The notes below the pieces were generated by a model. That model saw nothing but the letters and a program-made list of their open reading frames with translations. It was not told where the DNA came from and made no database searches. From positions 434,001-498,000 of the forward strand of contig NZ_LR738724.1 of NCBI RefSeq assembly GCF_902702775.1: a stretch of DNA of 64,000 nucleotides. Reading direction: 5' to 3'. Within the stretch, counting starts at the first letter, position 1, and the number at the start of each line of letters is the position of its first letter. Positions 1 through 64,000 of this stretch are shown here, piece by piece. Source of the stretch: Streptococcus suis. Its GTDB lineage: Bacteria > Bacillota > Bacilli > Lactobacillales > Streptococcaceae. Made by a program: the position numbers and the translations under genes.

Positions 1-1
1 C

Positions 2-943
2 CATGGTGGAACAAATTTTGGTTTCATGAATGGTTGCTCTGCTCGTGGTCAAATTGATTTGCCTCAGGTAACTTCTTATGATTATGATGCTATATTGGAT
101 GAAGCTGGAAATCCTACTAAGAAGTTTTATCTTTTGCAACAACGTTTGAAAGAAGTCTATCCTGAATTAGAGTATGCAGAACCGCTTGTAAAAGAGGCAA
201 AAGCTTTTTCAGATGTGTCGCTTCATGATAAGGTGAGTTTATTTGCTACTCTAGAAAATGTAAGCGATTGCGTAAAAGGGTTTTATCCTAAGAATATGGA
301 AGAGCTTGATCAGTCAACAGGTTATATTTTATATAGAACAGAGTTGGAGCGGGATAAGACAGAAGCGGAACGTTTCCGAGTAGTTGATGCGCGTGACCGT
401 ATCCAAATTTATGCAGATGGAAAATTCGTTGCAACTCAGTATCAGACTGAGATTGGTGACGATGTTGAATTGGATTTTAAAGATGACAAGCTAAAATTAG
501 ATATTTTGGTAGAAAATATGGGACGTGTCAATTATGGGCATAAACTAACGGCTCCTACCCAGTCTAAAGGGCTTGGTCGAGGTGCGATGGCTGATTTACA
601 TTTTATTGGTCATTGGGAAACCTATCCTTTGCATCTTGAGTCAGTTGAGGACTTGGATTTTAGTAAGGGCTGGGAGGAAGGTCAAGCTGCTTTCTATCGT
701 TATCAGTTTGAACTGGATGAACTTGCGGATACTTACTTAGACATGACAGGTTTTGGTAAGGGAGTTGTTTTCGTTAATAATGTAAATATTGGACGTTTTT
801 GGGAAAAAGGGCCAATCCTCTATCTCTATATTCCAAAAGGATACTTAAAGAAAGGAGCGAATGAAATAATTGTCTTCGAGACAGAAGGAAAATATAGAGA
901 GAAGATTCATTTTTCACAAAGACCCGTTATAAAAGATTTGTAG
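2..943 (+). CDS. bgaC: Beta-galactosidase, GH35 family (C-terminal part)
   Basis: The reading frame is already open at the left edge, so the N-terminal catalytic part lies outside the window. The first visible residues, HGGTNFGFMNGC, are the hallmark of the end of the GH35 catalytic barrel. About 300 residues of C-terminal beta-sandwich domains follow, with jelly-roll features such as GKGVVFVNNVNIGRFW near the end. GH35 enzymes of this streptococcal group remove terminal beta-1,3-linked galactose. No secretion or anchor signal is visible in this part. The PTS genes start 53 bp downstream on the same strand, as in the pneumococcal bgaC locus, so the galactose-containing product is probably imported by that PTS. 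Confidence 0.88.
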   Translation, partial: HGGTNFGFMNGCSARGQIDLPQVTSYDYDAILDEAGNPTKKFYLLQQRLKEVYPELEYAEPLVKEAKAFSDVSLHDKVSLFATLENVSDCVKGFYPKNMEELDQSTGYILYRTELERDKTEAERFRVVDARDRIQIYADGKFVATQYQTEIGDDVELDFKDDKLKLDILVENMGRVNYGHKLTAPTQSKGLGRGAMADLHFIGHWETYPLHLESVEDLDFSKGWEEGQAAFYRYQFELDELADTYLDMTGFGKGVVFVNNVNIGRFWEKGPILYLYIPKGYLKKGANEIIVFETEGKYREKIHFSQRPVIKDL

Positions 944-996
944 AAATTTTAATCGGTTTCTGCCTAAAAGATTTATGAAGAAAAGGAGAACACTGT

Positions 997-1482
997 ATGG
1001 CAATTATTGCTACGCGTATTGATGGTCGTTTGATCCACGGTCAGGTTGCTAACTTATGGACGACGAAATTGAACATCGGTCGTATCATGGTTATCGATGA
1101 TGCTGTTGCTCAAAATGACATTGAAAAACAAGGACTGAAATTAGCATGTCCTCCAGGCGTAAAATTATCGATTTTACCGATTGAAAAGGCTGCTAATAAT
1201 ATTAAGGAGGGCAAGTATGATAGTCAACGTCTCTTGATTGTTGCTCGTCGTCCAGAAAACTTCCTTCGCTTGGTAGAGTACGGGGTTGAGCTCCCTGAGT
1301 TGAACGTAGGGAATATGTCTCAAACTCCGGAAACTCGTTCTGTAACTCGTTCTATTAACGTTGTAGATAAGGATATTGCAGATTTTGATGCCTTGGCGGC
1401 TAAGGGTGTAAAATTATTTGCACAAATGGTACCTGGCGATTCACCAAAAGACTTTATGCCATTATTGGATAAGGTTAGATAA
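997..1482 (+). CDS. PTS mannose/N-acetylgalactosamine-family EIIB
   Basis: A 161-residue protein of the mannose-family IIB type. The motif TRIDGRLIHGQVA near residues 7-19 carries the expected phospho-accepting histidine (H15). The IIB domain receives phosphate from EIIA and passes it to the incoming sugar. The start follows a strong GGAG site at about 985. It is the first gene of a compact IIB-IIC-IID-IIA set immediately after the galactosidase. By synteny with pneumococcal bgaC loci the substrate is likely a galactose/hexosamine-containing sugar, but the sequence alone does not fix it. Confidence 0.92.
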   Translation: MAIIATRIDGRLIHGQVANLWTTKLNIGRIMVIDDAVAQNDIEKQGLKLACPPGVKLSILPIEKAANNIKEGKYDSQRLLIVARRPENFLRLVEYGVELPELNVGNMSQTPETRSVTRSINVVDKDIADFDALAAKGVKLFAQMVPGDSPKDFMPLLDKVR

Positions 1483-1523
1483 CATTCGGATATTTTTGAA
1501 AAATTTAAAGGAGGATCACTATT

Positions 1524-2417
1524 ATGCAATGGTGGCAAATATTACTTCTAACGCTCTACTCTGCTTACCAGATTTGTGACGAGCTGACAATTGTATCGTC
1601 AGCAGGTTCACCAGTCTTTGCAGGGTTTATCACTGGTTTAATCATGGGCGATATGACAACAGGTTTGGCAATTGGTGCCAGCTTGCAGTTGATGGTGCTT
1701 GGTGTAGGTACATTTGGTGGTGCGTCACGTATTGATGCAACATCTGGTGCGGTATTGGCGACAGCCTTCTCTGTATCACAAGGTATTGACCCTGAACTTG
1801 CAGTAGCTACTATCGCAGTTCCAGTAGCAGCACTTCTTGTTTATACAGATATTGCTGGTCGTTTCTCAACTACTTTCTTTGCACACCGTGTAGATGCGGC
1901 GATTGAACGCTTTGACTACGCTGGTATCGAACGCAACTATCTGCTTGGTGCAATTCCTTGGGCACTTTCTCGTGCACTTCCAGTTTTCCTTGCCCTTGCT
2001 TTTGGTGGTGAGTTTGTAGATGCAATGGTTAAAACTATTGAACAATACCAATGGATTGCCAACGGTTTGACGCTTGCAGCTCGTATGCTTCCAGGTCTTG
2101 GTTTTGCAATCTTGCTTCACTATCTTCCACTTAAACGTAACCTTCACTACTTGGCGGTAGGTTTCGCTCTTACAGCTATGTTGACTGTTCTTTACGGTAA
2201 CGTATCAGCTTTGGGTGGTGCAGTTGCTGGTATCGTTGGCACTCTTCCTGAAGATGCAGGCGTAAGCTTTGTCAATAACTTCAAAGGTTTGTCAATGATT
2301 GGTATCGCTATTGTGGGTGCATTCCTTTCAGTGATTCACTTCAAAAATAGCCAAAAAGTAACTGTGGTTGCTCCATCAAATTCAGAAAGTGGGGAAATTG
2401 AAGATGACGAAATCTAA
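1524..2417 (+). CDS. PTS mannose-family EIIC permease
   Basis: A 297-residue hydrophobic protein of the EII-Sor/IIC family. It has glycine-rich membrane segments, including FAGFITGLIMGDMTTGLAIG near residues 32-51, and GASLQLMVLGVGTFGGA just after. It forms the sugar channel together with EIID. A clear AAAGGAGG ribosome site precedes the ATG. The C-terminal tail is polar and acidic, and its last codons overlap the start of the EIID gene by 14 bases, which suggests translational coupling. Confidence 0.92.
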   Translation: MQWWQILLLTLYSAYQICDELTIVSSAGSPVFAGFITGLIMGDMTTGLAIGASLQLMVLGVGTFGGASRIDATSGAVLATAFSVSQGIDPELAVATIAVPVAALLVYTDIAGRFSTTFFAHRVDAAIERFDYAGIERNYLLGAIPWALSRALPVFLALAFGGEFVDAMVKTIEQYQWIANGLTLAARMLPGLGFAILLHYLPLKRNLHYLAVGFALTAMLTVLYGNVSALGGAVAGIVGTLPEDAGVSFVNNFKGLSMIGIAIVGAFLSVIHFKNSQKVTVVAPSNSESGEIEDDEI

Positions 2418-3222
2418 TTACAAATTAACAAAAGAAGATTTTAATCAAATCAACAAACGTAGCTTGTTCACTTTCCAACTTGGTTGGAACTATGAGCGGA
2501 TGCAGGCATCTGGCTACCTCTACATGATTTTGCCACAATTGCGTAAAATGTATGGAGATGGTACTCCTGAGTTGAAGGAAATGATGAAATTGCATACTCA
2601 GTTCTTCAATACTTCACCATTTTTCCATACCATCATCACAGGTATTGACTTGGCACTTGAAGAAAGTGACGGTGTGGCTTCTAAAGATGCAGTTAACGGT
2701 ATTAAAACTGGTTTGATGGGACCATTTGCCCCAATTGGTGACTCAATCTTTGGTTCATTGGTACCAGCTATCATGGGTACTGTTGCAGCGACTATGGCGG
2801 CTCAAGGTCAGCCTTGGGGTATCTTCCTTTGGGTAGCAGTAGCAGTGGTTTATGACATCTTCCGTTGGAAACAGTTGGAAGTTGCCTACAAAGAAGGTAC
2901 TAAGTTGATTACAACCATGCGTGATCGCTTGACAGCTCTTGTTGATGCTGCTTCAGTCATGGGTGTCTTCATGATGGGTGCCTTGATTGCAACTATGATT
3001 AACTTTGAAGTGACTTGGGCTCCAACTGTAGGTGAGAAAGTGATTGACATTCAAGACTTGCTCAACACAATCTTCCCTCGCCTTGTTCCAGCTGTCTTTA
3101 CAGGTTTTGTATTCTGGTTGCTCGGTCGTAAAGGTATGACCTCTACCAAGGCTATCTTGATCATCATTGCGCTTGCTCTTTGCTTGTCAGCAATCGGTCA
3201 CTTCGCATTTGGTATGGCATAA
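2404..3222 (+). CDS. PTS mannose-family EIID
   Basis: A 272-residue EIID subunit. I chose the ATG at 2404 (MTKSNYKLTKEDFNQ) over an upstream in-frame codon, because a GGGG/GAAG purine stretch precedes it and the family usually begins with such a short polar leader. The N-terminal part is cytoplasmic with the typical RSLFTFQLGWNYERMQ..GY motif. Membrane segments are in the C-terminal half. The stop codon overlaps the next ATG in the string TAATG. Confidence 0.92.
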   Translation: MTKSNYKLTKEDFNQINKRSLFTFQLGWNYERMQASGYLYMILPQLRKMYGDGTPELKEMMKLHTQFFNTSPFFHTIITGIDLALEESDGVASKDAVNGIKTGLMGPFAPIGDSIFGSLVPAIMGTVAATMAAQGQPWGIFLWVAVAVVYDIFRWKQLEVAYKEGTKLITTMRDRLTALVDAASVMGVFMMGALIATMINFEVTWAPTVGEKVIDIQDLLNTIFPRLVPAVFTGFVFWLLGRKGMTSTKAILIIIALALCLSAIGHFAFGMA

Positions 3223-3623
3223 TGACTAGAAGTTTAGTATTAGTAAGTCATGGTATCTTCTGCGAGGAGTTGAAAAAATCTACTGAAATGATTATGGGGC
3301 CTCAAGAGGACATATATACAGTAGCTTTATTACCAGAAGAAGGTCCAGAAGACTTCCAGAAAAAATTTGAAGAAACAATTGCTAATCTAGATGACTTTGT
3401 TGTCTTCGCAGACTTGTTGGGCGGTACACCAGCCAACGTCGTATCACGAAAATTGATTGAAGGTGGGCAGTTTGACCTCTATGCAGGTATGAATATGCCA
3501 ATGGTTATCGGCTTCTTGAACGGCGTCTTGCTTGGCGAAGCTGTAGACTATGTCGAATTTGGTACAAGCAACCTAGTTCATGTCAATAGCCTATTAACAA
3601 GTGATGAAGATGACGATGAGTGA
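3222..3623 (+). CDS. PTS mannose-family EIIA
   Basis: A 133-residue EIIA domain. The ATG at 3222 overlaps the EIID stop. The motif VLVSHGIFCEELKKS contains the phosphorylated histidine (H10), and FADLLGGTPANVVSR is the conserved substrate-loop region of the family. It relays phosphate from HPr to EIIB. In the pneumococcal bgaC locus this gene is followed by agaS (sugar isomerase family) and galM. Here galM follows directly and agaS is absent. Confidence 0.92.
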   Translation: MTRSLVLVSHGIFCEELKKSTEMIMGPQEDIYTVALLPEEGPEDFQKKFEETIANLDDFVVFADLLGGTPANVVSRKLIEGGQFDLYAGMNMPMVIGFLNGVLLGEAVDYVEFGTSNLVHVNSLLTSDEDDDE

Positions 3624-3784
3624 AACAGTCAGGGAAGTGACTGTTTCAGCCTGAGCCTAGAAATAAGAGAGTGAGGCTAACTCAGCCGATTGTTACAGAC
3701 GGATTTGATTTTCGTTAATTATAAAATGTTCTATAGTTGATAGGCTTTAAGTATCCTGAGGGAGTTACAATAGTGACTCCCTCA
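3621..3784 (+). terminator. Two hairpins between the PTS genes and galM
   Basis: An 11-bp stem (TGAAACAGTCA / TGACTGTTTCA) overlaps the EIIA stop codon. A second, 12-bp stem with an AATA loop lies at 3757-3784, followed by only a weak T stretch. They may be attenuators or terminators. The lack of a U-run after the first stem argues against a classic intrinsic terminator there. Confidence 0.45.
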
Positions 3785-3805
3785 TTTGGCTTGTGAGGAA
3801 AAGAA

Positions 3806-4807
3806 ATGATTGAAGTAAAAACATTTGGTGAAAAAGCAAAACTGTATTGCTTGGAAAACAAGAATGGCATGCAGGTAACCTTGACGGATTTTGGAGCTAG
3901 AGTGGTAGAAGTGCTTCTGCCAGTAGAAGAAAATGGCGGTTTACGAAATGTCAGTTTGGCGGCTAAGTCGGATGAAGATTACCGCAAGACAGATTTGTAT
4001 CCTGGTTCAACAATTATCCCAGTAGCGGGGCGTATTTCAGGTGCCCAAGCTGAGATAAAGGGAACAAGCTATCATTTTACAGAAAATGAACCTGGTAGGA
4101 CTCTACACGGTGGGGTTGACACGGCAAATGAGCAGTACTGGGACGTTGAGCTAGACCATGAGAGAAATCAAGTGACCTTTGGTATGGTCCTAAAAGATGG
4201 TTTTAATGGCTTTCCTGGTGATGTGAGGGTCAAGGCTATTTATTGTTTGACGGATAAAAATGAATTGACAGTTGACTACCAGGCTGTATCGGATAAGGAT
4301 ACGATTTTTAATCCGACCAACCATATCTATTTCAACTTGACTGGTGATTTTCAACGGTCAGTTGCCGAGCACCGTATTAAAATTGCTGCCAATCACTATG
4401 CTCCGCTTGGGGAGGATAACCTGCCAACGGGTGTCTTAGAAGATGTGACAGGGACGCCGTTTGATTTTAGAGATTTTGCGCCTTTTACTCAGGGATTTGA
4501 TAGCCAATATCCTCAAAATGTGTTGGTAAAAGGCTATGACCACCCATGGGTATTGGAAGAGGTGGATATTCCGGTAGAAGTTTTGAGTCCAGATGGGAAA
4601 ATTGGACTCAGTGTCAAAACCAACCAGCCTGCGGTCGTTATTTATACATATAATTTTCCTGTTGAAGCTTTGGCCTGTTACCACGGTGTCTTTAGTTTAG
4701 AGTGTCAGGCCTTGCCGAATGCGTGCAATGTCGATGGATTTGGTTCGATTTTGTTAGAACAAGGAGAAGAATTTCTGTCTAAAACGACCTATCGTTTTAC
4801 TTGGTAA
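3806..4807 (+). CDS. galM: Aldose 1-epimerase
   Basis: A 333-residue protein matching galactose mutarotase in length and motifs: an N-terminal TDFGARVVEV strand, PVAGRISGA, GRTLHGG with an active-site histidine, NPTNHIYFNLTGD with the second histidine, and an acidic residue near the C-terminus in LECQALPNA. It interconverts alpha and beta anomers of galactose or glucose. Its place after a galactosidase and PTS fits anomer conversion of the released sugar. A GAGGAAAAGA site precedes the ATG. Confidence 0.93.
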   Translation: MIEVKTFGEKAKLYCLENKNGMQVTLTDFGARVVEVLLPVEENGGLRNVSLAAKSDEDYRKTDLYPGSTIIPVAGRISGAQAEIKGTSYHFTENEPGRTLHGGVDTANEQYWDVELDHERNQVTFGMVLKDGFNGFPGDVRVKAIYCLTDKNELTVDYQAVSDKDTIFNPTNHIYFNLTGDFQRSVAEHRIKIAANHYAPLGEDNLPTGVLEDVTGTPFDFRDFAPFTQGFDSQYPQNVLVKGYDHPWVLEEVDIPVEVLSPDGKIGLSVKTNQPAVVIYTYNFPVEALACYHGVFSLECQALPNACNVDGFGSILLEQGEEFLSKTTYRFTW

Positions 4808-4817
4808 AAAAATGGGG

Positions 4818-4850
4818 ACTCTAACTGTGTTACAGTTAGGGTTTTCTTGT
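4818..4850 (+). terminator. Intrinsic terminator after galM
   Basis: The stem CTAACTGT/ACAGTTAG is extended by further pairs, has a 3-nt loop and is followed by TTTTC. Confidence 0.75.
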
Positions 4851-4874
4851 GTTTTCTAGAAAATATGGTATAAT
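4847..4874 (+). promoter_or_regulatory. Promoter for the DUF1912 gene
   Basis: TTGTGT at 4847-4852 and TATAAT at 4869-4874 are separated by 16 bp. The -35 overlaps the tail of the galM terminator. Confidence 0.6.
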
Positions 4875-4916
4875 AAACCGGTGTGTTTCAATTGAAGCAG
4901 GCGAAAGAGGAAAATA

Positions 4917-5171
4917 ATGACAAAAGAACAAGAATTTTTAAAAGAATTTGAAGCTTGGGTCAACACTCAGGTCATGGTAAACGAGATGGCGGTTGAAGAA
5001 AGTCGTCGTGTCTTGGAAGAAGACAAAGATGAGCGTGCAGCGGATGCTTATATTCGTTATGAGAGCAAGCTGGATGCCTATCGATTCATTCAAGGGAAAT
5101 TTGCCAACTACCATGCTGGCAAAGGTTTTCATGATTTACCAGATGAGTTGTTTGGTCAAAGGCATTATTAA
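4917..5171 (+). CDS. DUF1912 family protein
   Basis: An 84-residue, charged, mostly helical soluble protein. It matches the streptococcal DUF1912 family in its helical EEFEAWVNTQVMVNEMA and YESKLDAYRFIQGKFANY regions. The function is unknown. It appears monocistronic, with its own promoter and an AGAGGAAAAT ribosome site. Confidence 0.75.
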   Translation: MTKEQEFLKEFEAWVNTQVMVNEMAVEESRRVLEEDKDERAADAYIRYESKLDAYRFIQGKFANYHAGKGFHDLPDELFGQRHY

Positions 5172-5346
5172 GAAACTATATTCACAGTTCAGCATTTCTA
5201 TCTAAGGATAGTTCTTCAGCTATTCATCGTTGTTTTTTCAAAATACAGTCAGTATTTCCTCAAAAAACGGCCTTGATTAGTGAAAAACTATTTCTTATAT
5301 AGGTACTTTACTTGTGAGTACAGGTTCTAAGGAGAAAGGAGTTAAC

Positions 5347-5733
5347 ATGGCAAAGAAAAAAGTAAATCGAAAAAAACAATTGAAAAAACAATTAGCAGAC
5401 TTGAAACGTGCAGGTCGTGTAGGTCTTGAAAGAGCTGCAGAGGTAGTAGAGACAGTTGCTCACAAGACTGAGGCTGTAGTAGAGCATGCTGTGGAACAAG
5501 TGAAAGAAGTTGTAGCAGAGGTGACTTCTTCAGCGACTTCATTGGAAGACTTTTTGGCACTTCCTGAGTTGGAAGGCATTGCGGCAGCACGTTTGGAAAC
5601 CTTCTACGAAGCAGGTATTCAATCTGTGGCGGATTTTGCAAACCATACAGAAAAAGAGCTCTTGGCTCTTAAAGGCATCGGTCCTGCAACCATCAAGCAG
5701 TTGAAAGAAAAAGGGATTGAGTTGAAAGCTTAA
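5347..5733 (+). CDS. Helix-hairpin-helix protein
   Basis: A 128-residue protein. The ATG at 5347 is preferred because AAGGAGAAAGGAG lies just upstream. The N-terminus is very basic (MAKKKVNRKKQLKKQL). The middle is a long Ala/Val/Glu-rich helix (about residues 20-60). The C-terminus is a helix-hairpin-helix unit with LLALKGIGPATIKQLKEKGI. This combination suggests DNA binding, perhaps nucleoid-associated, but the role is not established. Confidence 0.7.
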   Translation: MAKKKVNRKKQLKKQLADLKRAGRVGLERAAEVVETVAHKTEAVVEHAVEQVKEVVAEVTSSATSLEDFLALPELEGIAAARLETFYEAGIQSVADFANHTEKELLALKGIGPATIKQLKEKGIELKA

Positions 5734-5738
5734 ATCCC

Positions 5739-5767
5739 TTGCTTTTCAAGGTGCAATTTGTTACAAT
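5739..5767 (+). promoter_or_regulatory. Promoter of the valine T-box operon
   Basis: TTGCTT (5739-5744) and TACAAT (5762-5767) are separated by 17 bp, immediately upstream of the T-box leader. Confidence 0.6.
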
Positions 5768-5957
5768 AAAGCCATTCAGAGGTGTTTTGAGCCCCATTTG
5801 TCACAGGAAGCGGTGGTACTGAGAAATCCGCACAAATGTCAAAACTGGTTGCTGATGGTGTGAATCGAATAAGCAAAGTGCAGATAACTTATCTGAACAA
5901 GGGTGGTACCGCGGAATAACTTCGTCCCTGTCTAGCAAGTCTAGGCGGGGATTTTCA
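5768..5957 (+). promoter_or_regulatory. T-box leader, valine specificity
   Basis: Stem I carries ATTTGT/ACAAAT above and GTTTT/AAAAC below a specifier loop. The three bases between the 3' strands are GTC (5838-5840), a valine codon. The T-box core AGGGTGGTACCGCG is at about 5900-5913. A strong terminator stem follows (5924-5935 pairing with 5941-5952, then TTTCATTT). Uncharged tRNA-Val should favour read-through into the genes below. valS lies third in line, about 1.1 kb downstream, which agrees with the GTC specifier. Confidence 0.88.
5924..5955 (+). terminator. T-box terminator
   Basis: The stem GTCCCTGTCTAG/CTAGGCGGGGAT contains several G-U pairs, has a CAAGT loop and is followed by a T-rich tail. 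It competes with the antiterminator formed by the T-box core. Confidence 0.8.
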
Positions 5958-5974
5958 TTTGGAAAGGAGAAGAT

Positions 5975-6364
5975 ATGCTACATCATGTTGAAATATATGT
6001 TTCAGACTTGGAAACCTCACGTGCATTTTACGATTTTCTTCTGACCAAGCTGGGCTACTCGCTCTATCAGGAGTGGGAGGACGGGCTGTCTTATAAAAAA
6101 GCAGAGCAGTACCTGGTCTTTGTCCAAACGCCAAAGGACTTCCTAGAGGCAGGTTATCACCGGTGCCGAACAGGTCTCAATCATCTAGCCTTTCATGCGG
6201 GCACACCTGATGAGATTGACCAATGGCGGAAGGAATTTTTGACCAGACGAGTCAAATTGCTCTACGACGACCGCTATCCCCATGCAGGAGGACCAAACCA
6301 CTATGCCCTCTATCTAGAAGACCCAGATGGGATAAAGATAGAGTTGGTGGGGGAGGCAGTATGA
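5975..6364 (+). CDS. VOC/glyoxalase-fold protein
   Basis: A 129-residue VOC-superfamily protein. The start MLHHVEIYVSDLETSRAFYDFLL and the end GPNHYALYLEDPDGIKIELV are the classic paired beta-alpha-beta-beta-beta modules. Candidate metal ligands are H4, the histidine of LNHLAFHAG and E123. The substrate is unknown. It is the first gene behind the valine T-box, and its stop overlaps the next ATG (ATGA). Confidence 0.82.
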   Translation: MLHHVEIYVSDLETSRAFYDFLLTKLGYSLYQEWEDGLSYKKAEQYLVFVQTPKDFLEAGYHRCRTGLNHLAFHAGTPDEIDQWRKEFLTRRVKLLYDDRYPHAGGPNHYALYLEDPDGIKIELVGEAV

Positions 6365-6936
6365 ATCTAATTATTATTGGAGCACAAGCTTCTGGCAAGA
6401 TGACCGTTGGGCAGGAAGTTGCGAAATTGACAGGGATGACACTCTTTCATAATCATGATTCGATTGATTTTAGCCTACGATTTATCCCAGAATTTTCTGA
6501 GGATATGTTCGATCTCAATACACGTATTACATTTGCTGTTTATGATGTGTTTGCTAGTTCAGGCCGCCCACTGATTGGAACTGCCCTGATTAATTTTAAA
6601 AATCCCATAGATGTTCAATTTCTTACAACAGTTCAGACGATTTTTCATCATCGTGGTCAGGAAATTTTATTTGTTGAATTGGAAACTACTTTAGATGAAC
6701 GTCTGCGGCGTAATCGGACAGAAAATCGACTGACCCATAAACCTTTGAAACGAAACATTGAAGTTTCAGAGGCTGAGATTCTTTCTACAGCTGATACATG
6801 TCAATATACCTCATTAGGCATTCCAGAGGGCATTCAGCATTATCTCAAAATTAATAATACCCATCTTTCTGCTAATGACGTAGCTCAACTGATTATCCAA
6901 AAAATGGAAGAGCTTGAGCAAGAACAAACGAAATAG
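6361..6936 (+). CDS. P-loop kinase-like protein (AAA/shikimate-kinase type)
   Basis: A 191-residue protein starting at the ATG that overlaps the VOC stop. The P-loop GAQASGKMT is at residues 7-15. A lid-like arginine cluster (ERLRRNRTENR) occurs in the middle. This matches small nucleotide or sugar kinases of unknown substrate. Translational coupling to the VOC gene and the shared T-box leader place it in a valine-responsive operon with valS. Confidence 0.7.
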   Translation: MNLIIIGAQASGKMTVGQEVAKLTGMTLFHNHDSIDFSLRFIPEFSEDMFDLNTRITFAVYDVFASSGRPLIGTALINFKNPIDVQFLTTVQTIFHHRGQEILFVELETTLDERLRRNRTENRLTHKPLKRNIEVSEAEILSTADTCQYTSLGIPEGIQHYLKINNTHLSANDVAQLIIQKMEELEQEQTK

Positions 6937-7049
6937 CCAGCCCAAAGGACTGACTATTTCTAGGAAATTATATGAAAAAGAATTGGGCTATTTCTAGCTT
7001 GAGGATAGTATAAACCAATTTTCTTAAAGAATACTAAAGGAGAAAAATA

Positions 7050-9701
7050 ATGTCAAAAGAATTATCACCAAAATACAATCCAGCCGAGGTTGAGGCTGGT
7101 CGTTACCAGACTTGGTTGGACCAAGATGTCTTTAAGCCGTCAGGCGATGCGGAGGCCAAGCCTTATTCGATCGTCATTCCGCCTCCAAACGTAACAGGTA
7201 AGTTGCACCTGGGGCACGCTTGGGATACTACCCTTCAAGACATCATCATCCGTCAGAAGCGGATGCAGGGCTTTGACACCCTCTGGCTTCCAGGTATGGA
7301 CCACGCGGGGATTGCCACTCAGGCTAAGGTTGAGGAACGCTTGCGTGAGCAAGGTGTGACCCGTTATGACTTGGGTCGTGAAAAATTCCTCGATAAAGTC
7401 TGGGAATGGAAAGATGAATATGCTACAACCATCAAGGAGCAATGGGGTAAACTAGGTTTATCTGTGGATTATTCACGTGAACGTTTCACACTTGATGAAG
7501 GCTTGTCAAAAGCTGTTCGTAAGGTCTTTGTAGAACTCTACAAAAAAGGCTGGATCTACCGTGGCGAATTTATCATCAACTGGGACCCAGCGGCTCGCAC
7601 AGCCCTTTCAGATATTGAAGTGATTCACAAGGACGTAGAAGGTGCCTTCTACCACATGAATTACATGTTGGAAGACGGCTCTCGTGCCCTTCAAGTTGCG
7701 ACAACTCGTCCTGAAACCATGTTCGGTGACGTTGCGGTGGCGGTTAACCCAGAAGACCCACGTTACAAGGACTTGATTGGCAAAAACGTTATCCTGCCAA
7801 TCGTTAACAAGTTAATTCCAATCGTTGCGGATGAACACGCAGACCCAGAATTTGGTACAGGGGTTGTGAAAATTACACCTGCCCACGATCCAAATGACTT
7901 CCTCGTAGGTCAACGCCACAATCTACCACAAGTCAACGTTATGAACGACGACGGTACCATGAACGAGTTGGCGGGTGAATTTGCAGGTATGGACCGCTTT
8001 GAAGCCCGTAAAGCAACGGTTGCGAAGTTGCAAGAACTGGGTGCCCTTGTGGAAATCGAAAACCGTGTGCATTCAGTTGGTCACTCTGAGCGTACAGGTG
8101 TGGTAGTCGAGCCACGCTTGTCAACTCAATGGTTTGTCAAAATGGACCAATTGGCTAAGAATGCCATTGCCAACCAAGACACAGCTGATAAGGTAGAATT
8201 TTACCCACCACGTTTCAACGATACCTTCCTACAATGGATGGAAAATGTACACGACTGGGTTATCTCGCGTCAGCTTTGGTGGGGCCATCAGATTCCAGCA
8301 TGGTATAACGAATCTGGCGAAATGTACGTCGGAGAAGAGGCTCCAGCAGGTGACGGTTGGGTACAGGATGAGGATGTCCTAGATACCTGGTTCAGCTCTG
8401 CCCTTTGGCCATTCTCAACCATGGGCTGGCCTGACGAAAATGCGGCGGACTTCCAGCGTTACTTCCCAACTTCAACCTTGGTAACGGGCTACGACATCAT
8501 CTTCTTCTGGGTGTCTCGTATGATTTTCCAATCGCTTGAGTTCACAGGCCGTCAGCCATTCAAGAACGTGCTGATCCACGGTTTGATCCGTGACGAAGAA
8601 GGTCGCAAGATGTCCAAGTCGCTTGGAAACGGGATTGACCCAATGGATGTTATTGAGAAATACGGTGCGGATGCTTTGCGTTGGTTCTTGTCAAACGGCT
8701 CTGCCCCTGGTCAAGATGTTCGCTTCTCTTATGAGAAGATGGACGCGTCTTGGAACTTCATCAACAAGATTTGGAACATTTCCCGCTATATCCTCATGAA
8801 CAATGAAGGTTTGACCTTGGATGCGGCGCGTGAGAATGTCGCCAAAGTCGCAGCTGGTGAGGCTGGTAATGTGACGGATCGCTGGATTCTCCACAACCTC
8901 AACGAAACCATTGCCAAGGTCACTGAAAACTTCGACAAATTCGAGTTTGGTGTGGCTGGTCACATCCTCTACAACTTCATCTGGGAAGAGTTCGCCAACT
9001 GGTATATCGAGCTGACCAAGGAGGTGCTCTACAGCGACAACGAGGCTGAGAAAGTCATGACCCGCTCTGTCCTTCTCTACACGCTGGACCAAATCCTTCG
9101 CCTCCTCCACCCAATCATGCCGTTTGTGACGGAAGAAATCTACGCTCAGTACGCAGAGGGCTCTATCGTGGTGGCAGCTTACCCTGTTGTCAACCCAGCC
9201 TTTGAAAATGCGGAAGCCCACAAGGGAGTGGAAAGCCTTAAGGACTTGATTCGTTCGGTGCGAAATAGTAGAGCAGAAGTGAATGTTGCGCCATCTAAGC
9301 CGATTACCATCTTGATTAAGACAGCGGATGCTGAGCTTGAAACCTTCTTCAAGGCAAATGAAAACTACATTCGACGCTTCACAAATCCAGAACATCTGGA
9401 AATCAGCTCAAGCATTGCTGCACTAGAATTAGCCATGTCAGCCGTTATCACCGGTGCTGAAATCTTCTTGCCACTAGCCGACCTCCTCAACGTCGAAGAA
9501 GAGTTGGCTCGACTAGACAAAGAACTAGCCAAATGGCAAAAAGAACTAGACATGGTCGGCAAAAAACTCAGCAACGAACGCTTCGTCGCCAACGCCAAAC
9601 CAGAAGTCGTTGAAAAAGAAAAAGAAAAACAAGCCGACTACCAAGCAAAATATGATGCGACAGTAGCGCGGATTGAAGAGATGAAGAAGTTGGTTAAATA
9701 A
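7050..9701 (+). CDS. valS: Valyl-tRNA synthetase
   Basis: An 883-residue class I synthetase. The HIGH-type motif HLGH is at residues 53-56 within [15 protein letters not shown]. The KMSKS motif is at 520-524. The CP1 editing domain lies between, with [15 protein letters not shown]. The C-terminal 60 residues form the coiled-coil arm typical of ValRS. It charges tRNA-Val in the cytoplasm. It sits 113 bp after the kinase-like gene, behind the valine T-box, and ends at an intrinsic terminator. Confidence 0.98.
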
Positions 9702-9718
9702 GCTAATATAAACAGATT

Positions 9719-9743
9719 CCCAGCCTAAAAGGGCTGGGTTTTG
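9719..9743 (+). terminator. Intrinsic terminator after valS
   Basis: The stem CCCAGCC/GGCTGGG has a 6-nt loop and is followed by TTTTG. Confidence 0.85.
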
Positions 9744-9746
9744 TGG

Positions 9747-9766
9747 TATAATGGGGATATTATAAT
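9747..9766 (+). promoter_or_regulatory. Putative promoter of the Hachiman-like operon
   Basis: Two TATAAT hexamers lie at 9747-9752 and 9761-9766, just downstream of the valS terminator and 15-30 bp before the first defence gene. The first has a TGG-extended -10. No strong -35 is visible. Confidence 0.5.
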
Positions 9767-9781
9767 AGCTTAAGGAGTTTT

Positions 9782-10474
9782 ATGGTTAAGGTTATCTCAA
9801 ATACACGGCTAACATCACTCGGATATCCTCATATTACCTTTTTGCGCATAGATCCGGAAGATATAAGTATTACAATAAGAGATATCATAGAGCATTTTCA
9901 AGATATATCGTGGATTAATAGATTTGATGAAGATTACATAAAGTTGAGTTTTTCGGCTAGAACTACTCGTACTGTTGAAAACTTAAAGACCAGACTTGAA
10001 AGTGGTTCACAGGATACAATCACAACTGAAATAGGAGAAACAGTTGTATCTGAATTATCTCGTTCGGCGATAATAAGTGAACTTGGACACTCTGACATCC
10101 CTTTAGCAGAATTTATTAAGCAGAAGATTGCTGGAAATCCAGGATTTGACTTCTTCTCTGAAATGAATGGAAAATATATTATTTTTGGAGAAGCTAAGTA
10201 TGTAAAAGATACGAATGCCTATGGTAAAGCAATGAAACAAGTTGATAAATTTATCACCGAAGAGAGAGATAGGTCTGATTTATTAGATATTAGAGATTTT
10301 GTTACGAGAGAGAGTTTAAATAATGCCGCATTAGGTAGTAGAGCTTTTGCTTGTGGATTTTCTAGTACAAAAATTGATGATGATACTTTGATTTCGAATA
10401 TTACTAAAAATAAATATTTTCAAACACTTTCTCAGCATATTGAAGTAATCTATATTGCAATTAATACATTTTAG
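9782..10474 (+). CDS. hamA: HamA-like nuclease subunit (DUF1837-type), Hachiman-like defence
   Basis: A 230-residue protein. A PD-(D/E)xK-like centre is visible: D123 in GFDFF, then E137 and K139 in FGEAKY, followed by a helix (NAYGKAMKQVDKF). This Asp...GEAK layout and its position in the protein match the HamA/DUF1837 nuclease of Hachiman systems, whose active residues are a Glu-x-Lys pair near residue 140. An SF2 helicase follows after 9 bp. The gene is AT-rich compared with valS, as expected for an acquired island. An AbpA-like or other nuclease of the same fold remains possible. Confidence 0.62.
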   Translation: MVKVISNTRLTSLGYPHITFLRIDPEDISITIRDIIEHFQDISWINRFDEDYIKLSFSARTTRTVENLKTRLESGSQDTITTEIGETVVSELSRSAIISELGHSDIPLAEFIKQKIAGNPGFDFFSEMNGKYIIFGEAKYVKDTNAYGKAMKQVDKFITEERDRSDLLDIRDFVTRESLNNAALGSRAFACGFSSTKIDDDTLISNITKNKYFQTLSQHIEVIYIAINTF

Positions 10475-10483
10475 AGGTTAGGT

Positions 10484-12796
10484 ATGGAAAATGTGATTAG
10501 AAATATAAAGAGAGGCGAAAAGCTTCAAAATATCCTTGAAAGTACGATGCAATCACTCTATATAAACGGACCTATAAATACGACTGATTTAGAAATATTA
10601 TGTTATTTTAAAATATATCAACCCGAAATGTTTGAAGAGATAGAACATATGGTTATTAAGTATATGGGCTTGCATTATAAAGAATTAGAAACAGAGTCAT
10701 TACCAGAAATTATTTTTGGAATGTATCAGAAATATATTCAAGAAAGGTTTGGTGAACTTTTCACTCCTGTCCAAGCTAAGATAATCGAGGGAATCGAAAG
10801 CAGTAAATGTTTCAGTTTTTCTGCACCAACTAGCACAGGGAAATCATATGTATTTCGGAGGATAATTGAACAGTCAAGTAAAGATATAGTAATAGTTGTG
10901 CCGTCAAGAGCCTTAATTAACGAGTACTATATGAATTTGAAAAATACTCTAAAAGAAAAAACAATAAACTTACTCACCTTTGTGGAGCGTATTAATGTTC
11001 TACATGCAGAACGGAATATCTTTATTCTCACTCCCGAAAGATGTAAAGATTTATTCAAAATCCATAACTTATTTGATATTGAATTTATTCTTTTTGACGA
11101 AGCTCAGTTAGGTGATGAAGAAAGTGCTCGCGGACTATATTTTGATAGTATCATCAGAAGGAGTCAAAAAGCATTTCCTTCGGTTAAGTATATTTTTGCA
11201 CATCCATTTATTAGTAATCCTGAAGCTCAAATTCAAAAAAATCATTTTGAAAAAAGGACATCAAAATTTGAAAACTTTAAACTAAAAAATGTTGGACAGA
11301 TTTATTATGCACAAAACGAAGATGGAAGTTATTCTCATTTTGGCATAGAGAAATCTGTAATGGGAAAGACTAAAGTCGAATGCGATTATGATCCGATAGA
11401 GAAAGTTTTAATAAATGGTGGGAGTGTTTTAATATATTCAACGAAAACAAGTATTGTTGGTCAAAGCGTATTAGATGAATTTTCAAAGTATACGGAACTC
11501 TGTCATGAAATTTCTGACCCAGCTCCTTTGGAACTAATAAATGAAATTTCTTTTTTGATGGGAGGTAATGATATAAATGGAGATGATAGGTATTCGGAAC
11601 TGATCCATTTTCTAAAGCGTGGAATTGTTATGCACCATGGCTCCCTACCGCTTGATGTTAGGTTGCTGATAGAGAAGTTTACTAGATTAGGTTTTTGTAA
11701 AATATGTTTTGCGACCTCTACCTTGGAACAAGGTATAAACATGCCATTTGACTTGGTATTTTTAAATACTTTTCCAGCTTCGAAAACTTTATCCATTAAA
11801 AATTTAATTGGTAGAGCAGGAAGGAGCTCAGTAGAAAAGAAATTTGATTATGGAGAAATAGTCATTAAGAAGCGAGATATGTCAAAATTTAGAACTATCA
11901 TGAAAGGAGAAGTAAGCTTACAGACGGTTTCCTTGTTAGAAAAAGAATTGCCAGAAAAACTTAGTGATTTGGAAGACTTTAAAAATTCGATGCTGGAAGG
12001 AACCTACTCTGATGAGTATAATTTGACTCTAAATCAGTTGGAGAATTTGCAAAATATTGACAGTTTTAACTTAGCTAAAGCAATTTTAGATATAATTTTT
12101 GTTAATGGAAATCTTAAGCCGTTGAAAGAATTTGATAGTAGGGTGATTTCGGAATGTTTCCAAATGATTTATAGTATTTTCTTACGACGAGAATTATCTA
12201 AAGGAGAATCGGCAGTAATAAATTCAGCAATACAAATTATGATTTGGAAAATTTATGGGAAGACCTTTAAAGAAATTTGTTTTTATAGGTATGCTTATAT
12301 TAGTCAGAAACAAGAGCGAGATTGGTTAAGTAAACTAGGAACAAAATCTGCAATTCAAAGTCTGGAAAAATTAGAAACTAAGTTCACGATGCCATTTAAT
12401 GATATACCAAATAAGAATTTAGAAGCATTCTCATTATTTCCTCAAGGAACTAAGGCAGTTGGAGTAAGTTATGACTTAATTGTTTTTGATACTTATGACT
12501 ACCTTGATAAAATAATCAGTTTCAGATTAATTGATATCATTACTGCGGTATTCGACAAGTATTTTCAGAAAACTGAAGATGAGAGAGCTATTAGTATGAT
12601 TAATCTAATTCAGTATGGTACTATTGATGATAAAGAGATTTGGTTACTTAAATATGGTTTTACTTTTGAAGAAATTGAATGGATGAAACCTTATGTATTG
12701 AATATAGATGAGAATCAGATAAAGTTTGATACAAAAATAATGAAGGATAAACAGGATAAGAGGGATATTTTTGAAAGATATTATTTTGAAGATTGA
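10484..12796 (+). CDS. hamB: SF2 DEAD/DEAH-type helicase, HamB-like
   Basis: A 770-residue helicase. Motif I APTSTGKS is at residues 114-121, Ia VPSRALINEY at 139-148, the TPER block at 183-186, the Walker B DEAQ box at 205-208, and motif VI NLIGRAGRSS near 443. The C-terminal 300 residues are not recognisable. Pairing with the small nuclease gene 9 bp upstream is the two-gene Hachiman arrangement (HamA nuclease plus HamB helicase). In that system the helicase is thought to survey DNA and restrain the nuclease until phage interference. It is somewhat shorter than I expect for HamB, so the subtype is uncertain. Confidence 0.65.
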   Translation: MENVIRNIKRGEKLQNILESTMQSLYINGPINTTDLEILCYFKIYQPEMFEEIEHMVIKYMGLHYKELETESLPEIIFGMYQKYIQERFGELFTPVQAKIIEGIESSKCFSFSAPTSTGKSYVFRRIIEQSSKDIVIVVPSRALINEYYMNLKNTLKEKTINLLTFVERINVLHAERNIFILTPERCKDLFKIHNLFDIEFILFDEAQLGDEESARGLYFDSIIRRSQKAFPSVKYIFAHPFISNPEAQIQKNHFEKRTSKFENFKLKNVGQIYYAQNEDGSYSHFGIEKSVMGKTKVECDYDPIEKVLINGGSVLIYSTKTSIVGQSVLDEFSKYTELCHEISDPAPLELINEISFLMGGNDINGDDRYSELIHFLKRGIVMHHGSLPLDVRLLIEKFTRLGFCKICFATSTLEQGINMPFDLVFLNTFPASKTLSIKNLIGRAGRSSVEKKFDYGEIVIKKRDMSKFRTIMKGEVSLQTVSLLEKELPEKLSDLEDFKNSMLEGTYSDEYNLTLNQLENLQNIDSFNLAKAILDIIFVNGNLKPLKEFDSRVISECFQMIYSIFLRRELSKGESAVINSAIQIMIWKIYGKTFKEICFYRYAYISQKQERDWLSKLGTKSAIQSLEKLETKFTMPFNDIPNKNLEAFSLFPQGTKAVGVSYDLIVFDTYDYLDKIISFRLIDIITAVFDKYFQKTEDERAISMINLIQYGTIDDKEIWLLKYGFTFEEIEWMKPYVLNIDENQIKFDTKIMKDKQDKRDIFERYYFED

Positions 12797-12824
12797 CTTA
12801 TGATGAGACAAAATTAGTATTGTA

Positions 12825-12858
12825 AAAAACACTCAACTAATATTAGTCGAGTGTTTTT
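12825..12858. terminator. Bidirectional terminator between helicase and methyltransferase
   Basis: The perfect stem AAAAACACTC/GAGTGTTTTT with inner ACTAAT/ATTAGT pairing serves the convergent genes. It overlaps the 3' end of the methyltransferase gene. Confidence 0.8.
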
Positions 12859-14108
12859 ATATATTCCCCAATTTTTCGTACGATTTCAGTGACGAGGGCA
12901 TTGCCCATAAAGAACATACGCATTTTATCAGATACATCTACAATGGATCCATCTGCTAATTTTTTCTGCTTAGTCCAATCGTCAGGAAAGTCCTGTAATC
13001 GTTCCGCCTCTACAGGTGTAATCAAACGGTATCGATTGTTCACATTGATAAAGTGAGTAGAGCGATTGACAGTTCCTTCGGAAGTCAACATCGTTCGTCC
13101 AGGCAGGTTTAGGTCGTCAGTCGGCGACATTCCACCTTCGGAATAGGTATAGGTGTGACCATCTGCCGAAGTTCTTTCGATTTTTTTAGGGCCTCGTAGA
13201 TATTGGAATTTTTCTAACTTAGCTGGGTCGTTCAAAAAGTATTTTTCAGGCACATCTTTTTCATCCTGTAGGATTTCTCCAAGAGTGATTGGTTGACCTT
13301 TATAGTCGCATTGAGTATCGACGGAATAGTATTTTCCGTGTCTCATCACGCCAGTATTCCAAACTGTTCCTGTGAAGTTATCTGACACTTCAACAATATC
13401 ATTCGCCAGTTCGTAGTAGACTTGGCGATTTTTTATTGGTGTTGATTTGATTGGGAACTGAGTGGCAAATAATCCTGAATGGAACAGATAGTCATCGTAG
13501 CGATTTTCGTTAAATACAGATTCAGTATTTTCAAATTGTTTGTCAAGTCTTTTTGCAAAAGTCGTGTCATTTCGATAAACAAAGAAGAAGACACGACGGC
13601 GACGTTGACTACGTCCGTATTCAGCAGCATTGATAACCCTCCACTCAACTGAGTAGCCGAGATTGTTAAACGCTGTCAACATGATTGCAAAGTCACGTCC
13701 TCTTTGTTTAGAAGGTGCTTTTAGAAGACGGTCAACGTTTTCTAAAATAAGATATTTAGGTTTGGTGATACGAGTAGCACGGATAATTTCCCAAAAGAGA
13801 ACTCCTTTTTTTCCTTCAATCCCTTGTTCGTTCTTCTTGCTTCGTGCAACAGAATAGTCTTGGCAAGGAAAACCACCAACAATCATTTCGGGATTCATTT
13901 CAGCAAACTTTTCGTCAGAAATATCTGAGATACTAATATTGATGTTTTCACTGTCTGGGAAATGCAAATCATAAACTTCAAAAGCATCCTGTGATTTTCG
14001 AGCAGGCTCCCATTGATTTGCCCATTTTGTTTGGAAGTAATCTTTGTCAGCATTTTCAAGACCAATACGAAAACCGCCTACACCGGCAAAGAGTTCGAGA
14101 ATATTCAT
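12843..14108 (-). CDS. DNA (cytosine-5) methyltransferase, M.Sau3AI-like
   Basis: A 421-residue C5-methyltransferase with ordered motifs: I LFAGVGGFRIGL at residues 6-17, IV GGFPCQDYSVA with catalytic C82, VI ENV at 123-125, and VIII QRRRRVF at 168-174. The C-terminus has the usual motif IX/X region (RLITPVEAERLQDFPDDW, FFMGNALV). It is divergent from a Sau3AI-type endonuclease, so the inferred target is GATC with methylated cytosine. The ATG is preceded by GAGGAGAAAAA on the minus strand. Confidence 0.88.
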   Translation of the reverse strand: MNILELFAGVGGFRIGLENADKDYFQTKWANQWEPARKSQDAFEVYDLHFPDSENINISISDISDEKFAEMNPEMIVGGFPCQDYSVARSKKNEQGIEGKKGVLFWEIIRATRITKPKYLILENVDRLLKAPSKQRGRDFAIMLTAFNNLGYSVEWRVINAAEYGRSQRRRRVFFFVYRNDTTFAKRLDKQFENTESVFNENRYDDYLFHSGLFATQFPIKSTPIKNRQVYYELANDIVEVSDNFTGTVWNTGVMRHGKYYSVDTQCDYKGQPITLGEILQDEKDVPEKYFLNDPAKLEKFQYLRGPKKIERTSADGHTYTYSEGGMSPTDDLNLPGRTMLTSEGTVNRSTHFINVNNRYRLITPVEAERLQDFPDDWTKQKKLADGSIVDVSDKMRMFFMGNALVTEIVRKIGEYIKTLD

Positions 14109-14135
14109 TTTTTCTCCTCAAGTTTATTTAATACT

Positions 14136-14192
14136 CTCTATTATATCGTAAAAAACAATTTCGATCAAGGATTTTTATTTGATATAATAGAG
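14136..14192. promoter_or_regulatory. Divergent promoters of the R-M pair with 12-bp inverted repeat
   Basis: CTCTATTATATC (14136-14147) and GATATAATAGAG (14181-14192) form a perfect 12-bp inverted repeat 33 bp apart. Each arm contains the TATAAT -10 of one of the two divergent genes. A GATC site lies between them at 14163-14166. The symmetry could coordinate expression of methyltransferase and endonuclease, or allow methylation-dependent control. Confidence 0.65.
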
Positions 14193-14219
14193 CTATAGGA
14201 ATTTAGTAGGAAATTTTAT

Positions 14220-15710
14220 ATGGAAAAACACTTATTCAATTATGATGAAACAGATATTCAAAGTATTCTTGATTATTCTCAACATTTACTAGATAGGTCG
14301 CTTGGCGAAATTATTGCTGAATACCAAGTTTCGCCTTATAAAACTTATCGAGATTTTCAAGATGGTACAATCTCAGAAATTGTTGATAAAGAAATCAGTA
14401 TGAAGTCAAAAGGGCAATATGGCAATTATATAGAAAAATACTTTTATGGCTATCAACCTAATAGTGACTCAGCTGCTGATTTTGACAAAGTCGGGGTTGA
14501 ATTAAAAGTAACGCCTTTTAAAGTGAACAAGAATGGAACAATTAGTGCAAAAGAGCGATTAGTTTTAACGATATTAAACTATATGGAAGAAAATCTAGAT
14601 GACTTTTACTCCACTCATCTATGGCAAAAATGCTCTAAAATACTCCTGCTGTTCTACAATGGCCTCATTCCAGGTCAAACCATGTCAGACTATATCATTG
14701 AAAAAGTCTTTTTGTATGAATGGTTTGAAGAGGACATGGAGGTCATTCTTGAGGATTATAATCGTATTGTAGAAAAGATTAAGCAAGGTAAAGCACATGA
14801 ACTGTCCGAATCAGATGGGAACTATTTATCTACCTGTACTAAAGGTGCAGGGAAAGGAAAAGATTTTAGAAGCCAGCCTTTTAGTGATACTCTTGCAAAA
14901 CAAAGGGCTTGGGAGCTGAAATCAAGCTACATGACCTACTTGATTAATCACAAGATATTTAATCAAGTTGATCAAGAAAGTATATTAGCAACTGCCAGAG
15001 GCGAGAAAAAATCATTTACACAGGTTATTGCAGACAAAATTTTAGCCTATAAAGGATTTTCTGAGGAAGAATTATATAGTCGATTTGACGTGAATCCTAG
15101 AGCAAAAGGTAAAAATAGCACTCTGGTTAGAAATATATTGGGGCTGACTGGAGACCTTGAAAAGACACAAGAATTTCAAAAAGCCAATATGAATTTACGC
15201 GTTATTCGTGTAGATAAAAATGGGCTACCAAAAGAGGACTCTCCGTTTAAGACTTATCAATTTGAAGAATTGGCTAGGAATGATGTCTGGGAGGAATCGC
15301 ATCCATTTTTGGAAATTTGCAATAAACGGTTTTTATTTGTCATTTTTAAAGAAGTATCGGATAAATTATTTGTATTGGATAGTATCAAATTTTGGGGATT
15401 TCCAGACAGGTTAGTTCCTGAGGTTCAACGAGTTTGGAATGAAACACGAAATATCATTCGAGATGGAGTTGAATTGAAGCTAAATGGTAATAAAGTCTCG
15501 ACAAACTTTCCTCAAAGTAAAGTCAATACAATTTTATTTACAAAAATTCATGCACAAAATACCTACTACGAAATTAGACCTAATGAATTTGTTGGTAAGG
15601 GTAAATTATCAGATACTGACAAATTACCCGATGGTAGAAGAATTACAAAACACTCATTTTGGATTCCTAAAAAATTTTTGAAAGAGGTATTACTAGGTGA
15701 GTGGGATTAA
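14220..15710 (+). CDS. Type II restriction endonuclease, Sau3AI/MutH family
   Basis: A 496-residue protein, close in length to R.Sau3AI. The MutH-fold active site is visible as D87, E94 and K96 in AADFDKVGVELKVTP. The D-x6-E-x-K spacing is the same as in MutH. Gly-Asn-Tyr-Ile-Glu near residue 70 is the usual upstream motif. A second MutH-like region probably fills the C-terminal half, as in Sau3AI. It should cleave unmethylated GATC. It is divergent from its methyltransferase with a 111-bp control region. Confidence 0.85.
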   Translation: MEKHLFNYDETDIQSILDYSQHLLDRSLGEIIAEYQVSPYKTYRDFQDGTISEIVDKEISMKSKGQYGNYIEKYFYGYQPNSDSAADFDKVGVELKVTPFKVNKNGTISAKERLVLTILNYMEENLDDFYSTHLWQKCSKILLLFYNGLIPGQTMSDYIIEKVFLYEWFEEDMEVILEDYNRIVEKIKQGKAHELSESDGNYLSTCTKGAGKGKDFRSQPFSDTLAKQRAWELKSSYMTYLINHKIFNQVDQESILATARGEKKSFTQVIADKILAYKGFSEEELYSRFDVNPRAKGKNSTLVRNILGLTGDLEKTQEFQKANMNLRVIRVDKNGLPKEDSPFKTYQFEELARNDVWEESHPFLEICNKRFLFVIFKEVSDKLFVLDSIKFWGFPDRLVPEVQRVWNETRNIIRDGVELKLNGNKVSTNFPQSKVNTILFTKIHAQNTYYEIRPNEFVGKGKLSDTDKLPDGRRITKHSFWIPKKFLKEVLLGEWD

Positions 15711-15730
15711 TTATTTAGTGAAAGGCATCT

Positions 15731-16789
15731 ATGAACAAAACCAATTTTTATCAACCCAACCTCCCCTCCCTCATCCCTTTCGGTTTCATCTTTGCCGACA
15801 ATCGGTACACCTACCGTGAGGTGTTCATGGAGGGGCAGTTTGAGGCGGTGGTGGAGGTTGACGAGGCTGGTCAGCTGGCGTCCTTTGTCTGGGATTGTGA
15901 GATGGAGGAGGTATATACCGCCCATCTGGTGACTGCGCCAGCTGGGGCTTTTGTGGGGCAGGTGCGTGAGACTTATCAGTCCATTTTGGATCGAGTAGAG
16001 GAGGCTTGTTGTATTGCTCTGCCATTTTCCAAGGTCCAAAGCAACCGCCTAGCCCAGCTCATCAAGGAGAAGTGGGGAGACCTTCCTGATTATCCCTTTG
16101 CCAAGTCGCCGACCTATGGGGCCTTTCGCCACCCCGCCAATAACAAGTGGTACGCCTTGGTCAGTCAGATTCCGAGAGATAAGTTGGATGGGAGTGGGTC
16201 GCAGGAGCTGGTGGAGATTGTCAATCTCAAGGTTGACGGTCGGGAAATAGCAGAGCTGCTGAGTCAGTCGGGCATCTACCCTGCCTACCATATGTCAAAG
16301 AAGGCCTGGGTGTCGGTCTTGCTGGATGAGACTGTGGAGGACCAGGCGATTTTGGCCCTCCTTGAGAAAAGTCGCTATCAGGTAGGTCCCAAATCCTACA
16401 AGGCGGAGCAAGGGCCTGATTACTGGGTTATTCCAGCCAATCCAAAGGTCTATGATATTGATACCGAGTTTGCGAAAAATAAGGTAGTCTATTGGCCGCA
16501 AAAATCAACCATTCAAGCTGGGGACATCGTAGCCATCTACGTGACGGCGCCTGTACAGGCTATTCGCTATGTCTGCCGTGTCTTAGGAGCAAATTTAGAA
16601 AATCAGGGTGAATCAGACATTCCTACAGAAAAGAAACTGATGCAGGTGGAATTGCTCGCTCAGTTTTCCGATGATGTTTTGCCGAGAGCGCGCATGATGG
16701 ATTTGGGAGTCAGGGCGGTGCGTGGTCCGAGACGCTTGACAGAGGGTGTGATAGAAGTACTGACATCCGAAGTGAAAAACCTCCATTAA
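15731..16789 (+). CDS. MmcQ/YjbR-like domain fused to an EVE domain
   Basis: A 352-residue protein with three parts. Residues about 1-100 are uncharacterised. Residues about 112-225 are an MmcQ/YjbR-like domain (PFAKSPTYGAFRHPANNKWYALV...IVNLKVDG...YHMSKKAWVSVLLD). Residues about 230-345 resemble an EVE/PUA-like domain (DYWVIPANPKVYDI...GDIVAIYV). EVE domains recognise modified bases in some defence proteins. The gene starts 20 bp after the restriction endonuclease, but its base composition is richer in GC, like the core genome. It may be an old resident rather than part of the island. Confidence 0.68.
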   Translation: MNKTNFYQPNLPSLIPFGFIFADNRYTYREVFMEGQFEAVVEVDEAGQLASFVWDCEMEEVYTAHLVTAPAGAFVGQVRETYQSILDRVEEACCIALPFSKVQSNRLAQLIKEKWGDLPDYPFAKSPTYGAFRHPANNKWYALVSQIPRDKLDGSGSQELVEIVNLKVDGREIAELLSQSGIYPAYHMSKKAWVSVLLDETVEDQAILALLEKSRYQVGPKSYKAEQGPDYWVIPANPKVYDIDTEFAKNKVVYWPQKSTIQAGDIVAIYVTAPVQAIRYVCRVLGANLENQGESDIPTEKKLMQVELLAQFSDDVLPRARMMDLGVRAVRGPRRLTEGVIEVLTSEVKNLH

Positions 16790-16815
16790 ATTATCAGAAT
16801 ATTTAATAAAAAGAC

Positions 16816-16843
16816 TTTACAAGTAGGTAAAAAAGAGTATAAT
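16816..16843 (+). promoter_or_regulatory. asnA promoter
   Basis: TTTACA at 16816-16821 and TATAAT at 16838-16843 are separated by 16 bp. Confidence 0.65.
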
Positions 16844-16871
16844 AAGGTGTATAAATTTAAGGAGGTAAGGT

Positions 16872-17864
16872 ATGAAGAAAAGCTTCATTCATCAGCAAGA
16901 GGAGATTTCTTTCGTCAAAAATACATTTACACAGTATTTGAAAGACAAGCTAGAAATCGTAGAAGTGCAAGGACCGATTTTGAGTCGTGTCGGGGATGGT
17001 ATGCAGGATAATTTGTCCGGTGTGGAGAATGCGGTTACTGTTAATGTGAAGTTGATTCCAGATGCGACCTATGAAGTGGTTCACTCACTTGCTAAGTGGA
17101 AGCGCCATACCTTGGCTCGTTTCGGTTTTAATGAGGGAGAAGGGCTCTTTGTTCACATGAAGGCTCTTCGTCCTGACGAGGATTCCTTGGATCCCATTCA
17201 CTCAGTATACGTGGATCAATGGGACTGGGAGAAGGTCATCCCTGATGGTCGTCGCAACTTGGCTTATTTGAAGGAAACGGTTGAACAAATCTATAAGGCC
17301 ATTCGATTGACTGAGCTTGCAGTTGAAGCACGCTACGATATCGAATCTGTCTTACCGAAGAAGATTACCTTTATTCACACAGAAGACTTGGTGAAAAATT
17401 TCCCAGACTTTACACCAAAAGAGCGTGAGAATGTGGTTGCCAAAGAATACGGCGCAGTTTTCCTAATCGGTATTGGTGGTGAACTGGCAGACGGTAAACC
17501 ACATGATGGACGCGCCCCAGACTATGATGACTGGACAAGCCCATCAGAAGCAGGCTATAAAGGACTCAATGGAGACATCTTGGTTTGGAACGAAGCACTT
17601 GGTTCAGCATTTGAGTTGTCCTCAATGGGGATTCGTGTGGATGAAGAAGCGCTGAAGCGCCAGGTTGCTATTACAGGCGACGAGGACCGTTTGGAATTTG
17701 ATTGGCATCGTGCCCTTTTGAATGGACTCTTCCCGCTGTCTATCGGTGGTGGTATTGGTCAATCCCGTTTGGCCATGTTCTTGCTTCGTAAGAAACATAT
17801 CGGTGAAGTGCAGTCCAGTGTTTGGCCGCAAGATGTACGCGATAATTTTGAGAACATTTTATAA
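16872..17864 (+). CDS. asnA: Aspartate-ammonia ligase (asparagine synthetase A)
   Basis: A 330-residue protein of the class II synthetase-like AsnA fold. Family hallmarks include [35 protein letters not shown], the glycine-rich [14 protein letters not shown] near the end, and a Trp-Asp-rich middle. It makes asparagine from aspartate, ammonia and ATP. It has its own promoter and a terminator starting at the stop codon. Confidence 0.96.
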
Positions 17865-17888
17865 GAGATTGGCTTCAATCTCTTTTCT
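17863..17888 (+). terminator. Intrinsic terminator after asnA
   Basis: The stem AAGAGATTG/CAATCTCTT has a GCTT loop and is followed by TTCTTC. It begins at the stop codon. Confidence 0.75.
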
Positions 17889-17957
17889 TCTGCTTTCAAT
17901 CTGCTATCTGAAAACATTTACAACAAGATTATCTGTGATTTTTACGCCAATCTATGA

Positions 17958-17963
17958 TATACT
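17958..17963 (+). promoter_or_regulatory. typA promoter (-10)
   Basis: TATACT lies 34 bp before the typA ATG. Only a weak -35 (GTGATT/TTTACG region) is visible. Confidence 0.4.
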
Positions 17964-17996
17964 TTTTTAGTTAAATTAAAATATACAGAGGATATT

Positions 17997-19844
17997 ATGA
18001 CAAAACTTAGAGAAGACATCCGTAACGTAGCCATTATTGCCCACGTTGACCACGGAAAAACAACCCTCGTTGATGAATTATTGAAACAATCCCAAACACT
18101 TGATGAGCGTACGCAATTGGATGAGCGTGCCATGGACTCAAATGACATCGAAAAAGAGCGTGGTATCACCATCCTTGCAAAAAATACTGCCGTAGCTTAT
18201 AACGGTACTCGTATCAACATCATGGACACACCAGGACACGCAGACTTCGGTGGTGAGGTTGAGCGTATTATGAAAATGGTTGACGGTGTTGTGCTTGTCG
18301 TGGATGCTTACGAAGGGACTATGCCACAGACTCGTTTTGTATTGAAAAAAGCCCTTGAGCAAAACTTGACTCCAATCGTGGTTGTTAACAAGATTGACAA
18401 ACCATCTGCTCGTCCAGAAGAAGTTGTAGATGAAGTGCTTGAACTCTTCATCGAATTGGGTGCAGATGATGACCAGTTGGAATTCCCAGTGGTTTACGCA
18501 TCAGCTATCAACGGTACTTCATCTTTGTCTGACAATCCAGCAGACCAAGAAGAAACAATGGCACCAATTTTCGACACCATCATCGAGCATATCCCTGCAC
18601 CAGTGGATAACTCAGATGAGCCTTTGCAGTTCCAAGTATCCCTTTTGGACTACAACGACTTCGTAGGTCGTATCGGTATCGGTCGTGTCTTCCGTGGTAC
18701 TGTTAAAGTTGGTGACCAAGTTACCCTTTCTAAACTAGATGGCACAACGAAAAACTTCCGCGTTACAAAACTCTTTGGTTTCTTCGGTCTTGAGCGTAAA
18801 GAAATCCAAGAAGCAAAAGCTGGTGACTTGATTGCCGTTTCTGGTATGGAAGACATCTTCGTTGGTGAAACTGTGACTCCGACAGATGCAGTTGAGGCAC
18901 TTCCAGTTCTTCGTATCGATGAGCCAACTCTTCAAATGACTTTCTTGGTGAACAACTCACCATTTGCAGGTCGTGAAGGTAAATGGGTGACATCTCGTAA
19001 GATTGAAGAGCGCCTTTTGGCTGAGTTGCAAACGGACGTTTCTCTCCGTGTTGACCCTACTGACTCTCCAGATAAATGGACTGTTTCAGGTCGTGGTGAA
19101 TTGCACTTGTCTATCTTGATTGAAACCATGCGTCGTGAAGGCTATGAGCTTCAAGTATCACGTCCAGAAGTTATCATCAAGGAAATCGACGGCGTGAAAA
19201 TGGAGCCATTCGAGCGCGTGCAAATCGATACTCCAGAAGAATACCAAGGTTCTGTTATCCAATCCCTATCTGAGCGTAAGGGTGATATGTTGGATATGGT
19301 TGCGACAGGTAATGGTCAAACTCGTCTTGTTTTCCTAGTGCCTGCGCGTGGTCTGATTGGTTATTCAACAGAATTCCTTTCAATGACTCGTGGTTACGGT
19401 ATCATGAACCATACTTTCGACCAATACTTGCCTGTTGTTCAAGGTGAGATCGGTGGTCGTCACCGTGGTGCCCTTGTCTCTATCGACCAAGGTAAGGCAA
19501 CGACATACTCGATCATGCGTATCGAAGAGCGTGGTACCATCTTTGTTAACCCAGGTACGGAAGTGTACGAAGGAATGATTATCGGTGAAAACTCGCGTGA
19601 AAATGACTTGACAGTTAACATCACAACTGCAAAACAAATGACCAACGTTCGTTCAGCTACCAAAGACCAAACGTCTGTAATTAAGACACCACGTATCTTG
19701 ACTCTTGAAGAATCACTAGAATTCTTGAATGATGATGAATACATGGAAGTAACGCCAGAATCTATCCGTCTTCGTAAGCAAATCTTGAACAAGGCAGAGC
19801 GTGATAAGGCTGCGAAGAAGAAAAAATTAGCGACTGAGGAATAA
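17997..19844 (+). CDS. typA: Ribosome-associated GTPase TypA/BipA
   Basis: A 615-residue translational GTPase. G1 [12 protein letters not shown] is at residues 15-26, switch/G3 DTPGHADF at about 77-84, and G4 NKID near 130. EF-G-like domains follow, then the BipA-specific C-terminus. It binds the 70S/50S ribosome and helps assembly and stress adaptation. Codon use is strongly biased, as in highly expressed genes. Confidence 0.97.
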
Positions 19845-19861
19845 TTTCTAGGAGAAGAAGC

Positions 19862-20152
19862 ATGTTTTATTTAATCCTCGCCATCATGTTAGTACTTTTT
19901 TATATTTTTATTGCACCTCGCAATATTAAGGGGACTATGAATTTGATTGCGGCAGTATTTTTACTGGTAGCATTAGCAATTGCCTTGGTACTTGGATTTT
20001 TAAGAATCATGCAATTTTCAAAGGAAATTTGGGTTGGTCTACTAATGATTCTGATTGGTTTTTGGGCGATGCGGGATATTTATTATCTCGATAAAGAACC
20101 TAAAGACAGGCAGAGGAGAACAGAGCGACCTGGTCCTTATAGATATAGATGA
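19862..20152 (+). CDS. DUF3165 small membrane protein
   Basis: A 96-residue protein with three hydrophobic segments (about residues 2-17, 24-46 and 56-72) and a basic, proline-containing tail. It matches the streptococcal DUF3165 family, usually found between typA and murD. It starts 17 bp after typA with an AGGAGAAG site and is probably co-transcribed. The function is unknown. Confidence 0.8.
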   Translation: MFYLILAIMLVLFYIFIAPRNIKGTMNLIAAVFLLVALAIALVLGFLRIMQFSKEIWVGLLMILIGFWAMRDIYYLDKEPKDRQRRTERPGPYRYR

Positions 20153-20156
20153 AATT

Positions 20157-20181
20157 AACCGACGCTTTGCGTCGGTTTTTC
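20157..20181 (+). terminator. Intrinsic terminator before murD
   Basis: The perfect stem AACCGACGC/GCGTCGGTT with a TTT loop is followed by TTTTC. Confidence 0.9.
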
Positions 20182-20192
20182 TGTCCTCTGGC

Positions 20193-20221
20193 TTGAAAAA
20201 GGTCTTCGTAAAGGGTAAAAT
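20193..20221 (+). promoter_or_regulatory. murD operon promoter
   Basis: TTGAAA (20193-20198) and TAAAAT (20216-20221) are 17 bp apart. Confidence 0.65.
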
Positions 20222-20249
20222 AAGGTGTTAGAAAGTAAAGGTAATTGAG

Positions 20250-21599
20250 ATGAAGATGATTGATATTGTAAAAAATAAGAAAGTGTTAGTGCTAGGTTTA
20301 GCTAAATCAGGGGAATCCGCAGCCCGTCTCCTGGATAAATTGGGTGCTATCGTCACTGTTAACGATGGAAAGCCTTTTGAAGAAAATCCGACTGCTCAAT
20401 CTTTGTTGGAAGATGGTATCCGTGTTATTTGCGGGAGCCATCCCTTGGAATTATTGGATGAAGATTTCGCTTTGATGGTAAAAAATCCAGGAATTCGCTA
20501 TGATAATCCGATGGTTGAAAAAGCAATTGGAAAAGGAATTCCAGTATGGACAGAGGTTGAATTGGCCTACTTGGTATCAGATGCTCCAATCGTGGGGATT
20601 ACAGGTTCGAACGGCAAGACAACCACAACGACCATGATTGCAGAAGTCTTGAATGCAGGAAATAAACCTGCAAAATTATGTGGAAATATTGGTTACCCAG
20701 CATCTTCAGTCGCTCAAACTGCAACTGCAGAGGATACCTTGGTCATGGAATTATCGTCTTTCCAGTTAATGGGGACAGAATCTTTCCGCCCGCATATCGC
20801 TGTTGTGACTAATCTTATTGCCAGTCATATTGATTATCATGGGACTTTTGAAGACTATGTAGCAGCAAAATGGATGATTCAGCGTCAGATGACGGCTGAG
20901 GATTTTGTGGTGCTCAATTTCAACCAGAAAGAAGCCAAGGAATTGGCTGGACAGACCAAAGCAACTGTAGTTCCCTTTTCAACACAGGAAGTGGTTGATG
21001 GAGCTTATTTGGCAGATGGAAAACTCTATTTCAAGGGTGAATACATCATGGATGCGGACCAAATTGGTGTTCCAGGTTCACACAATGTTGAAAATGCCTT
21101 GGCAACAATTGTGGTTGCAAAATTGTTGGGAGTAGATAATCAAGCCATTCAGGAAAGTTTGTCTGCCTTTGGAGGAGTCAAACACCGCCTGCAATTTGTA
21201 GGTGAGATCAAGGGCGTTTCCTTCTACAATGATAGTAAGTCTACCAATATCTTGGCGACTCAAAAAGCTCTTTCAGGGTTTGACAATAGCAAGGTCATTT
21301 TAATTGCAGGAGGCTTGGACCGTGGCAATGAATTTGATGAATTAGTCCCTGATTTGGTCGGACTAAAGAAAATGGTGATCCTTGGTCAATCAGCTCCCCG
21401 TGTTCAACGTGCAGCAGATAAGGCAGAAGTGGAAACGATAGAAGCTCTTGAAATTGCGGATGCGACTAGAAAAGCCTTTGCCATTGCAGAAAAAGGAGAT
21501 ATTGTCCTGTTAAGTCCAGCCAATGCAAGCTGGGATATGTATGCCAATTTTGAAGTGCGTGGCGACGTCTTCTTACAGACCTTTGAGGAGTTGAAATAA
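20250..21599 (+). CDS. murD: UDP-N-acetylmuramoyl-L-alanine:D-glutamate ligase
   Basis: A 449-residue Mur ligase. The N-terminal Rossmann part has [15 protein letters not shown]. The ATP-binding loop [15 protein letters not shown] is near residues 117-131. Later motifs include SSFQL, HRLQFV and NDSKSTN. It adds D-glutamate to UDP-MurNAc-L-Ala in the cytoplasm. It leads the murD-murG-divIB cluster, with 2 bp to murG. An in-frame ATG two codons downstream is an alternative start. Confidence 0.97.
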
Positions 21600-21601
21600 T
21601 C

Positions 21602-22666
21602 ATGAAAAAAATTGTTTTTACAGGCGGAGGGACTGTTGGGCACGTGACGCTCAATCTCCTTTTGATTCCGCGATTTTTGGAAGAAGGCTGGGAAGTCCAC
21701 TATATTGGTGATGGGAACGGTATTGAACATGAGCAGGTTGTGAAATCAGGTTTAGATGTCCATTTTCATTCTATTTCGACTGGAAAATTGCGCCGCTATT
21801 TCTCTTTCCAAAATATGTTGGACGTGTTTAAAGTTGGTTTTGGTGTTCTTCAATCCTTGGCCATTATTGCAAAAATTCGTCCGCAAGCTCTTTTTTCAAA
21901 AGGTGGGTTTGTATCGGTTCCGCCAGTTATTGCGGCTAATTTGCTGCGGGTTCCGGTCTTTATCCATGAATCAGACTTAACAATGGGACTGGCCAATAAA
22001 ATAGCCTATAAATTTGCGACAACCATGTATAGTACTTTTGAGCAACCTGCCAGCTTGACTAAAGTAAAACATGTTGGTGCGGTTACAAAAGTGGGGCAAA
22101 CGAATGACAAAGTTACACCAATTCAGTTGCCAGAAATTCTCAGTCACTTCGATAAAAGTCTACCGACCTTACTGTTTGTAGGTGGTTCGGGCGGTGCTAA
22201 GGTCTTTAATGATTTAATCAGTCAGAATAGTGCTGCTCTGACCGAACGATTCAATATTATCAACTTGACAGGGGACAGTAGTCTCAACCAATTAGATAAA
22301 AACCTATATAGAGTTGACTATGTGACAGAACTTTATCAACCGTTGATGGATTTAGCGGATGTCGTTATTACCCGTGGTGGTTCCAATACTCTGTTTGAGT
22401 TGATTGCCATGCAACAACTCCATTTGATTGTGCCACTAGGACGGCAGGCCAGTCGAGGGGATCAGATTGAAAATGCTCTCTATGCAGAGAAAAAGGGATA
22501 TTCTAAGCAGATTGATGAAAGTCAATTGACATTTGCCAGTCTGTTAGTAGAAGTTGATGAGCTATTGAAAAATAAGGAATTTTATATCCAAAACATGGCA
22601 AATTCTAATGAAATTCAGTCAGTAGATAGTTTTTACAATTTGCTTAGAGAAGATATGGGAAGGTAG
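21602..22666 (+). CDS. murG: Lipid II synthase (UDP-GlcNAc transferase)
   Basis: A 354-residue GT28 glycosyltransferase. The N-terminus has the glycine-rich loop [14 protein letters not shown]. The C-terminal domain has [12 protein letters not shown] and [22 protein letters not shown], which bind UDP-GlcNAc. It acts at the inner face of the membrane, converting lipid I to lipid II. It starts 2 bp after the murD stop, so translational coupling is likely. Confidence 0.97.
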
Positions 22667-22671
22667 GTTCT

Positions 22672-23754
22672 ATGACGGAAAAAGATTCAAATGTAGAAGA
22701 ATCAGTGCTAGAAGTGGAGCAGGCATCCCAAGTAGAATTGGATTCAGAACAAATTTCACCAGCGGAGAAAGAATCTGTATTAGCCGAAGAAAAAGGACTT
22801 TCTACGGATGTAGACATACCTGAGATGACTGCTCCGGATGATGAAAAAAGTGCCTTTTTCGAACAATGGAAAGCACGCCACCAAGCCTACCTTGCTCATA
22901 AAGATGAGGCAGATGTTCAGGCAGTTGACGAAGGGCAGACAGAACAGAAGAGCCCAAAAGCTAGAAAGAGTAAAAGAGTCCTTTTTCAGGGAATAAACAG
23001 AAGACAAGAGAGTCGGGAATCCAAAAAGGAAACAGAGAAAGAGGTTCAAACTTTAAAAGTTGATATTCCTTCCAAAGTAGTGTGGAAAGCCGTTCCAGTT
23101 CTTGTGGCGAGCTTGTTATTGGCAGCCTTGGCTCTGTATTTTATTTCTCCAACCAGCAAGAAAAAACAGATAGAGGTCGTTGGAAATGAGCGACTAACTG
23201 CTGAGCAAGTAGAAAATTATAGCCTTATCTCTCCAGATGATTACATTGTAACCATAGCTTTGCATGCAGATGCTTACGCAAAGAATATTAAGAAGAATAG
23301 TTCGTCTGTAGAGACTGCAACAATCAAGTTCCAGTTTCCAGCTACCTTTACGATTCAAATTAAAGAATACGCTATAATAGGCTACATTCAGCAACAAAGT
23401 CAGTGGTATCCAGTATTGTCTAGTGGAGAGGTTGGTGGAGAGTCGATTTCACAGGATTCCTTGCCAGAAGGCTACCCAACGATTAATTTATCCGACAAGG
23501 AATTAATCAAGGAACTGGCCATTGAATTGGGGAAAATAGATACAGGGATTCGTTCTGCTATTCAGACAATAAATTTAACGCCAAGTAAAGTGACCGCGGA
23601 TTTGCTGACACTCAATATGGCAGATGGGAACACGGTTTTAGTTCCATTGAGTGAGATTAGTCAGAAGTTGCCTTACTATACAAAAATAGCGGCAGAAGTG
23701 ACAGTTCCAACGACAATTGATATGGAAGTTGGTATTTATAGATATGCAAGCTAA
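22672..23754 (+). CDS. divIB: Cell division protein DivIB/FtsQ
   Basis: A 360-residue bitopic protein. A long acidic cytoplasmic tail (residues about 1-135, Glu-rich with a basic KARKSKRVLF stretch) precedes one membrane segment (about 140-163). An external POTRA-like domain follows (KKKQIEVVGNERLTAEQV). It belongs to the DivIB-FtsL-DivIC complex at the septum. It starts 5 bp after murG. Confidence 0.92.
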   Translation: MTEKDSNVEESVLEVEQASQVELDSEQISPAEKESVLAEEKGLSTDVDIPEMTAPDDEKSAFFEQWKARHQAYLAHKDEADVQAVDEGQTEQKSPKARKSKRVLFQGINRRQESRESKKETEKEVQTLKVDIPSKVVWKAVPVLVASLLLAALALYFISPTSKKKQIEVVGNERLTAEQVENYSLISPDDYIVTIALHADAYAKNIKKNSSSVETATIKFQFPATFTIQIKEYAIIGYIQQQSQWYPVLSSGEVGGESISQDSLPEGYPTINLSDKELIKELAIELGKIDTGIRSAIQTINLTPSKVTADLLTLNMADGNTVLVPLSEISQKLPYYTKIAAEVTVPTTIDMEVGIYRYAS

Positions 23755-23814
23755 AATAGATAATTTTGTAAAGAAAAAGTAATAAAAAAATCCTTTAAAA
23801 ACACCATAATTCGA

Positions 23815-23830
23815 TATAATATGGTATAAT
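23815..23830 (+). promoter_or_regulatory. Tandem -10 elements upstream of ftsA
   Basis: TATAAT occurs at 23815-23820 and again at 23825-23830 (TGG-extended), about 80 bp before ftsA. This allows ftsAZ transcription separate from murD-divIB. Confidence 0.55.
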
Positions 23831-23906
23831 GAATGATGACTAATTATACTATTTTTCAAAATGGAAGATGATTTGTTAAAGTTGGAAGTAAGAGAGGACT
23901 GATAGA

Positions 23907-25286
23907 ATGGCTAGAAACGGCTTTTTTACGGGATTAGATATTGGTACAAGCTCCGTTAAAGTCTTGGTTGCAGAATATATTGATAACGAAATGAATGTGA
24001 TTGGGGTCAGCAATGTAAAAAGTGCTGGCGTCAAAGATGGAATTATTGTAAATATTGAGGTGGCTGCTGGAGCGATTAAAAAAGCAATCGAGCAGGCAGA
24101 AGAAAAGTCAGGTATCCGCATTGAAAAGGTAAATGTTGGATTACCTGCCAACCTTCTTCAGATTGAACCGACTCAAGGGATGATTCCTGTTACAACAGAC
24201 TCACAAGAAATTACAGACTTGGATGTTGAGAATGTTGTAAAATCAGCATTGACAAAGAGTATGACTCCGGAACGCGAAGTGATTTCATTTATTCCAGAAG
24301 AGTTCACTGTCGATGGATTCCAAGGCATTAAGGACCCTCGTGGAATGATGGGAATTCGCTTGGAAATGCGTGGTATGCTGTACACAGGACCACGTACCAT
24401 TCTTCACAATCTTCGTAAAACGGTGGAGCGTGCAGGTGTCCAAGTTGAAAATATTGTAATTTCTCCGTTGGCACTAACTCGCTCTGTATTGAATGAAGGT
24501 GAACGTGAGTTTGGTGCGACTGTCATTGATCTTGGTGGTGGTCAAACGACTGTGGCTGTTATGCGTGGCCAAGAGTTGCAATACACAAACATCTACCAAG
24601 AAGGTGGAGATTATATCACAAACGATATTTCAAAAGTATTGACAACATCAAAGAGTATTGCTGAAAACTTGAAATACAACTACGGCATTGCCTATCCGCA
24701 AGATGCAAGTGATAAGGAAAAGTTCACTGTCGAAGTGATTGGAGAAAACGCTCCAGTTGAAGTGACCGAGCGCTACCTTTCAGAAGTGATTGCGGCACGT
24801 TTGCGTCAGATTTTTGACCGTGTGAAACAAGATTTGGAGCGTACACGTGCTCTAGATTTACCAGGAGGCATTGTTCTTGTAGGTGGTGGTGCTATCTTAC
24901 CAGGAATTACAGAATTGGCCCAAGAAGTGTTTGGTGTTAACACTAAACTTTTTGTTCCAAATCAAATTGGTATCCGCAATCCAGCATTTGCAAGTGTGAT
25001 TAGCTTTGTTGAGTATGTTGGTGAGTTAGAAGATGTTGAAAATATTGCCCAACATGCAGTAAATGGCGAGACTACCTTGAGACATAAGCCAGTTGAAATT
25101 CCTGTTGCTCGTCCTCGAATTAGTCAGCCAATTCAAAGAGAAATCGTGAACGAATTGAACACAGTCGATCAGGTAGAGGAACAAGTTGCTCCTACTTACC
25201 ATGATGAAGAAGAAGAAGTTCGTCCAGCTGCTAAGGGAAACATCACAGATCGCATTCGTGGTTTGTTTGGCAGCATGTTTGAATAA
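23907..25286 (+). CDS. ftsA: Cell division protein FtsA
   Basis: A 459-residue actin-fold ATPase. Phosphate 1 motif GLDIGTSSVKVLVAEY is at the N-terminus. The SHS2/1C domain is in the first third. Phosphate 2 motif is VIDLGGGQTTVAVM, and the adenosine motif is VLVGGGAILPGI. The last residues (ITDRIRGLFGSMFE) form the membrane-targeting amphipathic helix after a variable linker. It tethers FtsZ to the membrane. Confidence 0.97.
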   Translation: MARNGFFTGLDIGTSSVKVLVAEYIDNEMNVIGVSNVKSAGVKDGIIVNIEVAAGAIKKAIEQAEEKSGIRIEKVNVGLPANLLQIEPTQGMIPVTTDSQEITDLDVENVVKSALTKSMTPEREVISFIPEEFTVDGFQGIKDPRGMMGIRLEMRGMLYTGPRTILHNLRKTVERAGVQVENIVISPLALTRSVLNEGEREFGATVIDLGGGQTTVAVMRGQELQYTNIYQEGGDYITNDISKVLTTSKSIAENLKYNYGIAYPQDASDKEKFTVEVIGENAPVEVTERYLSEVIAARLRQIFDRVKQDLERTRALDLPGGIVLVGGGAILPGITELAQEVFGVNTKLFVPNQIGIRNPAFASVISFVEYVGELEDVENIAQHAVNGETTLRHKPVEIPVARPRISQPIQREIVNELNTVDQVEEQVAPTYHDEEEEVRPAAKGNITDRIRGLFGSMFE

Positions 25287-25308
25287 GAGAAAAGAAAAGG
25301 TGATTTAA

Positions 25309-26541
<1,233 letters not shown>

Positions 26542-26547
26542 ACTAAA

Positions 26548-27219
26548 ATGAATTTTCAAAAGAATAAGGATGCTATCTTTTCAGCAGTTGCAAAAGCTGC
26601 TGAGAAGGCAGGTCGTCCGAGTGAATCAGTAAAGGTAATAGCTGTCACCAAATATGTTGACAGCTCTATTGCTAATCAGCTAGTGAATACTGGAATTACT
26701 CATATTGGAGAAAATCGAGTCAATCAGTTCTTAGAAAAGTATAATGCCCTAGCAGACAAACAATTGACATGGCATTTGATAGGGACTTTACAGAGAAGAA
26801 AGGTCAAGGACATTATTCCATTTGTTGATTATTTCCACGCCCTAGACTCTGTCAAACTAGCTCAGGAAATAGATAAACGTGCGACTAAAATAGTCAAGTG
26901 TTTCCTCCAAGTCAACGTTTCCGGTGAGGAGAGTAAGCATGGCTTTGCAGTATCTGAGATTGATGCGGCACTTGCTGAAATTAGTTTATTGGAGAACATT
27001 GAACTTGTTGGATTGATGACGATGGCACCGATTGATGCTACAGATGATGAATTAGACGAGATTTTTTCTAAAATGCAGGAAATCCAAGAAGAACTAGCTA
27101 CAAGGAACTTGCCACGTATGCCCTTTACAGAGTTAAGTATGGGAATGAGTGGGGACTTTGAACGCGCCATTGCTCACGGAGCTACATATGTGAGAATTGG
27201 CTCAGCATTCTTTGAATAA
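26548..27219 (+). CDS. yggS: YggS/YlmE family PLP homeostasis protein
   Basis: A 223-residue single-domain PLP-binding protein. VIAVTKYVD contains the PLP lysine, and HIGENRVNQFLEK, WHLIGTLQRRK, LMTMAPI and LSMGMSGDFERAI are family motifs. It buffers pyridoxal phosphate. It lies in the division cluster between ftsZ and sepF, as in many Gram-positives. The start is only 6 bp after ftsZ and has a weak ribosome site, suggesting coupling. Confidence 0.94.
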   Translation: MNFQKNKDAIFSAVAKAAEKAGRPSESVKVIAVTKYVDSSIANQLVNTGITHIGENRVNQFLEKYNALADKQLTWHLIGTLQRRKVKDIIPFVDYFHALDSVKLAQEIDKRATKIVKCFLQVNVSGEESKHGFAVSEIDAALAEISLLENIELVGLMTMAPIDATDDELDEIFSKMQEIQEELATRNLPRMPFTELSMGMSGDFERAIAHGATYVRIGSAFFE

Positions 27220-27235
27220 TGGAGAGGAGGAAAAT

Positions 27236-27802
27236 ATGGCATTAAAAGATACATTTAAGAACTTATTTAATTACTTTGAAGTTGACGAAGTCAATGAAGT
27301 TGAAGAACAGGCAGATGCCTATTCAATGCCTAATGATCGTCCTAAAATGCGTGTTGCCAATACTACTACAGCTGCACCTGTGCGCGAACAGCAGCCAAAA
27401 GTAGAGACGCGTCGGGAAGCACGTTCAGAAAGTCAACTTCAACGCCTACATGAAAGGCAGCAAGAATTGATGACTAATAATAACGAAAAAGAGATTGTCA
27501 AAACTACAATTGATATTAAGTTTCCAAAACGTTATGAAGATGCACCAGAGATGGTAAATCTTTTACTAGACAATGCGAGTATTCTCATTGATTTTCAATA
27601 TATGTCGGAGCAACAAGCAAGACGTTGCCTAGACTACTTGGATGGTGCTCGTTCAGTATTATCTGGAAATTTGAAAAAGGTCTCAAATACCATGTGGCTG
27701 TTAACTCCAGTAAATGTCACTGTCAATATTGAAGAATTGCGCAATGCTGGTACAACTACTGGTGCGGCTGATTCAAATTTTGACTTTGATATAAAACGGT
27801 AA
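27236..27802 (+). CDS. sepF: Cell division protein SepF
   Basis: A 188-residue protein. I chose the ATG at 27236 (MALKDTFKNLFNYFEVDE) because GGAGAGGAGG precedes it and the leading amphipathic helix is the membrane-binding part of SepF. The C-terminal alpha/beta domain (IDFQYMSEQQARRCLDYLDGA, then NTMWLLTPVNV) binds the FtsZ tail. The middle is disordered. Confidence 0.94.
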   Translation: MALKDTFKNLFNYFEVDEVNEVEEQADAYSMPNDRPKMRVANTTTAAPVREQQPKVETRREARSESQLQRLHERQQELMTNNNEKEIVKTTIDIKFPKRYEDAPEMVNLLLDNASILIDFQYMSEQQARRCLDYLDGARSVLSGNLKKVSNTMWLLTPVNVTVNIEELRNAGTTTGAADSNFDFDIKR

Positions 27803-27806
27803 CGCT

Positions 27807-28070
27807 ATGCAAATTTTGATTTTTTTACTATTAAAAATTGTAGAAATGTATTCCTATCTCTTATTGGCATACGCTTTGCTAAGTTGGTTTCCTAGCCTAT
27901 ACACAAGCTCGATTGGACGTTTGATTCAATGGCTGGTGGCACCCATTTTAAAACCCTTTAGGCGATTTAATCTGCAATTTATGGGGTTGGATTGGACTGT
28001 AATGGCAGCCATGATTGCGCTTAATATGGGAACTCGCTTCTTGGTTCAATTATTGCTACTGTTAGCATAG
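27807..28070 (+). CDS. ylmG: YggT family membrane protein (YlmG)
   Basis: An 87-residue protein with two transmembrane segments (about residues 2-25 and 64-86). The conserved YALLSWFP...PILKPFRRF signature of the YggT family lies between them. It sits 4 bp after sepF in the ylm cluster. It is linked to division or membrane organisation by context only. Confidence 0.9.
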   Translation: MQILIFLLLKIVEMYSYLLLAYALLSWFPSLYTSSIGRLIQWLVAPILKPFRRFNLQFMGLDWTVMAAMIALNMGTRFLVQLLLLLA

Positions 28071-28072
28071 TT

Positions 28073-28864
28073 ATGAAAAATGACAAAAACTTATTGCAAC
28101 ATTTTTCTAGGGAAGAAAGAGAGTTTGTAGAGAAAATAATGGATATGTGTCAGCAAGTTGAAGATACGTATTCATATAGATTAACTCACTTTTTACATCC
28201 TAGACAAGATGAAATTGTATGCAAAATTGCTAACTACTACCAGTTACAAACGTTTTCTAGTCGGGACTTTGTTTCGACTGAACATTCGCGGGTTATTATT
28301 GCCCCGGCTTATTATGAGTTGGACATCAAGGACTTTGAGTTAACCGCTCTTCATTTGTCCTATGCTAGAAAATTTCATACCTTATCCCATTCACAAGTTC
28401 TTGGAACTTTTCTCAATCAACTAGGGATTAAAAGGGAGTATTTGGGTGATATTTTGATTGATGATGAACGATTGATTGTCTTTATCGATCAGAAATTTGG
28501 GCAGATTGCCTTACAGTCTATCACCAAAATTGCTCGTGTCCCTATTAAGGGAAAGGAAGAAGAATGGACGACTGTTCGACTACCGATTGGACAGGAATGG
28601 CGTTCAAAGGATGTGTTGGTTTCTAGTATGAGATTGGATAAAGTGATTTCGGTCGCATTTAATCTTTCAAGGGCAACTGCAAATAAGTTGATTGAGGCTG
28701 GACATGTGAAGTTGGATTATGTTCTGACAGAACAAACCAGTAAATTAGTTGAAATAGGGCAATTAATTAGTGTTAGGAGATATGGTAGAGTTCGCCTAAA
28801 TGAATTTTTAGGTTTTTCTAAGCAAGGGAAGATAAAATTAAAGTTAGACATTGTTAAAACTTAG
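28073..28864 (+). CDS. ylmH: YlmH family S4-domain RNA-binding protein
   Basis: A 263-residue protein. The N-terminal part starts with LLQHFSREEREFVEKIMD. The C-terminal S4 domain (about residues 185-250) reads SMRLDKVISVAFNLSRATA with ARKLIEAGHV-like continuation. YlmH binds ribosomes/RNA and has been tied to rescue or quality control in Bacillus. It is separated by 2 bp from ylmG. Confidence 0.93.
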   Translation: MKNDKNLLQHFSREEREFVEKIMDMCQQVEDTYSYRLTHFLHPRQDEIVCKIANYYQLQTFSSRDFVSTEHSRVIIAPAYYELDIKDFELTALHLSYARKFHTLSHSQVLGTFLNQLGIKREYLGDILIDDERLIVFIDQKFGQIALQSITKIARVPIKGKEEEWTTVRLPIGQEWRSKDVLVSSMRLDKVISVAFNLSRATANKLIEAGHVKLDYVLTEQTSKLVEIGQLISVRRYGRVRLNEFLGFSKQGKIKLKLDIVKT

Positions 28865-28872
28865 GAGGAAAG

Positions 28873-29562
28873 ATGGCACTTACAGCATTAGAATTAAAAG
28901 ATAAAACCTTTGCTACAAAATTTAGAGGATACGACGCAGATGAAGTTGATGACTTTTTGGACATTGTAACGCGTGATTATGAGGATTTAATTCGTAAAAA
29001 CCATGACCAAGAGTTAGAATTGAAAAATTTGCGGGAACGTTTGGCTTATTTTGATGAGATGAAAGAATCATTGAGTAAATCAGTTCTTTTAGCTCAAGAT
29101 ACAGCTGAGAAAGTAAAGGTTGCGGCCGAAGATCAAGCGGCAAATATTATTAAACAAGCTGACTATGATGCGGCAACATTGTTACATGAAGCTAAAGATA
29201 AGGCAAATGAAATTCTTCGTAATGCGACTGACAATGCGAAAAAAGTTGTCATTGAGACTGAAGAATTAAAAAACAAGACACGTATTTTCCATCAGCGTCT
29301 GAAATCAACAGTAGAAAGCCAATTATCATTGGTTAATTCATCTGAATGGGAGGAGATCCTTCGCCCAACAGCAAGTTACATTCAAACAAGTGATGAGGCT
29401 TTCCGTGATGTTCTTCATAAGGCTTTGGATGAAGAATTACCTGTTGAAGAAGAAAGTTTGGATTATACACGTCAATTGACACCAGAAGAAATTGCAGAAT
29501 TAACTCGTCAGGCAGCAGCTTTTGAGAGTGGAGAGTCTGTAGAAATTTCAACAGAAGAATAA
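28873..29562 (+). CDS. divIVA: Septum/pole protein DivIVA
   Basis: A 229-residue coiled-coil protein. The N-terminal lipid-binding region ALELKDKTFATKFRGYDADE contains the signature FxxKxRGYD-type segment. Long heptads follow through residue about 160. The C-terminus is acidic. It marks negatively curved membrane at septa and poles. It closes the division cluster, 8 bp after ylmH with an AGGAGGAAAG site. Confidence 0.95.
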   Translation: MALTALELKDKTFATKFRGYDADEVDDFLDIVTRDYEDLIRKNHDQELELKNLRERLAYFDEMKESLSKSVLLAQDTAEKVKVAAEDQAANIIKQADYDAATLLHEAKDKANEILRNATDNAKKVVIETEELKNKTRIFHQRLKSTVESQLSLVNSSEWEEILRPTASYIQTSDEAFRDVLHKALDEELPVEEESLDYTRQLTPEEIAELTRQAAAFESGESVEISTEE

Positions 29563-29573
29563 TAAAGATCATA

Positions 29574-29790
29574 AGCAGAGACACGGTCGGTAGAAATATT
29601 TATAGCGAGTAGGAGATGGTGGAAGCCCTACAATCTCTTTCTATGGATCATCACTTTGTTTGATTTTTCCTGAAAATAGTAAGGAAAGACGCCCGTTCAC
29701 GTTACGAACATAGAGGGATAGGGGAAACTCTATCTAAACTAAGGTGGTACCACGAACTTTCGTCCTTATTTGGCGGGAGTTTTTTTTATT
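29574..29790 (+). promoter_or_regulatory. T-box leader, probable isoleucine specificity
   Basis: The T-box core AAGGTGGTACCACGAAC is at 29741-29757. It is followed by a terminator stem CTTTCG(T)CC/GGCGGGAG and a run of eight T. Two candidate ATC (Ile) specifier triplets are at 29647-29649 and 29650-29652. The next synthetase gene is ileS. I did not fold stem I fully, so the exact specifier is uncertain. Confidence 0.82.
29757..29790 (+). terminator. T-box terminator before the GNAT gene
   Basis: A GC-rich stem with one bulged T and a TTATTT loop is followed by TTTTTTTT. The GGGAG sequence inside the 3' arm is also the only ribosome-site-like sequence before the next ATG. Confidence 0.75.
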
Positions 29791-29793
29791 TTT

Positions 29794-30237
29794 ATGATAC
29801 GATTAGAATTAGTAAACAAGGACAACTTTGAAGCAGTGTTACAAGTTCAACTTGCACCTGAGGACCAGCGCCGAGTGGCATCGGTTGAATATTCTTTAGC
29901 CCAGGCTTGGCTATATAAAGATTCGGGAATGATTCTACCATATGCTGTGCTATCTGGCGGAAAAGTTGTCGGTTTTGCAATGTTATCTATTGAACCCAAA
30001 GATAATAGTTATTATTTATGGCGCTTGTTAATTGATAAGGATTTTCAAAATCGTGGATACGGAAAGGAAGCCATCCAGCAAATGATTGGAAAGGCGAAGG
30101 CGGATCCGCTTTGTCATAAAATTTCTATAAATTATGTTATTGGCAATCATAAAATGAGGTACATTTTAGAAAAACTTGGTTTTCAATCCGTTGGTTTAGA
30201 AGGCCAAGAAATGAAAATGGAATTAATTATAAGATAA
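29794..30237 (+). CDS. GNAT family N-acetyltransferase
   Basis: A 147-residue GNAT protein starting at [12 protein letters not shown]. The acetyl-CoA pocket motif is [18 protein letters not shown] (Q/RxxGxG/A type). [20 protein letters not shown] is the usual C-terminal helix-strand. The substrate is unknown. The ATG sits right after the terminator U-run of the T-box. It lies between the isoleucine T-box and ileS, so it should respond to Ile-tRNA charging. Confidence 0.8.
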
Positions 30238-30247
30238 AGGAGTTATG

Positions 30248-33037
30248 ATGAAACTAAAAGAAACACTCAATTTAGGTAAGACAGCATTTCCTATGCGTGC
30301 AGGCTTACCAACACGTGAGCCAGAATGGCAAAAGGCTTGGGATGAAGCAAACTTGTATGCTCGTCGCCAAGAACTCAATGAAGGCAAACCTGCCTTCCAC
30401 CTCCACGATGGCCCTCCCTACGCTAACGGAAATATCCATGTTGGACATGCTTTGAACAAGATTTCTAAAGATATTATCGTTCGCTCTAAGTCAATGTCTG
30501 GCTTCCGTGCACCATTTGTACCGGGTTGGGATACGCACGGTCTTCCTATTGAGCAAGTCTTGGCAAAACAAGGTGTTAAGCGCAAGGAAATGGACTTGGT
30601 AGAATACCTTGAAATGTGCCGTGGCTACGCTCTTAGCCAAGTTGATAAGCAACGTGATGATTTCAAACGCTTGGGTGTTTCTGCAGACTGGGAAAATCCA
30701 TACATCACCTTGACAAAAGACTATGAAGCAGCTCAAATCCGTGTCTTCGGTGCTATGGCAGACAAGGGCTATATTTACCGCGGTGCCAAGCCTGTCTATT
30801 GGTCATGGTCATCTGAATCTGCCCTTGCAGAAGCTGAAATCGAGTACCATGACATTGACTCAACATCTCTTTACTATGCTAACAAGGTCAAAGATGGCAA
30901 GGGGCTCTTGGATACAGACAGCTACATCGTTGTCTGGACAACGACTCCATTTACAGTAACGGCTTCTCGCGGTTTGACAATGGGAGCAGACATTGACTAT
31001 GTCTTGGTTCAACCAGCTGGTTCTGACCGTAAGTATGTATTGGCAGAAGCCTTGGTTGATAGTTTGGCAGCCAAATTTGGTTGGGAATCCTTCGAAGTGA
31101 TTTCAAAACACAAGGGTGCTGAGTTTGAATATATTGTCACAGAACACCCATGGGATAATGAAGTGGATGAATTGGTCATCTTGGGTGATCATGTAACGAC
31201 AGATTCAGGTACTGGTATTGTCCATACGGCTCCTGGTTTTGGTGAAGATGACTATAATGTCGGAATCAAATACAATTTAGAGGTTGCGGTAACTGTCAAC
31301 GAACGCGGCTTGATGAATGAAGCTGCGGGTCCTGATTTTGAAGGGCAATTCTATGACAAGGTTGTACCAACGGTTAAGGAAAAATTAGGCGACTTGCTCC
31401 TTGCTAGTGAAGTGATTAATCACTCTTATCCATTTGACTGGAGAACCAAGAAGCCAATCATCTGGCGTGCAGTACCGCAATGGTTTGCCTCTGTTTCTAA
31501 ATTCCGTCAGGAAATCTTGGACCAAATCGAAGCAACGACCTTTATTCCTGCTTGGGGTAAAACACGTCTTTACAACATGATCCGTGACCGAGGTGACTGG
31601 GTCATCTCTCGTCAGCGTGCTTGGGGTGTGCCGCTTCCAATCTTCTATGCAGAAGATGGTACAGCGATTATGACCAAGGAAGTGACAGACCACGTTGCTG
31701 CCCTTTTTGAAGAGCATGGTTCTATCATCTGGTGGAAATCAGAAGCAAAAGATCTTTTGCCAGCTGGTTTCACTCATCCAGGTTCACCAAATGGCGAATT
31801 TACCAAAGAAACAGACATCATGGACGTATGGTTTGACTCTGGTTCATCTTGGAATGGTGTCATGAACGCCCGTGAAAATCTTGCCTACCCAGCAGACCTC
31901 TACTTAGAAGGTTCTGACCAATACCGTGGTTGGTTTAACTCATCCTTGATTACCTCTGTAGCTGTAAACGGTCATGCACCATACAAGGCTGTCTTGTCAC
32001 AAGGTTTTGTCTTAGATGGCAAAGGTATGAAGATGTCTAAATCTCTAGGCAATACCATTCTACCAAGTGATGTTGAGAAACAATTTGGTGCAGAAATCTT
32101 GCGTCTGTGGGTGACATCCGTTGATACGTCAAACGATGTGCGTGTGTCTATGGATATTCTTGGACAGGTTTCTGAAACCTATCGTAAAATCCGTAATACC
32201 CTTCGCTTCTTGATTGCCAACACTTCTGATTTCAATCCTGCAAGTGATGCAGTGGCTTACGAAGAGCTTCGTTCTGTTGACCAATATCTCTTGGTGAAAT
32301 TTAACAAATTGGTAGCCCAAATCCGTGAAGCCTACGACAATTATGATTTCATGGGTATCTACAAATCTGTAATAAACTTTGTAACCCTTGATTTATCAGC
32401 CTTCTACCTCGATTTTGCCAAAGATGTTGTCTACATTGATGGTGCTAAATCACTTTCTCGCCGTCAGATGCAGACAGTTTTCTATGACATCTTGGTGAAA
32501 ATTACCAAGCTCTTGACCCCAATCTTGCCACACACAGCAGAAGAAATTTGGTCATACTTGGAACACGAAGCAGAAGAGTTTGTACAATTGGCGGAAATGC
32601 CAGAGGTGGAAACCTTTGCCAATGAAGCGCAACTTTTGGCTGATTGGGAAAACTTTATGGTCTTCCGTACTCAGGCACAAAAAGCCTTGGAAGAAGCGCG
32701 TAATGCCAAAGTCATCGGTAAGTCACTTGAAGCTCATTTGACTGCCTATGTCTCAGCTGAAACCAAGTCCTTCTTGGAGAGCTTGAATGCAGACCTTGCT
32801 CAGTTGCTTATCGTTTCTAACCTTACAGTAACCACGGAAGCAGCTCCTGAAAGTGCTGTTCTGGTAGAAGAAGTTGCCTTTACTGTAGAGCGTGCAAGCG
32901 GTGAAGTATGTGACCGTTGCCGCCGTATTGATACTAGCGTTGTAGAACGTAGCTATGGTGCGACAATCTGTGACCACTGTGCAAACGTAGTGGAAGAAAA
33001 CTTTGCTGAAGCAGTAGCTCAAGGTTTTGAAGCTTAA
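30248..33037 (+). CDS. ileS: Isoleucyl-tRNA synthetase
   Basis: A 929-residue class I synthetase starting [22 protein letters not shown] prefer the second of two adjacent ATGs because AAAGGAG is only 2 nt from the first. HIGH-type HVGH lies in [24 protein letters not shown] is near residue 595 and the editing domain has [14 protein letters not shown]. The C-terminal zinc finger has CDRC...CDHC. It is 10 bp from the GNAT gene. Confidence 0.98.
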
Positions 33038-33059
33038 GTAATCACAATACATTTGTTAA

Positions 33060-33085
33060 AGTCTATCTAGCGATAGGCTTTTTTT
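33060..33085 (+). terminator. Intrinsic terminator after ileS
   Basis: The stem AGTCTATC/GATAGGCT (one G-U) has a TAGC loop and is followed by TTTTTT. Confidence 0.85.
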
Positions 33086-33281
33086 GTAATACTCTTCGAA
33101 AATCAAAATTATCCGTTGTCACGAGCCTTGATGAGTGAAAAGCTCCATTGGAGCTTCAGAACGTAGACAAACTCCTAAAAATATAAAAATTGAAGAAGTT
33201 TGCGAAAGATAGCAAGTCATTAAACTCTTAGAAACATTGATATTTCGGTATTTTTGAGAGTTTTTTTATTTTCAACATAAA
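33086..33281. other. Gene-free segment with degenerate repeat-like sequence
   Basis: No convincing gene. ATACTCTTCGAAAATCAAA at about 33091 resembles the start of dispersed streptococcal intergenic repeats. A hairpin at 33222-33263 (AAACTCTTAGAAA with TTTTTGAGAGTTT) followed by T is terminator-like on the plus strand. Confidence 0.35.
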
Positions 33282-33329
33282 GAAAAAAGATTGAAGAAAA
33301 TTGTCCAAAATGGACTTTTTCTTCAATCT
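33282..33329 (-). terminator. Terminator of the DUF1827 gene
   Basis: The long stem AGATTGAAGAAAA / TTCTTCAATCT with inner GTCC/GGAC pairs runs into TTTTTTC on the minus strand. Confidence 0.75.
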
Positions 33330-33349
33330 GAAAGAAGCCAAATGTCTTC

Positions 33350-33658
33350 CTACACTTCTGCGATAATGGGAATAGACATTTCAATCAAACGGTCTGTGTG
33401 AATCGTTTGAATGGCAGCCTTGTTAATAGTTCGTTCATCAATTTTTCGATGAAGGAAGAAATCACGAATTTGCTCGATTTCATTTTGTTGTACTGCACGG
33501 TATTTATTACTGATCAAGAGTTCATAATGACGGGGTGCCTGTGTGAAAATAACGTCTGTATTCCCTGCAGAATAAGTCTCTACTAGGAAAGCATCAGTAT
33601 TAGCCAACTGGCTTTGGACAAGATTGGGATGACTATTTGTCGTGTTAATGATTTTCAT
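33350..33658 (-). CDS. DUF1827 family protein
   Basis: A 102-residue soluble alpha/beta protein matching the DUF1827 family of streptococci and lactococci. Features include MKIINTTNSHPNLVQSQLAN at the start and YELLISNKYRAVQQNEIEQI in the middle. The function is unknown. It has a minus-strand extended -10 (TGCTATAAT, 33687-33692 region) and an AGGAGGTTCC ribosome site. Confidence 0.8.
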   Translation of the reverse strand: MKIINTTNSHPNLVQSQLANTDAFLVETYSAGNTDVIFTQAPRHYELLISNKYRAVQQNEIEQIRDFFLHRKIDERTINKAAIQTIHTDRLIEMSIPIIAEV

Positions 33659-33712
33659 GTGGAACCTCCTCTATCTCTTTGGCTACATTATAGCACGATT
33701 AGAGTGTTTTTA

Positions 33713-34174
33713 CTAGTTATTGAATGAATTTTCTTGCAATTTCCATTGTTCAATGCCCCATTTGTGACTACCACGTTTGAGTTTATCGATGGCTTCATTG
33801 ACTGGGAACCAGGCAATATGGTTGAAATCTTCTAGTGGTTGTCCTATTTGATGGTAGCTAGTTACTTCATAGATGTAGGCTGGATTATAGAAATGGGTAT
33901 CGCGGTGGCTAGAGTAGAAGTATTCGTCAGCCTGACCAAAGTATTTTCCGATTTCAGCGGTAAATCCAAGTTCTTCCATCAATTCGCGCTCCAAGGCAAT
34001 GAGGTGATTTTCTCCCTTTTCAATTTCTCCACCAGGAAGAAACCAAGCTCCGTTTGGTGCTTGAACGAGTATGATTTGTTCTTTCTTTTCATCTGGGATA
34101 ACTGCGTAAACACCAAAGCGACTCTGGTAGCTGACGCCAGCCTTCTTTTCTCCAAATACAGCGATTTTCTCCAT
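33713..34174 (-). CDS. NUDIX hydrolase
   Basis: A 153-residue protein. The Nudix box is visible as GGEIEKGENHLIALERELMEELGF (GX5EX7REUXEEXGU pattern). I start it at the ATG at 34174 (MEKIAVFGEKK) rather than a TTG two codons upstream. It hydrolyses a nucleoside diphosphate linked to another moiety; the substrate is unknown. A TGGTATAAT extended -10 lies upstream on the minus strand (34217-34222). Confidence 0.88.
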   Translation of the reverse strand: MEKIAVFGEKKAGVSYQSRFGVYAVIPDEKKEQIILVQAPNGAWFLPGGEIEKGENHLIALERELMEELGFTAEIGKYFGQADEYFYSSHRDTHFYNPAYIYEVTSYHQIGQPLEDFNHIAWFPVNEAIDKLKRGSHKWGIEQWKLQENSFNN

Positions 34175-34320
34175 AGGCAATTCTATCCTCTTTCATAATT
34201 GGAATGAGTTGTATACATTATACCACTTTTTTCTTATTTTTCCTTGTGATAGGCTTTACAAAGTAAAGTTTTTTTATAGGATGGAGATGGGGAAAAATTT
34301 AGAAAAATAGAATATCAAAA

Positions 34321-34361
34321 CAGTAAAATAGGCTACTCGTAGGGAGCAGCTCTATTTTCTT
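34321..34361 (-). terminator. clpE terminator
   Basis: On the minus strand the hairpin AAAATAG..CTGCTC / GAGTAG..CTATTTT overlaps the end of clpE. Confidence 0.65.
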
Positions 34362-36588
34362 ATTTTGTCTTTGTTTGTGCCTTGATTTGAATTGTACCTT
34401 TACTTGACATGACAGCACGTAGGTCTTTTTCTGCTGGATGTTCTAAGTAGAAGTCGGTGATAGCATCTTCAATCTGATCTTGGATGGTTCTGCGTAGTGG
34501 ACGAGCTCCCATCTTTGGATCGTAGCCAAGGTCCACTAATTTCTCCTTAACTTTATCTGTTACATGGAGGCTGATGCCATTGTGAGAAAGGCGTTTGTTT
34601 ACATCGTCTAGCATGAGGCTGACGATTTCAAGTAGGTTTTCCTTGCTCAGTGGTTGGAACTCAATAATGCCGTCAAATCGGTTCATAAATTCAGGTGTGA
34701 AGAAATTGCTAAGTTGGCCAAGGACTGATTGAGTCCGCCCTTCCATAGCCGCACCAAAACCGACACTTGCTTCAACTTTTCCAGTACCAGCATTTGATGT
34801 CATGATGATGATGGTATCTTTGAAGCTGACAGTACGACCTTGTCCATCTGTCAGACGCCCATCGTCTAAGACCTGAAGGAACATGTGCATGACATCTGGG
34901 TGGGCTTTTTCAACTTCGTCAAGGAGGATGAGTGAATAAGGATTACGACGGACTTTTTCAGTCAATTGTCCAGCCTCCTCATAGCCTACATAGCCTGGAG
35001 GAGCTCCGACGAGTTTAGCGACAGCGTGTTTTTCCATGTATTCGGACATGTCGAAGCGGATCATGCTGTCCGCCGAACCGAAGAGTTCGATAGCTAATTG
35101 CTTAGACAATTCGGTTTTACCGACACCTGTTGGTCCGACAAAGAGGAAGGATCCAATTGGACGATTTGGAGCACCGAGACCGACACGATTACGGCGGATG
35201 GCTTTAGCTATCTTGTCAACTGCTTCATCTTGTCCGATAACATGGGCTTTTAAGTCACTAGCGAGGTTCACAAGCTGGGACTGTTCTTTTTCTTTTAAAT
35301 CACCAACTGGGATATTTGTTTTTTGCTCAACGATGGCCTCAATTTCTTTCTCAGTAATGAGTGGAATATCTTCCTCGCTGATAGTTGCCTTTTGCATCTC
35401 CTTGTACTTAGCAATTTGGTCACGGAAATAGGCCGCTTTTTCATAGTCCTCATCCCGTGTAGCTTGTGCTTTACGATTTTCGGCATCAATCAGGCGTTGG
35501 TCAATTTCTTTTGGATCAATAAAGTTGAGGGTCAAATTCATTTTTGAACCAGCTTCATCCAGAAGGTCAATAGCCTTGTCTGGTAGGAAACGGTCTTGAA
35601 TGTAGCGGTTGGACAGTACTGCGGCAGCTTCGATAGCAGCATCGGAGTATTTAACATGATGGTAATCCTGGTATTTATTTTGGATACCTTTGAGAATGGT
35701 AATGGTTTCTTCGACACTTGGTTCTTCAACTTTTACAGGTTGCATACGGCGTTCTAGGGCGGCATCTTTTTCGATAATACGGTACTCGTTGAGCGTTGTT
35801 GCACCGACTAGTTGCATTTCACCACGTGCGAGGGCTGGTTTGAGGATATTACCTGCATCCATGTTACCATCGCCTGCAGATCCAGCACCGACAATTTCGT
35901 GAATCTCGTCAATAAAAAGAATGATTTCGCGACGATTACGGATTTCTTCCATGAGTTTTTGCATGCGTTCTTCAAATTGTCCACGGATACCTGTTCCTTG
36001 TACGAGGCTGACAACATCCAGACGAATGACTTCCTTGTCTCGTAATTTCTGTGGGACATCGCCGTCAACAATTTTTTGAGCCAAGCCTTCAACAACCGCT
36101 GTTTTACCTACACCAGGCTCACCGATAAGAACAGGGTTGTTTTTTGTACGACGGTTGAGAATTTCGATGACACGGGTAATTTCTTGATCGCGACCGATTA
36201 CTGGATCAATATCCCCACGACGGGCAATTTCGGTAACGTTGATACCAAATTCTTCAAGGAGCCCATTTGGTTGTTGGGGTTGTTGCGGAGGAGGGGTCTG
36301 TCCACCACGTCCATTATGCCCACCGGCTTGAGTGGGAGGAGTCTGTTCGCGATTTTTTCCAGCAGGGGTATTGCCAGGATAGCCACCTAGGTGATTGAAA
36401 AATTCACTAAAGGGATCCATGTTGTTAGGATTTGTTAAATCTCCCAACCCACGTAGGATGGCATTATTAGGGTCTGTTTTCATGATTTGATAGCAGTTGT
36501 GACAGAGGTCTACCTGCTGTTGTTTACCGTTTAAGTTGGTGTAGAGATGGATCGTTGCGTCGTTGATATTACAATTTTTGCAGAGCAT
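34360..36588 (-). CDS. clpE: ATP-dependent Clp protease ATPase ClpE
   Basis: A 742-residue HSP100 ATPase. The N-terminal zinc-binding motif (CKNC...CHNC) and the following Gly/Pro/Gln-rich linker identify ClpE rather than ClpC. Walker A motifs GEPGVGKT and GPTGVGKT mark the two AAA+ modules, separated by a coiled-coil middle with a UVR-like stretch. It unfolds substrates for ClpP and is a heat/stress gene. A CtsR-like operator and a good promoter lie upstream on the minus strand. Confidence 0.96.
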
Positions 36589-36630
36589 AATTCTACCTCT
36601 TTCTGTGAAAAATGTGACCTATTGTTAAAT

Positions 36631-36647
36631 AGTCAAAAAAGGTCAGT
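36631..36647. promoter_or_regulatory. CtsR-like operator of clpE
   Basis: AGTCAAA-AAA-GGTCAGT fits the CtsR heptad pair (A/GGTCAAA NAN A/GGTCAAA). One heptad is full and the other matches at 5 of 7. It lies just downstream of the clpE -10. Confidence 0.75.
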
Positions 36648-36656
36648 TCTAGCTTT

Positions 36657-36684
36657 ATTATAACAAGATTCATAGAAAAATCAA
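36657..36684 (-). promoter_or_regulatory. clpE promoter
   Basis: On the minus strand TTGATT (36684-36679) and TATAAT (36662-36657) are separated by 16 bp. Confidence 0.7.
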
Positions 36685-36810
36685 GAAACTACTACGCTTG
36701 GAAAAACTTTCTATGAAAAATAGGGCGATAGGAAGAAAATAGGGAAAAAATAAGACTTTTTTGGCAATATGTGGTAAAATATTCCTATAAAAAGGATTAG
36801 GAGAACGAAT

Positions 36811-37041
36811 ATGGAATCACATTTGGTGAGAATTATCAATCGTCTGGAAGCTATGGCTAATGACGGCGGTACGTTGAAACGTAATTTCGAACGTGATGGT
36901 ATTGTTGTTGCAGAAGTGGCTTATAGCTATGACGAGGAAAATGGTTCAGTATTTACCTTGCGTGATGTTGCTGCTCGTGAAACGTACGCGTTTGATAGCA
37001 TCGACTTGATTGCAATGGAAATCTATGAGCTATTGTACTAA
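36811..37041 (+). CDS. DUF1797 family protein (YkuJ-like)
   Basis: A 76-residue protein with the YkuJ/DUF1797 pattern: MESHLVRIINRLEAMAND, then two beta strands and YAFDSIDLIAMEIYELLY. The function is unknown. It has an AGGAGAACG ribosome site and its own terminator, and sits between clpE and the ABC transporter as in pneumococcus. Confidence 0.82.
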   Translation: MESHLVRIINRLEAMANDGGTLKRNFERDGIVVAEVAYSYDEENGSVFTLRDVAARETYAFDSIDLIAMEIYELLY

Positions 37042-37052
37042 GAAGAAGTGAG

Positions 37053-37074
37053 AGGCACCTAAGGGTGCTTTTTT
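37053..37074 (+). terminator. Terminator after the DUF1797 gene
   Basis: The stem GCACC/GGTGC with a short loop is followed by TTTTTT. Confidence 0.75.
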
Positions 37075-37106
37075 CTTATGTGAAATGAATATTATAAACA
37101 AAAGTA

Positions 37107-37134
37107 TTGCATAAATATTCAAAAATGGTATAAT
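37107..37134 (+). promoter_or_regulatory. Promoter of the amino-acid ABC transporter
   Basis: TTGCAT (37107-37112) and TATAAT (37129-37134) are 16 bp apart. The -10 is TGG-extended. Confidence 0.7.
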
Positions 37135-37166
37135 AGACTCTAAATGACAGAATTGGAGTAGGATGA

Positions 37167-37856
37167 ATGAATTTTTCTTTTTTGCCTGAGTATTGGGCTT
37201 ATTTTAATTATGGGGCAATTGTTACCCTCATTATTGCATTTTTCTCAGTATTTTTTGGTAGTATTTTAGGTGTGTTGCTTGCCTTTGCTCAGCGTAGTAA
37301 GTATAAAGTTTTAGCTTGGTCTGCTAATATCTATGTCTGGATTTTTCGTGGTACACCGATGATTGTCCAGATTATGATTGCTTTTGCGATGACACATTTT
37401 GTAGCACCAACTTTTCAGCTAGGAATTTTGACGGTAGATTTGACACGCTTGATTCCAGGTATTATTGTTATTTCGATGAACTCGGGTGCCTATGTATCTG
37501 AAACTGTTCGTGCAGGTATTAATGCTGTACCAAAAGGACAGCTGGAAGCTGCTTATTCGCTTGGTATTAGACCAAAGCAGGCGATGCGTTACGTTATCAT
37601 GCCACAGGCTATCAAGAATATCCTTCCAGCCTTGGGAAATGAATTTGTGACTATTGTTAAGGATAGTTCCCTGTTATCAACCATCGGTGTGATGGAATTA
37701 TGGAACGGTGCTCAGACAGTTCAATCCACTTCTTATATTCCTTTAACACCACTTGTATTTGCAGCGAGCTATTATCTAATTATGACAACGGTGCTAACAG
37801 TGATTATTCAGTCGTTTGAGAAAAAGTTGAACAAGGGAGGACAGTTCCATGTCTAA
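37167..37856 (+). CDS. Amino acid ABC transporter permease (polar amino acid type)
   Basis: A 229-residue permease of the HisMQ/GlnP family with about five membrane segments. The family signature is [12 protein letters not shown] near residues 60-71. The EAA loop is [25 protein letters not shown]. It forms the channel for a polar amino acid. No substrate-binding protein gene is adjacent. It overlaps the ATPase gene by 8 bp. Confidence 0.92.
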
Positions 37857-38583
37857 TGCGATTATTTCTATCAAGGATTTACATAAGTACTTCGGAAAGA
37901 ATGAGGTTCTAAAAGGAATTGATTTAGATATTCAACAAGGTCAGGTAGTCGTTATTATCGGTCCATCAGGGTCAGGGAAATCGACTTTCTTACGTACAAT
38001 GAACCTCTTAGAAGTACCGACCAAGGGAACTGTTACATTTGAAGGTGTTGATATTACTGACAAGTCAAATGATATTTTCAAGATGCGCGAAAAGATGGGA
38101 ATGGTTTTTCAACAGTTCAATCTTTTTCCGAATATGACGGTATTAGATAATATTACTTTATCACCTATTAAGACAAAGGGAATTGCAAAGGATGAGGCTG
38201 AGAAGAAGGCTAAGGAATTACTTGAAAAGGTAGGATTGCCAGATAAGGCGAATGCCTATCCACAAAGCCTTTCAGGTGGTCAGCAACAGCGGATCGCTAT
38301 TGCACGTGGTCTGGCCATGGACCCAGATGTCCTACTTTTTGATGAACCGACCTCTGCACTAGACCCTGAAATGGTTGGTGAAGTTCTTGCTGTTATGCAG
38401 GATTTGGCTAAGTCAGGGATGACCATGGTTATCGTGACTCATGAGATGGGATTTGCGCGTGAGGTAGCTGACAGGGTTATCTTTATGGATGGTGGTGTCA
38501 TCGTGGAGGATGGAACGCCTGAAGAAGTCTTTGAACATACCAAGGAAGAACGGACTAAGGATTTCTTGTCTAAGGTCTTGTAA
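37849..38583 (+). CDS. Amino acid ABC transporter ATP-binding protein
   Basis: A 244-residue ABC ATPase. Walker [10 protein letters not shown] is at about 39-47, the signature LSGGQQQR at about 141-148, and Walker [12 protein letters not shown] follows. It is close to GlnQ-type ATPases. It is translationally coupled to the permease and probably works with a binding protein encoded elsewhere. Confidence 0.94.
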
Positions 38584-38689
38584 TATAGTCATTTAGTTTT
38601 TCTTTTATTACTTCGTTAACTCGCTTTGCCGTACTCCAGTACTGTCTGCAGCTCGTTGCCTAGTACTAAAAGTAAACTAAAAGACTATA
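38584..38689. repeat. Small palindromic intergenic repeat (MITE-like)
   Basis: About 106 bp with terminal inverted repeats TATAGTC/GACTATA extended by partly matching AGTTTT-rich arms. The core CTTCGTTAACTCGC...GTACTCCAGTACTGTCTGC resembles dispersed streptococcal intergenic elements. It could fold into one long hairpin after the ABC transporter. No gene is present. Confidence 0.6.
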
Positions 38690-38707
38690 AATGAACAAAT
38701 AAGTACG

Positions 38708-38732
38708 ACTCCGATATTGTTCGGAGTTTTTT
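38708..38732 (+). terminator. Terminator before folD
   Basis: ACTCCGA/TCGGAGT with a 6-nt loop is followed by TTTTT. Confidence 0.8.
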
Positions 38733-38786
38733 GCTACATGCTATATTCTACTTTGTACAAGTATAGTCAGTCGGAGAATTTTAGGG

Positions 38787-38792
38787 TATAAT
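38787..38792 (+). promoter_or_regulatory. folD promoter (-10)
   Basis: TATAAT lies 24 bp before the folD ATG. The -35 is not clear. Confidence 0.5.
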
Positions 38793-38816
38793 AGAAAAAA
38801 CAAAAGGAGTGTAGGT

Positions 38817-39665
38817 ATGACAGTCATTGATGGGAAAGCACTAGGTGTAAAAATGCAGGCTGCCTTGGCGGAGAAAACTGCTCGATTAAAAGAAGAAAAG
38901 GGTTTGGTACCAGGTCTTGTAGTTATTTTAGTTGGCGAAAATCCTGCTAGTCAGGTTTATGTACGGAATAAGGAGCGGTCAGCTCTAGCTGCTGGATTCA
39001 AGAGTGAGGTTGTTCGCGTTCCAGATACGATTTCTGAGTCAGACTTGTTGGATTTGATTGAGCGCTATAATCAGGATGATGAATGGCATGGTATTTTGGT
39101 GCAATTGCCCTTACCAGCCCACATCAGCGAGGAGAAGGTCTTGTTGGCTATTGACCCAGATAAGGATGTGGATGGTTTTCATCCGACTAACATGGGGAAA
39201 TTCTGGTCAGGTCATCCTGTCATGATTCCATCTACTCCAGCAGGAATTATGGAAATGTTCAAGGAATATCAGATTGAGCTGAAAGGGAAGTCTGCTTTAG
39301 TTATTGGTCGTTCTAATATTGTTGGTAAACCGATGGCACAGCTGCTATTGGATGCCAATGCTACTGTAACGATTGCACATTCTCGTACCAAAAACTTGCC
39401 AGATCTTGCTCGTCAGGCCGATATTCTTGTTGTTGCCATTGGTCGTGGTCATTTTGTGACCAAGGAATTTGTTAAGCCAGGTGCCGTGGTAATTGATGTT
39501 GGTATGAATCGTGATGAAAATGGCAAGCTAATCGGTGATGTCAAATATGATGAAGTATCAGAAGTAGCAAGTTATATTACCCCAGTTCCAGGTGGTGTTG
39601 GTCCGATGACTATTACCATGTTGATGGAACAGACCTATGAAGCTTGTGTCAGAAGTGCAAAATAA
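38817..39665 (+). CDS. folD: Methylenetetrahydrofolate dehydrogenase/cyclohydrolase
   Basis: A 282-residue bifunctional Fol[18 protein letters not shown] carries the catalytic Tyr-Lys region, [11 protein letters not shown] is the conserved loop, and [17 protein letters not shown] is the NADP-binding motif. The C-terminal VDGFHP and [11 protein letters not shown] motifs also match. It acts in one-carbon metabolism. It marks the left border of the accessory surface-protein island. Confidence 0.97.
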
Positions 39666-39673
39666 TTATCTGA

Positions 39674-39707
39674 AATATCAGCTATGTGGTGTAGCTGGTA
39701 TTTTTTA
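39674..39707 (+). terminator. folD terminator
   Basis: The stem AATATCAGCTA/TAGCTGGTATT is followed by TTTTATTTT. Confidence 0.75.
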
Positions 39708-39794
39708 TTTTGGGAGTGGGAAGACGAAATCAGAGAAGTGCTACTGGTCTTGAGCCAAGCTTCGTTTTGAGGTTTATTCTTGGGAATGAGCATG

Positions 39795-39853
39795 GGCAGA
39801 TTAGATAAAAAACAAACGAAACATAATACTATGTGAGATTGGTTTTCTATAAT
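39795..39853 (+). promoter_or_regulatory. Island promoter 1: inverted 11-bp half-sites and -10
   Basis: -10 TATAAT is at 39848-39853. Read on the minus strand from 39814 the half-site is TGTTTTTTATC, followed by TAATCTGCCC. The half-site starts exactly 34 bp upstream of the -10, as in the other inverted members. It shares GTTTTTTATCTAA-like sequence with the 42.1 kb copy. It has no TGn extension, unlike its relatives. Confidence 0.5.
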
Positions 39854-39907
39854 TAGAGTAGGCACTGTGTGTGTTGAGTATTAAATGATAGAAAACAAGG
39901 AGAAAAA

Positions 39908-42097
39908 ATGAATAGACAGACTGAAATTTTTTCGTTGAGAAAGAGTAAGGTTGGATTAGCTTCTGTTATGATTGCGCTTATGTGGTTTGGAACAGGTGTT
40001 GGAGCAGTTGCAAAAGCTGATGAAACAGCTATTATGAGTACAGAAATCGAAGCCAAGGTAAGGGAAACGCCACTTGCTATTGAAGAAGAGCTGGTAGAAG
40101 ATTCGGATAGAAAAACAGAAAAGGAAGAAGCTACTGAGGTAGAAGTGAAACCGACGGATGCTAGTCTTCCTGACAGCGAGAAAAAGGCTAAAGAAAGCAT
40201 CTTGAAAATCGATCCTGTCCATGCTGGTGACAAGCAAATTTCAGGTCAGACTATTCCTGGAGGATATGTATTTATTTCTGTGGATGGTGAAGCGATTACT
40301 TCCATTGATAATAGTCTAGAAGCGGATGAAGAAGGTAAGTTTAAACATTCTTTAGAGAAGCCATTGGGCTATAACCAAGTGGTTGAGATTAGTTCATTTC
40401 CGAAAGAATCTGAAGAAGAGTCTGAGGGCGAAGGTGAAGAACTGATTGAAACTGTCAAAACTGAGCGTCATCCAGATGCTTATAAAATTCCGACTGAACG
40501 ACTAGAGAAGACAGAAGATGGGCAACACCAAGTTCTGGTGGAACCAATTTTGGAACATGCCAATAAGGTCATTGGGCATACCTCTGTTAAGGGATTTGTT
40601 TATCTGTCTATAAATGGAAGTTTTGTATCGGATAAGACGCCAATCAATGAAGATGGGCGATTTGAGGTGACTTTTTCTGACAGTTTAGCAGGCTCGAAAT
40701 TTAAGGCGAATGACAAACTAGTTTTATCATTTATTTCTGAGGATAATCGTCCAGTTATTACAAATCATATTGTTATTCCGTGGGAAAAAACAGATAGCCC
40801 TTCACAGATAATGGTGAAGCCACTTTCAAGTGATAATTCCGTTTTGGAGGGGCAGACGGTGCCGTTTGGTCAAGTACAATTATATAATGTTGCTACTTTT
40901 GAATTTTTGGAAGAAGCAATTGCTGATAAGACAGGGAACTTTAAAGTTACCTTACCGAAATTGCAACCAGGAGAGCAATATTACCGCTTGGTGTACAATC
41001 AGCAAGGAGAAGTTGAATCAATTTATATTGACACGGTAGATGGTCCAAGCAAACAATTAGATAAGGCTGTTATTGCCCCCTTGGTGACTTATTTACAAGA
41101 GGTAGATATGGATGAGGCAACTTTTGAAAACCCGATTGTTGTCCCTACTTTGCACAATAAGAAAGATTATATCGTTGGTAGAACTCTGTTTCCACATGCC
41201 TATGTTCGGATGGTTTCATCAATTGAAGGTAAGGTATACCCGCCTGTCCAAGTTGATGAATTAGGTTTTTTCGGTTTTCAAATTCAAGATTTACAACTCC
41301 CCTTTGAAAAAGGAGAGAAAATTCGTTTTGAGATTCTAGATCCAAAGACAAATATTTTGTTGGCCTCAAAAGAGGTAGTCGTTGGTCAATATTTAGAAGA
41401 TGAGGATGAGAGTGACTTGCCATTTCAAGTGGACGAAGTGACAACTGATCACGGCTATATTAGTGGAAAAATTGCCCCAGGAGTGACAGTAGAACTGGTA
41501 TCGACACATAAGGCTGAAGAAATGCTTGCTCGGACAACCGCTGATGCTACAGGTCAGTTTGTATTTGATTTAGGAAATCGAGTATTAAAAGAGGGAGAAA
41601 CTCTGTCATTCAGGGCTTTTGACCAAGATGGGAGTCAGATGGCTTGGGAGGTTGTGACAGTACAAAAAGGAAAAGGGAAGCGGATTAGTAAACCAGCACC
41701 CCTTATCAGAAAAAATGATGCCATCACAGATGAAGTCAAGACAAATGATATGAAGCAACCAAACTCTTCTCAGTCCCCATCAATGAGTTTGTCACGAGAG
41801 AATCAGCAGATGGGACAGCAAATGGATGTTGTTCAGGAGAAGGTGAGCTTGGAGTCAAAGGGTCATCAAGAAAAAATGGGGAGCAAGGAAGAGAAGGTGG
41901 CTCCATCAAAAAAATCTGAAGCCATGGAAGAAGACAAGCAAAGAAAAGAGGATTTACATGCTGTTGTTAAGCAAAGCCAGAGCGTTTCCCTCCCAAAAAC
42001 AGGTGAGAAAAACGGGATGCTTTTAGCCATTCTGGGAGCTGTCAGCTTATTCTTTACAGTTTTGATTATGAGCATCTTAAAGAAGCGTAATGATTAA
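39908..42097 (+). CDS. LPXTG cell-wall protein with tandem Ig-like modules
   Basis: A 729-residue surface protein. The N-terminus has a YSIRK-like signal (FSLRKSKVGLASVMIAL) with probable cleavage near AKA-DE. The acidic stalk runs to about residue 95. About five related beta-sandwich modules of 90-110 residues follow. Each starts with an ISGQT/VIGHT/LEGQT/IVGRT/ISGKI strand and ends in a GxF strand, like bacterial Ig-like Big-type repeats. A Ser/Gln/Lys-rich segment precedes LPKTG at 695-699, a membrane helix and a KKRND tail. Sortase A should anchor it. The ligand is unknown. Confidence 0.85.
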   Translation: MNRQTEIFSLRKSKVGLASVMIALMWFGTGVGAVAKADETAIMSTEIEAKVRETPLAIEEELVEDSDRKTEKEEATEVEVKPTDASLPDSEKKAKESILKIDPVHAGDKQISGQTIPGGYVFISVDGEAITSIDNSLEADEEGKFKHSLEKPLGYNQVVEISSFPKESEEESEGEGEELIETVKTERHPDAYKIPTERLEKTEDGQHQVLVEPILEHANKVIGHTSVKGFVYLSINGSFVSDKTPINEDGRFEVTFSDSLAGSKFKANDKLVLSFISEDNRPVITNHIVIPWEKTDSPSQIMVKPLSSDNSVLEGQTVPFGQVQLYNVATFEFLEEAIADKTGNFKVTLPKLQPGEQYYRLVYNQQGEVESIYIDTVDGPSKQLDKAVIAPLVTYLQEVDMDEATFENPIVVPTLHNKKDYIVGRTLFPHAYVRMVSSIEGKVYPPVQVDELGFFGFQIQDLQLPFEKGEKIRFEILDPKTNILLASKEVVVGQYLEDEDESDLPFQVDEVTTDHGYISGKIAPGVTVELVSTHKAEEMLARTTADATGQFVFDLGNRVLKEGETLSFRAFDQDGSQMAWEVVTVQKGKGKRISKPAPLIRKNDAITDEVKTNDMKQPNSSQSPSMSLSRENQQMGQQMDVVQEKVSLESKGHQEKMGSKEEKVAPSKKSEAMEEDKQRKEDLHAVVKQSQSVSLPKTGEKNGMLLAILGAVSLFFTVLIMSILKKRND

Positions 42098-42141
42098 ATT
42101 CGATTATCGAATAGGTATTAAAATCGAGTTCGTCTTATTGG

Positions 42142-42211
42142 TATTTTTAGGCTATTTTTTATCTATTTTTTGAAAAAAACGTCTTTTCATAAATTGTATT
42201 TTTGTTATAAT
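42142..42211 (+). promoter_or_regulatory. Island promoter 2: three 11-bp half-sites and extended -10
   Basis: Half-sites TATTTTTAGGC, TATTTTTTATC and TATTTTTTG start at 42142, 42153 and 42164. The -10 TATAAT (42206-42211) is preceded by TGT. The gap from TATTTTTTATCTATTTTTTG to the -10 is 33 bp, identical to the copy before the repeat-protein gene at 43098. A CCGTAC-ATTG-GTACGG hairpin lies in the leader at 42216-42231. Confidence 0.68.
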
Positions 42212-42258
42212 AAAACCGTACATTGGTACGGAAAAGAAAAATTTAAAGGAGTATTTTT

Positions 42259-42804
42259 ATGTCAACATTAAAATTAGGTGCAGTAACCTTGTTAGCAGGA
42301 CTTGCATTATTTGGAGGAGCTACTGCACAAGCAGAAACATTTACAGCTGTATCATCTGAAGCAACTGGCTTTAAAACATCAGATCCATGTCGATTTGATG
42401 GGGAGGCAGTAGAAACAAAAAATAGCTGGGGTAATTATACGTTTATCAACCACTATAGACCAGGTGGACGTGGCTCAGAAGGCGAAGTGAACAATGAGCT
42501 CGCAAAACAGATTGAAAACGGAGATTTTACATTGCAACACTCTCCAGCAACTGGCTTTAAAACATCAGATCCATATCGATTTGAAGGTGAGGAAGTAGAA
42601 ACAAAAAATAGTTGGGGTGATTATACATTTATCAACCACTATAGACCAGGTGGACGTGGCTCAGAAGGTGAAGTGAATAATGAGCTTGCAAAACAGATTG
42701 AAAATGGAGATTTTACATTGCAACACTCTCCAGCAGGTGGATTTAAGACGTCAGATCCATGCTTAGTAGATGAGTACGGATTCGGACAAATTAAGATTCT
42801 GTAA
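42259..42804 (+). CDS. Small secreted protein with 62-residue tandem repeats
   Basis: A 181-residue protein I do not recognise. A signal peptide (MSTLKLGAVTLLAGLALFGG, cleavage near AQA-E at 25) precedes two nearly identical 62-residue repeats (residues 35-96 and 97-158) and a third, cut-off copy (159-168). Each repeat contains GFKTSDP, ETKNSWGxYTFINHYRPGG and NNELAKQIENGDFTLQHSP. There is no anchor motif, so it is probably released. Near identity of the copies at DNA level suggests recent duplication. Confidence 0.78.
   Translation: MSTLKLGAVTLLAGLALFGGATAQAETFTAVSSEATGFKTSDPCRFDGEAVETKNSWGNYTFINHYRPGGRGSEGEVNNELAKQIENGDFTLQHSPATGFKTSDPYRFEGEEVETKNSWGDYTFINHYRPGGRGSEGEVNNELAKQIENGDFTLQHSPAGGFKTSDPCLVDEYGFGQIKIL
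42361..42762 (+). repeat. 186-bp tandem repeats inside the secreted-protein gene
   Basis: Copies start at 42361, 42547 and 42733, all exactly 186 bp apart. The third keeps only its first 30 or so bases. Confidence 0.9.
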
Positions 42805-42893
42805 AATTTTAGTATTTACAAATAAGATACGAGGCTATTCTTCTATTTTATTTGTATGGTTTATAATAATTTAAGTCAGAACAATTAAGAGAA

Positions 42894-42920
42894 AAGTCAT
42901 CAAAAATGATGGCTTTTTTT
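42894..42920 (+). terminator. Terminator after the small secreted-protein gene
   Basis: The stem AAGTCATC/GATGGCTT has an AAAAAT loop and is followed by TTTTT. Confidence 0.8.
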
Positions 42921-42957
42921 ATCGTGAAAAGTTTGAGGGAGAAAGGTAAAACGTTCG

Positions 42958-43027
42958 TATTTTTTGGATATTTTTTATCTATTTTTTGCTGTAAGAGGCT
43001 TTTTACGGGATATTTTTTTGATAAAAT
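42958..43027 (+). promoter_or_regulatory. Island promoter 3: three 11-bp half-sites and extended -10
   Basis: Half-sites TATTTTTTGGA, TATTTTTTATC and TATTTTTTG start at 42958, 42969 and 42980. The -10 TAAAAT (43022-43027) is preceded by TGA. The 20-mer starting at 42969 is identical to that at 42153, and the 33-bp gap to the -10 is the same, although the sequence in between differs. Confidence 0.68.
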
Positions 43028-43097
43028 TATCCAGTACAAATGAATGACGTACGTTTTTTAAGAATGTGAAAAAATAAGTAGAGAGGTATATTCACAG

Positions 43098-46000
43098 ATG
43101 TCAAATAATTTTTTCAAATTTCAAGGCCGTTTTAGGATGTGGAAATCAGGGAAACGATGGCTATATGCAGGTGCCATTGTCACGTTAGCTTCGGTTGGTC
43201 TAGTCGTAGGCGGAAATAAAATTCTAAGACCGGGTGGAAATGCAAATGAGCAACGATTGTCTATTGTTGAGAATAGCAGGATGGAGCAGCAAACCGAGGG
43301 AGAAAATTCAGCATTAAGTGGTCGGAATACTAGGACATTACCGGGTTCAGAAGGAGGAAATCGAAGCCCTCAAAATTCAGAATCGAGCGTTTATCATCAA
43401 GAAAGTGAAAATAGAAATTCTCAATTAGCGGGTGAAGGGGGAACTAGTCAGCAATTAGGACAGAATGGCAATGCTGGAATGCATCGCTTATTAGGTAGTA
43501 GTGGCGATAATAGTGGTCCACTTTCCAGCGATTCTGGCTTAGGGGGTCGTACACCTAATCCGCTTCCAGGTGCTAGTGGTGAAAGTCAAGTGCCGAATTT
43601 AAGTGGTAATAATGGTGACCATCAACTTCCAGGTGCTAGTGGTGAAAGTCAAGTGCCGAATTTAAGTGGTAATAATGGTGACCATCAACTTCCAGGTGCC
43701 AGTGGTGAAAGCCACGTACCGAATTTAAGTGGTAATAATGATGGCCATCAACTTCCAGGTGCCAGTGGTGAAACCCACTTGCCAAATTTAAGCGGCAATA
43801 ATGGCAATCGTCCTCTTCCAGGTGAAAGTGGTGAAACCCACTTGCCAAATTTAAGTGGTAATAATGGTGACCATCAACTTCCAGGTGAAAGTGGTGAAAC
43901 CCAGCTCCCAGACTTAAGAGGTGATAATGGTGACCGTCAACTTCCAGGTGAAAGTGGTGAAGGTCAAGTGCCTAACTTAAGCGGCAATAATGGTGGTCTT
44001 CAACTTCCAGGTGAAAGTGGTGAAACCCAGCTCCCAGGCTTAAGTGGTAATAATGGAGGCCATCAACTTCCCGGTAAAAGCGGCGAAAGCCAAGTGCCTA
44101 ACTTAAGCGGTAATAATGGTGACCGTCCCCTTCCCGGTGCTAGTGGTGAAAGTCAAGTGCCTAACTTAAGCGGTAATAATGGTGACCGTCCCCTTCCCGG
44201 TGCTAGTGGCGAAAGCCAAGCGCCTAACTTAAGCGGCAATAATGGCGATCGTCCTCTTCCAGGTGAAAGTGGTGAAAGCCAAGTGCCGAATTTAAGCGGT
44301 AATACTGGCGATCATCAACTTCCCGGTGCTAGTGGTGAAAGTCAAGTGCCGAATTTAAGCGGTAATAATGGTCATCGTCCTCTTCCAGGTGCTAGTGGCG
44401 AAACCCAGCTCCCAGACTTAAGCGGTAATAATGGTGGTCTTCAACTTCCAGGTGCTAGTGGCGAAAGTCAAGTGCCTAACTTAAGCGGTGATAATGGTGA
44501 CCGTCCCCTTCCAGGCGAAAGTGGTGAAAGTCAAGTGCCTAACTTAAGTGGTAATAATGGAGGCCATCAACTTCCAGGTGCTAGTGGCGAAAGCCAGCTT
44601 CCAGACTTAAGAGGTGATAATAGCGACCGTCAACTTCCAGGTAAAAGTGGTGAAAGCCAAGTGCCTAACTTAAGTGGTGATAATGGCAATCGTCCTCTTC
44701 CAGGCGAAAGTGGCGAAAGTCAAGTGCCTAACTTAAGCGGTGATAATGGTGACCGTCACCTTCCAGGCGAAAGTGGTGAAAGTCACTTTCCAAATTTAAG
44801 CGGTAATAATGGTCATCGTCCTCTTCCAGGCGAAAGTGGTGAAACCCACTTACCAAATTTAAGTGGCAATAATGGTGGCCATCAACTTCCAGGTGAAAGT
44901 GGCGAAAGCCAAGTGCCTAACTTAAGCAGTAATAATGGCGGTCTTCAACTTCCCGGTGAAAGTGGTGAAAGCCAGCTCCCAGACTTAAGCGGCAATAGTG
45001 GTGGCCTTCCTCTTCCAGGCGAAAGTGGTGAAACCCACTTGCCAAATTTAAGTGGCAATAATGGTGGCCATCAACTTCCAGGTGAAAGTGGCGAAAGCCA
45101 AGTGCCTAACTTAAGTGGCAATAATGGCGATCGTCCTCTCCCAGGTTCGGAGGGAGACAATCGTGGACCGAAATTAAGTGAATCTAGTTCAGAAGAGGGA
45201 TGGAAAACAGGCTATGAAATAGGTTATTTAGATGGTTATAGAGGGTTTGGAAAAGCTCCTATTCCAGATCCGGACTATGAGAGAGGTTACTTTGAAGGGC
45301 GACTTGCACGAAAACAGTCCCATCTAGAAGGTCGTAATAGTCATCCACTTCCCGGCAAGGAAGGTGAGACTGTCGTCCCCGGCGATTCCGGCTTAGGTAG
45401 CCGCAATCATAGTCCGCTCCCAGGCGAAAGTGGTGAAAGCCACTTGCCTAACTTAAGCGGTAATAATGGTCATCGTCCACTTCCAGGCGAAAGTGGTGAA
45501 AGCCAGCTCCCAGGCTTAAGCGGCAATAATGGCGATCGTCCTCTTCCAGGTGCTAGCGGCGAAAGCCACGTGCCTAACTTAAGCGGTAATAATGGTTATC
45601 GTCCACTTCCAGGTGAAAGTGGTGAAAACCACTTGCCAAATTTAAGTGGTAATAATGGTGGTCTTCACCTTCCAGGCGAAAGTGGTGAAAGCCACGTGCC
45701 AAATTTAAGTGGTAATAATGGCGATCGTCTTCTTCCAGGTGCTAGTGGCGAATCCCAGCTCCCAGACTTAAGCGGTAATAATGGTGGTATTCAACTTCCC
45801 GGTGAAAGTGGCGAAAGTCAAGTGCCTAACTTAAGCGGTGATAATGGCGGTCATCCACTTCCGGGTGAAAGTGGTGAAAACCACTTGCCGAATTTAAGCG
45901 GTAATAATGGCGGTCATCAACTTCCAGGCGAAAGTGGTGAAAGCCAGCTCCCAGGCTTAAGCGGTGATAATGGTGACCGTCAACTTCCAGGTGCTAGTGG

Positions 46001-46703
46001 TGAAAGCCACGTGCCGAATTTAAGTGGCAATAATGGTGACCGTCAACTTCCAGGTGCTAGTGGTGAAAGTCAAGTGCCGAACTTAAGTGGCAATAATGGT
46101 TATCGTCCACTTCCAGGTGAAAGTGGTGAAAGTCAGCTCCCAGACTTAAGTGGCAATAATTTGGACCGTCAACTTCCAGGTGAAAGTGGTGAAAACCACT
46201 TGCCAAATTTAAGTGGTAATAATGGTGGTCATCAACTTCCAGGTGTTAGTGGCGAAAGCCACGTGCCTAACTTAAGCGGTAACAATGGTCATCGTCCCCT
46301 TCCAGGCGAAAGTGGTGAAAGCCACGTGCCTAACTTAAGCGGTAACAATGGTCATCGTCCTCTTCCAGGCGAAAGTGGTGAAAGCCACGTGCCAAATTTA
46401 AGTGGTAATAATGGCGATCGTCTTCTTCCAGGTGCTAGTGGCGAAAGCCAGCTCCCAGACTTAAGAGGTGATAATGGCGGTCATCAACTTCCGGGTGAAA
46501 GTGGTGAAAAGCACTTGCCTAACTTAAGCGGTAACAATGGTCATCGTCCCCTTCCAGGCGAAAGTGGTGAAACCCAGCTCCCAGACGAAAGTAGTAATGA
46601 TGATTGGCCATCATTTGTTGAACTTGGATATGAGCACGGACGCGTAGATTATAACAACGGTAGTTTTATCGAGTGGGAAATCGGTTGGAGGATTGAACTG
46701 TAA
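43098..46703 (+). CDS. Giant repeat protein with KxYKxGKxW-like signal and 21-residue LPG repeats
   Basis: A 1201-residue protein. The start (RMWKSGKRWLYAGAIVTLAS) resembles a KxYKxGKxW signal used by large serine-rich adhesins. From residue 156 there are 25 full copies of a 21-residue unit, LPG(A/E)SGE(S/T)(Q/H)xPNLSGNNGxxx. A non-repeat linker (about residues 681-773) with GYEIGYLDGY and DYERGYFEGR follows. Then come 18 more full copies and a unique tail (FVELGYEHGRVDYNNG). I see no LPXTG motif and no membrane anchor. Each repeat falls in seven triplets with Gly leading four of them. Function unknown; secreted or loosely attached surface protein. Confidence 0.78.
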   Translation: MSNNFFKFQGRFRMWKSGKRWLYAGAIVTLASVGLVVGGNKILRPGGNANEQRLSIVENSRMEQQTEGENSALSGRNTRTLPGSEGGNRSPQNSESSVYHQESENRNSQLAGEGGTSQQLGQNGNAGMHRLLGSSGDNSGPLSSDSGLGGRTPNPLPGASGESQVPNLSGNNGDHQLPGASGESQVPNLSGNNGDHQLPGASGESHVPNLSGNNDGHQLPGASGETHLPNLSGNNGNRPLPGESGETHLPNLSGNNGDHQLPGESGETQLPDLRGDNGDRQLPGESGEGQVPNLSGNNGGLQLPGESGETQLPGLSGNNGGHQLPGKSGESQVPNLSGNNGDRPLPGASGESQVPNLSGNNGDRPLPGASGESQAPNLSGNNGDRPLPGESGESQVPNLSGNTGDHQLPGASGESQVPNLSGNNGHRPLPGASGETQLPDLSGNNGGLQLPGASGESQVPNLSGDNGDRPLPGESGESQVPNLSGNNGGHQLPGASGESQLPDLRGDNSDRQLPGKSGESQVPNLSGDNGNRPLPGESGESQVPNLSGDNGDRHLPGESGESHFPNLSGNNGHRPLPGESGETHLPNLSGNNGGHQLPGESGESQVPNLSSNNGGLQLPGESGESQLPDLSGNSGGLPLPGESGETHLPNLSGNNGGHQLPGESGESQVPNLSGNNGDRPLPGSEGDNRGPKLSESSSEEGWKTGYEIGYLDGYRGFGKAPIPDPDYERGYFEGRLARKQSHLEGRNSHPLPGKEGETVVPGDSGLGSRNHSPLPGESGESHLPNLSGNNGHRPLPGESGESQLPGLSGNNGDRPLPGASGESHVPNLSGNNGYRPLPGESGENHLPNLSGNNGGLHLPGESGESHVPNLSGNNGDRLLPGASGESQLPDLSGNNGGIQLPGESGESQVPNLSGDNGGHPLPGESGENHLPNLSGNNGGHQLPGESGESQLPGLSGDNGDRQLPGASGESHVPNLSGNNGDRQLPGASGESQVPNLSGNNGYRPLPGESGESQLPDLSGNNLDRQLPGESGENHLPNLSGNNGGHQLPGVSGESHVPNLSGNNGHRPLPGESGESHVPNLSGNNGHRPLPGESGESHVPNLSGNNGDRLLPGASGESQLPDLRGDNGGHQLPGESGEKHLPNLSGNNGHRPLPGESGETQLPDESSNDDWPSFVELGYEHGRVDYNNGSFIEWEIGWRIEL
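43563..45137 (+). repeat. Coding tandem array: 25 x 63 bp
   Basis: Twenty-five in-frame 63-bp units encoding the 21-residue LPG repeat, without indels. Variation is concentrated at residues 4, 8-10, 12 and 19-21. Confidence 0.93.
45417..46550 (+). repeat. Coding tandem array: 18 x 63 bp
   Basis: Eighteen further full units of the same 63-bp repeat, followed by a partial nineteenth copy running into the C-terminal tail. Confidence 0.93.
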
Positions 46704-46758
46704 TCTACATCCGAAAACCCATCTTGGTTTGAATACTTCCTAAAATGACATATAGAAA

Positions 46759-46811
46759 AAAACACTCCTGTTGAATTCTAGTATAAAACTAGACACAGGA
46801 GTGTTTTATTG
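46759..46811. terminator. Bidirectional terminator
   Basis: AAAACACTCCTGT pairs with ACAGGAGTGTTTT, with a nested CTAGT/ACTAG stem. It is followed by T-rich sequence best on the minus strand. Confidence 0.8.
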
Positions 46812-46866
46812 CGTGGAGTATGAAATGATTGGCATTACTGTAGACTGGTCTCAAATAAAGAAATAA

Positions 46867-46888
46867 AGAGAGAGCAGTTGCTCTCTCT
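46867..46888 (-). terminator. Hairpin downstream of the helical secreted-protein gene
   Basis: The perfect stem AGAGAGAGCA/TGCTCTCTCT is followed by TTTATTTC on the minus strand. Confidence 0.65.
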
Positions 46889-46967
46889 AGTTTATACATT
46901 GTTTGATGATAAAAGGAATTTATACGTAATTTTATAAACTATGAAAAGTGAAATGGTAGTAAAAGGA

Positions 46968-47675
46968 TTAGGATTCGTTCACCTGTGTTCGCCAGGTTGC
47001 AAGATTACGAAGGATTCTCTCATATTCTTGAATTAGGGACTGTTCAATGTGATAGTATTCAAGTTTCATAACTTGGTTGCGGAAATTATTAGCTTTTGGA
47101 GTCCAATAGCCTTTTCTTGATTCCAAGTTTTCGATTTCAGTGATACGGCTTTCCAAGTCTGCTTTTAATTCGTCTCGTAATTCATAAAACTCAGGAGTGC
47201 GACGAAGAGGAATGATGTCACCATCTAGATATGGATAGTCATCAATAGGATTTAAGCCGTGATCCTCTACTTGTGCCTTCCAAATCGCAATATCTTGAAG
47301 AATCATTTCGTATATCTGAATCAAATCATCTTTGGAACCCCAAACAAAGTCAAGCTGCTGAACTTTTACGCGTAATTCATCAGCTTGGCTTGTGACTTCG
47401 GGAGAGTAAGAAGCTCGTTTTTCCACCTCGCTAATACGGTCTTCTAAATCGGCACGTAATTCCTGAGCCAATGTTAGAGTTTCTGTTGTTTGTGGAAAGA
47501 GAAAATCGTAATATCCATTAAATTGAGCCGATTCAACAGGCATGTTAGCTGCCTGGGTGTCGGCGTGGATAGTGGCAGTTGTCCCAGCCATTCCAATCAT
47601 TGTGATTAGTGCTAGGGCAGGAATTGCTTGTGCATGTAAAATAGCTACTGCTTTACTTTTAAGTTGATTCTTCAT
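46968..47675 (-). CDS. Secreted helical protein with two related repeats
   Basis: A 235-residue protein I do not recognise. A long signal peptide (hydrophobic about residues 15-35, cleavage near HADT) is followed by two homologous helical units of about 80 residues. The first has LAQELRADLEDRISEVEKRA and ends IYEMILQDIAIWKAQVED. The second has LRDELKADLESRITEIENLE and ends EYERILRNLATWRTQVNE. There is no anchor. Its minus-strand promoter carries the inverted island half-sites. Confidence 0.75.
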   Translation of the reverse strand: MKNQLKSKAVAILHAQAIPALALITMIGMAGTTATIHADTQAANMPVESAQFNGYYDFLFPQTTETLTLAQELRADLEDRISEVEKRASYSPEVTSQADELRVKVQQLDFVWGSKDDLIQIYEMILQDIAIWKAQVEDHGLNPIDDYPYLDGDIIPLRRTPEFYELRDELKADLESRITEIENLESRKGYWTPKANNFRNQVMKLEYYHIEQSLIQEYERILRNLATWRTQVNES

Positions 47676-47730
47676 AAAGCACCTCTTTCTAAAAAAATAT
47701 ATAAAAGAATGGCCATTCCTCTACACACTC

Positions 47731-47791
47731 ATCTTATCATAAACGAGAAATTTGTAGGTGGGGACAGACTATTATTTGTATACGCTTTATC
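47731..47791 (-). promoter_or_regulatory. Island promoter 4 (minus strand): inverted half-sites and extended -10
   Basis: On the minus strand the -10 is TGATAAGAT (TAAGAT at 47736-47731). On the plus strand the half-sites TATTATTTGTA and TACGCTTTATC start at 47770 and 47781. The first starts 34 bp upstream of the -10, matching the other inverted members. Confidence 0.5.
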
Positions 47792-48101
47792 TGTAAGATG
47801 ATTTATTTGAAAAATTCAATCGTTGTACGATGTAGTTGGAGAATGAAGGTCTACAAAGTTTAACGTTAATGGCTGTTATTAGAGTAGCCACATAATCACG
47901 CAAAAAAGCTGGATAGAATGATAAGTGTAGGCTAGTATATTGTAAAAATGTCAAGCTGGTTTGGATGGGAAGAAAACTTTGAGAAATGACTTTACTATAA
48001 ATAGTAAACACAGCGAAGTTCATATTATTTCTTACGAATAGCCAAAGGTGTTTGTGTAAGAGATGATACATATCTGTTTTTTAGGTTATATAACCCTACC
48101 C
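47792..48101. other. Intergenic, no gene recognised
   Basis: AT-rich. A 94-codon minus-strand open frame lies here, but it has no ribosome site, family match or coding-like composition. Confidence 0.4.
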
Positions 48102-48160
48102 TAGTTTTTATGTAATATTTGTATATGTTTTGTTTTTTTGACATTTTTTTATGCTATACT
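48102..48160 (+). promoter_or_regulatory. Island promoter 5 (orphan): half-sites and extended -10
   Basis: TAGTTTTTATG at 48102 and TAATATTTGTA at 48113 precede the -10 TATACT (48155-48160, preceded by TGC). TATGTTTTGTT at 48124 continues the 11-bp phase. Alignment at the same offset matches the 42153 motif at 16 of 20 positions. Confidence 0.5.
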
Positions 48161-48166
48161 AACTTC

Positions 48167-48763
48167 ACGGTATCGATTAAGATAGCGAATGATGAAATTG
48201 AAAAGGAGTTATGATGGAATAAGTCATAGCAAAGCGAAATGTAATCTGAAGTGAACGTCATAGTTATTCCAATAATTGTCGGAACTAATTTAATATTTCT
48301 TGCTTACCTTTGGTTAAATTAGCGGCCATGACAATGGAAAGGTACTATGTATCAGATAGATCGTCGTACCGAAAAGAAGTTTTAGAGATAGTCTCAAATG
48401 GAATCATCTGTACAAATCTAGTCTCGTTCAGATGAGGCATACAAGAAAAAGTACATTGACTAGGACTTTTAATGAATCTGACATTGGTTGAAAGAAATTT
48501 TGAAATAACTTTCTCATAGCTTAGAGAGTAATTCTTATCAATCTTATAATTTTTGTCCTTCATAATTTAATAAAACTTTCTTATACACTGAAATTTCATA
48601 ATCAAACAAAACTTTCACAAACTTTTTTAATTCATTAAAATATCGTAGTCCAGTAAATGATTCGCATAAACTCTAAAAACTTCTTTATTTACTATTGCCT
48701 TCTAAAATCTTTTTCAATTCATAATATAAAAACCTGTCTCTTCCTTCCTAGAGGCAGGTTTTT
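48167..48763 (+). ncRNA. Possible structured transcript from orphan promoter 5
   Basis: No long gene lies between the promoter at 48155 and the terminator at 48728-48763. The 5' part can fold: GGAATAA/TTATTCC, ATTGTC/GACAAT and CTAATTTAA/TTAAATTAG are complementary pairs between about 48215 and 48335. Strong ribosome sites precede very short frames. AAAGGAG is followed by ATGATGGAATAA. GGAAAGG is followed by a 12-residue frame, MYQIDRRTEKKF (48346-48384). It may be a regulatory RNA, a peptide gene or a decayed gene. Confidence 0.35.
48728..48763 (+). terminator. Strong intrinsic terminator
   Basis: The 13-bp stem AAAAACCTGTCTC/GAGGCAGGTTTTT with a 10-nt loop has no protein-coding gene immediately upstream. 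Confidence 0.8.
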
Positions 48764-48839
48764 ATATGGCTGTATTTCTGTTGTATGAGAAAGGGAAGGA
48801 GAGTCGGTAAGAATGATTGCATCTCTTTTTTAGGCAATA

Positions 48840-48909
48840 TAAGATTTGTATAAGCTTTTTGTATTTCTTTTGAGTTTTCCCGTTTTGAAGGGGTTTGGTG
48901 TGATATACT
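48840..48909 (+). promoter_or_regulatory. Island promoter 6: three half-sites and extended -10
   Basis: TAAGATTTGTA, TAAGCTTTTTG and TATTTCTTTTG start at 48840, 48851 and 48862. The -10 TATACT (48904-48909) is preceded by TGA. Over 25 nt from 48851 it differs from the copy at 53271 at only a few positions, with identical spacing to the -10. It could drive the M13 peptidase gene with a leader of about 380 nt. Confidence 0.55.
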
Positions 48910-49297
48910 GAGGCTGATTCTAAGGGAAATTGAGACTCATTAGATGGTTTAGTCAGGCGCTGAAATCTATGCTGAAGTGACTGCTGACATCAGGCTAAGG
49001 AGAATTTTTGTGCAACAAGCACATGATTCGATTGAGACCTCCTATCGGCAGTTGCTAAGATGACATGGACAAACGGCTATTGGTCTCTTTTGGAAAATGC
49101 GCGAGACTTATCTTGTGTCTTACAGGATGGGGACTGCTCAGCTAAATCTAGAGATGAGGCGAAATGGACGAGTAGGGATAGTCTGACTTATTTGTGCATT
49201 TATTGATAAGGAGGAGATAAGTAGACAGTATTTATTTTAAAGAAATAGTAAATTATTGACTTCATTTCAAATTTAACGAAAGGTATGTGTAATCAAG
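48910..49297 (+). other. Long leader upstream of the M13 peptidase gene
   Basis: No clear gene. AAGGAG at 48997-49002 precedes a GTG-started 17-residue frame, MQQAHDSIETSYRQLLR (49010-49063). It is followed by a further 40 codons without a stop. This could be a short peptide, a leader or a decayed gene. GGTCTC/GAGAC can pair around 49083-49110. Confidence 0.3.
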
Positions 49298-51277
49298 ATG
49301 AATAAGACGCTTAAGTTAACTGCAGTTTCCATGTTTTCTGTGGTATTTCTAGTAGCCTGTGGAGTGGGGAAATCGACTCCGCAAGCAACACCGCAAACCG
49401 ATTTTCATTCTTATATCAATGCTGAATGGTTGAAGGAAACAAAATTGGGAGAAGGTCAGGCTCAAATCGATAACTTTGCTCAAATGACAGACAGAACACA
49501 AGAAAAAATCCTAGAAATGATTGACCAGTTGGATGAAAATTATCAGCAGTTGAAAATCGGAAGTGAGGAGAGAAAGCTGATTGACTTTTATCGTTTAGCG
49601 GCTGATTTTGAGACGCGAAATAAACTAGGAATTGAACCGCTCAAACCGTTTCTAGACGAGATACAGAAAGCCTCTACAATGGATGAAGTGAGCAAGATTT
49701 TTGTTTCTATGTATGGTAAAAATATCCGAACACTCATCAATTTGAGTGTCACCCAGGATATAAAGGATAGTAATAAAAATTCTCTCTATATTGACCCTCA
49801 TAAATTAAGTTTTGCGAAAGAGAACTATGAAGGGACTGATGATTTTTCACAGAAAAGTCAGAAAGCCTTTAAAGAGTATTTACAAAAAATTTTTCATTTA
49901 ATAGGGGATGATTCCAAGGAAGCCGCTGCAAAGGCAGAGCTTGTATTTAACTTGGAAAAAGAGATGGCTATAGTGCAGCGTCCAAAGAAAGAGGCAGATA
50001 ATTTTGATGCAATGTATAATCAAAAGACCTGGGATGAGGTGAAAGCATTAGCACCCAATCTACCAATTTCAGCACTTGCTTCAGAACTGGAGCTTGAGCA
50101 TGCTGCAATAATGGTGGTATCAGAACCAGATGCTCTTAAGAAATTAAATGAATTGTATCAAGAAAAGAACCTTGCAGCTCTTAAAGCTCTGCTCCAATAT
50201 CGTTTGATTGCCCACTACAGCAATTATTTATCAGAAGATGTTATTGAAGCTAAGGCAACTTATGAGGGGGCAATGGAAGGGACTGTAAATATTCCAAGTC
50301 ATGATGAAGTTGTCGAATCTGCTGTTGATGAAAACTTTGCGGACTTGATTGGCAAACTTTATGTGAAGAATCATTTTTCAGAAGAATCTAAAGCAGATGT
50401 TCTCAAAATGGTGGAAGAAATCAAGTCAACCTATCGCGAACGTATCCAAGCAGTACAGTGGATGTCTGAGGAGACAAAAGCGCATGCCCTTAAAAAAATA
50501 GACAGTATGGGCGTTAAAATTGGTTACCCAGATCAGTGGAAAGACTATACTAATTTTAGCATCCAAGCCAAGGAGGATGGAGGTAGTTTGCTATCTAATA
50601 TTGATACGATTCGGATGAGCAAATTGAAAGAAGAGTTTGCTGAGCTTAATAAGCCTTTTGATAAGACTCACTTTGGAATGCCTGCGCACACTGTCAATGC
50701 TTTTTACAGCCCATCAAACAATGAAATTGTTTTTCCAGCAGGTATTTTACAAGCACCTTTCTATGACCCATCTGCCAGTCCAGAGGCAAATCTGGGTGGA
50801 ATTGGTGCTGTCATTGGACACGAGATTTCCCATGCTTTTGATAGAGCAGGCTCACAATTTGATGAAAAAGGGAACTTAGTGAACTGGTGGCAACCAGAAG
50901 ACTTGGAAAAATTCAAGGCTAAGGTTCAACAAGCAGCAGATATTTATTCAAAATTGGAAGTTGCCCCAGGATACTATGTCAACGGGGAGATTTCAACGGG
51001 AGAAATTATTGCTGATTTGGGAGGAATGACAGTTGCCATTGATATTGCCAAGAAAAAAGGCTATGATACCAAGAAAGTATTCGAAGCCTACGGAAAAGTT
51101 TGGCGTGCAGTGACAACGAAAGAATTTGCAATTGCCAATATTACTGATGAACATCCACCTGCTAAATACCGTGTGAATAATATTGTGAATCAGCTGGAAC
51201 AATTCTATACAGACTTCAATGTTAAAGAGGGCGATCCTATGTATGTTAAGCCTGAGGAGCGTTTGAAGGTCTGGTAG
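49298..51277 (+). CDS. pepO: M13 family metallopeptidase, predicted lipoprotein (PepO-like)
   Basis: A 659-residue neprilysin-type peptidase. The catalytic HEISH is at residues 508-512. The third zinc ligand is E569 in GEIIADLGG. NAFYSPSNNEIVFPAGILQ is the substrate-binding stretch, and the C-terminal RLKVW fits the family. Unlike cytosolic-looking PepO proteins it starts with a lipobox signal (FLVAC, cysteine 21), so it should be lipid-anchored outside the membrane. Streptococcal PepO proteins act on host peptides and complement components; that role here is inference. Confidence 0.9.
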   Translation: MNKTLKLTAVSMFSVVFLVACGVGKSTPQATPQTDFHSYINAEWLKETKLGEGQAQIDNFAQMTDRTQEKILEMIDQLDENYQQLKIGSEERKLIDFYRLAADFETRNKLGIEPLKPFLDEIQKASTMDEVSKIFVSMYGKNIRTLINLSVTQDIKDSNKNSLYIDPHKLSFAKENYEGTDDFSQKSQKAFKEYLQKIFHLIGDDSKEAAAKAELVFNLEKEMAIVQRPKKEADNFDAMYNQKTWDEVKALAPNLPISALASELELEHAAIMVVSEPDALKKLNELYQEKNLAALKALLQYRLIAHYSNYLSEDVIEAKATYEGAMEGTVNIPSHDEVVESAVDENFADLIGKLYVKNHFSEESKADVLKMVEEIKSTYRERIQAVQWMSEETKAHALKKIDSMGVKIGYPDQWKDYTNFSIQAKEDGGSLLSNIDTIRMSKLKEEFAELNKPFDKTHFGMPAHTVNAFYSPSNNEIVFPAGILQAPFYDPSASPEANLGGIGAVIGHEISHAFDRAGSQFDEKGNLVNWWQPEDLEKFKAKVQQAADIYSKLEVAPGYYVNGEISTGEIIADLGGMTVAIDIAKKKGYDTKKVFEAYGKVWRAVTTKEFAIANITDEHPPAKYRVNNIVNQLEQFYTDFNVKEGDPMYVKPEERLKVW

Positions 51278-51329
51278 GAGTATAAAAAATACAAAATCAT
51301 TTTACACTGAAAAGATCCCTTTGATGAGG

Positions 51330-51368
51330 AGAGCCTTGATTTAGAACAACTAATAAAGGCTCTTTTTT
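51330..51368 (+). terminator. Terminator after the M13 peptidase gene
   Basis: AGAGCCTT/AAGGCTCT with an 18-nt loop is followed by TTTTT. Confidence 0.7.
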
Positions 51369-51411
51369 GAGGGGGTATATTAAAGAGTTTATATTTTAGA
51401 AGGAGACTATT

Positions 51412-52821
51412 ATGTTATTTTCAAAACATCACACCATTCGATTTGTATCTGTTGTAGCACTTTTAACTGCTGGACTGGGCTCAATGCCTACTATTTTAGC
51501 GGAGGAAACAGATGTAGCAACCAACAAGACTGAATTGGATTTCAGAGCAAACACAGTTGACGGTAACAATACGGTATCAGGTGAAGGAAACATGCCTGAT
51601 TTAGCTAATAAGCCTGAATCGGAGACCAATGTTGTTATTAATAAGGAGCAATTGAGTGGGAAGGCGATTGAGATTACCGTTCAGGATGAAGATGCAACTC
51701 CCTTATCTTCTCAATTAGTAGAATTAAAAACCTCTTCTAATGAATCCCTTGGAAGTCGCTTATCTGATCAAAACGGAAAGGTCAGCTTTACTGACAAAAT
51801 CGTTGAAGGTACTTTCTATGAATACTATGTCAATGGAGAGAAAATTGGAGAGGTATTCCCGGGACAGTCTCGTTTTGCCTATCTTTCTTCAGATAAAATT
51901 GTAAAGGAAGAGGCTTCATCTTATAGCAGTAAGAAAGAAGAAACTGAAGAAAAAGGATTTACTTTTACAGCAACCATTATCAATAAAAACGGAAAAGTAT
52001 TAGCAGATAAGGAAGTCCAGATAGTGGATACCTCAACAAGAGAACACAAGGTAGTCGCTACCAATAGAACAAACGCCAAGGGGCAGGCTATTTTTAATCA
52101 TCTTCCCTTAAATATTAATTTGAGTGTAGTTGTAGATGGAGTTGCGCAGGGGTATACCCTCCGTGCCAATGGAAGTGAGAGTCAGTTGGGCTCTAGCTTT
52201 ATTGCTGAGGGGGAGGGGACTGTTGATCCAGAATTCAGCAGGACACCGTTGACAGTGGTTATTCGCAATGCAGGAGCTAATCCTGTAAGCGGGCAAGAAG
52301 TGACCTTGGTGGATAAAACAGGTCGCTCAATTGGAACGCTGCGGACGAATGCAGATGGAAAGGCTATTTTTAAAGAGGGGTTGCTTGATGGTACCTTCTA
52401 TACAGTACTGGTTAATGGTAAGGTGATGTCTGAAGTCATGACAGGTATGGAACGCAGTATTTACTTGTCTAACAAGGAAATTATCAAGCCATCACCTGCG
52501 GAAAAACCTCAGATAAAGACAGAGGCCCTCATCAAAGAAAAATTTCTGTCAGACAGGGAAAAAACTCAACCAAATTCTGGCAGTAAAAAGGAAATCATGC
52601 CAGAAAAAATGGATTCCAACAAAGGTAAAGAAACAAGTAGTAATAAGATGGATACGAAAAAATCTTCTGCTACTATTGAAAAAACAGAGAAGAAAGAAAA
52701 TCGGGATCACAGAAAAATGCTACCTAATACTGGGGAGAAAAATGGAATTGCGACCCTACTAGGATTTTTGCTACTTTTAGTCGTCCCATTCCTACGGAAA
52801 AAGAGTAGAAAAAATGCATAA
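51412..52821 (+). CDS. LPXTG cell-wall protein with three beta modules
   Basis: A 469-residue surface protein. A signal peptide ends near ILA-EE (about residue 30). Three related modules of about 85-100 residues begin at about residues 83, 183 and 279. Each opens with an ITVQDEDATPL/TATIINKNGKVL/TVVIRNAGANPV strand, followed by (L/I)VD or LKT and a G(K/Q)(V/A)xF turn. They resemble Cna_B or transthyretin-like prealbumin modules. A Lys/Ser/Glu-rich stretch leads to LPNTG at 437-441, a membrane helix and RKKSRKNA. Sortase A substrate; ligand unknown. Confidence 0.83.
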   Translation: MLFSKHHTIRFVSVVALLTAGLGSMPTILAEETDVATNKTELDFRANTVDGNNTVSGEGNMPDLANKPESETNVVINKEQLSGKAIEITVQDEDATPLSSQLVELKTSSNESLGSRLSDQNGKVSFTDKIVEGTFYEYYVNGEKIGEVFPGQSRFAYLSSDKIVKEEASSYSSKKEETEEKGFTFTATIINKNGKVLADKEVQIVDTSTREHKVVATNRTNAKGQAIFNHLPLNINLSVVVDGVAQGYTLRANGSESQLGSSFIAEGEGTVDPEFSRTPLTVVIRNAGANPVSGQEVTLVDKTGRSIGTLRTNADGKAIFKEGLLDGTFYTVLVNGKVMSEVMTGMERSIYLSNKEIIKPSPAEKPQIKTEALIKEKFLSDREKTQPNSGSKKEIMPEKMDSNKGKETSSNKMDTKKSSATIEKTEKKENRDHRKMLPNTGEKNGIATLLGFLLLLVVPFLRKKSRKNA

Positions 52822-53259
52822 GGTCCAGTTTGTAGCAATTTTTAAGGGGAAAATTTGAATAATTCTCGATAATAGAGTAAGCGTAAACAAACAATAGATG
52901 AAACATAAATGAATTTAAGGATTCCATGATAAAATAGATTATGCAAACATATCGCCATCCATAGTATGTTTTGCACCTAAGTTGGTACATAGTAGTTGGT
53001 GTAGTCACATGATAAAGAAGATATGTGGACTACCTAACAGGAATTATGATACAATGTCTAATTTTCATCCTCATCCTTAGGAATCCAATTACTATATTTG
53101 GATAACAACCACCTCAATGCGCACGATGAGGTGGTTGTTGTTTATTTAAAGAACGTCTGTACAGCCATGCAGAATAGACACAAACTGATTGTGAAAGTTT
53201 AGAAACTGGCTAATATCCTCAGCTGAATAGAGGTGATTTTAGCACATTTAAAATAGTTC
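52822..53259. other. Intergenic, no gene recognised
   Basis: AT-rich sequence without a supported gene. It contains a possible weak promoter (TACAAT at 53050-53055) and a strong terminator at 53104-53145. This suggests a short, unidentified transcript or a gene remnant. Confidence 0.4.
53104..53145 (+). terminator. Strong intrinsic terminator without an assigned gene
   Basis: The perfect 13-bp stem AACAACCACCTCA/TGAGGTGGTTGTT with a 10-nt loop is followed by GTTTATTT. Confidence 0.8.
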
Positions 53260-53329
53260 TATGTTTTGTCTAAGTATTCTGTGTTTCTTTTGAGTGACTT
53301 TTCTATATATCTTTTTATTGTGATATACT
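53260..53329 (+). promoter_or_regulatory. Island promoter 7 (orphan): three half-sites and extended -10
   Basis: TATGTTTTGTC, TAAGTATTCTG and TGTTTCTTTTG start at 53260, 53271 and 53282. The -10 TATACT (53324-53329) is preceded by TGA. The spacing is identical to the 48.9 kb copy. Confidence 0.55.
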
Positions 53330-53335
53330 ATTGTT

Positions 53336-53386
53336 GTTATCTACAGAGAAGGTAATGTGAAGTTGTTTTATGAGAGCAACTTTTTA
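53336..53386 (+). ncRNA. Possible very short transcript or peptide gene from promoter 7
   Basis: AGAAGG at 53347-53352 precedes a GTG-started frame of 10 codons (MKLFYESNFL). A terminator-like stem (AAGTTGTTTT at 53360-53369 with AGAGCAACTT at 53373-53382, then TTT) overlaps that frame. The transcript would be only about 50 nt unless read-through occurs. This is a candidate, not a proven gene. Confidence 0.28.
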
Positions 53387-53551
53387 TAAACTAAACATAA
53401 TTGATTCAAAGAAAAGTCTGCTATAAGGACTGTGTTGAGCCACTATTTATATGCTGTTGACTGGATATGATATGCCATAGAGTTCTATCTTAGTGGTAGG
53501 AAATGGAGGTCTTCTGCTCCCCTGCCTTTCAAACGGGTCTGGAAGCATAAA

Positions 53552-53590
53552 TAAAACTCACATCACCTTTAGATGGTTATGTGAGTCATA
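53552..53590 (-). terminator. Terminator of the CPBP membrane protein gene
   Basis: On the minus strand CTCACATAACC/GGTGATGTGAG is followed by TTTTATTTATG. Confidence 0.8.
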
Positions 53591-53602
53591 AATGTGTACG
53601 TA

Positions 53603-54310
53603 TTATATGTATATATGCCCCAGGACTGTTAGCCCGATAATATCTGCTATGGCATGAGCCAAGAAGAACGGAAGCATGTTTTGAGGTTTTATTTTTTGGT
53701 AGAGTAGATGGAAAATAATTCCAACGATTAATCCTAGTCCGATACCAGAAACTAGACCCTGATAGGTATGGAAGCTACAACGGATAATCAGTGAGTAGAG
53801 AAATGCCCACTTAGTATGTTTTGGATTGCCCATCAGACAGATACCAAGGAAGAAAATCTCTTCGTAGAATCCATTTAGCAAGGCATAGAATATTAATGAA
53901 TAGCTGGCTTTATCTACCAAGTGAAACATCGATGGTGTCGCAGGTGCGATAACTTGATGGGACACAAGCTGAAAAACATCCATACAGAGGGCTGCGACAA
54001 TGAAGATGACGATAGTCTGTAGTGGAACCCACGGTGTAAAGAGAATTCGTTTTTTCCACTGTGAAAAGTCAAAATTACGCAGTAGTAAATAGAAGAGGGC
54101 AAGAGCTAACCATACAATTTGAATGGCCACTGCCTTGCAGTTATCTAATGCTGAAAAAGTCAGATTTTCCTGTAGGGTTCTCGTTTGATCTTGTAGTGCC
54201 AGGTATTGGAGTGTGGAGTTGAAAATTCCCTCACCAAATAAAATCAGACTCAGGATGACAATATCAAACCACTTAAGAACAGTCAGTTTTTCAGAATTCA
54301 AGTTGAACAT
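53603..54310 (-). CDS. CPBP (Abi/CAAX-like) family membrane protein
   Basis: A 235-residue polytopic protein with about seven hydrophobic segments. Family motifs are present but altered. The first, EEIFFLG, keeps the Glu pair but lacks the usual following Arg. The second is FHTYQG with a histidine, and the third is AHAIAD. CPBP proteins are intramembrane proteases or bacteriocin-immunity-like proteins. It is divergent from the two-component system, and its minus-strand promoter carries the island half-sites. Confidence 0.78.
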   Translation of the reverse strand: MFNLNSEKLTVLKWFDIVILSLILFGEGIFNSTLQYLALQDQTRTLQENLTFSALDNCKAVAIQIVWLALALFYLLLRNFDFSQWKKRILFTPWVPLQTIVIFIVAALCMDVFQLVSHQVIAPATPSMFHLVDKASYSLIFYALLNGFYEEIFFLGICLMGNPKHTKWAFLYSLIIRCSFHTYQGLVSGIGLGLIVGIIFHLLYQKIKPQNMLPFFLAHAIADIIGLTVLGHIYI

Positions 54311-54344
54311 TAGTAGTCCTTTCTTTATTAATTTAATTTAGTTT

Positions 54345-54405
54345 AGTCTACCAAACAATTCTATACATGTTCTCTTCGAGATGTATTTTTTATCTGTTTT
54401 TTCAA
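54345..54405 (-). promoter_or_regulatory. Island promoter 8 (minus strand): half-sites between CPBP gene and two-component system
   Basis: On the minus strand the extended -10 is TGGTAGACT (TAGACT at 54350-54345). On the plus strand TATTTTTTATC at 54384 and TGTTTTTTCAA at 54395 form the half-site pair. The first T is 34 bp upstream of the -10, as in the other inverted members. The site is also 17 bp from a TATAAC (54421-54426) that could serve the regulator gene, so autoregulation is possible. Confidence 0.55.
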
Positions 54406-54475
54406 GATAGTAGATATATATATAACAAGAGACACAAGAATACCAATTTATTTATATGTTTTAAAGGAGAGTATA

Positions 54476-55120
54476 ATGGCGAAAATTATGGTTGTAGAAG
54501 ATGATATTGTTATCAGTCAAGTAGTTTGTGAGTTTCTAAAGGATCACGGCTATGAAGTGACCCATATTTCCGACGGAAAAATTGCACTTGAAACATTTCG
54601 AGAAGAATCATTTGATTTGATTGTATTGGACATTATGATTCCGTCCATGACAGGATTGGAAGTCCTACAGGAGATTCGTAAGACATCAAAAATTCCAATT
54701 CTTATGTTAACGGCAATGGATGACGAATACACTCAATTGGTTAGCTTCAATCAACTGATTAGTGACTACGTTGTAAAACCTTTTTCGCCGATTATTCTTG
54801 TGAAACGCATTGAAAATATTTTGCGTGGTGAAGGTGATATTATAGAAGCAGCCGACATCCAAATCCATCCGTCCAGTGGAGCGGTTTATATGGCAGAAGA
54901 AGAAGTGCAATTAACGAAAAAAGAATACGAGATTTTACTGTACTTGGCAAAACGACGTGGAAAAATTGTCAATCGTGATCATCTAATGCTGGGAATTTGG
55001 GGCTATACAGAACTGGATAGCCGAGTTTTGGACAATCATATCAAGAATCTACGTAAGAAGTTACCATCTCTTCCTTTACGAACGGTAATTGGTCGAGGTT
55101 ATCAGGTTGAGGAATTCTAA
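54476..55120 (+). CDS. OmpR-family response regulator
   Basis: A 214-residue regulator. The receiver has the acidic pocket E8-D9-D10, phosphoacceptor D52, T79 and K101. The C-terminal winged helix (about residues 125-214) has LTKKEYEILLYLAKRRGKIVNRDHL, then LDNHIKNLRKKL and IGRGYQV. It resembles SaeR/Irr-type regulators in small size and genomic setting among surface proteins; the exact orthologue is not certain. The kinase gene begins 2 bp after the stop. OmpR-type regulators bind direct repeats with an 11-bp period, like those found in this island. Confidence 0.92.
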   Translation: MAKIMVVEDDIVISQVVCEFLKDHGYEVTHISDGKIALETFREESFDLIVLDIMIPSMTGLEVLQEIRKTSKIPILMLTAMDDEYTQLVSFNQLISDYVVKPFSPIILVKRIENILRGEGDIIEAADIQIHPSSGAVYMAEEEVQLTKKEYEILLYLAKRRGKIVNRDHLMLGIWGYTELDSRVLDNHIKNLRKKLPSLPLRTVIGRGYQVEEF

Positions 55121-55122
55121 CA

Positions 55123-56481
55123 ATGGGAATCGCTAGAAAAAACTTCATTGTTGTTACGGTGATGATTACTTTTATTTCTTTGACCTTATTGGGACTATTA
55201 TATTATGCCATGCCGATCTATTATAATCAAGTTCGGAAACAAGAACTCAAAGATGATTATATGAGAGTTGCGATGCAACTGGACGGGAAGCCAGAAGTTG
55301 AAATTTTAGAGAAAATTGATGATTACGATCAGAAAACTCCGAATATCATCATTACTCTATTCTCCGAGTCAAATAAAATTATCTATCCAGATCCCAATGA
55401 CGAAGAGGCCAAAAAGAACGAGGAGGAGTATTTAAAGAAAGGGAATTTTGATGAATTTGGTTCATGGTCAGTAGCCATAGAATCCGCTGAAGGGACGACC
55501 TACTATTTGCTGTTTAATTACGGTTTTCATTCTCTCTCGGATGTCAGTCAGACCCTGGTTACCTTCTATCCATTCATTCTGGTATTGATCATTTTGCTTG
55601 CAGTTTCCTCGGCCTTTGTTTATAGTCGACTGGCCACTCGTAGAATCGCAGCTATTTCTGCAACAACCCGCAAAATGCAATCTTTGGAGCCGGGGATTAA
55701 TTGTTCTGTATCTGGTGTGGATGAAGTAGCAACCCTAGCACAAGATGTCAATAGTCTTTATAGTAAGCTTTTGACCAGTATCAAGGAATTGAAAACGGAG
55801 AACGAGAGGACTTTAGCTCGTGAAAAGGAAAAATCTGACTTTCTCCGTATCACATCTCACGAATTAAAAACTCCGATTGCTAGTGCGCTAGGCTTGATTG
55901 AGGGGATGATTCATAATGTCGGTCCTTTTCAGGATCATGATACTTATTTGAAGAAATGTAGAGAATTGCTGAAGGAACAATCTAATTTGGTTTATTCCAT
56001 TTTAGAAGCAACCAATCTCGAGATGGCATTGAAAGATAGCAAGGGAAGTATCCAATTAGATGAGTTAATTAAGGATTCATTGGCGAGCTATTTTAGCTTA
56101 GCGGAAGTTCGTCCCTATCAGTTTACAGTTGATTTAGCTCCAGTTATTATTGAAGGAAATTCAGTTTATCTACTAAAGGCTATAAAAAATGTTTTGGACA
56201 ATGCATTTCGTTATACAAAAAGTGGAGGTGCTATTCGTCTACAATTAACTGAGCAACAATTAATTATTGAAAATGAAGTCGAGACTGTACTGGATGAGGA
56301 GGAATTGTCGCAAATCTTCAAACCTTTCTATCGTCCAGATTTTAGTCGGCAGAGAAAAGATGGTGGAACAGGGATTGGTTTGTTCATTGTGCAACAAATT
56401 CTTGAAAAACACCAATTTGGATATACATTTTATGCTGCTGATGAAAAGACAATGCGCTTTGTTATTCAATTTGATTCCTAG
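55123..56481 (+). CDS. Sensor histidine kinase
   Basis: A 452-residue membrane kinase. Two transmembrane segments (about residues 8-30 and 146-168) flank an extracytoplasmic sensor of about 115 residues. A HAMP-like linker leads to the H box SHELKTPIASALG with H246. The N box IKNVLDNAFRYTKSGG and the G box DGGTGIGLFIVQQIL follow. It pairs with the response regulator just upstream. The signal is unknown. Confidence 0.92.
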   Translation: MGIARKNFIVVTVMITFISLTLLGLLYYAMPIYYNQVRKQELKDDYMRVAMQLDGKPEVEILEKIDDYDQKTPNIIITLFSESNKIIYPDPNDEEAKKNEEEYLKKGNFDEFGSWSVAIESAEGTTYYLLFNYGFHSLSDVSQTLVTFYPFILVLIILLAVSSAFVYSRLATRRIAAISATTRKMQSLEPGINCSVSGVDEVATLAQDVNSLYSKLLTSIKELKTENERTLAREKEKSDFLRITSHELKTPIASALGLIEGMIHNVGPFQDHDTYLKKCRELLKEQSNLVYSILEATNLEMALKDSKGSIQLDELIKDSLASYFSLAEVRPYQFTVDLAPVIIEGNSVYLLKAIKNVLDNAFRYTKSGGAIRLQLTEQQLIIENEVETVLDEEELSQIFKPFYRPDFSRQRKDGGTGIGLFIVQQILEKHQFGYTFYAADEKTMRFVIQFDS

Positions 56482-56527
56482 ATTATCCCATGATATAAAA
56501 AAATTTTGACAGTAAGAAATAGATAGC

Positions 56528-56568
56528 AATTGCTTGTGACTAGATAGTAGTCATGAGCAATTTTTTTT
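56528..56568 (+). terminator. Terminator after the two-component system
   Basis: The 15-bp stem AATTGCTTGTGACTA/TAGTCATGAGCAATT (some G-U) is followed by TTTTTT. Confidence 0.85.
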
Positions 56569-56640
56569 ATTGAATGTTGGAATCTTCTATTTGAATCTTG
56601 ATGAGGATGAGAAGCGGAGAGTTCGATGGATAAAGACGAC

Positions 56641-56710
56641 ATGCAAAAATATAAAAAATACAAAAAAGATAGACCGAAGGCGGGGTGAAAATAGTTGTGA
56701 CTGATATAAT
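56641..56710 (+). promoter_or_regulatory. Island promoter 9: inverted half-sites and extended -10
   Basis: On the minus strand TATCTTTTTTG, TATTTTTTATA and TTTTTGCAT follow each other from 56671 with an 11-bp period. The first T is 34 bp upstream of the -10 TATAAT (56705-56710, preceded by TGA). GGGTGAAAAT at about 56684 is shared with the paralogous promoter near 60.5 kb. Confidence 0.58.
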
Positions 56711-56764
56711 TTTTTTGCCACAGGGTAGAACTCTGTGAATTTGCAAAGAGAAGGGAAGGACATT

Positions 56765-57310
56765 ATGATTGTCTTTTGGGTTATTAGTGTTTTTGTATTG
56801 AGATTGTATTTTTTGAAAATTTCGCTAAGAAATGAACAGCGGATTTTAGCAAATGGTGGTTCTGAATACGGAGTGCAAAATACAAAATTACTAACAGTCG
56901 TCCACATTGTCTTTTACTTATCATGTTTGAGTGAGGCAGTGTTAAAACAAGCTAGTTTTGATGGCTTGAGTGTACTTGGACTAGCAGTATTATTCTTTTC
57001 GATGATGATGCTATGCTGGGTTACAAGGATTTTAGGAGATATTTGGACTGTTAAATTGATGTTGGTAAAGAACCATCGATTTATTGATCATTGGCTGTTT
57101 CGAACAGTAAAACATCCAAATTATTTCTTAAACATTATCCCCGAATTGATAGGATTGTCTCTGTTATGCCACGCCAAGTTCAGCTTTATCATCCTATTCC
57201 CAATCTATATGGTTGTACTGTACAGACGGATCCATGAAGAAAATATCTTATTGAAGGAAGTCATTATTCCTAATGGTAAGGTAGAGTCTGCTGGTGAAAT
57301 GTTGGAGTGA
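56765..57310 (+). CDS. ICMT-like membrane methyltransferase, copy 1
   Basis: A 181-residue polytopic protein. I start at ATG 56765 with GGGAAGG upstream. It has about five hydrophobic segments. The C-terminal signature FRTVKHPNYFLNIIPELIG and the later RRIHEENILL match isoprenylcysteine O-methyltransferase-type enzymes, where His/Arg/Glu residues bind S-adenosylmethionine. The substrate is unknown, since this organism has no known prenylated CaaX proteins. A paralogue lies at 60611, and each copy precedes a secreted protein with the same novel domain. Confidence 0.78.
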   Translation: MIVFWVISVFVLRLYFLKISLRNEQRILANGGSEYGVQNTKLLTVVHIVFYLSCLSEAVLKQASFDGLSVLGLAVLFFSMMMLCWVTRILGDIWTVKLMLVKNHRFIDHWLFRTVKHPNYFLNIIPELIGLSLLCHAKFSFIILFPIYMVVLYRRIHEENILLKEVIIPNGKVESAGEMLE

Positions 57311-57505
57311 AGTGTGCGGAGAGAGATACAAAGATAGAACTCTACGAGAAATCATTCTAGTGGTTACATTAATTTAGTTTAAATATCGTTTTTTATGAAT
57401 TACTACTGACCCAAGGAAGGCTGTGCATTTAGAATAGTAGGGTAATTTCCAGTTTGAAAACAGGTATTTTATAAAGATTATGCGTTTTTTTAAAAGGAGC
57501 AAATT

Positions 57506-60391
57506 ATGAGCAAGCAAAAAGTAATATCAGGCTTATTATTAAGTACAACGGTATTGGGTGGTTTATTACTTTATCCAACATCATTGGTCAAAGCAGAAGG
57601 GACAGAGCTTACAGAAGTAGCTGTGACCGAAGCGCCAAAGTCAAATAGTGAAGAGATTTCCGTGACATCTAAAAATAGTCCATCTCCAGTATTGGAGGAA
57701 GCGGTTATGGTTGCAGATAATAATCCTTCAACTAATGCTGAGTCTTCTTTGAAAGAAGAGGGAGATAAAAAAGAAAATGTAGATTTGGAACTAGTTTCAA
57801 ATGAAGAGCTAGTTTCATTATCAGAATCGAAAAACGTAGTAGAGGGGGAGGAGGCCTCCCTAAATGATGAGGAAGGATTAATTCAGGGGACAAATTTTAG
57901 CGGTAATGATCAAGGTGATTATTATAAAAAATCAGTATCAATTGAGCCTGTAAAGGTGGATAATAATGAGGCTACATGGAAGGTGACATTCGATACTAAG
58001 AATTGGTCTTTCGACCGAGGACGCGGGGGATATTATTTTATTCTTCCTAAGAGTTTGCAAGTGACAAAGATTGTAGAGGGGGAAAAAACAGATATATTAG
58101 ATAAATTCCCTAAAATGGTCCAAGACTTGGACAACTCATCCTCTAATACTCATCGTTTTTTTAGTAAAGAAGATCGGATAGAAGGAGAGCGTAGTTTTAA
58201 CGCACAGTGGGAATGGTCAGTAGGAAATGTGAGAGGGAAGTTATCTGATTGGAGAAATGAAAGTTCCAAGATCTATTTTCTTAAAGCTCCGTCAAGCCAT
58301 ACAGATAAAGTGACCTACGAATTGACAGCTAAAATTGAGAATACAAATGTAAAGACTCTTCCTGTCATCGCTGTTATGAAATATTTCGGTTTCTTCTCAG
58401 ATGTTGTATCTGCTGCTGGAATAAGAATGGTAGTACCAGACAATGCTCCTGAGGTAGATAAGAAATCAGAAGTCCCAACGTTGGAACCGAAAACAATAGA
58501 TAAGGTTTCTATCACTTTTAAGGATGTAGATTCTTTGGCAGATGCAACTTATTACTTTTATAAAGGCTCGTATTCTGTAACTGTTCCTGTAGGTTCACTA
58601 TTAAAAGTTGCATTGCCAAAAATAGTCAAAAAACCGACTAATGATACCCCAAAAGGAACATTAGTTATTCCTAAAGGATATAAATTGGAGGGGTGGAAAG
58701 TAGATGGCAGCAATAAAACGATTCTTGAAACAGATGCCATAACTTCTTCGCTGACAGTAGTCCCTATTGTCAAGAAGATTGAAGAATTTAAACCCGAAAC
58801 ACCTAAATCACCATCTATTCCAGAAAAACCTATGGTTGATCCGAAGGTATCGGAAACAGAGAAGCCTGGTACACCAGAACAACCGAAGAAGCCTTCTGTA
58901 CCAGAACAGCCGGAAGCACCAGCGCCAAGTCCATCTCCTGAAAGTCCTAAGAAAGAAGACATGGCGCCAAATAAAACCAAAGATGAGATCTATGAGCCAA
59001 TTGTCCAAACAGACAAATGGGTGGTTTATCCTGTAGGAACTTCGAAGGAAGAAGCAGAGAAGAAAATTCTTGATGCAGTAATGGTTCCTAAAGAAGCAGG
59101 AGAAACTAAAAAAGAAATCGTTGGGGACGTTCCATTGGCAGCAGGGCAATACGGAGTAAATGTAAAGGTCATTTACGATGATAAGTCGTACGATGTCACT
59201 TTAGTTGATGTTCATGTGACATCTAACCAGACTGACAAACCGAATGAAGATATGCCTCGAAGTCCAGAGCAACCTCGTATGTCTGAAATGCCAAAGGTTG
59301 AACCAAAAGTAGAAGAAATGCAGCCGAAGGTCATGCCACAAAGTCCAGAAATGCCATCTCCTGCTCCAGAACCAGAACAACCTAAAACTCCAGAAGTACC
59401 AGATATGTCACAGCCAGAAGTTCCTAAGAGCGAAACACCTAAAATGGAACAACCAGAGGTAGTGCCACCGACTTCAGAGTCAGAGCAACCGCAAGCTCCT
59501 ATGAAACCAGAGACTTCATCTCCAGAGGGACCAGAGATGCCTCGTGTACCAGAAATGCCAGACACACCAGCACCAAGTCCAGCACCTGAAAGTCCAAAGA
59601 AAGAAGAAATGGTGCCCAATAAGACTAAGGATGAACTTTATGAACCGATTGTTTCAATGGTTGACTGGGTAGCGTATCCAGTAGGAACCTCAAAAGAAGT
59701 TGCGGAGAAAAAAATCTTAGATGCTGTCACAGTTCCTCAAGAAGCTGGTCCAATTACAAAAGAAATTGTTGGAGAAGTTCCGCTAGTAGAAGGGAAATAT
59801 GGGGTAAATGTGAAGGTCATCTATGATGATCATTCGTATGATATTGCTCTGGTAGATGTTAAAGTTACTAACGAGAAGTCACATATGGACATGCCACAGC
59901 CAGAAGTTCCTAAGAAGGAACAACCAGAGATGGTTATTCCTGAGGAGAAAATGCCTAAGGTAGATAATCCTAAACAAGATACACCAAAGTTAGAACAACC
60001 AAAAGTAGAGACTCCGAAAGAAGAAGCTCCGAAAAAAGAGATTCCACAAACTGAAACTCCTAAGATTGAGGTTCCTAAAGAATCTGAAAAAGAAAAATCT
60101 GATATTCAGAAAATGGCTAAGCCAAAACAAGAAGATCAGATGGCAAAAGAATCTCAAAAAACGGATAATCCTTCTGAGAAGATGAAACCCGAGTCACAAG
60201 GGTCAAAAACAACATCACCAGCGGTCAAACAGCCAATGGATGAAATGTCAGATGGTAAGAAACCTCAGAAGAGCAAAGAGACTTTGCCAAAGACTGGAGA
60301 AGCAGGCGGTAGCTTAACTTGGTTAGGAGCAGCCCTGGCCACTCTTTCAACTTTTGTGTATGTATTTAAAAACAAAAAGAAAGAAGAGTAA
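57506..60391 (+). CDS. LPXTG surface protein with novel N-terminal domain, Rib-like modules and proline-rich stalk
   Basis: A 961-residue protein. The signal peptide ends near VKA-EG (about 31) and is followed by an acidic segment. Residues about 135-311 form a domain shared with the protein at 61185 (GGYYFILP, TDILDKF, FNAQWEWS, KIYF, SAAGIRMVVP). Two nearly identical Rib/alpha-like modules (about 494-573 and 712-790, each with YPVGTSKEEAEKKILDAV and YGVNVKVIYDD) alternate with Pro-rich stretches. LPKTG is at 927-931. It is a candidate adhesin anchored by sortase A. The 195-bp gap after the methyltransferase gene has weak TTGAAA/GATTAT promoter elements at 57454-57481. Confidence 0.85.
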   Translation: MSKQKVISGLLLSTTVLGGLLLYPTSLVKAEGTELTEVAVTEAPKSNSEEISVTSKNSPSPVLEEAVMVADNNPSTNAESSLKEEGDKKENVDLELVSNEELVSLSESKNVVEGEEASLNDEEGLIQGTNFSGNDQGDYYKKSVSIEPVKVDNNEATWKVTFDTKNWSFDRGRGGYYFILPKSLQVTKIVEGEKTDILDKFPKMVQDLDNSSSNTHRFFSKEDRIEGERSFNAQWEWSVGNVRGKLSDWRNESSKIYFLKAPSSHTDKVTYELTAKIENTNVKTLPVIAVMKYFGFFSDVVSAAGIRMVVPDNAPEVDKKSEVPTLEPKTIDKVSITFKDVDSLADATYYFYKGSYSVTVPVGSLLKVALPKIVKKPTNDTPKGTLVIPKGYKLEGWKVDGSNKTILETDAITSSLTVVPIVKKIEEFKPETPKSPSIPEKPMVDPKVSETEKPGTPEQPKKPSVPEQPEAPAPSPSPESPKKEDMAPNKTKDEIYEPIVQTDKWVVYPVGTSKEEAEKKILDAVMVPKEAGETKKEIVGDVPLAAGQYGVNVKVIYDDKSYDVTLVDVHVTSNQTDKPNEDMPRSPEQPRMSEMPKVEPKVEEMQPKVMPQSPEMPSPAPEPEQPKTPEVPDMSQPEVPKSETPKMEQPEVVPPTSESEQPQAPMKPETSSPEGPEMPRVPEMPDTPAPSPAPESPKKEEMVPNKTKDELYEPIVSMVDWVAYPVGTSKEVAEKKILDAVTVPQEAGPITKEIVGEVPLVEGKYGVNVKVIYDDHSYDIALVDVKVTNEKSHMDMPQPEVPKKEQPEMVIPEEKMPKVDNPKQDTPKLEQPKVETPKEEAPKKEIPQTETPKIEVPKESEKEKSDIQKMAKPKQEDQMAKESQKTDNPSEKMKPESQGSKTTSPAVKQPMDEMSDGKKPQKSKETLPKTGEAGGSLTWLGAALATLSTFVYVFKNKKKEE

Positions 60392-60436
60392 TTTCTTTTA
60401 AATTAGCAATCGTAGCTACCAAGTATGAAAATCATA

Positions 60437-60480
60437 AAAAATTCCTGAGTTCGAATGTACTGACTCAGGAATTTTTTTGA
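60437..60480 (+). terminator. Terminator after the large LPXTG gene
   Basis: The perfect 14-bp stem AAAAATTCCTGAGT/ACTCAGGAATTTTT is followed by TTGATTT. Confidence 0.88.
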
Positions 60481-60513
60481 TTTGGCACCAGCTAGGGTCA
60501 CTCCACTAGTCAA

Positions 60514-60575
60514 CCAACAAAAATAAATAAAAAATAGAACATGGGCAGGGTGAAAATGGATTGACTTGATATACT
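60514..60575 (+). promoter_or_regulatory. Island promoter 10: inverted half-sites and extended -10
   Basis: On the minus strand TATTTTTTATT and TATTTTTGTTG start at 60536 and 60525. The first T is 34 bp upstream of the -10 TATACT (60570-60575, preceded by TGA). The inverted 19-mer matches the 42153 motif at 17-18 positions. Confidence 0.6.
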
Positions 60576-60610
60576 AAGTCTGTAATTCAATAGTAGAAGG
60601 AGGGATTATC

Positions 60611-61162
60611 GTGATTATTTTTTCAGTCGGTTTGGTTGTTTTGCTGAGGCTATATTGTTTGCGAATAGCTCTTGAAAATGAAGAGAAAACAGTGCTTACT
60701 GGTGGAATAGAAGACAGCATCCACAATGTCAAATGGCGGTTAGTTGCACATATGGTATTTTACTTTTCATGCTTATGTGAAGCACTAATAAAACAGCCCC
60801 TATTTGACTGGTTTAGTGGATTGGGGTTCGTGATGTTATTTTCTGCGATGGCAACCTTATATTATCTGAGAAGAATTTTAGGAGACAAGTGGACAGTTGG
60901 ACAACTATTCGGGGAAACCTACCATCCTATCCATCAGTGGCTATTTCAAACCGTAAGACATCCGAATATTTTTCTAATCATTATTCCAGAATTAGTAGGG
61001 CTTGCCTTACTATGTCATGCGAAGTATAGTTTAATTTTTCTCTTTCCAATCTATATGGGGATCCTGCATGGACGAATACGAGAAGAAAATCTGCTGGAAA
61101 AAGAAACGGTCGTATCAAATAGCAGGATAGATTTTGGAAGGAAAATTGCCGAAAATAATTAA
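60611..61162 (+). CDS. ICMT-like membrane methyltransferase, copy 2
   Basis: A 183-residue paralogue of the gene at 56765, with the same order of segments (RILGDKWTVGQL, FQTVRHPNIFLIIIPELVG, LLCHAKYSLIFLFPIYMG, RIREENLLEKE). The invariant HPN is kept but the following Tyr is Ile. It starts with GTG after AAGGAGGG. Only 22 bp separate it from the next gene, so the two are an operon. Confidence 0.76.
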   Translation: MIIFSVGLVVLLRLYCLRIALENEEKTVLTGGIEDSIHNVKWRLVAHMVFYFSCLCEALIKQPLFDWFSGLGFVMLFSAMATLYYLRRILGDKWTVGQLFGETYHPIHQWLFQTVRHPNIFLIIIPELVGLALLCHAKYSLIFLFPIYMGILHGRIREENLLEKETVVSNSRIDFGRKIAENN

Positions 61163-61184
61163 TGAAGAGAGGTTAAAGTATTTT

Positions 61185-62291
61185 ATGAAAAAAACAAAAA
61201 TGATAGCTGGATTACTAGTAAGCAGTGCCCTATTAGGTGTTACAATGACTGCGAATGTATCACATATCAAGGCGGATACGGAGGTATCAACCGATGCAAG
61301 CCTTGTGACGATAGATTCTAACCAAATGCTAGAAGAACAGCCGTTGACGGTTGAAGAGCAAGCTACAAAAGAAGCTGAGAATGGAGAAATTCTAGATGAT
61401 GAAGTTCCAAACCAGTCTTCTAAACTGGAGGAAGTCGAGAACATCATTTCTGAGCCAAAGGCTGAAGCAACCCCAGAAACAAAGGCTGAGGATTCAACCC
61501 TTTCTGAATTTACACCGCGTGCTGTAAGGTCAGCTGAACATAATTTGGATATGGAATCCCTCCCTGTTACTCCAGAATTGCCGAATGAGAAACAACCAGC
61601 CTATATTCAAGATACGAACTATCCAGGTAAACCATTTCAATTACAGCAATCTGTTTTGATAAAAACAACTTCCGTAACTGATAAAAAAATTGAGTGGGAA
61701 GTGACTTTCAAAGCTGGAGAATGGGCATTCTATGAATCGATTGGCGGATACTATTTTATCCTTCCAGATGGCTTAAAACTAACTAAGTTAGTGGATCAAA
61801 GTAATACGGATATTTTAAATCACTATAAGTCAGAAGGTGCTGGTGGAGATGAGTATAGGGCATTTGAAAATGGAAAGGGAGAATTTGATGCGCAATGGGG
61901 CTGGTCTGCAGGGCTTATGGGTAATGCTATATTTAATAAATGGAAGGACGAAAATCGTTTCTCCAAAATTTTCTTTCGAGACTACCGCAGAGATGTGCAG
62001 ACTGTCACTTACAAAATAGAGACAGAAATAGAAAAGCAATCAGAAAAGCCCTTCTCTCTCATCGCAGTGATAAAGAATTTCAATAAGTATACTCACTATA
62101 TTTATGGTGATCAAATTGCTTCTGCTGCGGGATTAGAAGTAGTGGCGCCACGAACAGAGAAGGTTCCGAAAGAGAAGAAAGAGAAAGAAGGCAAAGAACG
62201 AAAGAAAGATCGTTCGAAAAAGAACCGGCACTCACACACAGAGCATAAAAAACAACATCGTACCAGAGAATTAACTGGACGTAAAAAATAG
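61185..62291 (+). CDS. Secreted protein with the shared novel domain and basic tail, no wall anchor
   Basis: A 368-residue protein. I start at ATG 61185 (MKKTKMIAGLLVSSALLG), the beginning of a signal peptide ending near IKA-DT. An acidic stretch precedes a domain (about residues 160-330) homologous to that of the 961-residue protein, with GGYYFILP, TDILNHY, FDAQWGWS, KIFF and SAAGLEVVAP. The last 40 residues are highly basic (Lys/Arg/His/Glu). LPXTG, Rib-like modules and the membrane helix are absent. It may be released or bind negatively charged wall polymers. Confidence 0.78.
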   Translation: MKKTKMIAGLLVSSALLGVTMTANVSHIKADTEVSTDASLVTIDSNQMLEEQPLTVEEQATKEAENGEILDDEVPNQSSKLEEVENIISEPKAEATPETKAEDSTLSEFTPRAVRSAEHNLDMESLPVTPELPNEKQPAYIQDTNYPGKPFQLQQSVLIKTTSVTDKKIEWEVTFKAGEWAFYESIGGYYFILPDGLKLTKLVDQSNTDILNHYKSEGAGGDEYRAFENGKGEFDAQWGWSAGLMGNAIFNKWKDENRFSKIFFRDYRRDVQTVTYKIETEIEKQSEKPFSLIAVIKNFNKYTHYIYGDQIASAAGLEVVAPRTEKVPKEKKEKEGKERKKDRSKKNRHSHTEHKKQHRTRELTGRKK

Positions 62292-62330
62292 ATCGGCAGT
62301 CAATCTCGGCTGTATAAGTAGACTGTATTG

Positions 62331-62366
62331 ATAAAAGCTCCTGCAATTTTACAGGAGCTTTTATTG
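62331..62366. terminator. Bidirectional terminator
   Basis: The stem AAAAGCTCCTG/CAGGAGCTTTT between convergent genes has T-rich sequence on both sides. Confidence 0.85.
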
Positions 62367-62378
62367 ATAGCGTAGAGG

Positions 62379-63287
62379 TTAAGGGTTCTCTACGGAGAAT
62401 GTATCGGCGTGAGCAAGGTCACCATAGGTATAACCGAGATTAAACCATTTTTTCCTTTTCTCAGAAGTACCGTGGGTAAAACTGTCTGGAACGGTACGGC
62501 CGTAGGCTTCCTGTTGAAGAGTATCGTCACCAACTGCATGGGCAGCATTCATAGCTTCGTCAATATCACCAGCATCCAAGATGCCCTGTCCATCAACATA
62601 TTTGGCCCAGGCTCCTGCATAATAGTCAGCTTGCAATTCTAGGCGAACATTTAGCGCATTGCCTTCCTTATCGGATAGTCGAGCCCGTTTTTGATGGTAA
62701 GCCCCAAGAACTTCTAATTCATTTTGAACATGGTGACCAACTTCATGAGCGATGACATAAGCCATGGCAAAGTCACCAGCAGCCTTATATTTGCTAGATA
62801 ATTCTTGATAGAAAGAAGTATCAATATAAATCTTGCGGTCAGCAGAGCAATAGAATGGACCGGCTTGGGCGGAACCAACTCCACACCCGGTTTGGGTCTG
62901 GTTAGTATAGAAAACCATAGTCGGTGCATTGTAGGTTAAACCATTGGCTTTAAATTCTTGGGTCCAAAAATCTTCTGTCGATCCTAAAACCTTACTCATG
63001 AATTCAGCATCTGCATCAGACACATCTGTACCAGTCGTTGTGACTTGACTCGATTGGTAAGGATTAGTCCCTGTTGATGGGGAAAGCAACCCACCAAGGT
63101 TTGACATGCCTCCGAAGGCTAATAAAAGGACAAGAACAAGTAGTTTTCCTTTCCAACCAAGTCGTGAAAAGAGTAGTCCCAATAGGACATTTCCGCCAGA
63201 TGAACCAGACGAGAAAGATGAGTTAGAACTGGATTGTCCCCTGCGGTCCTCAATATTAGAACTTTTTCGTAAATCATCAATTTTCAT
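62379..63287 (-). CDS. YpfJ-type neutral zinc metallopeptidase, membrane-anchored
   Basis: A 302-residue protein. I start at the ATG at 63287 (MKIDDLRKSSNIEDRRGQ) with AAGGAG upstream on the minus strand. The N-terminus is Ser/Gly-rich and disordered, followed by one membrane helix (KLLVLVLLLAFGG). The external peptidase domain has YVIAHEVGHHVQ (HExxH) and LELQADYYAGAWAKY, where the Glu of LELQAD is the likely third ligand. This is the putative neutral zinc metallopeptidase family. The role is unknown. Confidence 0.9.
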   Translation of the reverse strand: MKIDDLRKSSNIEDRRGQSSSNSSFSSGSSGGNVLLGLLFSRLGWKGKLLVLVLLLAFGGMSNLGGLLSPSTGTNPYQSSQVTTTGTDVSDADAEFMSKVLGSTEDFWTQEFKANGLTYNAPTMVFYTNQTQTGCGVGSAQAGPFYCSADRKIYIDTSFYQELSSKYKAAGDFAMAYVIAHEVGHHVQNELEVLGAYHQKRARLSDKEGNALNVRLELQADYYAGAWAKYVDGQGILDAGDIDEAMNAAHAVGDDTLQQEAYGRTVPDSFTHGTSEKRKKWFNLGYTYGDLAHADTFSVENP

Positions 63288-63418
63288 ATAAATCTCCTTA
63301 GAACCTGTCAACAAGTTCTTATTTTCTCACAAACTATTATATAGCAAATTGTTGAAAAAAACACAGGAAAGCTATCGGAAATAATAGGCCTAGTTCTGTA
63401 TAAAAGTGCAAAATTTGG

Positions 63419-63424
63419 TATAAT
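63419..63424 (+). promoter_or_regulatory. xseA promoter (extended -10)
   Basis: TGGTATAAT lies 30 bp before the xseA start. No good -35 is visible. Confidence 0.55.
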
Positions 63425-63453
63425 AGTAGGGATACAATATAGAAGGAGTGGAC

Positions 63454-64000
63454 ATGGTTGAATATTTATCGGTTAGTCATCTAACTAAGTATTTAAAATT
63501 AAAGTTTGACCGCGATCCGTATTTGGAGAAGGTGTATTTGACAGGTCAAGTGTCCAACTTCCGTAAACGCCCTAGCCATCAATATTTTTCGCTCAAGGAT
63601 GACAAGGCGGTCATCCAAGCGACCATGTGGGCAGGCGTCTATAAGAATCTGGGCTTTGAGCTTGAAGAGGGAATGAAAATCAATGTCATCGGGCGCATTC
63701 AGCTCTATGAACCAAATGGTTCTTATTCCATTGTCATTGAAAAAGCTGAGCCAGATGGTATTGGAGCCTTGGCTATCAAGTTTGAACAGCTCAAACAAGC
63801 TCTGACACAGGAAGGTTTATTTAAAGAAGAATTCAAACAGACCCTCCCTCGGTTTACCAAGAAAATCGGTGTCATTACCAGTCCAAGTGGAGCTGTTATT
63901 CAGGATATTATTACAACCGTTAGCCGACGTTTTCCAGGCGTAGAGATTGTTCTCTATCCGACCAAGGTGCAAGGAGATGGTGCTGCTCAGGAGGTTGTTA
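63454..64000 (+). CDS. xseA: Exodeoxyribonuclease VII large subunit (N-terminal part)
   Basis: The open frame starts at ATG 63454 after GAAGGAG and runs off the right edge (182 codons visible). The N-terminal OB-fold reads [20 protein letters not shown], then [20 protein letters not shown]. The start of the catalytic domain ([19 protein letters not shown]) follows. It degrades single-stranded DNA with XseB. It marks the right border of the accessory surface region. Confidence 0.96.

Follow-up and report, generated by a model that had tools for sequence, protein, structure and literature searches.

What controls the genes for surface proteins that are gathered in one island of the Streptococcus suis genome? 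The preliminary description of this DNA, a stretch of 64,000 nucleotides (the window), proposed that ten promoters of the island share tandem half-sites at a fixed distance from the -10 element and form a locally encoded surface-protein regulon, controlled by the OmpR-type two-component pair at 54476-56481. Direct repeats with an 11-bp period, lying upstream of promoters whose -35 is poor, are bound by PhoB, OmpR, and PhoP, and PhoP boxes occur in both orientations. The window shares the 11-bp repeats and the poor -35 elements with these systems and differs from them in half-site sequence and in having two mirror-image geometries with rigid spacing. We predict, with considerable confidence, that the window's response regulator, a VncR/CbpR/BgrR-like protein acting on envelope-gene promoters, has the repeat as its operator. 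The site, its spacing, its co-occurrence with the regulator, and the genes behind it were established by computation.

The response regulator (54476..55120, + strand) is of the OmpR/PhoB type, with a receiver (PF00072) and a winged-helix domain (Trans_reg_C, PF00486), both above cut-off; the sensor histidine kinase follows at 55123..56481 (+; PF00512 and PF02518). In its best register the half-site reads ATCTRTTTTTT, repeated in tandem every 11 bp, and aligned promoters show two strong half-sites and two weaker ones, all in register at this spacing. The C at the third half-site position ranks with the most conserved columns (2.12 and 1.85 bits). The exact string TATTTTTTATCTNTTTTT occurs three times in the 2.19-Mb genome, each time within the island. 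A further match with one mismatch, at 126461, was dropped because no -10 was evident at either offset by reading.

Five sites are strong, and they precede genes 42259, 43098, 53603, 56765, and 60611. Two are in forward orientation, with 34 nt between operator and -10. At 42150..42211 (+) the operator (42150-42171; 24.8 bits) and the extended -10 TGTTATAAT (hexamer 42206-42211) precede a gene for a small secreted protein with two repeats, identified by reading (42259..42804, +); at 42966..43027 (+) the operator (42966-42987; 17.0 bits) and the -10 TGATAAAAT (43022-43027) precede a gene for a 1,201-aa repeat protein with a KxYKxGKxW-type signal, found by sequence search (43098..46703, +). Copies 42153 and 42969 share the same 20 nt, and in each case a gap of 33 nt separates the copy from its -10 (42206 and 43022). 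The other three are inverted, with a 30-nt gap. The strongest (54345..54402, - strand; operator 54381-54402, -10 TGGTAGACT at 54350-54345; 49.0 bits under the full model, E 9.2e-9 with model R1 in its own genome) precedes a gene of the CPBP (Rce1-like) membrane protease family (53603..54310, -; PF02517). The remaining two precede genes for ICMT-like membrane proteins: 56653..56710 (+; operator 56653-56674, -10 TGATATAAT at 56705-56710; 33.1 bits, R1 E 1.2e-4) lies before 56765..57310 (+; PF04140), and 60518..60575 (+; operator 60518-60539, -10 TGATATACT at 60570-60575; 31.2 bits, R1 E 2.2e-4) before 60611..61162 (+), recognised by reading. Both ICMT-like genes match the same locus, L078, by BLAST.

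The third exact copy of the string, at 54384, had been described only as the inverted site of gene 53603, yet the response-regulator gene, too, has it immediately upstream. Toward that gene no -10 stands at gap 34 from operator 54381, so that self-control of 54476 is at most a possibility in the S. suis genome.

The other five sites are weak (39908, 46968, 48155, 48904, and 53324). An inverted site at 39796..39853 (+; -10 TATAAT at 39848-39853, without TG) precedes the gene for a YSIRK/LPXTG surface protein recognised by sequence searches (39908..42097, +); it scores 4.8 bits under the full model, in which no background match exceeds 4, and R1 has no match there at E<=0.01. A second inverted site, at 47731..47788 (-; -10 TGATAAGAT at 47736-47731), stands before the secreted-protein gene 46968 and scores -6.9 against a background maximum of -8.2. 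The three forward sites are 48099..48160 (+; -10 TGCTATACT at 48155-48160; score -0.9), 48848..48909 (+; -10 TGATATACT at 48904-48909; -0.5), about 390 nt before pepO, and 53268..53329 (+; -10 TGATATACT at 53324-53329; 1.5). No clear ORF follows the first or the last of these. Searched against 40 relatives, the DNA behind 53324 gave no match and that behind 48155 only two short ones, both in one genome.

The promoter details that had been proposed held up on recounting. TGn precedes the -10 in nine of ten (the exception being 39848), and there is no good -35, the best match being 4/6 in one promoter and no more than 3/6 in any of the remaining nine. In three of the five forward promoters, 8 or more of 11 positions fit a forward half-site at -64; in all five inverted ones, 8 to 11 of 11 fit an inverted half-site whose first T is at -34. 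Copies 48851 and 53271 have 21 of 25 positions in common.

A matrix trained on other genomes only was applied at the proposed offsets to the 190 extended -10s (TGnTAnnnT) of the window and to 1,258 background ones from 400 kb of the S. suis genome. Eight of the ten promoters scored above the entire background, the other two falling below one background site. Forward scores above -1 at gap 34 were reached by five window -10s, exactly the five forward promoters, and by none of the 1,258 (nor by any of a T-rich subset of 159); inverted scores above -7 at gap 30 were reached by four, all among the proposed promoters, and again by no background site. The fifth inverted promoter, 39848, scored -3.0 at its fixed offset. 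Among 5,000 shuffles of the same segments, the weak scores were reached 13, 18, 4, 1, and 0 times (48155, 48904, 53324, 39848, and 47736 on the minus strand, respectively). By matrix, background, and shuffle scores, the fixed-offset repeats at the ten promoters are thus confirmed as a set beyond chance.

That the five weak sites are chance matches, leaving only the strong five as operators, is nevertheless a serious contender, which we rate only a little short of even. Their scores lie near or below zero, and two have no gene behind them. When gaps of 33 to 35 were allowed, one of the 1,258 background sites reached 48155 and 48904, and when any TAnnnT was taken as a -10, 4 of 14,535 background sites exceeded -1 in the forward class and the window added one further site per class (43011, and 48068 on the minus strand). 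Without the -10, the operator matrix gave a background match of 16.3, near the values of 60518 (16.7) and 42966 (17.0), and two additional window matches above 8 (52889 and 58617). Four sites (46968, 48155, 48904, and 53324) escaped a free scan that used a cut-off, and all were recovered by scoring at fixed offsets; 46968 was also missed by R1 at E<=0.01. Against chance, the weak sites outrank the background extended -10s at the exact offsets, and a strong inverted site stands before a pepO relative (68%) in another genome, G243. A sigma-70 scan of 52.8-61.3 kb was uninformative (33 sites, against 26.1 with a standard deviation of 5.5 in shuffles), and the single Rfam match in 38-64 kb, a snoRNA at E=0.1, lay below the cut-off.

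Evidence on the protein that reads the repeat came from 284 Streptococcus genomes, 70 with a close relative of response regulator 54476 and 214 without. Sites with at most one mismatch were present in 54 of the 70 and in none of the 214 (Fisher p=4e-44, not corrected for kinship), and 46 of the 59 such sites lay near the regulator gene. The 16 regulator-bearing genomes without a site at this level include two (G173 and G221) that have none even at two mismatches. With two mismatches allowed, 23 of the 214 regulator-less genomes had matches, 28 sites against 18 for a backward control in the same genomes, so that most, perhaps not all, of these matches are background; in the S. suis genome itself the figures were four and two. 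Model R1 at E<=0.01 found matches in 69 of the 70 regulator-bearing genomes and in 14 of the 214 others. All 76 matches at E<=2.6e-5 were in the former group, and two genomes of the latter (G253 and G262) had matches at 8e-5.

Sites near the regulator occur in at least four arrangements: in a divergent spacer, before a vex-like operon 3.6 kb away, immediately before the regulator, and about 700 bp before its paralogue. Of 43 non-redundant sites in other species, 27 are followed on their inverted side by a -10 at a gap of exactly 30. Because the same sequence adjoins one regulator-gene family across the genus, the repeat is very probably the landing site of this regulator, and co-occurrence, varied near-regulator sites, rigid spacing, and the surface-protein genes behind distant sites together support control of the promoters by the pair.

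Three other assignments are less probable. A paralogous regulator at 1,513,866-1,514,510 is 66% identical to 54476, and an inverted site of its own lies about 700 bp from it; that the sites belong to it, or to both regulators, with the island pair not the main controller, is improbable, given that the exact string clusters in the island beside 54476 and that most operator-bearing genomes carry a single such regulator gene (73 copies in 70 genomes). We consider it highly unlikely that some other regulator, always inherited with the pair, binds the sites: co-occurrence alone cannot name the protein, yet the neighbourhoods vary by species (CPBP, vex-like, and others), the two-component pair is what the loci viewed have in common, and the recognition region of the regulator is nearly invariant. 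Least credible is that the repeats, T-rich and upstream of promoters, are UP-like T-tracts that stimulate polymerase directly, as the conserved third-position C and the way repeat presence tracks the regulator gene speak against it.

Regulator 54476, which we favour as the protein that binds the repeat, appears to resemble the streptococcal VncR/CbpR/BgrR group. Its best NCBIfam match, VanR-B, reached 162 bits against a cut-off of 480, short of membership, and relatives of the kinase in named genomes came down to a single distant locus. The regulator is about 63% identical to those encoded behind vex-like operons at two loci (L151 and L152), where a permease and ABC-ATPase operon (by Pfam for L151) precedes the regulator and the best-scoring sites stand in front. 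The operator is shared with these vex-like loci. VncRS proper has vex123 directly upstream; beside the pair of the window there are no vex-like genes, the upstream neighbour being a CPBP gene and the downstream one an ICMT-like gene. As in CbpRS of S. pneumoniae (TCS06, HK06/RR06), the pair adjoins a surface-protein gene, here one gene behind the kinase (57506..60391, +); its product is, unlike the pneumococcal neighbour, an LPXTG protein with a SadP/Fhb-like domain (PDB SadP chain, E 3.1e-37), and more targets are predicted here. The work of Ma and Zhang (2007) on RR06 may already contain a portion of the site, for a single promoter. BgrRS of S. agalactiae (Sak188/Sak189) likewise lies beside a surface-protein gene, bac. 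In the available portions of the source, bac is the controlled gene named and no operator is given; Sak189/BgrR is reported to activate bac and to be needed for its expression, RR06 is reported to activate cbpA, whose product binds factor H, the bac product binds IgA and factor H, and a figure is said to underline bases identical between the two promoters (PMC2856668). VncS and VncR are reported to activate their own module (PMC11502775; PMC11034029), a different VncR repeat, TGTCC/AT, was proposed in a capsule promoter in 2019 (PMC6781885), and according to a study of 2024 no motif is currently known for CbpR or VncR (PMC11034029). That statement, together with searches of open-licence papers, suggests that the operator has not been published.

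The proposed regulon is supported as regards control by the pair and has to be widened in two respects, being neither only local nor made up only of surface proteins. R1 gave six matches in the S. suis genome, three in the island, one at the paralogous two-component locus, and two before PrsW-family protease genes. Among the 13 best regulator-distant sites of other species, 12 stand before genes whose products belong to the envelope or look secreted, and seven of these genes encode surface proteins; at two distant sites (L075 and L082) open frames of 429 and 129 aa appear once all start codons are allowed. A shorter SadP/Fhb-like open frame (61185..62291, +; PDB SadP chain, E 4.9e-29) begins 22 nt behind the ICMT-like gene 60611-61162.

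In the mechanism that we propose, the regulator would bind head to tail to ATCTRTTTTTT half-sites spaced by 11 bp, at promoters with an extended -10, no good -35, and one of two fixed geometries. In the inverted geometry the strong pair would end 30 nt before the -10, with two weaker half-sites filling the -35 region; in the forward one the pair would end 34 nt before it. Envelope genes would most likely be switched on rather than repressed, and we infer both what the kinase does and that 54476, of the two paralogous regulators, is the one that acts. Predicted targets are the surface proteins, CPBP protease, and ICMT-like proteins of the island and the PrsW-family proteases elsewhere in the genome. 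Tentatively, and as a possibility that we hold with less than even confidence, one regulator family across Streptococcus may use a promoter code of two geometries, spaced in steps of roughly a helical turn, and may control surface adhesins jointly with the intramembrane proteases (CPBP and PrsW), ICMT-like methyltransferases, and PepO that mature, trim, or sense them.

The predicted operator gives a precise, testable site for a regulator group that governs host-contact proteins in several streptococci, and would let regulons be read from genomes. In S. suis it would connect a two-component pair with the SadP/Fhb-like surface proteins, and bring intramembrane proteases and ICMT-like proteins into the same programme as the surface proteins.

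The window (434001-498000) is part of a 2,189,829-base genome, and its surface island carries an OmpR-type regulator and its kinase, a CPBP family gene, PepO, and genes for LPXTG and small secreted proteins. It also has two ICMT-like genes, and behind each of them comes a gene for a protein with a SadP/Fhb-like domain. Proteins 57506-60391 and 61185-62291 each contain a domain resembling S. suis SadP/Fhb; 61185-62291 is the shorter open frame, and no sorting signal was seen in it. The named close relatives of 57506 came nearly all from Streptococcus suis, and the genome was assigned to this species on that basis. The 1,201-aa protein at 43098-46703 is built from repeats of the LPGESGESQVPNLSGNNG type and has a KxYKxGKxW-type signal. 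The promoter and repeat statements of the preliminary description were all borne out by a script check; exact TATTTTTTATCTNTTTTT occurs three times genome-wide, at window positions 42153, 42969, and 54384, the last in the spacer that separates the CPBP gene from the regulator and upstream of each.

The ATCTGTTTTTT-ATCTGTTTTTT repeat recurs upstream of relatives of the regulator (54476). At most 260 nt from the regulator, it was present with two or fewer mismatches in 17 of 29 loci of other genomes and with three in two more; some loci lacking it inside 260 nt carry it at a greater distance. Searching 284 Streptococcus genomes for ATCTRTTTTTTATCTRTTTTTT with up to two mismatches returned 137 sites, and relatives of the regulator at E≤1e-75 were found in 70 genomes (73 copies are listed, including a second copy in G085 at 3.9e-63). 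All 59 sites with 0-1 mismatch fell in regulator-bearing genomes, 46 of them near the regulator, in the range from 5.5 kb upstream to 3 kb downstream of it. Such sites occurred in 54 of the 70 regulator-bearing genomes versus 0 of the 214 others (Fisher p=4e-44, kinship not corrected). Fifty of the 78 sites with exactly two mismatches were also in regulator-bearing genomes, and the backward control gave 30 sites (12 in regulator-bearing and 18 in other genomes) against 109 and 28 for the real motif. Simple inheritance of one spacer is argued against because the operator contexts differ, the sites lying in a divergent spacer, ~3.6 kb off before a vex-like operon, immediately upstream of the regulator, or ~700 bp off beside a paralogue. 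The last (L088, G000:C1:1509000-1520000) is a paralogous two-component pair with a 66% identical regulator and an inverted site, whose promoter faces ~1.5 kb without a same-strand ORF of at least 60 aa. L068 and similar loci, from genomes without the regulator, have an operator-like site with a -10 ~20 nt off, not 30; on reading, the L068-type site precedes a stretch resembling that before a PrsW-family gene of the S. suis genome.

Alignment of 43 non-redundant sites from other genomes revealed a fixed geometry on the inverted side, where 27 of 43 sites had their best -10 at a gap of exactly 30 nt, usually preceded by TGn, and any other gap was shared by at most three. In the aligned promoters, AAAAAACAGAT-AAAAAACAGAT is followed at successive 11-bp steps by AGA and TAGA, and finally by TTTGnTAnAAT. 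These make up a strong pair of half-sites and a weak pair, the latter within the -35 region. The forward -10 was looser (20 of 43 sites had a good one at some gap between 20 and 54, and in eight of these it fell at 32-35), and both strong forward sites of the window have gap 34. On the regulator-facing side, the -10 stood at gap 44 in one locus (L027) and 54 in two (L021, L022); compared with 34, it is farther out by roughly one and two helical turns. At two sites of G179 (L082, L083), the match to R1, a model derived from 26 inverted promoters found in other genomes, spans 70-71 nt versus 60, placing the -10 about one turn further.

Ten promoters had been claimed for the island, and they were scored with a matrix trained without the S. 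suis genome. At gap 34, the forward claims scored 24.8 (42206), 17.0 (43022), 1.5 (53324), -0.5 (48904), and -0.9 (48155), and none of the window's other extended -10s (190 in all) came above -5; among 1,258 extended -10s of the background, none exceeded -1 and one exceeded -5. The three strong inverted claims (54350-, 56705, 60570) gave scores of 40.7, 27.3, and 21.8, 47736- scored -6.9, and 39848, without TG, scored -3.0; 0/1,258 background sites exceeded -7 and one exceeded -12, with two non-claim window sites between these values. All ten claims therefore stand out at the fixed offsets, five strongly and five weakly. Widening the gaps to 33-35 let one background site equal or beat 48155 and 48904, and when any TAnnnT was accepted as the -10, 4 of 14,535 sites in the background passed -1 in the forward test and none passed -7 in the inverted one, with one window non-claim gained per class. 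The weak five were picked out in a deliberate search by a reader, and two are not followed by a gene; we regard them as about equally apt to be real sites or chance matches. The stretches after two predicted weak promoters (48155-48780, 53324-53560) have no clear ORF, and a search of 40 other genomes matched them only by two short hits in G297; small RNAs, leaders, or decayed genes are possibilities. A possible eleventh site is at 52930 (+), in the interval separating 51412-52821 from 53324, where an extended -10 is preceded by a weak match of the inverted type (-9.1).

Under strict filters and E≤0.01, R1, which is unable to detect forward sites, matched the S. suis genome six times: at window 54343, 56653, and 60519, once at the paralogous pair, and twice upstream of PrsW-family intramembrane protease genes; 39908 and 46968 were not reported. 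Matches at this cut-off occurred in 69/70 regulator-bearing genomes versus 14/214 others, and all 76 matches at E≤2.6e-5 were in regulator-bearing genomes.

The genes behind the complete set of 13 sites with 0-1 mismatch lying away from any regulator encode seven surface proteins (marked by a YSIRK-type signal or a cell-wall anchor-like tail), three proteins with a signal-like N-terminus, and one each of a ZnuA-type lipoprotein, an ICMT-like protein, and a lactonase-like protein; on reading, 12 of the 13 are envelope or secreted. For scale, 9 of 321 background ORFs of at least 100 aa had an LPXTG signal. The surface protein at one L083 site is 40% identical to 43098 over 1,182 aa of repetitive sequence. 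Seventeen further sites, hand-chosen and not exhaustive (four two-mismatch sites of G133 and 13 R1 matches, including one that lies 1.8 kb from a regulator), precede genes for DUF4300 lipoproteins (four), PrsW (three), CPBP, SadP-like, and YSIRK-type signal proteins (two each), and ICMT, PepO, a histidine-triad protein, and SecA (one each). The 30 genes were named by family library (17), BLAST (7), or reading (6).

Kinase 55123 likely sets the state of the regulator, which would bind the direct repeats in a head-to-tail arrangement and probably bring polymerase to promoters with an extended -10 and a poor -35. ELDSRVLDNH in the DNA-binding domain, kept in nearly all of 31 sequences, fits a constant operator. 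The active state should not be presumed, because the unphosphorylated form is said to activate cbpA in pneumococcus (PMC13251385).

Regulators of this kind are known to activate the adjoining surface-protein genes cbpA and bac (PMC2856668, PMC4457541), and the CbpR and VncR motifs were "currently unknown" as of 2024 (PMC11034029). A 2019 paper proposed a VncR repeat, TGTCC/AT, in a capsule promoter (PMC6781885); it bears no resemblance to the operator found here. As far as the literature was searched, the novel elements are an operator common to the genus, the fixed geometries of this operator, and a broader set of targets, and we classify the system as a predicted OmpR-type direct-repeat regulon.
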